64,000 nt of DNA from Parelaphostrongylus tenuis (taxonomy: Eukaryota; Nematoda; Chromadorea; Rhabditida; Metastrongylidae). The notes below the pieces were generated by a model. The model was not told the origin of the DNA. It did no database searches and saw nothing but the letters and a program-made list of their open reading frames with translations. Every line of letters begins with the position of its first letter. The first letter of the stretch is position 1. Positions 1 to 64,000 of this stretch are shown here, piece after piece. Where the stretch lies: positions 62,001 through 126,000 of the forward strand of contig JAHQIW010002266.1 in the NCBI GenBank assembly GCA_019055375.1, in the 5' to 3' direction. The position numbers and the translations under genes are program-made.

Positions 1-2154
1 CCTATGAATCGTTTCCACTATTGCTTTATTCAGTTTTTTTTCACTTCAAATCGGGATACTTCGAAAAGACTGTGGTATGTTGGAGATTGTTCTAGTAGGT
101 TAAGTTCGACACTTGAATACGGCCGTAGTCATTGCTCGCCATCTAAATGAAATCTACAGCAAAAGTGGCATCGACCGACTACCACCGCGCTGCACGTGTG
201 ACCATCCGTGAAAGTAATCTGCTGCGATCGCACAGGCAGAACTTTCTCCAGCCGATCATTACTTGAGATCAGTCCTAGGTCTTATACGAGAACAAAACGC
301 GCCACGCCTACTGGCCGCCCCGCAACAAGAACCCGTCAACTCAACCACAGCCTAAGCTTCATGCTCGGAAGATTATGCCTCTCTGTTTTCTGAGAAGATA
401 GGGCATGCTGTTTCGGCAATTGCTTGACAACATGCAGACAATCAATGTCTACGTCTGCGTAAGGGAACTAAATCCGGACGTTAGGTGTAGAAGTGCGGAA
501 TGATTCAGTGCCGCTTTTCTTCAAAATAACACTTGACCTCACATTGAAAATCGACTCGCCACACTGTGGAGAAACTGGGCTGGATCATGCCACCACATCC
601 AGCGTATGGCTCTAATATTTCTTCATCGGATCATCATCACGTCGGCGCTCTGAAGCAGCATCTGAGGGAAAAAATTCCAAAATTGTCGACATTCAAACCA
701 TCATGTTACTAATAAAATCCTAAAGTAAAGGAACGTGTCTTTCTCAAAAAGTTGAAAATGGGTGCGGATAGAGAAAAGTATCCATTTAAGTAAAAAAAAG
801 TCTCGAAATGCGGAAGAACTTAGGGATGACTCAATACATCGCATGGCAATACAGAAGTAGCTCATTCAGAATGCTGGTGGTCGTGAAGAAATTACGTCGT
901 ATTCGTTAAAAGCCATGTATATAAACGAGAGTTGATAGCAGCTACTTATCTCAGAAGAGACTGGGCAAAATCCGTCGTGATTATTATTAGACTGGACAAG
1001 AATCAGGGTTTTACTTTGGTGTATGTTATGATTTTTATAGAAATATGCAGCGATCTGTTATCATCCATTTGAAATCAACTAAACGGCAAGAGAAAAAATG
1101 GAAAATATTGCGGAGTTCCATTCATTTATCAAAAAACAGCACCAATAGAAAATATCTTAAGAACTTATTATAAACCTAAGAATATTCAGTGGTATGCAAA
1201 ATATTTGACCTCAACCGAAAGTTGGATCTGCGTTGCACGCATACTGAAGGACCGTTATATCCTATGAAATGCCGTTTTCAGACTTACACGAATTTGGTAT
1301 GTCTTGTTCAGACTCGATAGCTGACGTTTCACCGGCTTCATTTATCTGAAAGCCTGGGCGCACTATGCTATTTATTAACCAGCAGTTTCTTTATCTAACG
1401 GAAGTTTATACTTACCGTTTATATTCTTATATGGGAAAAGTAAACAATGTATTACTCCACTATATCAAATAGAAGCTTACTCAATGCTTTGGCTTTGCAT
1501 CTTGCACTCACCAAGCTTTCCGTCGTCCCTTCGAAATAAGCAAATGAGTATCGAACTTGTTTGGAAGAATAACAACAATAAACCGGTAAGAGAACGTGAA
1601 TCGTCAGATATGCTTCAATCACCGCTGAAAATCCTCAATAAAGTCGAACAATTTGCCCCAAGGATTGATCAACGTCAAGTACTTCATTGAGCATAGAGAA
1701 CACCTTTCGGATGGACACAGCACATGTGGCGTGATTGAAATCTAGGTTTGGTGATTTTTCTAACGAACTAATGGAAATAATTATTAGATGTTTGGGTTGT
1801 TTACAATCTGATCTTTTCATACTCTGAGAAGGCAAGACCGTTAAAACGTAAAATGTCTGAATAGACTATATTATAGAAACCTCGCGTTTGACTCAATAAT
1901 TCAAAAGTTAGTGAGCGCAGTGAGCGGGGCCAAATCTAACAATGATGATTTTTCTGCGGGGATTTCTGATTATTGGTCAAGGAGCTGCATGTACACTCAC
2001 TAGTATGCAACAAAGTGTTTTTCGGAAGTGTTTGATCGTGTGATTAAGTTTGGTGGAGAGAGTTTTCTGCTGCGAATGAAGCATTTACGATAAATGCAAT
2101 GTAAGCTGTTTTAGCGCAGTGTCTAATAGTGTCATTGAAAAACTCATATCACAC
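1..2154. other. AT-rich stretch, no gene recognised
   Basis: I see no exon chain, RNA gene or mobile element that I can defend here. The open frames at 208-393 and 1484-1690 lack any family signature and have no matching splice sites. A GRPATR-like run near 310-330 resembles the 3' end of RTE reverse transcriptases but is too short to call. Confidence 0.5.
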
Positions 2155-2420
2155 ATGACACTTGATTGATCCGTCCACACAGTTTTATTACTGTGCGGAT
2201 CCCAGTATTCCTAGCAATCAATTCGTTTTTCGTCTTCTTCTTGAACGCCGTAGATTAGTGGTTGAGCAAGTATATTTGCAATCCCGCGGACACATCCTGG
2301 CAGTGGCGCACCATAGGACGTTGTTGTTGACTGCCGGAGAGAGATGGGGTGAAGCTCGACTCCACACGTGTCGCGACAAGCTTTAAAAGCACTCGGATCA
2401 CGACGCCCCTACTGATGTCA
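2155..2420 (-). repeat. Dispersed tRNA-like repeat, copy 1 (partner at 19250)
   Basis: This stretch aligns with 19250-19520 over most of its length; both share the run AATTCGTTTTTCGTCTTCTT and the GTGCGGATC word before it. Read on the minus strand, the partner copy starts like a tRNA (GGGCGCC, then an A-box TGGCCGAATGG), so the family is probably a tRNA-derived SINE. This copy is the more decayed one. Confidence 0.55.
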
Positions 2421-2661
2421 TGCCCAGAAGAAATCCGCGTTCGTAATTTTTAGCTATATTCTGTGCCTAATTCGTTTTTTTTAGTGTTGCGATGTGAAAT
2501 AAGGCGAGAGGTGTTTACGCAAAAATACCCGCGAACCAGAAATAGATAGTGGATACATCAGCACAACTGAGATTAATACTGATATGGCTTTTCAGGCCTA
2601 GCCGTTTACGACTGACTGCTGAAAGATTGGTGTGTTGCAGGGTAGGAAGACTGATGACAAA

Positions 2662-2770
2662 ACAGTTGTCGGTAGTACACTTGGTTAAGGACGGGCCTGC
2701 GGAAAAGATGGAATGCGGGCGCGAGTCCCTCCTGGCGTCAAAGTTTTGCACATCACTCAGCATCATTGGG
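2662..2770 (+). repeat. Single arm of the tRNA-like foldback repeat
   Basis: The segment reads like the right arm of the foldback repeats at 45306 and 61510: a tRNA-like body starting GTCGGTAGT, a decayed T arm GCGCGAGTCC, then GGCGTCAAAGTTTTGCACATC and the terminal CATTGGG. A matching left arm is not obvious, so this is a solo or decayed copy. Confidence 0.55.
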
Positions 2771-3764
2771 TATATCTGTAACATCATGCCACCGCTAAAA
2801 AGTGCTTAGGTAGAAGAATTTTAGTCGAATGAGATACTAAGCTTTGCCCATTTCTCAACACTCTAGTAGTTATGATTCCGCGTTGATCTGTGTCTTCTAA
2901 AAAGGTGTTTTCTCTGTAATATTATGTCATATGTAATTAAATTGTATACTGCATCATTATACTACGGCTTTTCAAAATAGCATCATATTGTATGCTTCAC
3001 CTTTCATTCGCAGAAATTCCGATTTTTGCTGCAGTCGTTGCAGTACAAATAGTTATTTTTCACTATACTTCAGGAAGTAGTCCTCTACGCATTCAACATG
3101 AATTCATCCATTGTATGCACACTTTTGAATAGCTTTCTTTTCAAATGTTTCTTGAGACTGCGCTCAAATTTCAACATGCCTGATAGTTATTTGATCCATG
3201 CATGTGGTCTGTTATGAACACTTATACAGTGCGATACGTGCAATAGGTCTTGCAATCTCGTCAGTTACACGGTGCCCTGTCTTTCAGTAAGTTCTTCGAG
3301 AATCTACCCCTTAGAGGAATCGACGACAAGCTTTTTACACTCAACGTATGATGAAACAATCACCGTGACCATGAAAGCTTAAAATACATTGCCAAATTTA
3401 TATTGCTCTTTGGCGAGTTTATAAAAATAGTCAGTGTAAGGAGTTCGTCATCAGTTCTTCTATGTAACCGATAGATCCCCAAGAAGCTGGCTGGATAAAA
3501 AACTGTCAGATGCGCAATATGTGGGCTAGTAATGTTTCACCGCTTCGATAAGACTGTCGCAGCCAATTTTAACGTATTGGAGTTATCTTCACAAAGCGTT
3601 TTGAACTATCTTTGATGTACTTAGTAGATCAACCGCTTTGTGCCTAAGCAATATATAGTTCTGTCGTGCGGTGGCAGAATGATTCAAGTTGAATCCATAA
3701 TAGACGTTCATGAGTTAGGTTTTGAAGCTTTGATTTTGAGCAAGGAGAAATTTCGTATAGTCAC
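2771..3764. other. Intergenic, nothing recognised
   Basis: AT-rich sequence without a supportable gene or element. Confidence 0.5.
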
Positions 3765-4280
3765 AAAAAATAAAATGGTTTACATAAGAATCTCGAAGTC
3801 GCAAGCTCTCGAATGTATAGAATCCGATAAAAAAGGCTAAAACATAAATTTGTTGTAAATAAATAATAGTAATAATGTGGAGTACTGTGCAAAAACATTT
3901 ACGTCAACCGGGATTCAAACCCAGATCTAACTCTTTCCGGAAGTATACGCTAACCGTTGCACCACAAACGCTTATCATACGCTCCCAGATAGAGTGAAAT
4001 CTGGGTTCGAATCTCGGCTGACGCAAATGTTTTTGCGGAGCACTCCACATTATTGAGTATATTGTAAGACCATACCACCGCAAAAGGCGGTCAAATAAAT
4101 GAATCTCAATAAATAAAAGTAGCAAAAAATATTACAAAACTTAGTTCTCAACCTAGTAAAAAAACTTTCATGCAACTAAAAAAAATAAAATGCCTTACAT
4201 ATTCAGAATATCGAGATTACGAGCTTTCAAACCACATAAAACTCTATAAAAAAGACCAAAAAATAAATTTATTGTAAATA
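3765..4280 (+). repeat. Direct duplication on either side of a foldback repeat
   Basis: About 100 bases at 3765-3865 recur in diverged form at 4180-4280: both hold AAAATAAAATG, a TACATA-type run, AATCTCGA/ATATCGAGATTACGAGC, and end AAATAAATTTATTGTAAATAA or similar. The tRNA-like foldback at 3868-4058 lies between them. The frame 3640-3840 (66 residues) overlaps the first copy and has no recognisable family. Confidence 0.45.
3868..4058. repeat. tRNA-like foldback repeat (short copy)
   Basis: Two inverted arms end in TAATGTGGAGT-type sequence. Each arm carries a tRNA-like body: on the minus strand (about 3905-3975) D stem GTGC/GCGT and T stem CTGGG/CCCGG around TTTGAAT; on the plus strand a truncated body with GGGTTCGAATCTCGG followed by CTGACGCA. 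The anticodon loop lacks the usual U33, so it is unlikely to be a working tRNA. The same design recurs at 45306 and 61510. Confidence 0.7.
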
Positions 4281-4884
4281 AGCAAAACCAACAAGAAAAA
4301 GACAAAAATTTAGTTAATAACTTAATACGCTGTGAGAACCATGCTCGCTTTCAACTTCAAGGCAATAAAGCTAAGATCATTTTGAGTTTTTTTTTAATGA
4401 CAAAGACACTATTAAATTCTCGATTTGTGCCTACTAAATTACTTTACTCCAATTTTTCGGGCTCGAATTGTGAATTTTTGCGCACCCAGTTCATAGCACT
4501 TTCATATTTGCCGTCGAGACACACTCACACAGGGGTCATTTGACTGAGGCTTTCAAAGAGTAAGACTTGATGATGCTATTTAAAGCAGTCTCGGAATTTT
4601 CAGTTGTCACTTTGTGTTAGCCATTTAGATCTTCGATTTTAGTCCCAGTTTTTCAAAATATCATTTTTAAACTTATTTGATGCTTAAAAAATTATGCATA
4701 GGATTAAGGAGATAGAGCAACATCTCTCTATGAATTCACGCCTGTGGAAATCCCTAAGTATTCCCATGATCAGTAAATCGCTATCAACTTCCATAAAACA
4801 AGCTTCGAATGCAATATCCGAAGGTGGAGTACACCATAGGCATAAACGATTAACTTTATCACCAATAAAAACAAGCGTTCAAAA
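4281..4884. other. Intergenic, nothing recognised
   Basis: AT-rich sequence. The frame at 4694-4984 has no family signature. Confidence 0.45.
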
Positions 4885-6031
4885 CAAGAAGACAAAATAT
4901 TGCTTTTCCGTTATGGAGCAGGAACGTTTGAAGGGACCTCTTTTGCTGAGCAAAGATTTTTCAACGAACTACTCGGAAAATTAGAAGAAGAAATGTGTTC
5001 TACACTCGCTGCGCATTATCGCGTTTATATTTGGCTGTACAAAACTGTTTTCGTGAAATATTACCAAATTTTAAGCAGCACAAATCTGGGCGATTTCAAA
5101 GATATACTCGTTCTTTTCAAAAAAGTTTTCTTTATTATAGCGTTGTAGCAGAGAAAAGAAAATTCTATTTCAAATGCGTTGCGCGTTATCGCTTGAGCAT
5201 TCGTTATTCGTAGAAAATCTTCTCTTCGTTACGAAGAGATTCCTAGGTTTTTATATTGAAATTGTAGAATAAATAGACCTTGTTCCATAGTCTCAGTTTA
5301 GGTTTTTCGTTTTCATTTTATATCGTCAAATAAACCAGCTACTAAACCTATGTCTGAGCTTACGGAGCCTAAACCAATGCTCGAAAATACATGAACATGT
5401 TGAGAAAATTATATGGTGTTTAAGTCATGCATTTTGTTTAATTATAGTCTAATAGAATTTTGGAACTTTTCAGAGATCTGTTACGGTATATTTAGTGGTA
5501 TAAGTACGAAAGGCCTTGAAAATTCTATCAAAATATATTAAATTTCAAAAAGAGAGGTCTCTAACACAGTCGATTGGAAGGTATTCTGTCTACAGTTTTT
5601 TTCCTGGAACGACGAATAGCAATAATTGCGCACCACACGTGAAGCGTGTCTTACGATCGATTGATAGGCTTATCGATTCACAACCACTCAAACACCATTG
5701 CCAGCAAGCAATGCGCGACGTGTTTGAAGCCCAATATTATATACCCTGCTACACTGCGATAGAACAATCCTTGAAGAAAACATGCAGTGTTGGAATCGCC
5801 GAATTTTACGCTATCGAATTGCTAATAATAGTAAAGAGCTTTGTCCACCCAGAAATACGTGCGTGTGAGACACGAATTTATTTTTTTGACAACCGCTGTA
5901 AGAAGACCTTTTTGAAAAACAAGTTCAATTTTGGATTTTTTGGGACTTACGTTATCGAATGGTTGCTAATGATCCAAGAGAAGAGCTCTGTTTTGGGAAA
6001 TGTAGCGCGGTATAATGAGCGACGCGTGTGA
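4885..6031. repeat. Degenerate copy A of the GACGGC TIR element family
   Basis: The segment shares ordered blocks with 7670-8330, 15361-16198 and 16816-17529: a block near CATGAACATGTTGAG, a block with CACGTGAAGCGTGTC and GATTGATAGGC, CAAGCAATGCGCGAC, a CTGCTACACTGCGAT block, a CTATCGAATTGCTAA block and an AGAAATACGTGCGTGTGAGA block. The 171-codon frame 5516-6031 lies in this repeat and is not conserved as a frame in the other copies, so I treat it as chance. Confidence 0.55.
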
Positions 6032-6280
6032 AGCTTACTCATTTTCAATGTTACAGTGCTGTTAAAAAAAACCATCTTCCAAAAAACGAGAATTCATTTA
6101 AATTTTCCAAAACTTGTGCTTTTGAATGATTATCTAGAGCTCACTAGAAAGTCTTTGTTCAGCGGAAAAATTCTTCCTTAATTATTCCTGCTTGATAACG
6201 ATAAAGTACCGACAAAACTTATTTCACCCAAACTGCGTAAGAAGGAATTGGTCATGCAACACTCCGACATCGTGCGTGGC

Positions 6281-7435
6281 TCAAAGAATAGGCCGCATAG
6301 TAAGGTTGCTCGATTTGTTTTCAACGAGACGACTACTAGGAGAAGGACTACTTGGGGCTAAAGCTTTTCTTAACCGGCTCCTCCACTTTTTAGGCACTAC
6401 CAACTTGATAACACCACGGCGTATGGTGCGGTTTACGAGCAGATAGATGATACAAATCAAACCTAAACATAGAAAACCATTAGAGATTTCTGACATCAAA
6501 TTTGAAGGGTTCCATAAAATTAGACTAGCCTGCACTAAATTGCCATGCAATCTGCCCAATAAGTATCAGAATTTTAGGCGATGCGAAGTACTGCATATAA
6601 ACATAAATATATGCAGCCAATACATTGGTTAGGCATATAACGAAAGATTGAATGAAGACCTATACTGCATATTATAATGATGAAAAGATGTCAGAGCAGT
6701 TGTAAACCGTAGCAAGTACGTTGCCTACTGTGACCAAAAGTTACTTTTGAAATATGTTTTATTTCAAACAATTAACATCTCTAACTAGCGTTGATCTTTC
6801 GTTTCAGTCATCCACTAAAAGCTGTCTAGTTTCGCAACCGAATGGAAGAAGCGTTACCGTAAAGTGCATTAGCCTGGCCTGATATCGGTAAGACTCCTAC
6901 CTGCCTTTGAAATTTTCCGAGTTTACTAACTGCTGCTCTCGACTTTAGATATAATTTGATGCACAAGTAAGTGTACAAAAGCGTGAGCGTTATGGAGACA
7001 ATGACGTTATTAACTGCATGGTAGACGTTAACGTAGATGACTGACTGAAACGCTCTACTGATTCAACCTGTATAAAGAAGGTTGGCTGACAACATAAAAA
7101 GTTTTTGTGCACAAGTACTAATGTAATACGTGAAAATCTTACTACAGTCATAATTTCGGTAATACAAAACCTTGCCGCATGACAAGTGTGATTCAAAATA
7201 TCACTGCTTACCTCATGCCCAAGCATAGGATTGAAAAACCATGACACATAGTTGGAGTTGAATGACGCAGGTGTAGTGAGAAACATAATAAACAATAAAT
7301 AGAGGATTGTGATGGATATTAGATATTTCGCACAATCTCCTTCAAAAATCATCTTTAAAAAGCGATTTTTCGAAAGATCGGCGCATCTGCTGAGAGCCAG
7401 GAGTACGCATGCCATACAGCTAGCACACCAGCAAC
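6281..7435 (-). CDS. Srt gene exons 3-6 (helices 3-7 and C tail)
   Basis: Exon 3 (7212-7435) starts after CTTCAG and encodes helices 3 and 4 with CADLSKN at the inner end of helix 3; the DRY position is not canonical, as is common in Srt. Exon 4 (6901-7044) encodes YHAVNN and helix 5. Exon 5 (6536-6659) encodes VFIQSFVICL, YIYVYMQYF and GQIAWQF (helix 6 and the start of helix 7). Exon 6 (6281-6489) encodes NGFLCLGLICIIYLLVNRT, a basic stretch and a Ser/Pro-rich tail to TGA at 6281. The acceptor of exon 5 (TATAG) is the weakest junction. Confidence 0.85.
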
Positions 7436-10400
7436 CTGAAGAGCTTTTAAAATCTCCGCGCTGTCTCATATTAGTTGTAATGTGCAAGCTCTGTTTTGAT
7501 TATTCCAAATGGTCAAACCTGCAGAATAATGAAGTCCTGATTTTGTAAAGTCACAATCTATTCCACTGTAAAGATCAGTCCTGCCAGAAAGTTGAGTACC
7601 TCTTTTTCAACAACATGATGCACTTTTTTCTCAAATCCCGAAGGAGAACAGTTCGCACAAACGATACTTTCTTGCTGTCTGATGGGGTTTTGAAGGAACC
7701 ACTTTTGCTGCACAAACATACCAATAGACTGTTGGTAATCACAATTACTAAATTTTAGAGATTTTAGATATACTTGTTTTTCAGAAAGGTCTTTTCACAG
7801 TGCTGTAACAGGAAAAATGAATTGTGTTCTGCAAGCTTACAATTTTTTTGTGCAGATATAATAGACGAAACTTCCTTTCTATAGTCTTCTGGGCTTAAAC
7901 TTTTATTTTCTTCTAATTTCGCCAAAAAACCATCTAGTAATCCTTAGCCTAAGTCTCTGCACGAAAAGCATATGAACGTGTGGAGGAAATCTTCCAGTAT
8001 CAGAGTCTTATGTTCTTTCTCGAGCTTTTTTTTTCAAAGCGGAGAAAAACTTGAATTCGATAACAAATCGCATTCTGCATGTGTTGCGCTTGCGCAGTCG
8101 ATCGGTTGCGTATCGATCCGCAGCCATTCACATACCTTTAGCCGACAAGCAATGCACAGCTTGTTCAATCTCAATCTTACTTTCCCGGCTACTGTGTGGT
8201 TTGACGGTCCTTTCAGAAAACAAGCACACTGCTGAACCAGAACTCAGGCTATCGAATAGTTAGCAGTTTTTTGAAAGGAAGAGCTCTATCCTGTGAGAAA
8301 TACGCGTATGTGAACACAGATCAATCTTCCTTGCTACAGCGCTGAACAAAATCTTCTGAAAAAGAACACATACTGAACTCGCTGAGGTCTACGTTATAAA
8401 TAGTGGGCACTTCTTCGTTATCTGTGCATGTTTCGACCCCTCAGGAAGAACGCAATTTGCACTTTTTCTAAAGGTTATGTGCTAATTTGATAGCCTAATT
8501 TAGGACAATTTTAACGGTGTATTTTATTTTCAAAATGGCTCCTTTATTATGCTGAAACAAGAAAAATGGAATTTTGTTTCTCATTGAAAAATTTTTTGCT
8601 CAACAAAGCTATTTCTATAGACTCATTAGTCGATCGGTAGACGAAATCTCAAGGATTCAACGATGTATTTGGTTTCTGAAACGAACTCTTAGTGGGCTGT
8701 AACAGTCGAAAGAAAACTGGTTCGTTCTCGCAGTGGGCGCGCAGGGTGTGCCTTAACCGAAGGGGGTTTTTCGTTTTAAATAAAAAGCATGAATCAATAA
8801 ATTAAAGGGTATTGCTTCCTCATCGGGTTATTTCAATCGAATGAGCTTTTTCTCTAAGATACTTTATTATCCTTTTATTATTGTTTGACCCAACCTGTCA
8901 TGTGATCTGGTAAGGGCCCTTGTACAGCCCGACACACGTGTTTCGCCCCCACGGACTCGTCAGTCGGGCAGAACCCGTCGTCCCTCGACCTTTTTATATA
9001 GTCAGTTCCTCCGGGAGCCCAGCTCTCCCTACAGAGAGTCATCAAAGACGAGCGCTCTATACGCCATGTCAAGTGAAACCCTCACCCAACGCAGAGTGCT
9101 GCGCACTCGATTGCTCCTTGGCTGGTAGCTCCATCATTCCATACCCCCACCCCGAGTGCTCCGTTAAGACCACGCTCAAACTTGGGCTCCCGGGAACTGA
9201 CTATATAAAAAGGTCGAGGGACGACGGGTTCTCCCGACTGACGAGTCTGTGGGGGCGGAACACGTGTGTCGGGCTGTACAAGGGCCCTTACCAGACACGA
9301 GCATGGTTTGAATTGACGAGATTTAAGCTATTGAATAATTACTAAAAATGCATGGGAAAAGAAAAAATCCTTTTTTTTTTATTGAAAGTTTATTTGAATC
9401 AGAAACACAAGTTTATTTTTGCTACTGCGAGTTGATAATAAAGCCATATTGAAAACAAAGGACAGCGATAATCTGAGGACATGATAACATGTTTGATTTT
9501 GTTATGGGGTCTGGCAGGACCCTTATACAGTACTAGAGAGCTGCTGTTTTGCCCTTAGAGGTTCCTCAGTAGCACGGTGCTTTTCGGTTCAGCCGGTATT
9601 ATACCCTTACATATAGAAGATTCGACGCCGAATAGCAGATCTCATCGCATAACTTCCTACTTTTTTTCTTACCTTTTCTATCATCCCTTACAATCAAAAA
9701 TTTTTATATTTCTTTAGTGATGCCGAGGTTTAGAGATAGTCGCTCTTTTGAGAATTACAGGTCACAGGCAAGTCATTTGACAAAATCCCTCGATATTGCA
9801 GCGACCACAATCAGTCGCTCGATTTCTTTATATGTAGGGGTATATTCCATATTCCTAAGGGAACGGCTGAAGCGAAAGGCAGCGTCATACTGGGAAGCTT
9901 GCAAGGGTGCAACAGCAGCTGTGTACTACTGTATAAGTGGCGCGCCAAACCTCGGAACAGGCTCAAATATGTTATCAAGGTATCAGATTATCGTTGTTTT
10001 GAGAGAAATCTATATAAATAGTCGATAGTAGAAGTACAGAGTGCAGTTTTGAAAGCTCTGAGATTTGAGCTATTAGATAATTGTTGAAACTTGGAAAAAA
10101 GCCAAGAACGCATTTTTCTCAACGAATCGAATAAAAGTGCAGACAACAGGGACGTCCAGTTTCGCGGAATCCAGTCTTTTTTCAGCTGTTACAGACCTCT
10201 AAGAAGTTCGCTTGGAAAATTAATAGATCATTGGAATACTTGATATACAAGTTTTTGAAGCTCTTGAGAAATAGTTTTGTTCAGTGAGAATTATTTGGAT
10301 GAGAGACAGAATTTTTTGCTGTTTCAGCATAATAATGTAGCCATTTTGAAAATAAAATGCACCAAACGAATTTTTTTGAATTAGGCTATCGAATTAAAAC

Positions 10401-12569
10401 TTTAGAAAAGCCTAAAAATTGCGCTTCTTCTTGAGAAATCGGAACAGGGCGCAGATAACGGAAAAGTACCCAATTATTTGCAAAAGTCCAAAGGAAGAGC
10501 TCTGTTGTGAGAAATAGAAGGTTGCTTGAAAAGTTCGTCCCGTCGGTTCTTGTTATGATTTTTGCAATTAAATTGCATAATTTTTGCATAATTTAACTGC
10601 AAATCATCGCAGGATCATTCTGAGGTACAACTTGATAATACTTGCCTTGAGATGGAGTTGTCTCGCCCCAATCTCCATTGATCCTAGGTGCCGCTTCACT
10701 AGTATTTTCCCTACGCGCCATTCGCGTATGAGTAGCAGGCTAATTCTTTCTCAAGACAGCCTTATCTATCTCCAAACAGTTACAGGCAACTTGTATACCA
10801 AAATACTCACAAGGAAACGCGCATTTCAGTGATGCCTAAATTGTGCAACTTCATGGTGCAAATCATATTGAAGACCAAAAGGGAACAAATACTTTTCACA
10901 TATCACATTGCAGGCACGATGATATGCGATGTGTGTAAAACATAACCTTATCGTCAGTGCTACAACAGTAAAAGGGCTTTATGGGAAACAAGTATCTATT
11001 TGAATTTATCGATATTCACGCTTTCGATTAATTACTGGAGGTTCAATGAAAAGTTTTATCCAATAAAAAACTCTGCTTCAAGCATATCTCTCCGATTACA
11101 GAGAACTACCGCACATGCATTGATGAAGCCAGTGAACATGCTAAGGCTTGTACGATTTCTGAAGCGATTATATCCATACATCAACGTAGATTACTATTTT
11201 ACAATTATGATAATGCATTAAGAAGCTATGCTTCTTGAACTTACCACCCGCTTCTACCTTTTCATCATTTTTGAACAGTTTGTACAAAACATGATTGTTC
11301 AGTATGAGTCATTGTGTGCAATTTCAACTCACCACATCCAAAGGCTCCCAATGAGAGAAGAAGAACCGGGTTAGTACAGAAAACAGCTCCTCTTATAGCC
11401 AAATCCGTGGCAATTGAGTTTAAAGACAGAAAGCATATCAAGAAATCCGAGAAAAAACATGATCTTATAACAGTAAAACTTGAGCATGTTTTGCGTGACC
11501 ATTGCAATAAGGCACAGAGCATACAAGACCTGTAATTGCTTAAACAATTCGAATTCAGAAGAAAGCGATTACATCTGAACGTTGAGTATCGGTGCCACCA
11601 AGGCAACGGTTGGGGAGACTTTTATGCAGTTATGTAGGCCAAACATTTCAAAAGTTCTACCTTTTATTTATATGACAGCGAAATATTAGCGTTTGAAAGC
11701 TGGTACATTTGCGGTCCCACGGCTACAGGATCTAAACGCGTTCGCTTCATTGAGACAAAAACTGTCTGTTTGCTCCTTCAGCATACTGGTGCTCATACTC
11801 ATACCAGATACCGAAAAACCTCTCCTCTTATGGCCAGATATCCAGATTATTAAGTTCACAAACACAGAAAACACATTGAAAAATCCGAGAAAAAACATGA
11901 TCCTATAGCACAGAAATCTGAGCATAATCTGTTTGACAATTGCTACAAAACACGGAGCTTACAAGATCTGTAAGAACACCGAAGCGGTTACGATCAAATA
12001 TTAGGTATCTTTGAGTTGTGAAATAGTTATGGTGGTCTCTTTCCTTTTTAAATAATCGAGGCATTGACAGGTTTTCAAAGTCCTTAAAAACTACTTAAAT
12101 AATGTTTTTCGGAATGCTGATATAGCTTCAAGCACTCGTTTACACTACCTAAGCGCGTTCAACGAGTAGAAGAACTGCGTGATCGCTCCATCAACATACT
12201 TTTGCCCATCTCTTATACACAAATGAATGAGATTGTTCGCCCTCATGTAATGTGCTCGGTCTTTATGAGACGAAAAAAAATTTATTAGTGAGAGAAAACG
12301 ATCACAATCGCTCCAAACATCCCCGAAAAAAATTCCGATTCCTTCCATAGTGATTAGAGTAGTGAGCTAGTACTCATCAACTTAAAAAGATTGAGAAAGC
12401 AAACCTCCACCATTGTTCCAGTGACTAAAAAATAAAGCCCAATTGGCCATTGCACTGATCCGGTTTCGTACCATTCCTCTATGGTTTTATTCGAGCAGTC
12501 GTATAAGGGAGGATATGGATGGCCATGTGTTACTGTGTAGATGAACGCCATATGTCGATCAATCAACAT
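6281..12569 (-). CDS. Srt-type (class T) serpentine chemoreceptor, six exons, one frameshift
   Basis: A seven-helix G-protein-coupled receptor of the nematode Srt family, expected in the cilia of chemosensory neurons. Exons (minus strand): 12405-12569, 11333-11529, 7212-7435, 6901-7044, 6536-6659, 6281-6489. All junctions are GT-AG with matching phases, giving about 353 residues, the usual Srt length. Family marks: YDCSNKTIEEW before helix 1, GLYFLVTGTMVEVLYALC across the first junction, CYKIMFFLGF (helix 2), LAIRGAVFC, a GCW start to helix 3, FNSNYVSWFF before helix 5, and IIYLLVNRTIRR after helix 7. Exon 2 is 197 nt where phase needs 196, so an extra A near 11420 shifts the frame. The gene is either a very young pseudogene or the base is a sequencing error. 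Intron 2 is about 3.9 kb and full of transposon remnants; intron 5 is only 46 nt. Confidence 0.85.
7550..8620. repeat. Degenerate copy B of the GACGGC TIR element family
   Basis: The segment fills part of Srt intron 2. It shares ordered blocks with copies A, C and D: GAACGTGTGGAGGAAATCTT, AATCGCATTCTGCATGTG, GACAAGCAATGCACAGC, CTATCGAATAGTTAGCAG, AGAAATACGCGTATGTGA and a CTGAAACAAGAAAAATGGAA block. Clear terminal repeats are not visible, so it is truncated. Confidence 0.55.
8927..8969 (-). ncRNA. Hammerhead ribozyme motif, left arm (G at the cleavage base)
   Basis: Minus strand: helix I GCCCGA/UCGGGC, core CUGACGA, helix II GUCC/GGGC with loop GUGG, GAA, helix III inside ACACGUGU. All paired elements fit a type I hammerhead. 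Base 17, just before the cleavage site, is G, which normally blocks cleavage, so this copy is probably inactive. Confidence 0.75.
9233..9274 (+). ncRNA. Hammerhead ribozyme motif, right arm (decayed core)
   Basis: Same helices as the left arm, with CUGACGA intact, helix II GUCU/GGGC, and ACACGUGU then UCGGG. The second core box reads GGA in place of GAA and base 17 is again G, so activity is unlikely. Confidence 0.7.
9346..10507. other. Srt intron 2 interior, nothing recognised
   Basis: AT-rich intronic sequence with faint similarity to the flanking TIR family blocks (for example AAAATGGCTCC-like words). The 103-codon plus-strand frame at 9717 has no family signature and opposes the gene. 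Confidence 0.4.
10508..10915. repeat. Palindrome of two facing mariner 5' ends (copy 1)
   Basis: The left end begins GGTTGCTTGAAAAGTTCGTC, a mariner-type terminal repeat, and a related inverted sequence ends the element on the right. Between them a short plus-strand piece (ACTTGCCTTGAGATGGAG) faces a longer minus-strand piece that translates to the transposase N terminus (ARRENTSEAAPRINGDWGE, the region of the first helix-turn-helix). No DDE catalytic region is present. The same architecture occurs at 23513, 35717 and 55565. Confidence 0.65.
11333..11529 (-). CDS. Srt gene exon 2 (helices 1-2), carrying the frameshift
   Basis: The exon begins after TTACAG with GTCTTGTATGCT (VLYALC) and ends GGATGTG before GTGAGT, phase 1, which fits exon 3. 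The reading frame VLYALCLIAMVTQNMLKF then CYKIMFFLGFLDMLSVF is lost at the TTTAAACTC run near 11420 and resumes one base on with NSIATDLAIRGAVFCTNP. The two halves together match the family without a gap, so the event is a single-base insertion. Confidence 0.85.
11822..11967 (-). pseudogene. Decayed duplicate of Srt exon 2 inside intron 1
   Basis: The segment starts after CTTACAG with ATCTTGTAAGC, so the family Tyr codon is TAA, a stop. It then encodes CYRIMFFLGFFNVFSVF, matching helix 2 of the true exon, loses frame, and similarity ends at the AGAGGAG that begins the next motif. It lacks a donor and could not be spliced productively. This is a local exon duplication rather than a second gene, since no other duplicate exons are found. 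Confidence 0.8.
12405..12569 (-). CDS. Srt gene exon 1 (extracellular N terminus and helix 1 start)
   Basis: Fifty-five codons from ATG at 12569. The next ATG in frame, codon 7 at 12551, is an alternative start. The exon encodes the family's pre-helix 1 motif (PPLYDCSNKTIEEW, then WPIGLYFLVTG) and ends GTGGAG before GTTTGC, phase 0. The conserved Asn-Lys-Thr is a likely glycosylation site. No signal peptide is seen, as is usual for this family. Confidence 0.85.
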
Positions 12570-12624
12570 CGTACTTGAGAGTGTGGATAGAAGTCCAAAA
12601 TAATCAGAATTTCATATCAATAGT

Positions 12625-12645
12625 TGCGAACTGAAAGAAGTCTGC
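12625..12645 (-). promoter_or_regulatory. Possible trans-splice acceptor of the Srt gene
   Basis: On the minus strand TTCTTTCAG precedes TTCGCAAC about 60 bases upstream of the start codon. That spacing fits a spliced-leader acceptor in nematodes. It is a motif match only. Confidence 0.35.
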
Positions 12646-13493
12646 ATACTTATTTTCAGCGAAAGAGGAAAAAAACGAAGAATAGACGCGGAGTCATCAA
12701 ACTGCTAAATTTTTCAAACAGCTGAAATCAACGAGGACATCATGACTTTTAGACTTTGACGTCGATTTTGTTTTTCCTAACATTTAAACAGCTACTATTT
12801 TTCTGCCTGAAGAATCCCTTTTTTTCGGAAGGAGAGCAGTGGCTTTACTCCAACTGAGGCACAACTGAAGATCCACCGAACGAATTTTTTTTCAGTTTCA
12901 CGAAGAAATAGGAAATTAGCTTGCAAATTTATCAGGTCGCTCCTCAAACTGACGTCGGGTTGTAATTTTAATGAAGTGCTTATTCTGTTCTGAACTACAT
13001 GCTAATTTGACAATAAATGTTGAGATCCGACATCATAACTCACCTGACAATGCCAGTAACACTATTATTAAAACTTTTCTATGTGCCTTCAAATACACTG
13101 ACGACCACATCTCACAAAAAGTGTACGCCCCTGTTAAGTTGCTCACAAATACTTTTTACGCCACTTTTTACGATTGCTTGTCAGAGATAGGTGTCATTTT
13201 TTAAATGAGGCTACTTTGGACTTGTTACCTAGATAACAGTTTGCAAAAGCTTGTTTGGACGAGTCTCATATGCAGTGAGAGAATATTGCTGCCAAAGAGA
13301 TTATGTTGAATAGAGAATGCGTCTAATGAGGATGACATAAAGATGTCTGTGCTTGAATACTTCAGTTTGTCACTCAGAGTCTATAAACCATCAATGTGCG
13401 CCACTACATGCCGTTCCTGGAAACATCATCAAGTCATATTGTTTATACTATATTTTTTCCATGACTAACAATATATGCACGCAAACTACATTT
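12646..13493. other. Upstream of the Srt gene, nothing recognised
   Basis: Likely holds the receptor's promoter; no motif could be singled out. The frame at 12971-13204 has no family signature. Confidence 0.4.
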
Positions 13494-13529
13494 ATTCATA
13501 TATATATATATATGTATATATATATACTT
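13494..13529. repeat. AT microsatellite
   Basis: Alternating TA with single G interruptions. Confidence 0.9.
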
Positions 13530-13543
13530 ACATTTATATTTAT

Positions 13544-13595
13544 GTTAGTTTGGCGCAAAGTAATGGCGGTTTATGCATTTTTGAAATTTATAGTT
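13544..13595 (+). repeat. Solo mariner terminal repeat
   Basis: TTAGTTTGGCGCAAAGTAAT followed by GGCGGTTTATGC resembles a mariner 5' terminus. No transposase follows directly; the next mariner end begins at 13738. Confidence 0.55.
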
Positions 13596-13737
13596 TGATA
13601 TTGGAATAAGTAAATTCTTGCATAAAAGCTGTGATGTTATATATGGTTTTCACGCACATCTGTTTGCTCTATGTTTCATCGCTATGACGTTTTACTTGCC
13701 GTTTAATTTCTATTTCTTCTAAACTATGGATCGGCTG

Positions 13738-14420
13738 CCGGCTGGTGCAAAAGTAATGTTTTCGAACCATGTGTTAAAAATGGGTCGTTAAACAGCTGAT
13801 ACGACTCGCAACACTGACAGGGCATTTAGACCAAGAGCTGCTACCGATCGTACAGTGCAGCGGTCGTTCAAGAAGTTTAGTCAGAGAGACGAGTGCATTG
13901 AAAGTGAGGAATATAGTGGCCGACTACGGGATGTTGACAGCGACCAACATTGAAAGAAATCATTGAAACTGATCCTCTTAGGACTAAACGAGATGCTGCA
14001 GAGAAACACAACGTCGACCATTCTACGGTCGTTGATTACCTGAAGCAAACTGGGAGGGTGAAAAGGGCTGCTATAATAGTAATGACGGTATAATTACTGC
14101 CAGCCATCAGTCACACGTGACAAAACGAACTCTTCAAAAGTTGAACGGATCGGGTTATGAAGCTTCACATCCTTCATATTCGCTGGACCACGCGACTACC
14201 GACTACCACTCTCTCAACCGTCTAAAAATTTCGATGCATGGAAAAAACTTCCGTTAACAGGATAAACAAAAAGCTTTCGAGTTCGTCGAATCCCGATGCA
14301 CTAATTTTTTACGACACAGAAGCAGACGAACTTATTCTTTGAGAATGTTTAAAGTCGTTCTTAAGGTTTTGGTTAAATCATCCAAGCTCCTGCTTTGGAT
14401 AATTAAACTGAAACGTCCAA
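13738..14420 (+). pseudogene. Mariner transposase remnant, internally deleted
   Basis: The terminal repeat CCGGCTGGTGCAAAAGTAAT is followed by a degraded transposase. Its N-terminal part reads QRSFKKFSQRDECIE then LKEIIETDPLRTKRDAAEK and HSTVVDYLKQTGRVKR, the bipartite helix-turn-helix region. The C-terminal part reads SYSLDHATTDYHSLNRLK, matching the YSPDLAPxDYHLF block that holds the third catalytic Asp, then QKAFEFVESR. The first two catalytic Asp regions are deleted and frames shift, so it is dead. Confidence 0.8.
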
Positions 14421-14576
14421 AAGACGACTAAAACATTTTTTAGATTATATGCTAATGTTTTAACGAGGTTTGTAATATACAGTCGACTAGAGAAACTTGC
14501 TTCTCGCTGGCAAAAGTGTGGTGTTTGTCAGACATAATCATTTTGAAATTCATGGTCTGAAACCGCTATTAGTTTT

Positions 14577-14613
<37 letters not shown>

Positions 14614-14673
14614 CCTATCTCTCTCGTTCTCCCTCTCTTTCTCTCTCACTCTCTCTACATATATATATATATG
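14577..14673. repeat. CT-rich then AT microsatellite
   Basis: A (CT)n tract with T and C interruptions runs into a short (TA)n tract at about 14658. Frames across it are low-complexity and not genes. Confidence 0.9.
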
Positions 14674-14699
14674 CATATAAATGTATACACGTAGTTTTT

Positions 14700-14883
14700 T
14701 TACAACAGCATGGAATGAACAATAAGAATTTGTCTCTTGACAAAAATTTTTCATGAGAGTGTAAGTTATCATTCGGAAGCTTAGTCTTAGAGAGTGATGT
14801 ACATGCTTGTATCTTGAAAATGTCTCTTACAGCGATGTCGCATTTGAAGAAGATCATGTTTCACATTAGCTCTGCGCCTTTAT
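14700..14883. repeat. Left end of a GACGGC TIR element copy
   Basis: TTTCATGAGAGTGTAAGTTA and CTTAGAGAGTGATGTACATG match the left end blocks at 15366-15430. The copy is interrupted at 14884 by a mariner end. Confidence 0.5.
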
Positions 14884-15355
14884 TATTGGGTGTATAAATA
14901 TGATTCCTTTGTTTTCTTTACCGTAGTATGAGTAAGACTAAATATATGCTATTTTTTGTTGGAAAATGCGTTATAAACGCTATTTATTTATGCGCAAAAT
15001 ATTCATCACGCTGGTTTTTATAGGACTTTGAAGACGATGACTTTTCTACTCGAAAACACAATTTTGTGATTTTGCTAATTTGTAATTTGAATTTGGTAAT
15101 TTCAAGTGGTAATCCAACGGTACAATGTCGGGAGAGTAAAGTGGGTAAGGTAGAACTTCTTGAAAAACCTCTTACCTCAGATCTTTTATGACGTTTTGGA
15201 TCGATTTAGCAACATGAAGGCGAGCGTTATCATGCACTGCGAACCACTTTTTCGCGTCTTACGGCCCATTCAGGTCGTTTCATTCGCAATTCACGATTTA
15301 GTTAGATTGATTGGGTTCTTTTCGGTTATCTGGGGGCAATTGAATATTGAGCCCA
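14884..15355 (-). pseudogene. Mariner transposase 3' fragment
   Basis: The end TATTGGGTGTATAAATATGA is a mariner-type terminus that recurs, inverted, near 16800. Minus-strand translation across frames gives NARLHVAKSIQNVIKDLR and PLYSPDIVP, the blocks around the second and third catalytic Asp. The 5' half is missing. Confidence 0.7.
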
Positions 15356-15360
15356 TTCGC

Positions 15361-16198
15361 TAGACAGGAATTTTCCATAAGAGTGTTAGTAATTATTTGA
15401 AACACAAAATCTTAGAGAGTGCTGTAAATGCTCGTTTTTTGGAATGGCCTTTTTTTAGCGCTGTTGCATTCAAAAGACGTAGCCGCTTTTTCAAAAAAGT
15501 CCTTTCACAACGCTGGAAAGTTCAAAATAAAATCATGTTTCACATCGGCCGCGTACTTCAAATATTACTTCGCTGGAGGCACAAAAGTACATGAACGTGC
15601 AAGCCAAATTTCTAGTGTCAAAATCAGACGTTTGATCTGGAGTTATTTCTAAAGCGGAGAAACAATTCATGGTCAAAACCCAAAAATCGCACTTCACTTA
15701 ATCACCATAGATCGGTGATCGCGCCGACCCCCCTGCCGCCCCTGGCAGTGGCCCGTGAACTGCAAAATTGCACTTGCTCGCGTATGTGAGTCGATCTTGC
15801 TTTTACTGCTACACTGCGCAGAAACAGTTTTTTCAAAAAATAAGCACAGCTAAAAGGAAAATTAGGAACAAGATGATGTAAAATAATAACAGGCTTAAAT
15901 AAGTTATCATGTTCACAGATTACCAGTAAGAACAGCGCTGGAATTGCTAATCTCACGTCATCTAATGATCATCAATAATTTAAAGAAATAGCTATATCTT
16001 GCGAGAAAAGCGCGTGTATGAAACCAATCGTTTTCCTCTCATTGAGGTGTTATAATAGAAACTTTTTCAAAACCGGCCACAAACCACTCTGGCCAGAGAT
16101 TTGACCTTTCGAATGACTACCAACACTCTCATAAAAAATTCTTGTCCAAAGAGAGAGATCGTTTTTTTCTTTATCTTTTGCCGTCTAACGAAAAAGTG
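15361..16198. repeat. Copy C of the GACGGC TIR element family
   Basis: The left end CCATAAGAGTGTTAGTAATT is mirrored by the right end AATGACTACCAACACTCTCA through to TTGCCGTCTAA. Internal blocks match copies A, B and D. No transposase is seen. A GC-rich patch at 15720-15750 stands out from the rest. Confidence 0.6.
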
Positions 16199-16219
16199 TT
16201 CAAAAAATTTTATATGACG

Positions 16220-16815
16220 TTTTTCACATGAATTTGAAGATGACGACTTTCGTACTCAAAACACCATATGCGGGAACATGTTTAACATGTTTGCTATTCT
16301 ACTGCATTTTTATCCTGTTTTCTCATTAGCTGTTTCTATTCTTTGTAAAGACTGCTGCTGTGCAGTGTAGCAGGGAAAGCACGATAGATTCACATACGCG
16401 AGCAAGTGTACTTTGGCCAATTGCAAGTGTGAAATCACACTGAAACAGACAAACTTAGAACTTTTAATGCATGATCCGCGCTCGACTTCATGTTGAAACG
16501 CCGATCGAAAGTGTCAAAAAAGAAGAAGGTGAGAAATTAAAGAGGTCTTATCCACTATACTCCGGATATTGCACCGCCAGATTACCACTTAAAATTTCCA
16601 AATTCAAGTTACTAGATAGCAAGCACAAAATAAGTGACGCTTTTCGGGTACAAAAGTCGCCATCTTCAAAATCGTGTAAAAACTATCATTTGAGATATTT
16701 TATGCATAAAAACATATAAATAAATAGCGATTTTGATGCACCTTGCAATAAAAAAACTTGTATATCTTTAGTTTAACTATTATTACAATAAAAACAATGG
16801 AATCATATCTATACA
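16220..16815 (+). pseudogene. Mariner transposase 3' remnant with frameshift
   Basis: Plus-strand words ARLHVETPIESVKKEEGE and, one frame over, TPDIAPPDYHL match the second and third catalytic Asp regions. The tail at 16640-16800 aligns with the inverted mariner fragment at 14884-15060 and ends at the shared terminus GGAATCATATCTATACACCT. Broken in several places. Confidence 0.7.
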
Positions 16816-17529
16816 CCTAATACTACCACGCTTACACTTCGCTGGGAACACGAGAAACAAATGAACGGGTAGGGGAAATATTGTAATATCAGAGTCATGC
16901 GTTATATTTGGAATTTCTTTAAAAGTAGAGGAAAGCCCTAGATTCAATAGCAAAAATCGCACAACACATGTGAATCACGTCTGCATGGTCAATCGATAGC
17001 GTGTTGTCGATCCACAGTCACCACACACCTACCGATAAACAATGTGCGGCTTACGTGAAACTCAACCTTATTTCCCCTGCTGCACTGCAGTGAAATAGTC
17101 AATTCAGAGAAAAGGCACATCAATGAAATTGTCGAAACTACACTATCGAATGGTTACTCAGAATTCAAATGAAAACTTTATTATACGAGAAATACGTGCA
17201 TGTGAAATACAAAACTTTTCTTTTTGCTTCAGCGCAGTAAATACCTATTCTAAAGTAGAGACTGATTTTTGATTTTCCCGAATTTCAAGTTATCGAACGA
17301 TTGCTAACGACTCAAGGATAAAGTATTGTCCAACAAAATGTGAGCTTAATATTAATAAAAGCATGTGAAATATGGTTTTATTTTCCATCCTACAGCACTG
17401 TAAGGAGGGCTTTTCAAGAAGAACCATGTCCAACACTCGCCCGAGATATTGGCCTTCGAATGATACTGACACTCTTACGAAGGGTCCCTGTCCAGCAAAA
17501 GAGGTCCAATCTCATTCAGTGCCGTCTAA
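16816..17529. repeat. Copy D of the GACGGC TIR element family
   Basis: Ordered blocks shared with copies A-C: ACACGAGAAACAAATGAACG, ACACATGTGAATCACGTC, GATAAACAATGTGCGGC, GAAATACGTGCATGTGAAAT, then the right terminus with ATGATACTGACACTCTTACG and GTGCCGTCTAA at 17519-17529. Confidence 0.6.
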
Positions 17530-17611
17530 CGAAGGAACTGAGCGATAGAAGTACTAGAATCCGCATAGTGAAAAAGAAGAACATTGTGATGACGAATCAG
17601 GTAGAATAAAA

Positions 17612-17664
17612 TAAAATAGATGTAAATATGTATAGATATATATATGTATATATTTGTATATAGG
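17612..17664. repeat. AT microsatellite
   Basis: Interrupted TATA/TGTATA tract. Confidence 0.85.
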
Positions 17665-19249
17665 CTGCTGCCTGAAACTGAATTTGTAGGTAGTTAAGAG
17701 GTCGTTCAATTGTACCAGAAAGCAGTTACACTCTCGGCTTATAACATGTAATCGGTGTGGAGAACTATAATTGTTGCCTAAAATAAATTATCCTTGCATA
17801 GAAAATTTCAGAGGTAATGTACATATTAAATAACATACATCAAACAATTCTAGACAACAATGCTTCCTCCAGTGACGCCATTTAGCGCCAATCTTTCTAG
17901 CACGTTTAGCAACGTACTTGCTGCCGTGCGACTGTGTGGCACTTTTGTGATAATCTACACATCGATTGCAAACCTCTGATTGTTTGATGCTTTTTCCTCA
18001 CCGAGAATCGAAGTCAGCGTTTTCTTAGCTCTACTGGATTCAGTGTAGCACTTAGTCGCTGAGTACAAAGTTCTGCGTAATTTTCCGAGCATTCTCATTA
18101 GTATAGGTCTTACGGATGATGGTGAATCGCGTTGAGGAGATCACCTAGAATAAACCCTATTTACCAGCCATGAGGATAAAAAGTAAAATGTCTAAGGCAT
18201 GAAGAGAAGAAAACATACAACTTTCTAGTCCTTTTAATCTACCAAGTAGGCAGAGAATTCCTTTTTGCTCCCGTCAAGAAAAGCCTTTTGTGATAATATC
18301 ATTCATAAAATTTCGGTTTTTATGGTAGTCGCATGATAAATTGTAGCTGTACAGTGATGGTTCTCTAATTTTTCCACTTCAAAATCGCTATAATTCTTCC
18401 ATTTTGCTGTGCTACCAAGTGTTCAATACTCAAAATCCGCTTGCCAAACCTTATCGCTCTTTTTAACGGCTGTCAATAACATGAGTTCTTCACGTCAATA
18501 TCTGCTCCACAAGCATGCATTTACCTAACAAATTAGACATGAATATGAAAACCACATAATATCCAAATTCCTAATCGAGAGAGATTGCTACCACTACCCA
18601 CCGGAATACTCTATATGTACACTCTCGTGCACACTTACATGAGCTCGTTTCCATATCTGTTCTATATATAAACACGATATACTGACGGCAAACGACTCTA
18701 CTTCTGAGCGGTACCTTCGATTTATTAACTCGAACGCAACTCTCAAGCACTTGTATTGTGAAGTTTCAATAGTTTGTTGCCTAATTTTCTATAACTATAT
18801 TTTATCGAAAGTTACTTGTCGGCTTGAGTTTATCAAGTGACTTTGAGTTTTCCTTGTCGTCATGCGTACCAATCGGGGTTCAGTAGGATAGTTAACATGA
18901 TGATCCTCCACACGCCACTTCATGCTAATCTGAATGTGAGAGTATTTGGACGGTATCACTATTACAAGTGCCACTCAATGAGAGGCGGAACAATGGAGGA
19001 TGGGATGCAGGCGTTAATGTCACCTGCTGCATATCAGGACACTGAAGTCGGAGCGGAAAACGCACATGCAAAAAAGTGCTGAATATCTTTGTGAGTGATG
19101 GAGCCGCGAAAAACATCCACTGCAAGAAGCGCTGGGAAAAGCAAAATTTTTGAATTCACGGGTGAGAGGCACACAAGCTAAGCAGCGCAGAATATTCACC
19201 TTTGCATTCCGTAGCTGAACATCGACCTTCGACCTCAGTCATCACTTTG
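17665..19249. other. Intergenic, nothing recognised
   Basis: AT-rich sequence. The frame at 18837-19082 overlaps the start of a repeat and has no family signature. Confidence 0.45.
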
Positions 19250-19520
19250 ACACTTCATTAATCCGTCTTCACATTTACTCTTTTCTCACTGTGCGGATCT
19301 CAATACTTCTGGTATTCAATTCGTTTTTCGTCTTCTTTTCGAGCGTCGTAGAATACTGGTTGAGTACGCCTCCTTCCATTCTCGAGGATAGATTGGCCGT
19401 GGCGTTCCATAGGGCCCTCTTTGGTGAGTGCCGGGAATTATTGGAGGACAGGGCTTAGCCAGCGCGCTACGAGCATCACTACCATTCGGCCACGGCGCCC
19501 CACTTATCAGATCACACAAA
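19250..19520 (-). repeat. tRNA-derived SINE-like repeat, copy 2
   Basis: Partner of 2155-2420. On the minus strand the end at about 19503 reads GGGCGCCGTGGCCGAATGGT, a tRNA-like 5' end with an A-box, followed by GCGCGCTGGCTAAGCCC. No clear B-box is seen. Confidence 0.55.
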
Positions 19521-21606
19521 TACCAGTCTACATCCTCCTAACAGTGCCTGTTTGTTGAGAAAAAAAAATATTACTGTCGTCAAAGACAGTGTACGACTAG
19601 AGAGTAAGGCGAGTAAGGAGAGGTAGGAATGCCTCTGCCTCAACGAACTGGGATCTCATAAAGTGTGCACCACCTATTCATTCATCACAGGCGGTTCTCT
19701 GCTTTACATTCTTTAGTCACTTTGGGAGTTGAGCATCGTTTGGAATGAGAGGATGTTAAAGCGACAAGGAGAATATTCTAATGATAGGCGCACAGTTCTC
19801 TGACTTTATCAAATGCTAACAGCGGCATGATTGCATAGGGAGTATTCTTCTACACCAACACATGAGTTATATATGCATCAACGATATGAGAGAAGAATGT
19901 TTCAATGTGTGCACTGGAATTGTTGCAACAAAATCGCACAAAAACAAATTAGAACTTCATCGGTCGCTCACGTGTGGTAACCTAACAGTGCCCATTCTAG
20001 GAAAAAACCAACGATTTTTTTCTATTTCGCCAGCGCTTGCCGATTTCCAGCACATTCATCTCTAAAACGGACATACCTACTGATCCCGCTCACGACCGGC
20101 TTCCACACATCGACCATAAATAGCTCACGAATCATTGGTTTACGTTGACCGATGTAAAAACATTTCGTTCATGTTGGCTCTAATTTCTTTGTAAACGGAA
20201 GTGCTGCGTGGCTTACATCAGCTGACCACTCGCCACTGAGAGCATCGGCGGAATCACTTTCTCTTCATTCCGCTTCTTCGGTCTGTTCGACAGAAAGTAC
20301 GAGAGGCTCCACAAAATCTTCTTTTATCTTTAAATTCATTCTTGCGACTCTCAACGAGGATTCGACCGAGATCGATGTGGAAGTCGACGCAATAGATAGG
20401 ATGTTACAGGTGGATGAAAAAGAAGGAGAGAAACGAAATGAAAAAAGAAAAGACCAGAAGAGGATGTACGGAATGCGACTGTCTCACAAAAAAACGAGTG
20501 TTCAAATGTACGGATTCTCTTAAGTCATTGCAAAGTCAGAGAACATTAATTATGTTGCCCGTGATAAAAAGTAAACATAAACTACAAGCACTAAACTTTG
20601 AGGTTTAACTATCACAATTATGAATAGACCTTCACTTCTGATTTATTGGAGCGGCAAAAGGCACCCCTACCAAGAGCATGTCACAGTTCATAGTGACTTT
20701 ATCAATTGAATTCGAACTGTTACAACACATAAAGCTTTTCTAACTATATAAAGATTTTACCAAAATAAAAAATCAATTGATTTCGAAATCTTAGGCATCA
20801 AATAAACTCATAGTGAAACTTGTGTAGCAATAATTTTCTCAGGCAATTCGACAGAATTTTTTCTACAACCTATTAATTTGGAGTTGTTCGAAACCTACAT
20901 TGTTCATGGTGCGGAGAACACTAAGTTAAAATTTTGAAATGTAATTCACATGTTTTTTGCTTCCAGTTTCTATAGTGAGTCATTATTATCGTATGGAGTA
21001 ATCGCTTGCAAGATTTACTTTCAGTACGCTCAGCATAAATACTGAAATACGAACAGCATAAATACTGAAATACGATCAGCATAAAAAGACAATTTATCAG
21101 AATTATGACAGCAATCTGTCCCTTTTGATGGATGAAGCAAGCCTCTTTTACATTCTCGCGATTTCTCCAGCCTCTAAGATCCCCTAACTGCAAAAAATGA
21201 CTGTTCGCTGTTGGGAAAAAAAGTAGTAGAGGCATATATCTTGTGTGACTTGAGACAATCTCTTGATTCTTTTATTTCCACTCAATCAACGATGGTCGTC
21301 TACATATTAGTAATCTGATATAGACAACAATTAACAATACAATTTTGACGGACAAACTAGAAAATGATAATGAATATATTTTCTGCTCACTCAACTCGAC
21401 GACAGCTACCCATCAAAGGTTAAGTAGTCTCCGGATATGAGCATTCGTCGTACAAAGGATTTAGCGAGGATTAGAGCATTACGCGAAAGTATTCACATCA
21501 AATGAACACCGTATATTTGATGCCCAACATTAGCTCATATAAAGTTGATCAAAAAAATCAAGGTAAATTTTTTGGTAATTTCGTTGTAACACGTAAATAA
21601 CAACGG
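19521..21606. other. Intergenic, nothing recognised
   Basis: No exon chain or element supported. A 21-22 bp word (CAGCATAAATACTGAAATACG) repeats in tandem near 21030-21075. Confidence 0.45.
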
Positions 21607-22010
21607 AAGCAACATAACTAATCTCTATAGTATAAACCACCATTGTTCACGACCTGCCATCGTTCTGCAAGATTTCGAATCTGCTCGGAGTACCATTTCG
21701 GGTATCCTAAATCGAAATCTTGACATGCTTCTTCAAATTCAATGAATAATTCCAAGGCGACAGCTATTAAAAAAGTATTGCATTGATGAAAGAGGCCATA
21801 ATTGGATGTAGCAACGACGGAAATGTAGGTGAGTGCGAAGGAACTTCATCTCCGTCCAACTCTCCAAACTTGCCCTTGCTTTTCTTGGCAGTATACGGTT
21901 TGGTATCATTTTGCCGGAGTAAAACACGCTTTCGTCGGATCAATCTTAGATACTTCTCCACCAATTTGTCATAGGACGCGATACAACTATCCAGATTAAT
22001 GAGTTGAATA
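21607..22010 (-). pseudogene. Mariner transposase 3' fragment
   Basis: Minus-strand frames give YDKLVEKYLRLIRRKRVLL, then RQNDTKPYTAKK (second catalytic Asp region), a decayed third-Asp region, and YSEQIRNLAERWQVVNNGG at the C terminus. The N-terminal DNA-binding half is absent. Confidence 0.75.
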
Positions 22011-22559
22011 ATATATACAAAGCTATCAATAAAAGACGATACAAAGATATTGAAAAAAGGAAAATTAAAAGTTTCTCAGATCTTTTTGCCCAACTTAATA
22101 ATGACTGGCGTTATTTTTGGCTCACTGGCGAATTACTAGTCAACAGTCTTTTGCCAACTCACCAAGAAGTCCCAGATTTATTTATTGGACTTGTTTACTG
22201 ACAGAAGTATTTTACACGAGACGTTTATAGGAAAAAATATAGTACTACATCTTTTAGTGTCAAAATGAAGTACTTGCACGGGAATCTAAAGCCTCAACTG
22301 GTGAAACATTTGAAAAGTTTTTGATCAGGGCTGAGAAGGAATCCAAAGAATTTGATATCCATGGAAACGTTAGGTATGATCAAACATATATTGCATGGCA
22401 ACCCGGTGTTAGCTTGTTGAAACTACCAGAGATTAACTGGATATTATGTCGTACTTATGGGAGGTCATGAATGTTAACGAGAGCAAAAATCTCAAGAGCG
22501 GTTACTCATAATCTAAGATGAAAGATTAGGCACATACTGAATCGTTGTAGAATTGATGA

Positions 22560-23095
22560 CCAAAATCATATAAGAACAACTTCTGTAAACACTCGTTTCA
22601 AATCATCATGCCTCTGATGGAGGTGAAACCGCCGAAATGTTAGTCACAATAAAGATTCATAAAACCTCGGCAAGTTCTATCAATTAAAAGAATGATACTG
22701 GTCATCCACGCCAGGTTTAATGGAAGCCAGAATTCAAGAATTGCTTTCTTGCATGTCAGCTAATATTAATCCGGCTACAGCATGGATTGGCACTGGAGGG
22801 GTAAATATCGGTCGACAATCGTCCAGGAGCCGTTCTGAGTACTGGAGAACTGTCAAGTGATACTAGATCACATCAACATGGCTGGAGTCCTGCATATAAG
22901 GCTGTGGACACTACTTCAATTTAGAGTGATCGACCCTACTCTTTCTGCCTCGATACAACGTCCACGGTGGCCAACATCATGTGAAGAGAAATCACTATTG
23001 TACACTCGTTTCTGATCATCATGGCTCTGACGAAAGCAAAACTGCCGAAACGTAAGTCGTAATAAAGATCTATGAAAACATTATGTAAGCTTGAT
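22560..23095 (+). repeat. Tandem repeat unit with hammerhead-like cores
   Basis: Two copies, about 413 bases apart, share CACTCGTTTC, ATCATCATG, a CTGA(T/C)G core, GCCGAAA, and AATAAAGAT further on. The second copy has well-paired helix I. The spacing suggests a tandem unit of about 413 bases, though the interiors have diverged. Confidence 0.5.
23021..23060 (+). ncRNA. Hammerhead-like motif (tentative)
   Basis: Helix I AUGGCU/AGUCGU pairs over six positions, then CUGACGA and CCGAAAC follow in the right order. Helix II would need an unpaired extra A and has mismatches, and helix III is reduced to two pairs with no loop, so at best it would act as a dimer. The copy at 22608-22647 is more decayed. 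Confidence 0.35.
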
Positions 23096-23512
23096 CAGCA
23101 AAAGAAAGTATAGAATTTTCAAGCTTATTGTATTTGATAACATGTAATCAATTTTCAACAGATGTGCAGCTATTGGTCATCAAACATGCGAATAAGACTA
23201 TGTTGTTTGAGAAAGAATAGGAAAAATCAAAGGAGTTCTACTCAGCTGCCAAAAAGTAACGTCCACAGAAATCCCAGCTAGCATATATAATTAGGCTTAT
23301 TGGATGTCAACAAAATGTATGAGCTAATATGCGTGTCTCTAAGTTAAGTTAAAGCTTCTAAGTCTGCAAGTCCAGTGAAGACTTTAACGATTTGTGTATT
23401 ATTAATTACATTAAGTTGCTTCCCAAGAAATTTCTGGCATCAAAGAAACCTATTAGAATAAAAATTAATGTAGAACGCCATCTCCACATTATTGAAAGCT
23501 TCTTGATAGTAG

Positions 23513-24175
23513 ATTGTGTAAAAAGTTCGTGCTGTTTCGGTCATATAAAATGACTTTACCAGCAAAATTGCATGATTTGATATTTGTCAACTTCGCATTA
23601 CCTTGCGAATATTTTGCTATACAATCTCTTCATACTTGCTTTAGGACGGAGCTGTCTTGTTAACAAATTCGTTTGTTAATCATATACGAAAGGCGCATAG
23701 GAGGAAATGCTAGTGAAGCGGCGCGCAAGATTAATGAAGTTTAATTAATTTGATTAATTGATTATTAATGAAGTTTGGAACGATGATACTGTTGCAGAAA
23801 AGACGCATTCTGGGTTTCAGACAATTTAACTCACTTTGACTTCCTCCAGACCTTACCAGTCCATAAAGAACGTTGGCGATGGTCTTGAAGGAGCAGTCGA
23901 ACTCCTCGGCTAACATTTGATATGTCAGTGAGGGATTCTTTCTACCACCTCAAAAACAACTCGATTGCTAACTTCCTGTGGACGACCCAAGCGCGACTGA
24001 TCCTCCAGATTGTTCTCTCTAGCGTTGAATTTCGCAAACCACTCTCTAGCTTCCCTTTTCTACAACCATGTCATCGCACGAGCTCCAACAATTATAAGAG
24101 TCCCTTCCCTAGCATTTTTCCCTACAAGAGGGCACAAACTTTACCCACAACCTATTATTAGGTAACGGAGTTGGA
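23513..24175. repeat. Palindrome of two facing mariner 5' ends (copy 2)
   Basis: The left part (plus strand) has an AAAAAGTTCGTGCTG-type terminus and then GGNASEAARKINE and WNDDTVAEKT of the transposase N terminus. The right part (minus strand) encodes AREWFAKFNARENNLEDQ, RLGRPQEVSNRVVFEVVE and LAEEFDCSFKTIANVLYGL, the bipartite DNA-binding region, with stops. The two meet tail to tail near 23815; no catalytic domain is present. Confidence 0.7.
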
Positions 24176-25425
24176 GTCATAAATCGGCTAATTTCCCCCA
24201 CACATTCATAGCCAATCCATTCTGTGAGCGGAAACAGACAATATTTTTGCCAGCTGACCATCAGCAATTGTATTTTCACTCATTGATTTCTTCGTTGTTA
24301 CCAGAGGGATTTTTAGCAAAACACCATGGTGCATTTGCTCATGGTCGGGCATGTACTACTATAATCATATTCATATAGTGAGGGAGGTGACGTATGGAAT
24401 GAACGTATGAAATGATTAAGGATAAAACTCTCAGCGTTGATCAATCCTTGAAGGATGGGCCATTGCATTCGTTTTCAATTTTTAACATCGTTTGAGGTGA
24501 TTGAATCATCCGGCCTTTACAATGACTCGCGGTGGCCTCCCGCTGTACGAGTCAGTGATTGAATATATATGAGTGAATAAATGTCCTTGACGACGTTAGG
24601 TTTGTCTGCGACATCTCGTGTGGTCTCGAAAAGATCAGTTTCGATTAGTGTTTCAAATTGGTTCTTTTTTGGCAATCCTCAACTTCAAAGCTCTCGTCTC
24701 CTCCACAAAACTTCCTAAACAACTAGTGCACTGTACGATCGTCAGCAGCTCCTGGACCAAATGCGTTGTTGATGTAGCGAGTTGTTTTTGCTGCTTTTAT
24801 CATCCACATTGAACTCGCATAAGAAAATCGCTCGAATTTGCTTCTTGCCTAATATCTTTTGTGTAGAATAAGAAAAATATAAAATAAACAGGAAATAACA
24901 TGTTACTGACAATAAAACACAAAACGAAACATTCGCATTAAAGTGATGTAAAACATAACCACATCCATTAGAAGATATTCTGATATGTATTCATTTGAAA
25001 TTCACGATGAGAAACCGCAACCACTTTTGCTTCATCCTTACACAAAGTGTGCGTCTTGATTCACACGGTTTTCAGTACAGTATTATCCCTAATCGTTTGT
25101 TTTCATGGCGAAAATTACTCCTGTAATTCAGTGTAGTTTAAAAATCGACCTCGCTAAACACGCTGAGGACCATGTGGGACGTTTCGTGACGTCAAATCTC
25201 TTCATTTACTGTAATGACGGTGTCGCACCCCCGTGAGAAAGGTGGCGTATCTTGTGAGAAGGTAGACTCCAGACAGTATAATGGATGAGGGGAAACGAAC
25301 CGATGGTTCTGAGAGAGCATTTCATCATGAAATGATGGAATTTATTGAAAAACCATTTGAAGAGATTTTCTCGGCGAAGAAAACATTCATATCTTCCATA
25401 TTTTATTCACATTTCTTATGTTTCA
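24176..25425. other. Intergenic with one dispersed repeat block
   Basis: About 24430-24560 matches 51420-51580: TTTTCAATTTTTAA, GAGGTGATTGAAT and GTGGCCTCCCGCTG/ATGGCCTCTCTCTG with GAGTCAGTG. Otherwise nothing is recognised. Confidence 0.45.
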
Positions 25426-25429
25426 ACAC

Positions 25430-26145
25430 AAGACTACATCGCTAAATGATAATATTATGAAAATGACTATGATAGTGGTAATGATCATGCTTCCGATAAT
25501 GCTAATGGTAACAAAAGTGATAATAATCGCCACCCTTACAAGCTGTCTGTGAGATGTGATAAGGGAACTTACACAGTGCATTCCATTCAAAGCAAAGGCA
25601 TTGCATTGACCAACAGTCGAATTTGTAGGTGATAAAACGAATCATAATTTTATTCGTTAATGATTGTGATAATATAAATGGTAGTGATAGTGAGAATTAT
25701 AGATATAACGATAGTGAAAGTGATAGTGATGAAGATGACAATAATGATAATGATAGAGATTAGTGATGATAGTGGTATGGATGATAATGATAGTGATTAG
25801 TGAGGACGATGATCGTGATAATGGTAGCGGTAATGATAACGATGACAATGATGATAGTGATATCGATAGTGGTGATAGTGATAGTGGTGATATGGATTAG
25901 TGATAACGATGATGATGATAATGAAGATAGTGTTAGTGACAATGGTGATAGTGGCAGCGGTGACAGCGGTATGGATGGTAGCGATAGTGATCAGTGGTAA
26001 CGATGATGGTGACAGTGATAGTGATAATGATAACAGTGATAATCATGATAGTGGTGGCGAGTATAGGGGTAATTATAACATTGATAATGGTGATGCTGGT
26101 AATTATGATGGTGACAATGATAGTGGTAGTGATAATGATAGTATT
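25430..26145. repeat. GATA/GAT-rich minisatellite
   Basis: Irregular tandem 6- and 9-base units of the type GATAGT, GATAAT, GATGAT and GGTGATAGT. Densest at 25640-26145. Frames on both strands are Asp/Ser/Asn- or Ile/Thr/His-rich and are artefacts of the repeat. Confidence 0.9.
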
Positions 26146-27469
26146 TGGAGCACAGCTCAAATGAGAAAGCTCACTTGACAAGCCTTTGTTCACAGAACGT
26201 CTAATAATGATACGGATTGTCCGTTGACACAATTCCAAGAACCCACCATAGAATAAACCCGGCGTTGATTGAATAATATCGCATTTTTCTACTCAGCGGA
26301 CACGAGTATGTTGACAGACTCTTTATTCAGTACAAATAGGCAATACACTATACAGTTGCAGTGGCCGACATTTCGGCAGTTTTCAACTTCTTCCGAGTTT
26401 GCAAGAGTCAGACTGACAAGCATTCTACTCAGTCATACATCTTTGTTACCAAAAGATAAGATTTAGTACGTAAGCTCCAGAAGCTACAATGCCTATCTAT
26501 CCTTTGTACTAAATGAATAGTTTGTTAACAACCTCGAATCTTCTGAATAAGAAAATTACGGACTTGCCTATTGGTAATTATTTTCAAGGAGACATCGAGC
26601 TGTGATTATGTTAGGATACGTGTAATAGGAAAACGTCATAACAATTTCCTAAATGCTTTTGTCGTTTCGTTCCCTGTCGATCAGGAGTCAGTAAAAAATG
26701 CTAACGCGCAAACTGCAACCTAGTTACGTTTAAAAAACGAATAATGGTGAAACACAAAAGAACGGCAGCGGAAACCGCTAAGTTGAACTATCAAAATTGG
26801 AGGGATAGACTTACCGACAAAGAAGCACATGAAGAATAAAACACCTGAGTTTCAGTGTTAACTACTTGTGGACGGAAATTTATGCTAACATTAGTTACGC
26901 ATGACTGCCGGCACCGCGGACCTCCCTCACTAAAGGATCCCGCCCCGGTTAGTCGCGAGGGCACGTGGCGCGTCTCCACGTGATATAGGAGAATAAACGC
27001 GAACAAAAGCGACCGTGTGTTTCCCAAAGACGCAAGTGGATTCAGAGGACGAGTTCCTGTTTTTGTAGCGCCGACCTAACAAAATTCTATTTCTACGAGT
27101 CAAGTCGGCTAAAAGCGTGCAATTAAGCGGCTGGGAAGTACATGGAGGCGGTTAGGAGCCGCCTCCAACGAATGAGCTCCTCACCCTCCTCCGAGAGAGA
27201 CTGGCAAGCTACTCGAGAGTACCCAGCCCCCACGTTTAGAGCCTGGCAAGCTAGACGTTGGGTATCAAAATGCCAAAAATAATAAAAAATATGGGCCTCA
27301 TTCCCCTGATCCCGAAAGAGTCCCTGGTAGGGCAGCACCAGGTAGAACGAGTACGGAGAAGCTGCCCAAATCTCAGGACCAAACTAGGCTGCTCAGATCG
27401 GAACGGACAAAGATGACAATCTGAACCGACAATGCATGAACCCTTGCTCACGAATCCGCTATAGGAAAT

Positions 27470-28340
27470 CTATTGAATTTAGCAAGAAGGATAAGGTACA
27501 ACGTCACTGGCCTGGCTGAGACGAGAAGACGCCATCCTTTTCACGTTGTTTATGACATCAGAAAAGAACTGTTCCTTGGAACATGCGGTAACAGAGGTGT
27601 CGGCGGCGTTGGCGTCCTCGTCAAAACGAATTTGACCGTGAACATCGATTCATTCGAACAGCTAATAACCCGTATCGGACGATTACGGTTGAAACGATGT
27701 GGATCTATGCCGGCTTTGACCATCTTTGTTGCTTATGCACCAACATCAAGCTATGACGAACCCAAAGTCAAAGTGTTCTATATCGACCTCGGAAAAATCC
27801 TTCAGAGAAGATCATACATTCTTTGAGGTCATTGTCAAAAGTTTCAATGCAAAAATTGGACCTAGAAGAACACCTGAGGAACGTGACATTGAGACCCATA
27901 GACTAGAATAGAATGAACAGCGTGAGAGGCTATCTAAATTTATCATGACGACTCAAACCATCCATGGTAACTCACAATTCCAACCTCATTCTCAGCGATG
28001 GACGTGGGAGTCTCCAATGAAGAGTGCTATAAAGAGATAGACCACATCTTAATTAATCAAGGTTTTGCCTGACCGATGTCGCTGCTGTTTCCAAGTTTCA
28101 CTCGGGATCAGACCATCGCCTCTTTCGCGCAACGTTCCGTTTTTCTCGGAGAGGAGAGAAAGCCGCTAACTCCGAACAACGAAGTCCCAGAACTACCATA
28201 AACTGGGATGTATTCCAATCATTAGTCGGCTCATGAGAAGATACCGTTGTTGACAACATCGACGAAGAATAAGATCGGCTCGTTGAATGTCTTCGTTGAA
28301 TGTTAAATTTTTAGCGCTATGAAAGCCGAGAGTCCTAAGG
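27470..28340 (+). pseudogene. RTE-A endonuclease domain
   Basis: Frames give GLAETRRRHPFHVVYD, GNRGVGGVGVLVKTN, FVAYAPTSSYDE, SFNAKIGPRRTPEE and MTTQTIHGNSQFQ, the conserved blocks of the RTE exonuclease-endonuclease-phosphatase domain that nicks target DNA. The usual GDFNAK block is present as KSFNAK, so a catalytic Asp is lost. At least three frameshifts break it. Confidence 0.8.
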
Positions 28341-29136
28341 TCACGAGGAGACGCTTGTTACCGCAGACACTCGAGCTGATATGTCAACGTGGAATTGCTT
28401 GGGCTAAAGGCAACCGAAACCTTACATCCGAACTTGCGAAACGCTGTAGAGTAGTGATAAAAGAAGACCTTAAAAAGAGATGAGCAGCAGTTATGACAGA
28501 AGCTGCAAAAGCTGGGACGAGCATTTGCAAAGCCCAGCGAGGCTTCGCCAATTATGAAACCAAGATGATTGCATTCCAATGCCCTGACGATACACTTACA
28601 CCTTCCAGAAGGGCTATGGAGAAAATCGTCCAGCAGTACTTCTTGGATCTCTTCGTTAGCCACGTCCTCTTACCGCCATTGAAATTGAAAGAAGATGAAT
28701 CAGTCGTTCTACACGTCCTCTCTTCTGAAATCCGACATGCTATATCGTTAGTGAAGAACAGAACAACAGTTCCAGACAGGATTAGACAGAGCACCCGAAG
28801 AACTTACCGCCAGTTTTCATCAGCACCCTGCTCGACTCTTCACTCGCTACCTGTCAGAATGCAAGATCTCTTTCAATGGAAAGCCAGAAAGACCGTATTG
28901 TTGTTTAAAAGGGACGAAATAGGCAATTATCGCCCAATCTGTTTGCTGTCCGTTGCCTATAAACTCTTTACTCGAGTCATCCTAAACAGGATTGACAGAA
29001 CACTGGACGAAGGACAGCCATGCGAACAAGTAGGGTTCCGAAGAGGATATAGTACCATAGACCACATACACAAGTTTACACAACTCATTGAAATTCCAAA
29101 AACAATGCTTTAAGCCTAAACGAGGTTGGTACGCCA

Positions 29137-29185
29137 GGGTCATACACCGGTGTTTCGGAGGTTTCGGCCTCCTCGTCAGCGATCC
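29137..29185 (-). ncRNA. Hammerhead ribozyme, core intact
   Basis: Minus strand: CUGACGA, helix II GGAGG/CCUCC with loop CCGAAA, GAA, helix III within ACACCGGUGU, A at the cleavage base, then UGACCC. Helix I (GGAUCG/UGACCC) has one A-C mismatch. Confidence 0.8.
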
Positions 29186-29403
29186 CCGCCCCACATTGAG
29201 CCCTGCACTGTAGCAAGGAGGGAGCCGTACGTGGTGATGGCACAGTGTACAAAGACACTGGTCCATCACCACCTCTCAGTCGATGGATTTTGGCTGCTAG
29301 ATCAAAGTTGATTCATCAGATCGACTGTTTTTGAAACTTCGCAAAAAACATTCAAAATAATTCAAAAAAGAATGCTTTAAGCCTAAACGAGGTTGGTACG
29401 CCA

Positions 29404-29452
29404 GGGTCATACACCGGTGTTTCGGAGGTTTCAGCCTCCTCGTCAGTGACCC
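29404..29452 (-). ncRNA. Hammerhead ribozyme, complete and fully paired
   Basis: Minus strand: helix I GGGUCA/UGACCC, CUGACGA, helix II GGAGG/CCUCC with loop CUGAAA, GAA, helix III within ACACCGGUGU, cleavage base A at 29410. All invariant core bases are present. Predicted cleavage lies between 29410 and 29409. With the motif at 29137 it bounds a monomer of 267 bases. Confidence 0.87.
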
Positions 29453-29654
29453 CCGCCTTAAAGTATTCTTTTTGAAATTATTTTGAATGTTTTTTGCGAG
29501 GTTTCTAAACAGTCGCGATCTGATGAATCAATTTCGATCCAACAGCCAAAATCCATCGACTGAGAGGTGGTGATGGACCAGTGTCTTTGTACACTGGTGC
29601 CGTCACCACATACGCCTCCCTCCTTGCTATAGTGCAGGGCTTAATGTGGGGCGG

Positions 29655-29703
29655 GGGTCATTGACGAGGAGGCCGAAACCTCCGAAACACCGGTGTATAA
29701 TCC
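29655..29703 (+). ncRNA. Hammerhead ribozyme motif, inverted arm (C3 mutated)
   Basis: Plus strand: GGGUCA, then UUGACGA where the core needs CUGACGA, helix II GGAGG/CCUCC, GAA, ACACCGGUGU, A, then UAAUCC. The first core base is U, and helix I is weakened, so it is probably inactive. Confidence 0.75.
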
Positions 29704-30975
29704 TGGCGAACCGACCTCGTTTAGGCTTAAAGCATTCTTTTTTAGAATTAATTTGAATGTTTTTTGCGAGGTTTCAAAAACAGTCTATCTGATGACTCAT
29801 TGAAATTTTACGAGATTACAAACAACCACTCTGTCTCACGTTCATCGATCTATAAAAAGTCTTTGATTCAGTGGAAACAGAAGCGGTTATAGAGGCTCTG
29901 GATAACCAGGGCGTCCCTACTCGGTGCATAATGATCCTTCATGAGCTTTATAAAGATTTCAAGACCAAAATATCTCCATTCTGCAACAGTATCATCATCG
30001 ACGTAAGAAGAGGGGTTCGACAAGGCGATACAATTTTGCTAAAACCATTTACTACCACCCTACAAAACGTCATGCGAACATCAGAATAGAACGAAATGGG
30101 AGTGAAAATTGACGGTTGACAATTAAACCATCTTCGCTTTGCTGACGATATCGTTCTCATAACACCAAACGTCAGTCAAGCGGAACGAATGTTACCGTTT
30201 TCGATAACGCCTGTGGAAAGATTGATCTTCGATCGTATCTAACGAAAACAGAGTTCATGAGGAACGGTGGGTTTTTGAACGCCCCATTCACGTTCAACGG
30301 AACGAAAATCTCCGAATGCTCCAGTTACGTCTATCTAGGTCGCGAAATCAACATGATGAACGACCTAACTCCAGAGTTGAGCAGGAGACAACGAGTGCCT
30401 TCGTTTAGGAGTATCGAAGATGTAGTAAAGAGGACAAAGAACATCCGAATTCGTGTCCACCTTTTCGACTAAACCATTATCCCTGTCCTAACGGATGCAG
30501 CAGGAATCTGGTCGCTATGTAAGCAGGATGAAAGATCACTTGGCGCTATTGAACACGCAGCCAAAAGGTTGATGATGGGAGTATACTATATTCGCAAATA
30601 AGAGAAAGGATCCGAAGTTCCGACTTGCGTCAACGATCGAAAATTAGAGACGCCGTTCTGTACGCCAGGATATCGAAAATAAGGTGGGCCGGACCCGTAA
30701 TGCGATTAAGCGACAACCGATGGACGAGTGCCGTTACCGACTGGATTCCTCGGTACATCAAGCAGTCTACAGAAAGACCACCAACTCGTGGCCCGATTTC
30801 TTCACGAAAGCCATAGAAGAAAGATATAATGCTCAGCGAATCCCTAGAGCGAGGAGGACCCACTGTGCTACTCTCATGCAATAGGAAAAAACGAAAGTGT
30901 TGCTGATACTTTGCTCGAGCCTCTCGATGATCAACGAGAAGACAGGTGTTACAGGTGAGTGCCGGCATTTTTTTA

Positions 30976-33900
30976 TTGATGTGGTGTGCTCCAGCAGGTG
31001 GGCACGTCACGACAAAAGAAATATTGAACTCTTTGTTCCTTACGTTATGTATTTTGCATGGTAATACGATACTGTATTTTGTCTGTAAATAGCTGATATT
31101 ATTTTTCAACCAATTTTTCATATTTATTTTCATATATGCCAAATTGTTAAGACTCATTGATGATGGCAAAATTTTCAAACTAGAGAGTCTTTTGAAAATT
31201 GTAATTATTTGAAAACGTGGGCTCGTCCTGTGGCGTACGTAGTCATCTGAAGAAAATAGGCGCACGTCACATGCTGGAGCGTGATTTCCGCAATGTTATA
31301 GAAATGAATTTTACATTTTTCTTACTCAAGGAAAACTACGAAGGAGAAGGAAGCTTATGATGGGCGTACGGCCCTATGAAAAAGCAATGCACTCCCATAG
31401 TGTGATTATCAGAGAAAGAGCGCTGACAAAAAGGATCAAAATCGTTCGGTACACCGCGATCCAATTTCTGATCGCCGATTGCTGAGCTATGTATCGGTTG
31501 ATTTGTACCAACATTTGCTAGGAGAAAAAAAATTGCAAAAAAGAAATTTGAAAAGTAAAATAAGTGTGAAATGAAAAGATGGCACTTATTTAGCAAAATT
31601 CAGGTATTAAAGTGCCAATTTCGTAGTCAAACAATGAAATACCTCCGATGAAACTTCTGTAGAGATGAAATCAATTGTAAAACGGCTATATGTCAAATAA
31701 TCTCTTATACTTCAACGAGAAAATTATATCGTCGTGAAAGCAAACATATTTCCAGCCAATAAATATTGCTTTTCCTAAATTAAAATATAGGGTTTGTAGT
31801 CAATCAATGGTTTAAAAAACACTGATCCTGAAACTGAGCGTCGTTTGTGAAAAAGACTTTCATGGTACATTCTGGCATCGAAAAGAATGTTACGTTTTGC
31901 TTTCGAAGTAATTTTCTCGTTGTTACAATTACACAAGGGATTCGTTGGCACATTCATGGTAAAATCTTGATTCTAAGAAAACTCGACTCTAGGATTATAC
32001 TATTATGGCGGAGACTTGTAGTAAAACATTTTTAGTCAAAGAAGCGTAGTAGCCCTGAAAATCTCTACTTTTCATGATTTTCTGGAGTGCATCGCGTTAT
32101 GTGCAGAGAGCTTATGATCCGACTTTTTTTTTACCATACATAGCTTTTCACTAGACAATTGATAATCATTTTATAGCTCAGGAAATAGAAACTTCGGTAC
32201 TCAGCCTAGTTTGTAGATAAGCTTTCTAAGTGCGCAATACCATGCGGAGAAAATACGCGTCTTCTTAGGGTAGTTAAGTTCATGTTTGAACTTCACAGGT
32301 GATAAGTAACATCATCGCAGCAAAAAGATGGAATGTTGAAGATAAAACAGGAATATTCTTAGTAATAAAGCGTATAAGCAAATCGCTTTTTTTTTGGTAG
32401 AAAATCGACACCTATGGAAAATGAATATAGTTGGAACTCTTATTGCGTATTCTGGTCGTTTATTTTTCATTCTTTTAATTGCCTTCCATAGTTGTCTGTT
32501 TTACAATCAACTCACTATGATAAATTCTGGGTAATGTATGGAATCAGAGGTCATCAAAACTGACTTGAAAATGGTGACACTTTTTTTTTCTCTTTCCAAA
32601 CTCCACTAAATTTCATTATCGCATGGATATCATCCATCTAAACGAATTCATGAGAACCCTTCTTGTTCTCATAGCTCCTTTTGGCACAAATTTTTTCTGA
32701 ACGCTTGAAGATTGAGATGATGTAGTGCTGCTAAGATTAAGTAAATTGTACGATAGCTCCCAATATTATTCAGAATTTCTTATTGTAGCTGCAGCAATAT
32801 GATACTGCTAGAAATACATCGTTTGGATAAGCTACAAATCAAAGAAGGTTTTCAAATCTTAGACAGTGCACTGATAAGCGCTAGAGGTATCTTTCCTATT
32901 TCCGAGTCCGTTAAAATCGATACCAAATGCTGTGTAACTTTTTACTGACGAAACAGCCTCATTTAGGCTATGAAGGATAACAGTTATTCACTCTTTTTGA
33001 GCTTTGGTTTTCGTATTTCAGTCCAGAGCTAGTAGATAAACAATTCGCTCTATGGTTTTCGGATCCCAATTCCTGTTGCAGATTATCATATCACCCTCAA
33101 CAGCCAAGTTCTAAAATATCCTCCTTCTTGGCTTTTCCTGCCTCTTTGGAATTTTGGAGACATATTCCTCTTCACAGCTTTCAAGTTTCCCCTCTTTTTA
33201 GCATCATGAAAAGTGTTAGATTCAGCTCTGTTATGGACGAAGGCATCGCATTAAAAATCGGCAACAAAAAATTGTTGAATTTTCAATGCATATAGAAAAG
33301 TTTCCTTGACTTTATCACTTACCCAAGATTTCTGAAAGAAAGAAAGCACAAAATAAGAACCTGCAAGAAAGATATGCTGAGCTATTGGATCCCAGTTGTT
33401 TCACTTCAATGTTACCAAAAAAAACGATGCAGGCAGATGTGAATTTGAATATATATCTCAAAGCTCTTCCTTCCAATAGACCCTCTCATGTTGAACTGGG
33501 TCTTCTGTCTCTTCGTTCACTTCCTTTGCGAAGCCCACGAGGAGCAATCCACACCGTCGACAAGACATTTAAAAGGCTCGCAGATCCTTGAAATAGAAAA
33601 AAAATTCCAGAGGCTCGCTATTCTTTGTCGTCAAAGCAACGGCTGTCTATAACGCAGCTCAGCAACTTCGTCGAACGCCAAAAATTCACTACTTTTTCAA
33701 AATTTAGTCTTGCAGAAAAAACGTTCATGCGAAAGTCAACAAAATTTCAACGTGTATTCCTTACAGTGGTAAGTCTCAGGTTGCTAAGCTTTATCAAAAA
33801 GGTCAAATTGGCATACTATCAAATCATTGAAACTTGAGGTTAGAGTTGTCATTCATAACTCTGTCAAATGTTATTTATCAACTTCCATTGTTACGGTCAT

Positions 33901-33989
33901 GAAGATGCATAATTGAATGGATTGCATGTAAGTTTTACTCCTCCATATTTTGGCGAACACAAACCGTCGAAATACATATTATAATTAAT
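30976..33989. other. Intergenic, no gene called
   Basis: The minus frame 31336-31596 opens with a hydrophobic stretch but has no partner exon. Plus-strand frames at 33385-33591 and 33625-33837 have faint coding character and a donor-like GTAAGT at 33771, but no recognisable family. I do not call any of these. Confidence 0.4.
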
Positions 33990-34290
33990 AGATAGCGCGA
34001 CAAAACTTCCGTTTCGTTCATCAAGAATACAGCATTCAAACAATTTAAAAGGTTGCAACCAACCGATGGTAGATTCGCATACGAAAATTAACGTGTAAGC
34101 AGCAATGTTGGGATCTAGCGCGGCACGGGACGTGGTCGCATGGCGAGCACGGCGAACTACTATCATACTGCGGCAGTTTGCTAGAGAAATATATAATTTA
34201 TCGTCACTAAAGAAAATTTCATCATCAGGAAGTGGTCAAATGTGGTAGAAGAAAGTTCAGTAAAGCAATTTGTAAGAGGGAACCTTGCCG
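33990..34290. repeat. Dispersed repeat, partner at 36030-36210
   Basis: Shares GCGGCACGGGACGTGGTCGC (partner GCGGCACATGACGTAGTCAC), then AAG-ATGATGATAGAAGA-like and GAGTTCACTAAAGC-like words followed by ATTTGTAA in both copies, same orientation. A related CACGCGGCGCAGCCACATGA is at 63497. Confidence 0.5.
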
Positions 34291-35716
34291 ATAAATGAAG
34301 AACTTTTCAAATTTCCAAACAAAACTACCACTTGAACTTTTACTAGGTTATATCAACTCATTGTACTCATTCTCCTCCCTTATTTTCAGTTTATAAGTTG
34401 CTAAAGAGACCTCAATACTTATTTAGGTAGTTAGAAAGTAGAACATGCAATACAGTGTTAGGACCAGTTCAGCCTTGAAGCCTTTCCAATAGAGTCATTG
34501 GTAATTAAATGAATTATGGTATTATGTAAAAGCCAATATAAAGATAATCCAGTTGCTGAAATTCTAAACTGAATTATACCGATTTCAAGACGGACTCTTT
34601 GTATAACGTGTTTTGAGAGAGATAGAACCACGAAAGGTTAGCTCTATTAGTCAGATGAAATGAGAGAAATGTTATTTAAATATAATTCACATGTTAGTCT
34701 AATCTGAAAAATGCAGCCGACATTGGTAGAGTGATAGAGATAGAATATGGAGAACTTAAGAATGGAGAAACAGAGACAAATTAGAGGAATAGAAGTAGAG
34801 AGAAAATTGTTAGGTTAGAACATGTGATGCAACAAATCAACCAAAAGTGCATATAACCACACCTTGAGGGTGCGGGCTAGAAAATTATATGCCACTGAGT
34901 TGATGTTCCTTTCGTCTTATTGTAATTTCATGAGCATTTCCTGAATCTTCTTAAGGAGGAATTCAAGCTTCCTATTTTTTCGCTGCCTCTATGATGTGTA
35001 ACTACCAAATTCAACAGAAAGGCGACAATAACAAAAGATGGATCTGCAGTGCCGGGCCAGCAATTGACTTCCGACCTGGCTCCACAAGGAATGGTCGTCA
35101 TTGATGCAGTGTCGAGAAGTTCATGCGGTATTTCAAGCATACGAATGATATCAGATACTACGACAAAGCTTTGTTAGATAAAGATACAAGCTCGGTTCCA
35201 CAGCAACCTGTAACCGTCACCTCAAAGAATGCAAGACTTTGGTGATTAGGTTTTTGTGGAACTGTCAGAAAAAACTTCAAAATCCATCGACCTTTAAGAG
35301 AAAAAGAAAAAAAATGAAAAAAAATTTCTGAAAGTACCGGAAAAAAATGTGAGGACACACTTCATTTGCAATGTCTGCTGCCACATGATCACCAAAAAGC
35401 CCGGAGCTCAATCGTTCTTTGAAATAAATTAATCACTCGTTAATAGGTAAACGGTGGAATATCTTTAAGGAGGAAAAGGCTGATCAAGGAGATTTAATGA
35501 TATTTTCGAAAGTACGGACATTGGTAGTAGCTTGGCAATTTTCGTTATAGGACCTCCATAACTTCCGTTGTAATGTTCCTCTCTACAAGTGCGGTGGTAA
35601 AAGCAGAAAAGACACGTCTGTATGTAACTAGGTCGCTTCACAAAGTTTGGCACTAAAGATAAACACCAAATTTATTAACCTCAAGTGATCAAAAATAGAA
35701 CATTATGGTATCTTTT
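34291..35716. other. Intergenic, nothing recognised
   Basis: The minus frame 34928-35140 has no family signature or clear splice partners. Confidence 0.4.
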
Positions 35717-36010
35717 AAATGCGAATTTTCTTGCGAACACTTTGGTTTACAACTTGCCTACATTTGTTTCAAAGGGAATTGTCGTGGAAACAAATTTAAT
35801 AGCTAGTGAAGCTAATGGAGAATCGCGTAGACAGCCCGATCGCAAGTGATCCTCCACACTGTTCTTCACCTTTGAACTTCGCGAACCACTTTCTAGCCAT
35901 CTTTTCTGCAACCGTATCATCGACCCATGCTCCATTAATGTTGTGGGCCGCTTCACTAAAATTCGTGCATGAGCAGCAAGTGGTGTTCCGAAAAAAGAAA
36001 AGCTCCATCT
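35717..36010. repeat. Palindrome of two facing mariner 5' ends (copy 3)
   Basis: The left part (plus) has TTTCTTGCGAACACTTTGGT and ACAACTTGCCTACATTTG, the mariner leader seen in the other copies. The right part (minus) encodes EAAHNINGAWVDDTVAEKMA then KWFAKFKGEEQ, the transposase N terminus. The two meet near 35820. It runs into the dispersed repeat at 36030. Confidence 0.65.
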
Positions 36011-36029
36011 TTAACACCTTGACCACCAC

Positions 36030-36210
36030 GTTGAAATCTGGTGCGGCACATGACGTAGTCACGCCACGAGCTATAAATAAAATGTGGAAATTTCTTCCGT
36101 AAAAATTCGACTTTCGACGTCTTTATAAGGATTTTTATCGCCAGCAAATCATAAATGATGATAGAAGAGAGTTCACTAAAGCTATTTGTAATAGGTACAA
36201 TGCCAATCCT
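36030..36210. repeat. Dispersed repeat, partner of 33990-34290
   Basis: Same words in the same order and orientation as the copy 2 kb upstream. Confidence 0.5.
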
Positions 36211-36862
36211 CCATCCCAAAATCCTGCACCACAGGGGAAAGGCTAGATATACACGAAAAGTGAGATTTTGAGCTCTCATTAAACATTTCTGAGTTGCCTT
36301 GTCCAAAATCATTCAATCAAATTTATCTTCTGATTTTTCTTCTTGACTGCTTCTCTTTCTTGATACCCTAAATGTATAATGATCAGAAAGTCAATCACTT
36401 TGCCAGTCTGTTCTTTGAAATAAAATTTATGATGAGACCTTTAGCTGTGGAACTAATTCATTTCATGAAATACCCCCAAAGTCATGATAGTGATTGAAAG
36501 TTAGAAACTGATTAAATATCTCTCAAAAATGATGCTGCACATTGCATGCGATGCCACTTTAATAGTTATGAAGAATTAACTAATAGAAACTCGTGGATTT
36601 GGAATCCTTTTGAATCACACAAAAACGTTATTCTATTGTTTATGGATACTATCTTTTTCGTATCCGCGTTTATTCTGTACTGTCAACACATTTATCGCGG
36701 AATATTTACACTGGGCATTGCTACCATTTGCACCCTTTACGTATTCCTTTCAGCGCCCTCAGGACGACTCCATGCGCCTGATCAGTTTCCCACTTCTCCT
36801 ACTAACTCCAATGTGACAGCCTCCAATTAGCTAGACGTCCAGCATCAAAACAGAGACTTCTT
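36211..36862. other. Intergenic, nothing firm
   Basis: The plus frame 36546-36830 contains two hydrophobic stretches but has no family signature and no splice context. Confidence 0.4.
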
Positions 36863-36922
36863 TAGATCCTTTCATTATTATTTTAGCCAACTTGTTTGTG
36901 GTCTGGTAAGGGCTCTTATACA

Positions 36923-36965
36923 GCCCGATACACGTGTTTCGTCTTAACAGACCCGTCAGTCGGGC
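36923..36965 (-). ncRNA. Hammerhead ribozyme motif, left arm (A9 to G)
   Basis: Minus strand: helix I GCCCGA/UCGGGC fully paired, helix II GUCU/AGAC with loop GUUA, GAA, helix III in ACACGUGU, A at the cleavage base. The core reads CUGACGG, so the last conserved A of the first core box is G. This is the only defect. Confidence 0.78.
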
Positions 36966-37124
36966 AGAACCCGTCGTCTTTTGATATCTTTCGATAAACA
37001 CTCTATGTTAGGTGAAAATTACGCTTGACGCAGAGTGTGGAACGTTCGTCTTCGATGACTCTCTGTTAGGGAGCGGAGCTCCCGAAAGAACTGACTTCAA
37101 AAATATCGAAAGGCGACGGGTTCT

Positions 37125-37167
37125 GCCCGACTGGCGAGTCTGTAGAGACGAAAGACGTGTATCGGGC
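37125..37167 (+). ncRNA. Hammerhead ribozyme motif, right arm (A6 to G)
   Basis: Plus strand: helix I GCCCGA/UCGGGC and helix II GUCU/AGAC (loop GUAG) are fully paired, with A at the cleavage base. The core reads CUGGCGA, and helix III has one G-G mismatch, so activity is doubtful. Confidence 0.78.
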
Positions 37168-37227
37168 TGTACATGAGCCCTTACAAGATCACAGACAAGT
37201 TGGCTTAAATAATAATGAAAGGATCTA

Positions 37228-39682
37228 TTGAAATTTGAGCGTGGCCTTAATAAAGCACTCGAAATAAAGAGACTTCTTTGCTGTCCAACGGCTTCCGATG
37301 GGTATCGTTTCTACCAATGGCGATTATTTCATACACTGCATACTTTGTTTTGGTTCTTCCGGCTAACAGGTTCGAGTATATCTGTGACGATGGGAGGGAC
37401 GATAGCGGGAAAACACGATTTCACCCTTAGGAGTTGTGCGACGGAAGTGGGAAGTCTGAGTTGGAAGTAAAGTCATTTTTGTAGCTTTCCTATAAACACA
37501 GATTCCTAGTACGTATTGGCGCACTTCCCTATACACAATAAGGGCTAGAAGTATGGCTCGCCCAAGAATGTACCTTTCGAATTGAAAGATGGGGATTTTT
37601 GGATCACGTGGGCATTCTCCATGCGAACAATACGCTTCTACAATCAACGATCTACCGTTTCAGGAGAATAATTTGCTCAAAAAGTAGAATTTAACAGTAT
37701 AACAGTCAAAAAGCCAGCGCAAAGTTCAATCAATGAGCTATCTAGTCCAAAAGCAAAACGCAATTCTCCTTTCACTTATTACAGCGTAATAAAAAGGTTT
37801 TCTTAAATAAATCAAGTCTGGTACAAATCTCCAATTGTCAAGCTACTGATTGATGAGTAATACTCTAATGAAAAATACTCTTCTGAGTACAAAAGGAAAG
37901 AAAACACGAGTACATTTCAAAAAATGTAAGTGCAATTCGCACAATTCTTAATAAAACGTGGACGTTTTTCGGTCAACTAGGTGCTCCTTCTGCTTTAAAC
38001 AAGTTCTTAGAAATCTTTTTATGGCGGCAAGATTTCCGTGAAATCAAAATTCCTCATGGAATTGGGCAAAACGTTATCTTTCTTTTGGTTCCTAATAAGT
38101 ACCATGAAAGTCTCTTTACAAAATAAATGTAGGACGTCTCTTTACAAAATAAATGTGGATTCTTAGGCTATCAAATGACTACGAAAAAGTAGAAAAAAAA
38201 GAAACGAATGTTATATGATAGCTAGAAAAATGTTTCCTTTGACAACAATATGGTTTTCTCGTTGAAACATAGATGATTTTTCAACAGATGAGAGGTTCTC
38301 TTTACTACAACATTCTTCTTAGAAATATATTTTGTACTATTTCATTATAAAATCAAAATTTTCTCAGGATTAAATTTTGCGGTCTAACTTCGAAAATTCA
38401 CTGTGAAGTTGACGCAGTAACTCCTGAGCCAAGAAATAACTCTTTTTCTGGTTCTCTGTTCGTACTCTCAGAAACCATGCTTACTGCTAGAATCTCCAGT
38501 ACTCAAACTAACGAACGATTACTGATAATCTAGTGAAAAAGCTTTTTTTTCTGCAAAGTCGAAGAAAACAGGAGCATTTTTCGTATAATGCGATCGCCAC
38601 CACTCAATTCGTGTTGAAAGTGAAGTCTTTTAAGACTAGATGAATGCTCTTTCCCTAATGGTACGTTTATAGAAGCCCATCGCATAACAGTCTAATTTTT
38701 CCTAGCGAGAAAGTTTGATCAACATAGAGATTCTACTATATAACAAATCCGTTGTGTAATTAGTACAACTCACTTCGAGAGCAACACCTTTTTTTTCGTT
38801 AGAAGATGTAATATGAAAGTTCTTCAACATTTCAAGCCTATTTTGAGAATCGACAATTTTCAAGCTATCATTCGAGTACGAAAACATAGATCAAAAAGAA
38901 AGAAGCAAATGTTTTATAACAACTGGAATTAAGTTTCTTTTTTCTCCAAGAAGATGTGGCTCTTTTGTTGAAGCACGAAATGCTTTCGTGCTGATGAACG
39001 TCTTCCTTACTGAAAAACCCTTATAGGGTCTCGCCTGAGATAATTTATGATCCAGTTTTGATATGTGCCCTTAGAACCTCAAATCAACAAATAAATTCCT
39101 TCTCCATAGACGTGTGATGATGCGAACCCACCATCGGCCCACCTGCCGCGCGGCACACAACCTGTAGCAAAAGGGGTAGATGTGGTTGTCAATGGTTTTA
39201 ACAAATAGGTAAATTAGTCCTCTGATTTTTTCATTATTTAAGGGTGAATAGTCTTGGAGACGTAAAGCGGAAAGCCAACTGCAAATGCGGAGAGTCTCTG
39301 TCAAATGCATGGATTTTGATGAGCATTTGCTATTTTCGACTTCACACTCCAATTTGCGAAAAATAGCATTACCTTCTAGTGGAGTTGTTAGAGGTGCTCA
39401 GCAATTAGGACTGCGTCAAGGATTCGATCGCAGGCCTCATGCCAGCAAAACTTCTTAATCCGCGTGAGTAAACAGTTTCGTACAAGGTACTGTGTGGGAA
39501 TACAAAAACTAGTGTGATACACCGGCATGCACCTTTACGACGTTCGATGAAGTCGAATGCAAACTTAGCCATCTCATCGTTTATTAATTCGTCTGAATAC
39601 TACGACACAATGCTTTCTCTAAGCAACTGAACTGAAATGAGTATTCGGGATGCTAAATGATTAATTATTCGGTACTCATATA
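37228..39682. other. Intergenic, nothing recognised
   Basis: AT-rich sequence. A 25-base word (CTCTTTACAAAATAAATGTAG and flanks) is tandemly repeated at 38112-38160. Confidence 0.45.
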
Positions 39683-41075
39683 TTAGACGGCGACAAATGA
39701 AAAACCGATCGCATTTGCTAAATAGGAATCGTTCATAGGGAAGTTAGTGATTATTTGAAAGCCTAAAACTCTTGCTACAACTACACGTGGTCGGTTTTTC
39801 AAAACAACCTTTTATAATGCTGTAAAATCCAGGATAAAACTGTGTTTCACACTACCGCGTGTTTTTTTAGCTCGCTTATAATTCGCTGGACAAAACCCCT
39901 TCCTTAGAGTACTAGTACTCATTCGGCACCGCGGGCCTTGAAAAACTCAAAAATATATTTGCCTTTTGGAAAGGCTCTTTTGACAGCGCTGTAGGAGAAT
40001 GAAAACATTTGGGCTCGCCGGACACACCTCTTTCTTCAGACTATTAGTAATCATTCGATGGTGTAAGTATCAATGATTTCAACGTTGTGCTTATTTTCTG
40101 GAAATACCGTTCAGTAGGGAAGATAAGATCGAGTTAGACATTTTCGACGAGTTCGTCTGCCGGCCAATTCACGGGACAAGGAGCGCAGGGAGTGGAGGGC
40201 AATCACGTCCGACATGCTGTTATTCAATTGGAATTTTTTCTCCGGTTTGGATTAAACTCCAGATAAAAAAAATTGTCTCACATGCTACGAGAGTCCTTCA
40301 ATATGTTGCTTTTCGTGCTTCCAGAGAATTACACACGAGGTAAAAATGAAGGCGAACGGCGGATGTGAAGCATAATTTCATTTTGGATTTTACTGCAGCA
40401 AAGGCAGTTCAGTGGTAACATTGAGTTGTTCAAGTTGTCTAGGCCACGCGGGACTTTTATTAGCTGCTTCTATGCCGAGCTCCTTATCTTAGACTATCGT
40501 TTATCTTTATAATAACAGTACAACGATAACAATGGGCTATATAGGGCGGTTACAATTAGCGTAGACAACAGAAGAGCTAGTCGAAGAAGAAGGAAATCGA
40601 AGTGCAGGAAAGTCGAAGTGGAAGCCTGGGAATCAACCTTTGACCATTTACATACATTTCACCAAAGGGCGGGTTTAAAATTAGAGTAAAACAAAGGCAA
40701 AGCTAAGGTTGGAGAGTCCAGAATAAGATTAGAGACTTCACAATTAGGTCACGTGAAAAGCTCAAATGCTTACTGTAAACATGATCTAAAGTGCATCGAA
40801 AGCTCAACCGTCTTTTGACGCATTTGCATGGACTTACGAAATTTGACTATACGGATTAAGTGTACCAGTATAAATCAGTAATTTACACTTGAGAAAGGGT
40901 GGACAACATTCGGTATATTATGGGGAATGTTGTCTACCTTTACAGCGTTATTAAAGAGTCTTTTCAAAAACCGAGAACGTGGGGATGTAGCCAGAAATCT
41001 TTGGATGATTACTAACATTCCTATGAAAAGCTCTTGTCCAACGAGTGAGATCGGTTTTTATTTGTCGCCGTCTAA
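39683..41075. mobile_element. GACGGC TIR element, best-preserved copy
   Basis: A 1393-bp element with about 80-bp inverted ends: TTAGACGGCGACAAAT, AAAACCGATC and GTTAGTGATTATTTGAAA on the left, mirrored by ATCATTC-like, AGATCGGTTTTTATTTG and TCGCCGTCTAA on the right. It has no transposase frame, so it is non-autonomous. Degenerate relatives lie at 4885, 7550, 14700, 15361 and 16816. A target-site duplication could not be settled. Confidence 0.75.
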
Positions 41076-41279
41076 CATATTAGCACCAATTCATCAATAG
41101 TAGCTGTCAAGAAGGCATGAGACAAATACGAATAACTGAAGAACAGTGGGCATAGCAGTTTGGAAAGAGCGGTAAACGGTTTTCACCGAAGTAGTACCTT
41201 GTAAAAAAAAGGCTCAAACGGGCGTCAGCTTTTTAGCTGTGTTACCTTTCAAATCTGGTATTGTCTTGTGGAAATGTAG

Positions 41280-41698
41280 CTACTTCTTAGAATAGTTCTT
41301 GTACTTATTAATGACATCCTTCAGAGCTTGTTGACGTGAAAGGAATCTTTTTTCATCCAAACTATCAACTCCCGAATATAATAAACGAAATTTGGAAATG
41401 CCTAGCTTCCCAACTTCCCAAGATTGGCCAAATAGTAGCAACTTTGTCAAAGTAGAGTCATCTATCATATTTCACAGAAACTTGAGAGCATTTAAATTGA
41501 AATATTCTCAAGTTCTATAAGGCGGTCCGTAACCGATTGTGTGAACGTCTCAGCGAAATGAAGAATCATATAGTTTGTCGTATTAATAGAGACGGCGATT
41601 GCTTGAGATCTGTTACGATGTCCGTAATCTCTAATTGGGTATGCAGGGACGAAGACGACGAAAACGGCATGCCATTCTGCGTCCGTATAATGGAGCAT
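41280..41698 (-). other. Two adjacent open frames, possible gene fragment
   Basis: Minus frames 41492-41698 (68 codons) and 41280-41468 (62 codons) have balanced, non-repetitive composition, for example YTDAEWHAVFVVFVPAYPIR and LSRQQALKDVINKYKN. They follow each other on the same strand but are in different frames and no good intron joins them. I do not recognise the family. They could be a decayed gene or chance. Confidence 0.2.
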
Positions 41699-41699
41699 C

Positions 41700-44600
41700 T
41701 AGTTAAAAATTAAAAACCAAACAAAGCATCCGAGTATGTACGCATAGAGAACAAATAAGTGAAAAGATTTTGATTTAGAATCCAGTGCCCTCGTACACAA
41801 ATTAAAATATTTGCGAAACTCTTAAACTCTTTGGATAAATGACAAAGGTCCAAAAAATAACTTTTAGAGGGTTGTCTCGTGATCATGCGTGACCTCGGGT
41901 AATACCTCAAGCTAATTTTTCGCAACGTGAGCCAGTCACATTCTTACTCCGTGCAAAATGCTGTGCGGCTTGTTTTCAACGAATAATTTTGCGCAAGAAA
42001 CGGTGATAATTTCAAAAAGAAACTGTTGGCTGTGCGAACCAGAATTTGCTTATCATATTTGTTTTTGTTGAAGTTACGAAAGTTGGAGTTGGATGGTAAG
42101 CCAGCTTGGCCAAAATCATGCACTGAAGAGGGCGACGTAGTTGAAATGTTAGCCATCATTTTATTGTACTTCAGTGTATTCAATAAATTCTGCTATCAAT
42201 AACCACGGATCTGCTCATGAGAAGAAACTTTTTTTTATCTATGCCGAGATTATTATGTAGTGTTTCTTTAGATTACTTTGTACTAGAAGAATCCAAATTA
42301 TTTGTAAAAGATCGACTTCTAATCGTGTCTTGACATCTGATGACATACATATGGCATTTTCAGATGTGGCCAAATACGATAGAAGACGTAGGAACAGCAA
42401 AAATGAGGTATTACTGTTATTAATAACCCATAGGATTATACTAAAACAAGCGAGAGAGACCAGTCACACTGTTGCTGGTCAAAGTGTTCATATTAGTATT
42501 GAGGGGATGATCAGTAACCAGTTTTTGAGCGCTGAACTAATTTCTTTGAATCGCACGTTTATTTTTCAATTATTATATCGGAAAAAGTGGCTAAAGAGGT
42601 GTGAATTAGTGGTTCTAAGTGACCAATTTGAAAGACCGCATGTGTGAAAGATCATGGATCCCGTATCGAATGCATTAATGAGAGAATGAGCAACTGAGTA
42701 CTTCTCTCTCTCTCTCTTTTTCTCTCTCTTTCTCCCTCTCTACTCTGTCTAATAAACTTTTCAATAAGAACTCAACATAATAGTTCGTGACGAAGCAGTT
42801 TCAGCCATTTAACACTCACACTACCAAATTACCTCTATGGAGGTCATGAGATGCGGGAATGATTGGCACATTCACTTTTGTCGCATTATATCTCAGTGCA
42901 TAGTGAATTTCATTAATTTAATCCAAGAACAATGCTATCTAAAATTTTTTCCTACATGGAAGTATTTCTTCAGCTTTGTCACCATAAAACTGCGATCCTC
43001 TGGATACCACGAAATATATCCCTACCTCCGTTGTTTTAATTTTCATATTTCGAATATGTAGGCAGAGGAACAAACAAAATTTCGTCCAGCAGGATGAGAT
43101 TGCGTTTTCGTAGTATTTCATCTATTTTTACAACTGCTACTCTTTTCTTTGGTGTTTCGTAGATTGAAATTTCGCTTCCAATCAAATTTTGTTTGTAGTT
43201 GCTTGAAGATAATCTTAATCTCAAAAATTTCTAGCATAGAAAACATACTGTATGAAGATCACATATAATGTTAGTACAGTAAAGTCTCTTCTTCAATGAA
43301 ATTGTAAAGTTCTAAACTTTTAAATACTCTAGCAATCGAGAAATCTTCATCAATCACCGAACGACCAAGTTTTTCGGAAAAGTTTAGTAATAACTGTTAG
43401 TGCAAGAGTCTACAATGGAGAAGGTCGGTTGGAAGCGCGCAAGCTTGTGTGTAAGTCATCTAATGAAGGTTTATCTAAATGAAAGGGCAATAAAAGGACA
43501 GTTCAGAAAACATGCCGAGGTTTCGGTCTTTCGAATTGTTGCAAACGTTAGAGCTCCAGCAATTTCCTTTTGTCCATAATTATACCTCGCTTTTGCAATT
43601 TTTCTCACACCAACTATAACTGCTTTATTAATTACTAAAATAAACGAAAGTCCAGTTTTCCCTTCAACGCAGTTGAAGAGCTTCAATGTAATTGTATTTC
43701 GTCATTTTGAGCCACTGGAGTAGTAGGAGAAGTCTTGTGAGTGTTCACAAAATCATCACTCCATTGAGACTTCCTTCGTGGTGAAGCAGACGGTACTGTG
43801 AAAGTGTTTAAGGAAACCATTTCACTTTCCTTGTATTGAGTGCCACTAAATATTTGAGCACCAATAAGAGATGAAAATGGCAGTTACACACCATCATTAC
43901 AAAAAACTAACTCTGCCTTCCACTCGTTACAGCCGTCGAATTGACAGCAACAGAACGTCTCGTAAGCCGATTGCCAGTGACATCCAGTCATCTAAAGAAC
44001 TATGCTAGGAATGAATTATTGGTAGTATTTGTCTCAAACGGCTTTACGCCACCCTGATTTGTCGGAGTTCAGGAGCAAAAATCTGCTAGTAATTTCAAAT
44101 TACATAAGAAAATTTACAGATTTTGTTCGAGAAGATACCCTGTTCTTTCTGAGGGTATCATCAATCTTGCAAACGATTCATGCGATCTTTGTCCGTCGTT
44201 GCGACCAAATTAGTTAATTGTGATAGGTTACAATACACATATATTGTGAAAAGCATACCGGGCATTTCTCTTCCATGTTGTGTTCGTCAGAAAATGAACT
44301 GCATTCACGACGAATTAGGTTATTCTTCTTATCAATCTTTTGAATACAGTAGTTTGAGATTGGACTGCAGGACTAGAAATGAATTATGAAGATAAGGAAA
44401 AAACTCAAAGGTAGACTATTATGTCTTCAGAACTACTCTGTTTGCTGATCAAGAACACGATAAATTGATAGTTTTTGTCATTTGAAACGTTTATGCAATA
44501 TTTTCAACATTCAACGATTTCTTCGGATAGTGAGGAGTAGAGGTGAGGGTTTTGTTTCTCATTGTTGAACTTCTGCCGAAATGTTTCGGATCTTCTCTCA

Positions 44601-45305
44601 CCAGATGTATAGTTATTCTTTAGAAGTAAACTTACTACGCTAAAAAAATCCTTCTGGAGATGAGATATAGGTCATTCAAAGCAATTTTAACGAAACCACG
44701 GTTGACGGCACGCTGTCTATACGTTTTTATTCTGGATGAATGGAAAGGATAACGTATCATTGCGAGATTGGTGAAACGTTGAAGCTAGAGTCAAAAAATG
44801 TCTCTTGACCCAAACAGCAAAAATGAAGTTGTACTACTTCAGTGTCAAATCTCTTGCTTTATCATCTATGCAGAGCTTTTTATAGAACAATACAAGAAGA
44901 GATTGGGATCGACATCGGGGTGCTGCGTACTTATTAACGAAAGATTTACTGTGAAAAGAGACCTGAGCACTATCTTAACATAGGGGTGAAGGATGGATAA
45001 ATATTTAGTAGTTATCATGCAAGCTAACCTTGTGGGAAAAGGGTACAGATTTCGCTACACCCATTACGATAATAATATATGGCTCACAGAATCGTTCTTA
45101 TAAAGTTCCTCAAGCTCTTTAAAATCTCTTTTTCACTTTTGTAGTCGAAGGATAAAACGACAATTCATGAAATCAAGTCAATTTGTTTGATTACTGATCA
45201 ATAAATAAACAGTGATCTTAATGCGTAACTAGCCATGGGACTGGTTGACTAATCGGAAATCATTCTATTTGACAGCCTATTGCAGTGTCATGATGTTGCA
45301 ATAAG
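41700..45305. other. Intergenic, nothing recognised
   Basis: Contains a short CT microsatellite at 42703-42741. No exon chain, RNA gene or element could be supported. The 105-codon plus frame at 42330 has no family signature. Confidence 0.45.
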
Positions 45306-45594
45306 CCCAATGATGCAGAGTGGCGTGCAAAAACATTTGCCTCAGCCGCATTCGAACCCACATCTTCCTCTTTCCGGGAGCTTATGCTAAACCGTTGCAC
45401 CACCGACGTTCACCTGCCCGCCACACCACAGAGGATTGGCTGTTGACAGATAACGCGTTGTAGCGTAGAAAGAGTAGAGTGCAAAACGAGCGTCGGTGGT
45501 GCAACGGTTTAGCATTTGCTCCCAGAAAGAGTAAGATCTGGGTTCGAATCACGGCTGACGCAAACGTTCTTGCACACCACTCTACATCACTGGG
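45306..45594. repeat. tRNA-like foldback repeat, best copy
   Basis: The inverted arms are each about 105 bp, with ends CCCAATGATGCAGAGTGG on the left and its diverged complement ending CATCACTGGG on the right. Each arm holds a tRNA-like body. The right one (45490-45561, plus) folds as a 72-nt cloverleaf: acceptor GCGTCGG/CTGACGC, D stem GTGC/GCAT, anticodon stem TGCTC/GAGTA, T arm CTGGG-TTCGAAT-CACGG with one mismatch. The loop CCAGAAA has C at position 33, so it is not a normal tRNA. Confidence 0.75.
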
Positions 45595-45757
45595 TTGACT
45601 GGTTGACTACTGAAGAGTCAAAGTTTTGATTACTGGTATATTAGAAGGAATAAATTTGATGCCATATGTGAGACTCATGGAAAAAGCTTTGTGAAGTTTA
45701 TTTGGTTTTGTGTCAAAAAGAATTGCAGATGTAAATTATTTTGGAAAGTTTAACAAC

Positions 45758-45865
45758 CTTTTCTTCTGTCCTAGTGTTATTAGTTAGTCCTTGAAGAGTT
45801 CCCTCGTAGCATCTCAATGAGAGACCGGTGGCAGCAAAAGCCATTATCACAAATATGCTCCACAT
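45758..45865 (-). CDS. Candidate first exon of a small secreted protein
   Basis: From ATG at 45865 the 36-codon exon encodes a signal peptide (MWSIFVIMAFAATGLSL), then RCYEGTLQGLTNNTRTEEK with one Cys and an Asn-Asn-Thr sequon, ending AAAG before GTTGTT at phase 0. A start followed by 'LRCYxG' is typical of nematode Ly6/three-finger-like secreted or GPI-anchored proteins. CTTCAG directly precedes the start and could be a spliced-leader acceptor. No second exon was found before the foldback repeat at 45594, so the assignment is tentative. Confidence 0.4.
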
Positions 45866-46231
45866 TCTGAAGTGTTTGAAGCTCCAAGTATTATAAGTTT
45901 CATGATTCCATAGGGAACAGAAGGAGCAGAAAGTAATGCACAAGATATTCTACTTGTGAATCTACTGCATAAAGTTTGAAAACAAACGACTCGATCTACT
46001 GCATATCAGTACTACGGAAAATTGCGACATACGTAGAATAGAAAAGGTAACATCGCTTTTTTGAAATTTATGGGAGACGCCATAATTTGGACTTCAATAG
46101 TTGTGACACTAACTCCAGATGATTTTTAAGGCTAATGTCTAAGTATGATTTTGCTATCGATTGCTTTTTTACAGACCCGCTCAAAATGATTTAATCTGAT
46201 AAGGATATGACATATTTGAGCCATAGGTCTA

Positions 46232-46279
46232 GTGCTATATAGGCGCCTATTTCGTCCTATTGGGACTCATCAGTAGCAC
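46232..46279 (-). ncRNA. Hammerhead ribozyme, complete and fully paired
   Basis: Minus strand: helix I GUGCUA/UAGCAC (six pairs), CUGAUGA, helix II GUCC/GGAC with loop CAAUA, GAA, helix III in AUAGGCGCCUAU, A at the cleavage base (46238). Every invariant base is present. Predicted cleavage is between 46238 and 46237. Confidence 0.88.
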
Positions 46280-46639
46280 CCTCCCTCGGTTCCGTCGATC
46301 CCTTGAGGTGAAATAATCCTCTAAAGGAACCGACGTCGAGTAAAATTAAGCACCCAAAGTAGGATGATGGTATTACCTGACTTTGTGGTGACCAGCAGTA
46401 GAGGTTACGGCTAAAAATCAAAATATGTCATATCCTTATCAGATTAAATCATTTTGAGCGGGTCTGTAAAAAAGCAGTCGATAGCAGAAGTATAGTTCAT
46501 TCTAAAAGCCGTAAGCTCGGCTGCCGGTCACCACAAAGTCAGGTAATACCATCATCCTACTTTGGGTGCTTAATTTTACTCGGCGTCGGTTCCTTTAGAG
46601 GATTATTTCACCTCAAGGGATCGACGGAGCCGAGGGAGG

Positions 46640-46687
46640 GTGATACTGATGAGTCCCAATAGGACGAAATAGGCGCCTATGTAGCAC
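46640..46687 (+). ncRNA. Hammerhead ribozyme motif, inverted arm (G at the cleavage base)
   Basis: Plus strand: CUGAUGA, helix II GUCC/GGAC, GAA and helix III are intact. The base before the cleavage site is G and helix I (GUGAUA/UAGCAC) has one mismatch, so cleavage is unlikely. Confidence 0.78.
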
Positions 46688-46773
46688 TAGACCTATGGCT
46701 CAAAATATGTCATATCCGTCTCAGTATAAATTCTGAAGAATGTTTAAAGCCTTACCCGAGGCTGGTACGCTAA

Positions 46774-46820
46774 AGCTATTCACGCGTGTTTCGGAGGTCT
46801 CGCCCAACTCGTCAGTAGCC
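46774..46820 (-). ncRNA. Hammerhead ribozyme motif, left arm (decayed)
   Basis: CUGACGA and GAA are intact, but helix II (GUUGG/CCUCC) has mismatches and the 15.1-16.1 pair reads A-A. Probably inactive. Confidence 0.65.
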
Positions 46821-47017
46821 CATGCCCCAATTAAGCCCTGTATTGTAGCACGGAGGGCGGCGTATGTGGGTGACGGAACAGTATACAATAACACTGTGCC
46901 ATCATTACTTCTTTGTCGATAGGTCCCGGCTGGTAGAACAAAATTGAACCATGGCATCGATGTTTTTGAAACCTCGCAATAAACATTCAAGGGCCGTTTA
47001 TATAGTATATGGGGCGT

Positions 47018-47066
47018 GGCCTACTGACGAGCGGGGCGAGACCTCCGAAACACGCGTGTATAGCCC
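47018..47066 (+). ncRNA. Hammerhead ribozyme, core intact
   Basis: Plus strand: helix I GGCCUA/UAGCCC with one C-C mismatch, CUGACGA, helix II GCGGG/CCUCC with one mismatch and a GCGAGA loop, GAA, helix III within ACACGCGUGU, A at the cleavage base (47060). Confidence 0.78.
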
Positions 47067-47157
47067 TGGCGTACCAACCCCGGGTAAGGCTTTAAAGGTT
47101 CTTAAAAACTTATATTGAATGTTTATTGTGAGGTTTTAAGAACAGTCGATGCCATGT

Positions 47158-49320
47158 CTAATGTCTCAGAAAACAAAATTCATGAAATTCCTTCACATTC
47201 GAGAAAATACTCTTAGTTTGAGGTAGTATGCAATACACGTGGTTAGATTCGATCATAATCCTCGACTAAGTTAGACTTCATCTTTTTGAGGTCAGGAGAT
47301 TGGTAACAGAGTTGCTTGCTAAGCCAAAAAATTTGTCTACGATCGCTATGTGAGAATTCAGTCGTTTGTTTGATACTTAAGGGAGTCCAATTCATACCTT
47401 GGGTCGACCAAAACCAAACGATTTATCTTTATGCTTTGAGTTTCCTCACACAGTAATCTTCAGTTGCATATAACTCAATTTGGAAAATCATACTAATGAC
47501 AGAGCAAACGAGCACAGGTATGATATCTAGCCGAAAAGTTAGACTCTGTTTCATGGTTAGATGCAAGTTCAATAATTCTACAAACGAATTTCGAAAATAA
47601 AACTGTTTCGCATTAGTATTTTAAGTCTGAACGTAGAAAATAGTTGAAAATTTAGCGCATGACAAGTAATGAAGTTGCAAGTTTTAGTTCAAACAGCAGG
47701 AAATGCTGAGCTCAGCAGTCTTTTTGATGTTGAACAACTGACATCAGACTCGAGTATAATCAATCGCGATAATGCGGCATAATCAAAAATAAACGAAGAC
47801 TGGTAATAATTTCTACCTGGAGGTTTTCCTATGTGCCTGTAAAGACAAATTTACCAAACGTCAAATAACTCTTCTTTTCAGCTATTAATCGGTGAATTAG
47901 ATTCAGAACACGCAAATTTAATGCTCTGTTGATGATCAATGGAATTTTCTGAATAATCGAGCAGCTAATTTAAATCTTCAAAAGAAGCTTGCATTAGTTC
48001 TTATGAACAGGAACCTTCATGGGCCTTTCAGAGATATACATTGACTTTTGAGTAATATTTCAGTCATTTTAATGTATTATAACTCGATTAAATAGCTTAG
48101 TGTTGAAAAGACGTCAAGCAAGTCATGTCATGAGGCAAACAAACAAATAGTGCGGATAACTAACTGCCAACATAACAAGGTTCCATTCTATTGCAGTGTA
48201 AAGCTGACAGGCATGGAGGAACAGATGTTTTCACTGCTTATTGCGCCTTCAGCGATCAGTTTTCAACTTACTAGAAAGATCAAAAACCCTATGACACAGA
48301 GGTGGAGACATGTTCAGACACCAATTTCATAGTGCAAGAAGTTTCGGGAATGTCCAGGTATATCCATGTTCGAATGTCTCGATTTTCGTATCAGCGAGAG
48401 AAAATTTGCTGTGCAACTAATACTCATATGAAAGAATGTCAAAATGACATTTTCAAAATAAAATTCGCTAAGTTAACGACACTTCTCTATTGAGGGCCTT
48501 ATCCTAAGGGTGAGCTCATTGTATCGTCCGAGAGTGGTTGATTGAGTTTTTACTGAATTGCTTTGTGTTACTGAAATTAATGTGCGTTTGGAAGAATCCC
48601 AGTCACGGATAGCGTATCTAAAAGTTGCTATAACCTATCATCCAAATCAGTATGTGAGAATCCAGAAACAGTCATCTATTAACCTCGGCATAGTTTGAAT
48701 AAATGGGTATTTTCTTCTATTTTCTTCTGTTTAGCCTTTCCGAGGTGTTATTGATGTTATTTATTGAATATCAGCGTAGCATATAACAATACAGTTGATC
48801 ATGCAGCATCAATATAACAACAGTCGAGGTGGCTTACGTCTAGGCAAGGTTCGTCATCTTCAGAGCCTGGAAAGGTCAAATCGATTCGCAAATCATCCAG
48901 TCAAAAGCCTCCATAACTTTAGCAGAAAACGTAAGAACCGAATTTTTGGATCGCATAGTGAAAACTTCATTAAAAAACGCACTCACCCGCTTAGATGTTT
49001 TAGGTCTTTCAATTATTAGTATGTGAGAAAATCATATGCTCGACTTACATCTAGCAGATTCCATAAGTGTATGGGTTCACCTCTAACGGGAATAACAGAA
49101 CAACGAAGTCAGTGGAAAAAAACTACATACCTTGCCGTCTTCTGATTTCTTGATTGTTTACCTTAGGAGACAGAAAAACAGTGCTGAGAAACAGACGTGG
49201 ATAGTTTCGACTCGTAAGGCACAAATATAAGGGCTACATAAGAGATCTCAAATGAAAGTTCTCTCTGTTATTCAAAAGAAAACGGCAGCTGTAAAACGAT
49301 TATGGAAAACGCGAGTGATA
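47158..49320. other. Intergenic, nothing recognised
   Basis: No exon chain or element supported. The plus frame at 48795-49019 is Lys/Arg-rich with dibasic sites but has no signal peptide. Confidence 0.45.
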
Positions 49321-49413
49321 GAAAGGCAGAGAGAGAACGAGAGAGAGAGAGAAAGAGAGAGGGAGAGAGAGGGAGAGAGGGAGAGAGAGAGAGGGAGAGA
49401 GAGAGGGAGAGGC
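49321..49413. repeat. GA microsatellite
   Basis: (GA)n with GGA interruptions; frames through it are low-complexity. Confidence 0.9.
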
Positions 49414-51035
49414 CTAATGATGCAACGCAAACGCGCAGAGTCCTCAAAGATTAATCGTAGCTTGAGTCCATTACACACACGGTTCCAAGCTTTTACCTCG
49501 TCTCAGCATATTTATGGTTATATTTCACAATGTACCCTGCTGCTAAGAATGAACTGCCCAATAAATATAATTTGACATTGCAATGAAAAATATCCCATTT
49601 GAATCACAGGAGCTGTCATCATATCCTTTGCGCGCATAACAGTATTTTTTTGATTGGTTCGTTTCATTGCATTCGCTATCAACGTCCTCGAAGTTTACGC
49701 GCGATGGCTTAGTAGCTGCTTAAAGGTTGTTATCTTCTGAGCGTATGTCGTTGAAAGTCGATCGAGTCAGCTCCTCCCAGAGTCTTGAAATAGTCGAATT
49801 AGAGCGTTGCTACTCAGACTGCAGTTATTGAACTGTTCCTAAATAACTATGGCATCAATTTGCTAACTCCGCATGGGTGATAGGTTTCGTGAGCGCCTAA
49901 AAACTGTGGAAATTTTTGAAAAAAAAAGTGCCCTTGTTTACGGATACCGACTATTGTTTTACCGCGGCGAAATTTTGATTTCCCAGAGTTTTGCATATAT
50001 TTCGTCAAGGCTCGTATACCAGAAACCAAAACAAGCAAACAAGTGATACATTACCCATTGAAATAATGGAATTTACCGATAATGTCCACGAATGATTTGG
50101 TGATATTTATTGTTGCACGATACTCATTCAATAGTTCGAAATTCCAAATTTCGCCTATTTCCATTTTGTAAAATTTAACTACTAATATCTTTGAATATTA
50201 AATGAAACTATGAAAAAGCTGCACTCATTCCGAAATCACTAAACCAAGGCTTCTTTTGTAGGATGATCAAGTTCCCAACATTTAATTTTTCTATTTATAA
50301 GAATTATATGAAAAATGGAAGGCTAAATGGCTTCGGGACAATCAGTGATCAAGAATTGGGATTCCATCCAGTATATGTCAGATAGCTATATCGCCTAGAA
50401 ATTACGTAGATTCAAAAATGAAACGAAGGAAATAAATAAATAAAATATAAAACAAAAAAATCGTCTTCTCTCAGCTCTCAAAACATCGTGAATGATCCGG
50501 TGAAATGATCCCCAGCATGCATATCGCCAAACAGTGACCGCTATGCACTCTAATAAAATCGTCATGCAATACCTGTGATAAGTAGAAGTGTATGATAGCT
50601 ATTATATTCTACCAATCTGAATGAAAGTAACGAACAATGGGAGAAGTGGAGAAGACTTGCCCTAGACATTGGCCGAACACATGTCTGGATGTGTATATAA
50701 AACTCACGTAGAAAACCCTTGTAGCTGGCAGCCCAACACAAACAGAAAGATGGTTGAAGTGAAGACAACGAGGTACTTATTTATTTATATGGAAATCAAG
50801 TATAACATTACAAAAAATTGTCTTTAGTTACAGGCATTGTATTCTTGACAAAATCGCTCCAACACACTCAACCGATACTTGAAACTCCGTGAAACCTGCT
50901 AAAATAATGACTGTTGGTTTTTAAAATTAATATCACGTTGAGGAGAAAATTCCTTAACACTCGCTGAAAATTTAAAGCTTGCACATAGATCAAAAACGTC
51001 TACTTATTCTTTAAAAAGACTATCAATATCCACGA
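49414..51035. other. Intergenic or CNG 3' region, nothing recognised
   Basis: The missing C-terminal exon and stop of the CNG channel could lie here. No candidate with a matching acceptor stood out. Confidence 0.4.
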
Positions 51036-51372
51036 TCTTCTGCCAACGATCTGTGAGCTTCCAAGTCTGTTCGGAATAGTCATTCCTTGGGCTCTGGATG
51101 AAAAAACTCTTAACATGCCCCTTCAATTCAATCAAATGTCTCAAATCGGCTTGCACGCAAGAAATGTTCCATTGTGTCGGAAATCGAACCGTAATCGGAC
51201 GGCGCAGTATCTGAACTGTAGGCTGGGTAAGGCAAAATCTCGACCCCCTTCATTTCATTGGACTTTTCCTTAGTCTTCTTTGCGGTGTGAGGTTTGGCAT
51301 TGTCTTGTTGATTCAGCGCGTGCTTTCAACGAATCAATGTCGGGTATCTTTCCTTCAAAGTTTCGCAGACTC
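51036..51372 (-). pseudogene. Mariner transposase 3' fragment
   Basis: Minus-strand translation gives QQDNAKPHTAKKTKEKSNEM (second catalytic Asp), then VEILPYPAYSSDTAPSDYGS (third catalytic Asp region), KGHVKSFFIQSPRN and SEQTWKLTDRWQKIV (C terminus). One frameshift lies between them. The N-terminal half is missing. Confidence 0.8.
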
Positions 51373-51419
51373 AGTCCTTATGAAAAAATTCCCGAAATGA
51401 AAGGAAAAAAGATGAAGCC

Positions 51420-51720
51420 CTCCGTTGATCACTATCTGAGAGATGCGCAGTGCATTCATCTTCAATTTTTAAGTTCATATGAGGTGATTGAATGCATATC
51501 TGGCTTTCAAAATGACCCCTGATGGCCTCTCTCTGCATCGAGTCAGTGTAGCTTATTCTCCTAGACAAGTCTGCGACCAGTCTGGTATCATTCTACCAAC
51601 ATTGCAGAGTAGATGGCTCGGCGATCCATGCGCGCGAGATCGAACTATCGACCTTGTATGCGACGCAGCGCACCTTTGATCATTGCGCCACCACATGCGC
51701 TCCATTCTGTGATATTCTCA
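51420..51720. repeat. Dispersed repeat with a tRNA-like body
   Basis: The left part matches 24430-24560. On the minus strand at about 51625-51700 there is a tRNA-like sequence with A-box GTGGCGCAATGATCAAAGG and B-box-like AGTTCGATCTC, so this is probably a tRNA-derived SINE. Confidence 0.5.
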
Positions 51721-51850
51721 TGAATTCACAATAATCGATACTGTGTGAATTAAACATGAGATTTGGTTTTCGCGGATTTTAAGGAACTCTTCCCTCAACA
51801 TAGTAATACCCACTTACAAGTGTATATGAAACATGGACGAATACTCGTAC

Positions 51851-52148
51851 CTCAAACTTCTCGTAGTTCACATCCACGCTATTTTCAAGAGCAGAGAGAA
51901 CACTTTGAATTGCGATCAGTCGCTCTTCCATCGTGAAACCTTCGAATTCATCAATTTCCGAAGTCGTCAGTGCTCCGTCTAATAGTTCGCCAGCTTCCCT
52001 TTGCAACCTCTCCGCTGTAAAAAAACACCAGACTTTATGATTATCACGACAAAGTCAAGAAACGAGTACCTTGAATCCGAACACTTTCCCGACATTTTGG
52101 ATAGTCCAAAAGCACGCGTAACAAATCGTCTCGAAACAGAATATAAAC
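51851..52148 (-). CDS. CNG channel: end of binding domain and C-terminal helix exons
   Basis: Exon 52070-52148 begins after TGTCAG at phase 0 with VYILFRDDLLRVLLDYPKCR, the C helix of the binding domain, and ends at phase 1. Exon 51851-52014 completes the Ala codon and encodes ERLQREAGELLDGALTT and MEERLIAIQSVLSALENS, an amphipathic helical region where other CNG subunits have their assembly zipper. It ends GAG before GTACGA. These exons are 5 kb from the preceding exon because a 3-kb RTE and other repeats sit in the intron. Confidence 0.85.
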
Positions 52149-55100
52149 CTGACAGATCTAAGCATTGATTGCCATAAGATGTTAACATAGCACGCTTATA
52201 TGAAACCTAAGGACTATCATCTCTCGTGGAAAGGGAATCGTACTGAGTATCAAGCGTCAACGTTGATTTCCAAATAAAATGACATAAGAAAAAAAGGCGC
52301 ATTATATTTCTACACAGATATCTAACTACGCGCAAACTAACCAGCTGTCTACAGCGAAGGGCACCGGGACAGTTGGAATTTTCCGTTTGGCAGAGGACGC
52401 CTACAAACACTACTAAGGGGAGAGGCCACCTGATACAACCGTGTAGAAATTCTGGGTGCATTTAAACATGCAAGTGAGAGCCATATGATAGAAAAAAATG
52501 CTAAAGATTAAGGCCGCAATTCACAACACATTCCGAGATTATGAATAATCTCTAGCGTTGGATAAAATTGACCTTTTGAAATCGCGATATCCATCATTTC
52601 TCAATGGTTCGCCGCTTCGTCTGGCTCAGATTGGTGTTTCTGGGTGCCGGACGGCAAAGTATAGCGGGGAGTTTAACTCCCCAGAAGGGCCACCTTAGAT
52701 GAGAAGAAGTTCGAGGTTTCTACCTAGAAAGCCCAACAAAGAATGTACCATAGCAGGAATTACTGCCGCCGTGGTATTGATTTGTCGCAAGGTGGTAGTC
52801 TCCTCTAATCCACAAGAGTCGGCGATTGCATGGTGTGGTGACCACCTGGGGAATGCTGTTACACGGTTGGCCTCGGGATCCACGGAAACCAGCAAGAAAA
52901 CTCCTGCCTCAGCACTCCGCACAGTGGGTACTCCCGTTTACGATGTTGGGTGGTGAGACGACCGGTGAGCGGTGATCAAGTCACGGGTTAAACAAAACGC
53001 CATCGGAAAAAAAACAAAATGAGCACGCATACGACACGCCTTGGAGATTGCTTCTTGCTTTTCAATATAACACCAGAATAGTCTCCTCGGACGCCGACTT
53101 ATACGCATTTTTCGAGGCCTACATCGAATTTCATGTAGTCACCCTACGAAAGACGAGATATATGAAGACTGACATAAGATACTTGGTTGACGGATCTCTC
53201 TCTATTCGTGGAACGAAGTTTCCGCTACTAGATGTCGAGGGTGTGGGTTTTATCGTTTATCCATTTTCTCCCATCTACTCACTTCGCACGAAATCCTATC
53301 ATTGCGCCTGGTTATCCTTCACCTTCAACTTCCGCTTCAAAAGGAAGCCGATATCATCAGTTGCTACCAGTTAACTTATACAGCTGATAAAAGCGGCTCA
53401 AGCGTGTTTCACGACGGGTCGGAGGAAGTCACTCATGATAAAAGCCCTCCTATAAATCGTTGTTGAAGGCTCCAATGCCAGATTAGAAACAGGAAGCGAA
53501 AATGTAGGGTGATTTAGGATAGAGGAACGGAACGAGACCGCAAACCGTCTCATAGGGCTCCTGTCCACTTCATGTCTCTTCCACAGAGACCCATTTATTG
53601 AGAAAAGTGAAAGTCCCCAATGGACATGGGAGTCTTCCAACGGTACAATTTATGCGAACATTGATCATATATTGACCAACAGAAAATAGTGCTTCTATGA
53701 CACTTCGGTAACACCTGAATTCTATACGGAATCTGATCACCTACCGCCTCCTACGTGAGAAGATCCGATTCAGCAAAGTTAGAAAAGCAGTGCTGACATC
53801 TCCTAAGAAAAGCAAAACAAGTCGTGCACGGCGAAGATGTTCTCAATAAAATTCTCCCCTCACAGTTAGCACATGAAGGAATAGTCGACCGTAGACCATG
53901 AGCTGCTCATCGATGGACTCAAAACTTGTGCCGAACTATCATCAGTTCTCCAAACAAAAAGTTCAAATTGCATCCCCACTACCACCAGGAAGCTCGAAAA
54001 GAGGAATTGAAGTCTGACTCTTCTCGATTTCACCTAAATGGGCTGACAATGAATAACGGGTGCAGAAGATCTCCGCAGGAGGTGTTATATCGGTGTAGGC
54101 AGAAAAATATTATAGAAGCAGCTTACAGAAGATCTAGTTGAATTGCTGTCAGTAGCTCTATTACTACTGTATTTGGCTAGGCGCCTTGATGAATGAAGCT
54201 TATTGATAGGGTAATTTTTACATCTCGCTTTGATATGGAATTGATAACGGAAAAACTCTACTCTAATTTTTTTTTGCGCTCCACAATCCCTGTCTCGTAT
54301 CCCGAAACTCCCTCTGACAAGAAACCACCTGGAAGTTTACCTTGTGAAGTTTGAGTTTCCACTGAAAACATGGAGAAAGGAACAGCTCCAAAAACTGGCA
54401 ATATCACTGCCTATTTTCTTAGAGCTGGAGGCCACAATCTACACTTAGTTCTCGCAAGACATATGACATCATACCTTCAGAAAGAAAAAAATCCCGAGCC
54501 ACTAAAAAACTTGACCTCGCGCACAGTCATTCTACCTAAGAAAGGCGACGGAGGGATTCCTTGCAACTACAGATCGATGAGCTTTGAGTGTACTCTACAA
54601 GCTTTTCACAAGGATTATCCTCTTGTCTTTATCGAAGATTTTGAATGAGGCACAGCCAGTTGAGTGAGTAGGATCCTGCAAGGAATATGCCGACATGGAC
54701 CACATCCAAACCATGGCACGGGTCATTGAATTCCGCCGAGATTACTATGTGTCGTTTTTTCTAACCTTTATTAATTACAAAAACATTCGACAGCGTCTTC
54801 ACAAATGCAATACTGTCAACGCTCGTCGACCAGTCTAGACACACCCCCACCTACGATATTAAGCACACTGCTGTCGAAAGTGCAACACATAAATATGCTT
54901 TTTCCAGCGATCTCTCGCCGTACCCATGAAGAGGGTGTTGACAACGAGACATTATTGCACTAAAGTTATTCATTGCTGAACTACAGATGATGAAGTTGTA
55001 CGATTGCGACGAGAAAGGCATACGAATTGATGGAAAGTTTTTATCGAACCTTTATTTGTGGATGACGTCGCCATTTGTCAGGAGGTACCAGTGAGAAAGA

Positions 55101-58100
55101 GACGATGTTCGATGAACTCAACGAAGTGGAAACGAGATTGAGCCACGCATAAACAAGATTAAGAACCATCTCTCTAATTACGGAGATCACCTCGTGCATG
55201 TACGAAAAACAACATGAAAAATGAATTAGACAAAAGAGTGAGAGGAGCATGAGACGAATCGGGCTTCTCAAAAAAGCCACCGATCAGAAAGCGAACCACA
55301 AACTCCGTGCTTTCGATTCAACAGTCCTTGTAGTGCTCTGTTATGCAGCAGCGACGTGGGTTTATACTACAACCGCACTCACAACGCCTAGGCGGCTTGC
55401 GCGGCACTGATTTCCGAAAACTATATCATTTTCGTTATTCAGAATTGCACAAATCGATAGTGAATCACAGATGGGCCTATCACACTGTATTGACCGTTCC
55501 ATGAGTTTTGACATTAGGACAACAAACACCAAATCATTGACCAGAAGGAAATAAAATTGAATGACATCGGTATCGTTCAATTGCGCATGTTCTTGTGATC
55601 ATTTCTGTATACGACTTGCCTATACCTGCTCTAAGATGCAGCTGTCCTGGGGACAAATTCGCTTGCTACTCAAAGGCGAATGGCGCGTAGTGGAAAATGC
55701 TAGTGAAAAGGTACATAACATTAATCGAGTTTCCTATGGACTTCTCAATCGCGACTACTCCTCTAAACTGTTCTCTCTAGCTTTCATTTTCCTGTCCACT
55801 TCCTGACCGTGCTTTCTGTAACCGTATCATCGCCCAAAGATCCAGTAATCTTCCACGCCGCTTCACTGGAATTTGCTCAAGAGCCATTCGTACACGAGTA
55901 GCAAACGATTTTGTTCCCAAGACAGCTCCATCTCTAAGTATAGGCAAGATGTATGCCAAATGTTCACAAGAAAATGATTAATCGAACAATGCCAAAGCAA
56001 TGCAATCTCACTTACCTCTGGTTAATAAAATTAGTGTTTAGTGCCCTAATGCCAAAACTTATAGAACGATCTAGTAAGAAGATCAAATGACAGATGGACA
56101 AAGGGACAGTGCAGTGAACTTCAGGAGAAAGCAAGCGTCCTCTTGCAAGACCAGTTTAAATCACGAAGTAGGTCTCGCGTACGCCATCATGCTTGAAATA
56201 GATCATCACTAGGGGCCATGATTAAGCCGGAAAGAAACGAATGCAGGCTATGCTGGAGCTCTCACTACTAGTGAAGACGGGCCATCCAACAAGATATTCA
56301 GCAAATTAGCTGTTATAGAACTTTTTCCAAACGGAATCGTGATCAAATAATTGAGTTTAGGAAAGAATTTAGTGATTTCTTAGACTGTAGGTAATCCTTA
56401 CTGTGGACTTGCTTTTTAGAAAATTTCAAGTATGAACTTATCTGCAAATATCTATATATCCCATAGAAGTTAATAACGAATGCAAGGAAAGCATTTCTTA
56501 CGTTTTTTTCATTTCTTATTGAAACACACAAATTTACGAGGCACAGAAACTTTCTTAGCACAAAGCTACTAGGTACAGCGAAGTTATTTTTTAGCAGCAA
56601 ATTCTCGACTATTTGAGCTCAATGATCCAATTTCACAGAGAAATAAAAAAATGTGTCCGTTTGTGTTTATTTGCTGAGCAGCTCGCGGTCACAGTAAAAT
56701 TCCGAACTGGTACCTTGGGCAAGATACAACCAAGCGTAACTGCGCTCTGATATATTCCATTGAACCTGTATTACAACCAACTTTGCCAATCCTTAGGCCA
56801 TAGGTTGCTTAACGAACTCTCTAAGGAGCATTAAAGCGACTTGTACGGCACATCGACGAAACAAGACACAGTTGATGGGTTCAAGGAGACTTGAATGGAT
56901 TGTCAACTATTTCACAGGTTTTCCACAACTTACAAGAATTCATTCGTATTCTAGGATAACTGTCACGATATCAACCATCTGGATGACATAGTTCAGTCAA
57001 CGCCCACAACGTGAACAGGGATTTTGGAGCTTTGCACAAGACCTTCCAATCTAATCTACAATACTCCCCTAATTTTAAATGATTTTCTGTACGATTCAAA
57101 GTTTGCTCCATCAAGGCAATAGAAGACAAGTCTCATGCGATTTCTTAACGAAAAAATGAAAAACGAAAGAAATGACGTAATGCGTACCTGTGAGTATCCA
57201 ACAGATATCACATCGTACTTCTTTCTATTTTGGTAGCAATTATTTGGAAACCAGAATAACGACCTATCTTCGACAATATCACCTTCATAGAACGTTTTGA
57301 GTGTCACGTTGTTGCGATTAACGATCTCCAGATAACCAGATGAGACAACATACATTTCCTGAGATGAAATGCTATAATTGACAACATGATTGATATGAAA
57401 ACGACGAAAGGATATGGTCGTGGTGTTCTAACACAGGCACTTATCGTTGAATTGTGAAGTAGCGTTTATGTTGCGAATTTTTTAAACTTATTGTTAAAAT
57501 TTCTTACGCAAATTTTACAATAAACAAATAAATTAACCCTATTCAGTTCTCCTCTGGCACATACCACCTCTCCTGGACCGAAATCTCTTGGCACAAGATT
57601 GGCAACTACGTCTTTCAAAAATGGTACTTCACAGTTCTGAATTATAAAACACGATTGCCTTCAGTTTTCATCAAAACATCAACTATTTTACCCTCCTCAC
57701 CATAAACAACGGAGATTTTTTCAGAACTGTCCATTGTGCATATCTGTTCACCTAAACAGTGACCAAGTTTTTGCAGTTGTAGGCAAAGAAGCTTGAATCT
57801 TTGAAGTAGCAAATAGACAAGATCTTCATGGTCTATATTCACTAGCATCCATTAACAAAATAGTTTCATAAATCTGCTAAGAGGGAAAGACATCATTCAA
57901 TAATAGCCATGGAAAAGTTGGAATTCATGGAGCATGCGCACCTGCATTTATAACTATTCAACAAAACCATACAATTCACTTTTTCATGCGGGTAAATTTT
58001 TTGGAGGATACTATTGCTCTTCTAGGATTCATTGAGTCGATCTTTTCGTTCATCTATCATCAACTACTTTCTTTATAAGGCAGACTCATTCGAAATCCGC

Positions 58101-61100
58101 TTTTGATAAGCATTCGCTTGAATCCAGGAAGTGTTGCGAATGTGTAGCCAGAAATGACTCTATCTGTAGCCTGATTACATCGGGTGCTCATCAGACGTTT
58201 AAAATCCATTGCAGTAGTAAATATGCGGCATCCCTAAGAGTCATAGACTCAATTTAAGTCACTTTTCTTCTCTTGCTGGATGCGTCATTCGCGTTGCTTC
58301 CGAAATCCACCGAGCTATTTAAGCATCATATACGTATTGTTCAATGAAAATCAACTATCTCAGTTTATTTTCTGTTGTCCCAAGCGTCCATAACAATGTC
58401 TCTTTTCTTTAGTCACTTTGATCTCTTTGACGCATTCCATTTCTTCCCTAACAGAGTAACAATATTAAGCGCAGCGAGATATTTCAGTGATATAGGGTCA
58501 ACTTACTTGATTTTTTTCAACTGGAAAAGCTACGGAGGGCTTTGCGACTGCTTATACAGCTTCTACTCCTTCAGTCTTGACTGCCGCTTTTCTCTTTTTT
58601 GAGGTCATTTTTATTTCAGAGTTATTCAATGTCGGACGGGAGGTATCAGCTGCATGCGGCTCGTGCAATCCACGTTGACGTATCACTTCAAGAGTTTGAA
58701 AAGACAAACATCTCCTAGTGACCTAAGGACTCTCGGCTTCCTTGACGCTAAAGTGAAGATGTTGAATGGATCGGTCGCATTCTTTGTCGATGTGGTTAGC
58801 CACGGTATCCTTTCAAAAGCCAAGTAAAAATTAAATACGTCTCAGCTTATGGTAGTTCAAGAATTTTGTGTCTTGAACTTAGCGACCTCCTCTCCTTTTC
58901 GCAAGAAATGAAATGTTGAGAGAAGGAGACGATGATTTGATGAGAGTGGGGAATTTGATATTGTGAGTTATCATGAATGACCTCACCCTCAATGACCTCA
59001 ATAGCCTCTCACACTGTTTGTTCCACTATAGCCCGTATTTCCAATGCGACGTTCTTCAGGAGTTCTTTTAAACCTAATTTCGAGTTAAATCTCTCATGAC
59101 AACCTTGGAAAATACATGGCTTAGGAAGAAAACATTGATATTACACAGAACGCTTGAACGTTTATCATTATTCGATGTGTACGCCTATGCAATAAAGATA
59201 GGTGAGCCGGTGTTGAATCCGCACCGATTTAGCTGCAAGCATCCAATCGCGATTATTCTTTATTTGAAGGAATTTATTTTTATGGTTTAACTCGTTTTGG
59301 CAAAAACGCCAACTCCGCCGATACCCGTTCTATCGCATGTTCTTGGAGACAGTTTTTCTTCGGTGTCATAGACAGCGTAAAATGGGTGGCGCCTTTTCGT
59401 CTCAGCCAGATCAATGACGTACTTCCTCATCCTACCTGCATTAGTAGATTAATGTGCAAGTGTACGCACACTAAAATTACGGATCACTACCTTATCTGGT
59501 GCGATTTAGGCAACCTAGAATGGCACTGAGATTCTAGAAGCCATTGCGCACTTGGCCTTCAAAAGGGAACGCTATTGAGGTCAGTTAGCGAAGCTCAGTT
59601 TTTGAACTGTGTTTAGCTTACACTCAACGTAAAGCTCGTTAAGCTTTGAACTTGAAGGCCTGATACTTATGAGTAACTTGTAGGTTCGTCTTGGAAGGAC
59701 GAGAGAAGTTTATTAATTGAAGGCGACGCCTGATCTCCTCCCATAGACTTCTCTATATCTCAGTCACTTAATTGTAGGCTTTTGACCGACTCGACTCCTT
59801 GATTACAAAAAAGATAGTTGACAAATTGGCACAGTAGAAATAGAGAGACTGTTTCCTGAGCCATTTGCGCTTCAGGGAAGCAAATGGTTTCCTTCGATCT
59901 CCTTTGACCACCACCTGGGATTGGCTCTGTACCATCAAAGCAACCACACAGAGCTCTATATATGAAGGAGATCTGTCGTTCCGGGATCTGCTGCTGGATT
60001 GAGAATAAGTTTTCTAGGTATGTCGGATTGATTACAATAGGGCGTGACCAAACCTGAATGTAAAGTTTAGGCGGAAGGTAGTCACGTATCTCTAATTCAG
60101 ACATATTTTCCTGTTTCGACATTTCGTATTCGCAGTACTTAAGAACACGTTGTTGGAACTGAGTCTGTAGATTCCTAAATCATCTTAGCACATTGCTCAA
60201 TTTAGTACTGATTGATAAAAAAATCGCTTCAAAGCAACCAACCTATACATCATGAATTGTTTCAGGCTGTCCATTCGTTGCTGGCACTCTGTTTTTACTC
60301 TATTTGCAGTCGCCACCAAGTCGCCGACACTTCCTACTATGCCAGCGAAAAGAAGCATACCAAATACTGTATCAAGGATCTCGAACACCGATTGAAATGT
60401 TTCGTTCGGAGACGGCTACCAAAAAAATTGATTTTGAATATGTGTTACAGCAAAAGTTCTGAACTTCTTTTTATTGGCCGACCAGGAATGTCTAAAACCT
60501 CCGACTCAAAGTCGATATTGTCTCCATTTTCTAATAATGATGCCTGATGGATGATTTTTGTTTATTCTTCCAAGAAATTCATACGAATGAGACGACACGA
60601 AAATAGTCTACTGATATGAATGGGCAACGATCTTCGTCAACATTTTGAAAAGCATTCAAACAGTGCCCGAGAGTACTTTGATTGAGATAAGAGTACATTC
60701 AAGCTTATTTCCCTAATGATCTATTGATTTAGAAGCCAAAAAATACTCAGAAGATTTTAACTTGAATAATTTGTTGAGTCTAGGTCTGACCTGCTCGCCC
60801 AAAGTAGTTATAGTCAACGCCGACCAGTACATGGAAAGAACGTAAGACTTTGTAAATGGAGAGAATTGAATTTTGGTTGTTCTAAAAAACAAAGAAGTGA
60901 TGCGGTATTGTTTAATAAATTTTACATTGATTATCTAATATAGGAAGTTGGAATGACTAACACAAACCTATTCTGCCAATATCTCCACAGGTCAATTAGA
61001 TGTTCCTCGCGTTCCTCGTCCAAAAATATCCTCTTGTTAAAGCATACATGCTAAAATGGAGAACAGTTCATTTTTTATCAAGAAATTTTTTCACGCGAAT

Positions 61101-61350
61101 GAATGAATGCGTGATACTCTTGTGGAGATCGGAAAGACGAATGAAGAAATAAAAGCAAGAAAAATTATACTCCTGGCAATTTACATGAGCTGAAACTGGG
61201 AATGAGCAAACTCAATAATACAAAAACACTGATGTAAAAAATCTGCACTTACGTCAAGGTGAGAACACTTAGCGAAATAAACATCAGTGATTTTTTCGGG
61301 CATATACGGCCATGGCCAACTGTCATCGTCATCAAAGGTGACGTTCATCT
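51851..61350 (-). CDS. Cyclic-nucleotide-gated (CNG) channel, 3' part of the gene
   Basis: A sensory cation channel subunit. Exons found: 61253-61350, 60968-61050, 60791-60881, 60243-60415, 60054-60174, 57538-57636, 57188-57358, 52070-52148, 51851-52014. Junctions are GT-AG and phases agree, except that about 12-15 codons joining C-linker and binding domain (before NCEVPFLKD) were not found. S1-S5 must lie right of the window; the stop was not found. Domain order: S5-pore linker, pore (YWSALTITTLGEQ), S6, C-linker, binding domain, C-terminal helices. The filter Glu fits a pore-forming (CNGA-like) subunit. Introns carry an RTE copy (52560-55550), a mariner palindrome and an antisense RTE fragment. 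Relation to tax-4, cng-1, che-6 or cng-3 cannot be settled here. Confidence 0.88.
52560..55550 (+). mobile_element. RTE-type retrotransposon family B, heavily decayed
   Basis: Lies antisense inside a CNG intron. The GC-rich leader (52560-52990) is followed by endonuclease traces (SSDADLYAFFEAYIEFHVVT, SIRGTKFPLLDVEGVGFIV, SPQWTWESSNG), then reverse transcriptase traces (FLRAGGHNLHLVLARHMTSY, KKGDGGIPCNYRSMSFECTL, LRAFDSTVLVVLCYAAATWV). The catalytic FADD box is not preserved. Stops and frameshifts are dense. It differs from family A at 27-31 kb. Confidence 0.75.
55565..56010. repeat. Palindrome of two facing mariner 5' ends (copy 4)
   Basis: Left part (plus): GACTTGCCTATACCTGCTCT, ATGCAGCTGTCCTGGGGACA and GAATGGCGCGTAGTGGAAAA, the leader and transposase start. 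Right part (minus) carries the same leader and N-terminal region, with GCCGCTTCACTGGAATTTGC as its complement. They meet near 55750. It sits in the same CNG intron as the RTE-B copy. Confidence 0.7.
56011..57187. other. CNG intron, nothing recognised
   Basis: The minus frame 56343-56600 is unrelated to the binding domain. No exon needed by the phase chain is missing here. Confidence 0.45.
57188..57636 (-). CDS. CNG channel: binding-domain exons
   Basis: Exon 57538-57636 encodes NCEVPFLKDVVANL, PRDFGPGEVVCARGELNR, the start of the beta-roll. Exon 57188-57358 encodes EMYVVSSGYLEIVNRNN, YEGDIVEDRSLFWF and NRKKYDVISVGYSQ. In most CNG and HCN channels the phosphate-binding cassette has FGE and an R-T-A triplet. 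Here the equivalent positions read IVEDRS and RKKYD, so the ligand-binding Arg and neighbouring Thr are replaced. Fold landmarks (MYVV, SVGYS) are kept. Confidence 0.88.
57637..58579. other. CNG intron; missing short exon not found
   Basis: The exon linking LPPKLYIQ to NCEVPFLKD should lie between 57637 and 60053 and be a multiple of three long. I could not identify it. The minus frame 57642-57848 runs into the acceptor of the next exon and does not match the expected segment. Confidence 0.4.
58580..59480 (-). mobile_element. Antisense RTE-A endonuclease fragment in a CNG intron
   Basis: Minus-strand frames give LAETKRRHPFYAVYD, TGIGGVGVFAKT, then a diverged AYTSNN block, a LGLKELLKN block and IHDNSQYQ, colinear with the endonuclease of the 27 kb copy. 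It shares the host gene's strand. No reverse transcriptase part is seen. Sequence to about 59700 may belong to its leader. Confidence 0.7.
60054..61350 (-). CDS. CNG channel: pore, S6 and C-linker exons
   Basis: Exon 61253-61350 encodes DDSWPWPYMPEKITDVYF, the outer linker before the pore; its acceptor (TTGCAG) is the least certain. Exon 60968-61050 encodes HVCFNKRIFLDEEREEHL and a WRYW block. Exon 60791-60881 encodes the pore helix and filter SMYWSALTITTLGEQ. Exon 60243-60415 encodes S6 (DTVFGMLLFAGIVGSVGD) and the first C-linker helix (MDSLKQFMMYR). Exon 60054-60174 encodes the rest of the C-linker (QQRVLKYCEYEMSKQ, then YLPPKLYIQ). The exon sizes sum in phase with no stops. Confidence 0.9.
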
Positions 61351-61509
61351 CTGCAAGGTCCTTTCCATCGTATTTCTTTCAATCACTCAGCTTACACTAT
61401 GTTATAAAAGCTTTTACTCAGATTGTGAAAGAATATAGTAATTGGATGATCAAACAGAATTCTTTTCATTCAACCGCCTTCAGCAGTGGTATGATGTCAT
61501 AAATATGCC

Positions 61510-61798
61510 CAGTGATGCAGAGAGATGTGCAAAGCTTTTGCGTTAGGCGAGATTCGAACTCGCATTTTACTCTAACCGGGGCGCGTGCTCTAACCCGTTG
61601 TAGTGCCAATGTCTGTTCTGCCACCACTCTTTCTACGCTACAACGCATCTATTTTTCTGCAACCAAATGTCAGCGGTTTGGCTCAGGCTGACAGATCTTG
61701 TGTGCAACGGGTTGGAGTATGCGCGCCCAGGATAGGATGAAATGCGGGTTTGAGTCTCGAGTGACGCAAAAGTTTTCAATCACTCTACCTCATTGCGT
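61510..61798. repeat. tRNA-like foldback repeat, third copy
   Basis: Inverted arms of about 100 bp: the left starts CCCAGTGATGCAGAGAGATG and the right ends CTCTACCTCATTGCGTATA. Each has a tRNA-like body (left, minus strand, with CGAGATTCGAACTCGC as the T arm complement; right, plus strand, GGGTTTGAGTCTCGAG). More diverged than the 45.3 kb copy. Confidence 0.7.
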
Positions 61799-63059
61799 AT
61801 ATACTGATATCTCATGCAGAGATCAAACAATAGACGTTTTAGAGAGTCGTCTCACTATTCGCCATCGAAAAAGTTATTACAAAAGCAATATACTATATCT
61901 ACATAACAACAAGAGTGCTAAGTTTTCCTTTGCACCATCAGCATTAGCCTCTTTCGCAGCCGTATTATGAAATATTCCTTAGATGTTGACAGTCACTCGG
62001 CCACGTAATTGATCTAGGGAGCACGAGCCCCACTTTAGCAGAGTAATTAAAATAACAAATTTTAATTTTATTTCCTGCCTAATTTGGGCTATAACGGAGT
62101 GTATATGAGAATTATAGCGCAAGAGCTAGATATAGCTAAAAAGCTATTGAAGAAGCTAAATTAAAATTAAGTTGCCTCTAACCTGCAAGCTAATAGTGAA
62201 GAGTGAAACTAAAAAAAATCAAAATCGATATCTTTACAACCTTTAATTTTTATTTACAGTCAGCTCCTTTCATAGGCAAATGTTATGTAAAATACAATTA
62301 ATGCTGCGATATAAACAAATCCCGAAACGTTGACTGATCTTCAGACCAGCGATTATAATTTACTGAGGCTCACGTGCTACTCTTAGTACCAACACAGGCC
62401 GTTGTTTTGCCTTCTTCTCTCTAATGTTTCCACCTCATTGATGGTGCCACCAATCACCCGTAAACAGAGCAACTTGTTATCCCACTTCTTTTGTTTTATT
62501 TTTATTCCGATTCTTTTCCTTTTTTCCAAGGTTTTTTGTAGGCATGAAACTCTTTTGACGTTCCTAGCATCTTCGCATTCTTGAGGCTATGTTATATATT
62601 TCAAAGCCAAAATTTCATTAGGATAAAATTCCAGCACAAGGACCGCGAACGAAATAGCAGAATTGGGAAAGATACTCTCACAAGTGTTCGAAAAAAGCTT
62701 GAAGTTTGCGTACTAAAATTTTGTTACCAACCTAATAGATGTATAGTTGAAGTACAAAACAGAAAGAGTACTTTGCGAAATGACTGCAGATGGTAGGCTA
62801 AGTGAACGAAATTCATGCTAATAACGAAGGAGGTCAAGATATAAAAAAACATTTTCAGGGACAACCGAAATTAAAGTTGCACATAACATGTTTCTTATTG
62901 CAGTTGTTCAAAGTGAAATTCGACTTCACATGGCTCGGTCTACTACATTGACCTCGATATCATTGATCGTGAAAGTCGCATCTATAGAAGAATCCTACGA
63001 TGAAAATCAGAACAAACCCTCTTTCTCACCCACACCCAAAAACCTCTTCATTCGACCGC
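61799..63059. other. Probable CNG intron, nothing recognised
   Basis: The next upstream CNG exon (S5) was not found in this stretch. No other gene is supported. Confidence 0.4.
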
Positions 63060-63159
63060 TTTTTTATAGACCCCGCTTAAGACGATAATGCTCTTATACG
63101 AATAAATCAGATAAGATTATACCAGAGCATTATCCTTATATGCGGAGTCTATAAAAAAA
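63060..63159. repeat. 100-bp perfect-type hairpin repeat
   Basis: TTTTTTATAGACCCCGCTTA, GATAATGCTC on the left is mirrored by GAGCATTATC and GCGGAGTCTATAAAAAA on the right. The end resembles the tail of the 46.2 kb foldback (TTTTTTACAGACCCGCTC). Confidence 0.75.
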
Positions 63160-64000
63160 CATCCAGAAACATTTTTAGTTCTGCTAACTACTAGCTTCTA
63201 AAATGTCACCAAAATTACGAAGCCATCATGTTAGACAACCAACCATCCCACGATTCTGTATCACTGAACTTGCTGAAGATATAGAAAGCACAGGCGTTCC
63301 AGTGAAAGATCAGCGCACAGCTGATTACGATTCCTAGCAATGAGGCAGCACTCTGAAATATATTTTTCTTGATGCTGTAACTTGATAAATATAGGCAAAA
63401 TAGGTACGTGTAATGGCTACGTTGCGTTCATGACACTGATTAGTTTTATAGAGATTAGTCTCTATTCCTTTCGGTACCAAGTCGATTTTTCGCCTGGCAC
63501 GCGGCGCAGCCACATGACAATGTTGTTGTTTTCCATTCAATTTCTGGATTTTTATCATCACTAGGAACTTTGTGGATAGTAAAAGATGTAGTATCACTGA
63601 AGAAACTTCAATAAAGCTGTGCATAGCAGGAAGAATACTAATGCTCTCTAATAAGCAATAAAAGACCTGTTTGTCAAAAATGATACTGCGCTTTTGTAAA
63701 ATTGCAACTTTACAAAGCGATTGTGCATTGTAGATTCATTTTCCAAAGTGCACGTGAGCAGGATGTGCGAAGTCGTTATGAATTTTGTGCTACTATCGAT
63801 TAAATGAGGAATAAGTAGCAGATTTACATCGGGGCTCCCTTTTATTGCAATAGGCACTAAATAGCCAAAACGTGGTACATTTATAGTACATTTATGACCA
63901 GCGCTATGCCGAAATGGTTATATACGAAAGTAATTCATAATTACTCTAGATGATGAACATTGATGCTCTTATAGAAGGGTATACAAATGTTAGGTAATCA
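63160..64000. other. Right edge, nothing firm
   Basis: A word CACGCGGCGCAGCCACATGA near 63497 resembles the 34.1 and 36.0 kb repeat. No exon is supported. Confidence 0.4.

Follow-up and report, generated by a model that had tools for sequence, protein, structure and literature searches.

Within a 64-kb stretch of contig C1537 from a nematode genome (hereafter the window), five palindromes each carry a hammerhead ribozyme motif in either arm. Is the palindrome itself the mobile element, or is the symmetry left behind by the way in which a simpler element inserts? An earlier note on this DNA proposed the former, a class of palindromic retrozyme-like elements of a symmetric design that had not been described. 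Judging from the copies in the window and in the 481.5 Mb of genome searched, the symmetry is most likely the footprint of insertion and not a new kind of palindromic element.

Five Foldbacks and Their Hammerheads

Inverted repeats are confirmed at all five places in the window, with arms of 43–198 nt that are 85%–98% complementary. The inverted-repeat and structural scans together bear out the hammerhead in each arm reported in the earlier note, the left one of the last foldback being a remnant recognized by eye. Two further observations of that note hold as well: the left hammerhead is on the minus strand and the right one on the plus strand in all five foldbacks, and in every family helix III forms a short palindrome, here 8–12 nt long. 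Three families are represented, F1 at 8.9 and 36.9 kb, F2 at 29.1 and 46.7 kb, and F3 at 46.2 kb.

The first F1 copy (F1a, 8869..9297) has a minus-strand left arm (8869–9183) and a plus-strand right arm (9186–9296) with an atypical right end. Its left hammerhead (8927..8969, minus strand) has an intact core with G at N17, and its right hammerhead (9233..9273, plus strand) combines A13G with G at N17. A duplication of at least 6 bp was looked for around F1a with an end-based finder, and none was found. The second copy (F1b, 36864..37267), tailed at its right end only, lies between plus-strand copies of a 12-bp target duplication (36852..36863 and 37268..37279); its left hammerhead (36923..36965, minus strand) carries A9G (CUGACGG) and its right one (37125..37167, plus strand) A6G (CUGGCGA). 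Close to F1a is a probable sixth foldback, old and F3-like (9462..10056), with arms that are 75% complementary, a segment (9960–10056) matching positions 58–151 of the F3 unit, and a decayed minus-strand hammerhead found by the structural scan (9530..9575). Both F1a and this older copy lie between the arms of an 84-nt inverted repeat (8483–8566 and 10313–10396), which are 82% complementary and separated by 1.7 kb.

The larger F2 copy (F2a, 29096..29794) consists of about 1.35 units in minus orientation followed by about 1.3 units in plus orientation, with a tail at the right end only. It has three hammerheads: an outer left one (29137..29185, minus strand) with an intact core and an imperfect stem I, an intact inner left one (29404..29452, minus strand), and a right one (29655..29703, plus strand) with C3U (UUGACGA). 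The F3 foldback (46139..46716) is tailed at its left end only; a duplication around F3 alone was looked for, and none was found. Its left hammerhead (46232..46279, minus strand) is intact and scores 29.5 bits against Rfam Hammerhead_1, below the gathering score of 34, and its right one (46640..46687, plus strand) has an intact core with G at N17. The neighboring F2 copy (F2b, 46725..47162) has a tail at the right end only, a weak 7-bp duplication (GTCTCAG), a left hammerhead remnant read by eye and missed by the structural scan (~46773..46821, minus strand), and a right hammerhead with an intact core and an imperfect stem II (47018..47066, plus strand). These two adjacent foldbacks (46133–47170) have related words at the left edge (CTAATGTCTAAG), in the middle (GTCTCAG), and at the right edge (CTAATGTCTCAG), as would result from the insertion of one into the target duplication of the other. 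Elsewhere in the window are two tRNA-like matches above Rfam gathering, at 3900–3971 (minus strand) and 45490–45562 (plus strand), which resemble each other and may represent either tRNA genes or the heads of SINEs derived from tRNAs.

The structural scan described a type I hammerhead (CUGANGA, stem II, GAA, stem III, N17, stem I) with at most one core mismatch. It gave 14 matches in the window: ten lie within foldback arms, and one of the other four is the decayed motif at 9530..9575. In three mononucleotide-shuffled versions of the window the scan matched once, three times, and twice. Rfam Hammerhead_1 reaches 29.5 bits in the window (E = 0.0034), 31.0 bits in the F1 copy L052 (E = 3.5e-4), and 29.5 bits in 11 units of the F3 array L067, all under the gathering score, and for F2 Rfam gave no hammerhead match in the window (E up to 10) or in copies L029 and L033 (E up to 1). 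Despite these sub-gathering scores, the F1 fold is supported by covariation: across 27 distinct F1-type hammerheads (a set including L010:1107–1149, a possible chance match whose core has a mismatch and whose stem differs), 96.3% of pair cells are paired, and there are 22 double-change cells compared to a shuffle mean of 5.8, with none of 500 shuffles reaching 22. Among the motifs detected, cores are intact in 26 of 33 (F1), 21 of 28 (F2), and 58 of 60 (F3), and position 17 is A in 29/33, 26/28, and 59/60, respectively; all these shares are upper estimates because the scan admitted at most one core mismatch. No foldback of the window has an intact core and a cleavable N17 in both arms; such pairs exist elsewhere, as in L067.

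Repeat Units and Their Arrangement in the Genome

Direct tandems give the period of the repeat unit: 318 nt for F1 (L052), 269 nt for F2 (F2a), and 281 nt for F3 (L067). Each unit contains one hammerhead, and the hammerhead on the opposite strand belongs to the other arm. Foldback arms correspond to circularly permuted stretches of the unit, the shortest measuring about 0.12 unit and the longest several units. In L067, seven hammerheads lie in the left arm and four in the right one, and a locus on contig C780 has one minus row and seven plus rows. GC content is 41.8% in F1, 46.8% in F2 (under 50% but not under 45%), and 43.8% in F3.

The earlier note spoke of at least three unrelated families. 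To call the three recognized here unrelated is too strong, as shown by a comparison of the 3′ regions (the segment between the cleavage site and roughly the outer end) with 1,000 dinucleotide shuffles. The score for F1 and F3 is reached by none of the shuffles and that for F2 and F3 by one, so F3 links the retrozyme families through this region; between F1 and F2 the same comparison found no clear similarity (176 of 1,000 shuffles reach the score). A separate local test agrees (0, 2, and 228 of 300 shuffles for F1–F3, F2–F3, and F1–F2), and when whole units of F1 and F3 are compared the best match is the tail region (E = 2.4e-4).

Genome-wide, the best 40 candidates were scored per DNA query, out of 2,751 (F2), 2,289 (F1), and 1,852 (F3) first-look candidates, so locus totals are lower bounds. 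Among the matches listed, our own clustering gives 38 F2 loci (17 head-to-head, nine direct, 12 single) and 39 F3 loci (16 head-to-head, seven direct, 16 single). The whole-genome listing of F1, in which the left arm of F1b is missing, was left out of the pair counts; the 16 F1 loci fetched comprise ten head-to-head, two direct, and four single. Fetched loci (20 F2, 16 F1, and 16 F3) came from the best-scoring rows, and those of F2 and F3 are enriched in head-to-head copies relative to the average. In 264 kb of whole stretches, chosen regardless of layout with the exception of the window, there are 37 clusters: 16 head-to-head, one mixed, one direct, and 19 single. Leaving out the window, 29 clusters remain (11, one, one, and 16, respectively). 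In the mixed cluster a minus piece directly follows a plus piece and may belong to a neighboring copy. Plain tail-to-tail pairs were seen neither among the F1–F3 loci listed, nor among the copies tiled, nor in the 264 kb.

The outward-facing hammerheads of the foldbacks exceed chance. The finding that the earlier note had named as evidence for chance, a preponderance of solo or direct copies, is borne out about halfway: the head-to-head layout accounts for a large share of the copies and is not their fixed form. Direct, head-to-tail tandems include L052, L060, L067, and L068 among others, and many copies are single. A few assignments depend on the method. Copies L035 and L043 (single by row clustering) and L081 and L082 (direct by row clustering) are head-to-head on tiling, and L073, head-to-head by row clustering, is direct by tiling and is outside the 45 head-to-head copies analyzed below. 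L081 and L082 (C2515/C974) appear to be a single locus present twice in the assembly; each is counted among the 45. The same spacing recurs on different contigs in C1378/C1603, C2515/C974, and C1048/C4943, probably reflecting haplotypes or duplicated assembly.

Ends, Junctions, and Target Duplications

We tiled 65 copies on the units; 45 are head-to-head, and 38 of these can be classified by end sites. Outer ends of the 45 cluster at two sites, an inner one ~40–75 nt past the cleavage site and an outer one 43–51 nt further (midpoints). With windows for the two sites that were defined after inspection of the data, 34 of the 38 classified copies combine an inner with an outer end (tested against free choice at one half, binomial P = 3e-7). 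Broken down by family, with all 45 as the base, the pattern is found in 17/17 copies of F3, 8/12 of F1, and 9/16 of F2. Exceptions among the 45 are three inner/inner copies (two of which, L052 and L061, have ends cut by the stretch fetched), one outer/outer copy, and seven with an end elsewhere. The tail, that is, the segment between the two sites, is on the left in 19 copies and on the right in 15, and the central junctions of head-to-head copies scatter across the unit.

Target duplications of 9–16 bp flank 29 of the 65 copies and 26 of the 45 head-to-head ones. Two of 370 mismatched control pairs reach 9 bp compared to these 26, and none reaches 11 bp compared to 21 of 45; in 14 of the 45 no duplication of at least 6 bp was found, and in five it measures 6–8 bp. 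The clearest single case is F2a, whose insertion interrupts the reading frame of a LINE RT (RVT_1, E = 2.8e-6; at 27.6 bits slightly short of the cut-off of 29.6). The frame, which contains the left copy of a 13-bp duplication (29083..29095, plus strand), breaks at ...TQLIE and picks up again past the element, at the right copy (29795..29807, plus strand), as LIEILRDYKQPLCLTFIDL followed by a stop. Given the broken frame and the duplication, both arms arrived in one event.

The arms also bear on the template. Arms that cross the cleavage site or are longer than one unit do not come from a cleaved linear monomer; many F2 arms, in a set found with a near-full-unit query, measure 1.0–1.4 units. 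F3 private variants differ across the arms of one insertion by a mean of 2.98 per ~155 nt, compared to 3.79 between insertions, a degree of sharing reached in 37 of 2,000 permutations (nine insertions; 48 of 53 pieces used); this would fit one template, or sibling templates, per insertion. In L067 some variants are confined to certain units, which may speak for a multimeric template or for later change.

Penelope-Like Elements and a Proposed Origin of the Palindromes

The same genome is rich in Penelope-like elements (PLEs). A GIY-YIG search gave 1,723 first-look candidates; 150 of these were scored, and all 150 were above the cut-off. Among the matches listed, GIY-YIG neighbors less than 6 kb apart on one contig are head-to-head in 20 cases, tail-to-tail in none, and on the same strand in two. 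One PLE (L049), with RT and GIY-YIG in a single 893-codon frame, has head-to-head arms (1404–3557 and 4449–6599) that are 99.86% identical, a right end 50 nt beyond the left-end site, giving a tail on one side, and a 12-bp duplication flanking the whole. Its plan is that of the small foldbacks, and it is the sole head-to-head PLE that was read. A second (L050) has pLTRs and a 902-codon RT and GIY-YIG frame and is not head-to-head in the stretch read. The best named relatives of the PLE protein are in the strongylid nematodes Necator, Ancylostoma, and Haemonchus, which points to a strongylid-like nematode as the likely host.

In the pLTRs of both PLEs we noted a minimal hammerhead-like motif (CTGAAGA...CCGAAACGTC), at 6510–6536 in L049 and on the reverse strand in L050, for which Rfam gave no match in either element. 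It lies ~63 nt before the inner end, a position equivalent to that of the retrozyme hammerhead. The hammerheads of the foldbacks differ from it in their longer helices II and III. The dimeric minimal hammerheads of PLEs that were reportedly the subject of Lunse et al. 2017 share with the foldbacks a short palindromic helix III, which could pair between two RNAs; in the foldbacks this helix measures 8–12 nt. The similarity of the retrozyme 3′ regions to the tail of this PLE family is weak and at most hints at a link: the scores against L049 are reached by 43 (F2), 204 (F1), and 460 (F3) of 1,000 shuffles, those against L050 by 15, 23, and 711, and in the separate local test against the PLE by 3, 24, and 80 of 300. 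The idea that all three families and the PLE possess one tail motif was rejected, clear similarity being confined to F1–F3 and F2–F3.

The earlier note knew of no described class with this symmetric design. For PLEs, the same head-to-head plan, with one of the arms tailed, is already in print. In the published parts considered here, the inverted pLTR of Penelope completes the insert, head-to-head is the most frequent arrangement, duplications are 8–10 bp, and one inverted pLTR optionally bears a tail (PMC3846280); the PLE protein of Anolis cuts and extends each of the two strands, its RT starting, with no apparent difference between them, at two adjacent internal sites that bound the tail (PMC11167929). 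As portrayed there, GIY-YIG PLEs resemble the foldbacks in head-to-head copies, an optional one-arm tail of 30–50 nt, short duplications, partial tandems, and a hammerhead ahead of the RT start sites (PMC3846280, PMC11167929). The foldback units differ from PLEs in being small and non-coding, too short for an RT and GIY-YIG frame.

In content, the units resemble the non-LTR retrozymes of metazoans. On the evidence of the portions of Cervera and de la Pena 2020 (PMC7229834) drawn on here, they share with these a type I hammerhead in the unit (F2 without an Rfam match), a unit length of 269–318 nt within the range of 170–400 nt, tandem copies, and duplications of more than 4 bp; no coding capacity was found in F1–F3, as in those retrozymes. 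The GC content of metazoan retrozymes is given as below 45% in a figure legend and below 50% in the text; F1 and F3 lie under both limits and F2 only under the looser one. The large share of head-to-head copies with a one-arm tail sets F1–F3 apart and goes unmentioned in those portions, and nematodes are not named in the text of that paper (0 occurrences). Plant LTR retrozymes, as characterized in the same source, are likewise non-autonomous, with a hammerhead and a circular RNA as proposed intermediate, but their type III hammerheads, LTRs, and 4-bp duplications do not fit F1–F3. The retrozyme-like character claimed in the earlier note is upheld, and in a nematode; that the palindrome is the element's own design is not supported.

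Layout, clustered ends, variable junction, and duplications are features of the copies themselves, and PLEs of the same layout occur in the same genome; from these we infer a PLE protein as the mover and a circular or multimeric RNA as the template. We think it quite likely that the foldbacks are non-autonomous retrozymes inserted back-to-back by a PLE protein that primes synthesis on each of the two target strands. Insertion of PLE type is favored because the head-to-head layout, one-arm tail, two end sites, and duplications match the published PLE signature. Against it count the weak similarity between the retrozyme 3′ regions and the PLE family read, the 14 of 45 copies in which no duplication of at least 6 bp was found, and the four of 38 classified copies that at first sight depart from the one-tail pattern, two of them with ends cut by the stretch fetched. 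The unit, of 269–318 nt with one type I hammerhead, would be a non-autonomous retrozyme of the nematode whose hammerheads would cleave in the worm, and its multimeric or circular RNA would be reverse transcribed into new sites by the PLE protein of the same genome. This protein would nick both target strands and begin a cDNA on each, starting at two neighboring internal RNA sites ~43–51 nt apart that bound the tail. Joined at a variable point, the two cDNAs would form a copy with outward-facing hammerheads, usually tailed on a single arm and flanked by a short duplication of the target, and the palindrome would be created afresh with each insertion. A more specific version is possible and is offered tentatively: one circular RNA may serve both target strands, with two PLE subunits starting at adjacent, mutually exclusive sites, which would force one tailed and one untailed arm, and the cDNAs may circle repeatedly, so that arrays would be born at insertion (bidirectional rolling-circle target-primed reverse transcription).

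We consider it very unlikely that the element is the whole palindrome, a symmetric viroid-like rod that would replicate in this form and of which either strand would yield a cleaving RNA. The symmetric plan in three families, the intact hammerheads in both arms of some copies (L067), and the central stem-loop common to F1a and F1b, which had first suggested a fixed palindromic replicon, would all suit it; the idea is largely refuted by junctions that scatter over the unit, and arms ranging from about 0.12 unit to several units, common singles and direct tandems, ends usually unequal by a tail, and a repeat period with one hammerhead also speak against it. A viroid- or HDV-like RNA with a ribozyme in each polarity of one unit was likewise set aside, the unit having one hammerhead. 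We regard it as unlikely that LINE-type machinery moves the retrozymes and that the inversions are ordinary twin priming, a habit of LINEs in which the end of the inverted segment is expected at a variable place. Variable junctions and duplications of 9–16 bp would fit, and the window does contain remnants of LINE RT, but the outer ends fall at two fixed internal sites, one at each in 34 of 38 classified copies, and a PLE of the same genome has the identical plan.

We give almost no weight to foldback or MITE DNA transposons carrying a hammerhead by chance in their inverted ends. Such ends would invert the hammerheads automatically and the duplication does flank the whole, yet a DNA transposon is expected to have equal termini and a duplication of fixed length, and the copies have unequal ends and duplications of varying length, multi-unit arms and direct tandems, and in some cases no second arm. 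Chimeras of assembly or amplification are extremely improbable: there are apparent assembly duplicates (C1603/C1378, C2515/C974, and C4943/C1048), but target duplications, two end sites, and one-sided polarity are unexpected of chimeras, and the arms of older copies have diverged.

What has moved animal retrozymes has been an open question. PLEs were already proposed as movers because of co-occurrence and shared hammerheads, according to the parts of PMC7229834 and PMC7761336 considered here. In the open-licence literature searched we came across neither nematode retrozymes nor retrozymes arranged head-to-head, and new here, apparently, are the nematode host and structural evidence for a PLE–retrozyme link that had so far been a proposal. 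Three retrozyme families bear the structural signature of PLE integration in a PLE-rich genome, which opens that link to direct testing. That copies almost as a rule combine a tailed with an untailed arm bears on the little-known mechanism of PLE insertion, and the small foldbacks are easier than PLEs to survey for it. If one circular RNA does serve both strands, this would account jointly for the tandem arrays in which animal retrozymes occur, for the inverted pLTRs of PLEs, and for the hammerhead, whose use would be to make the circle.
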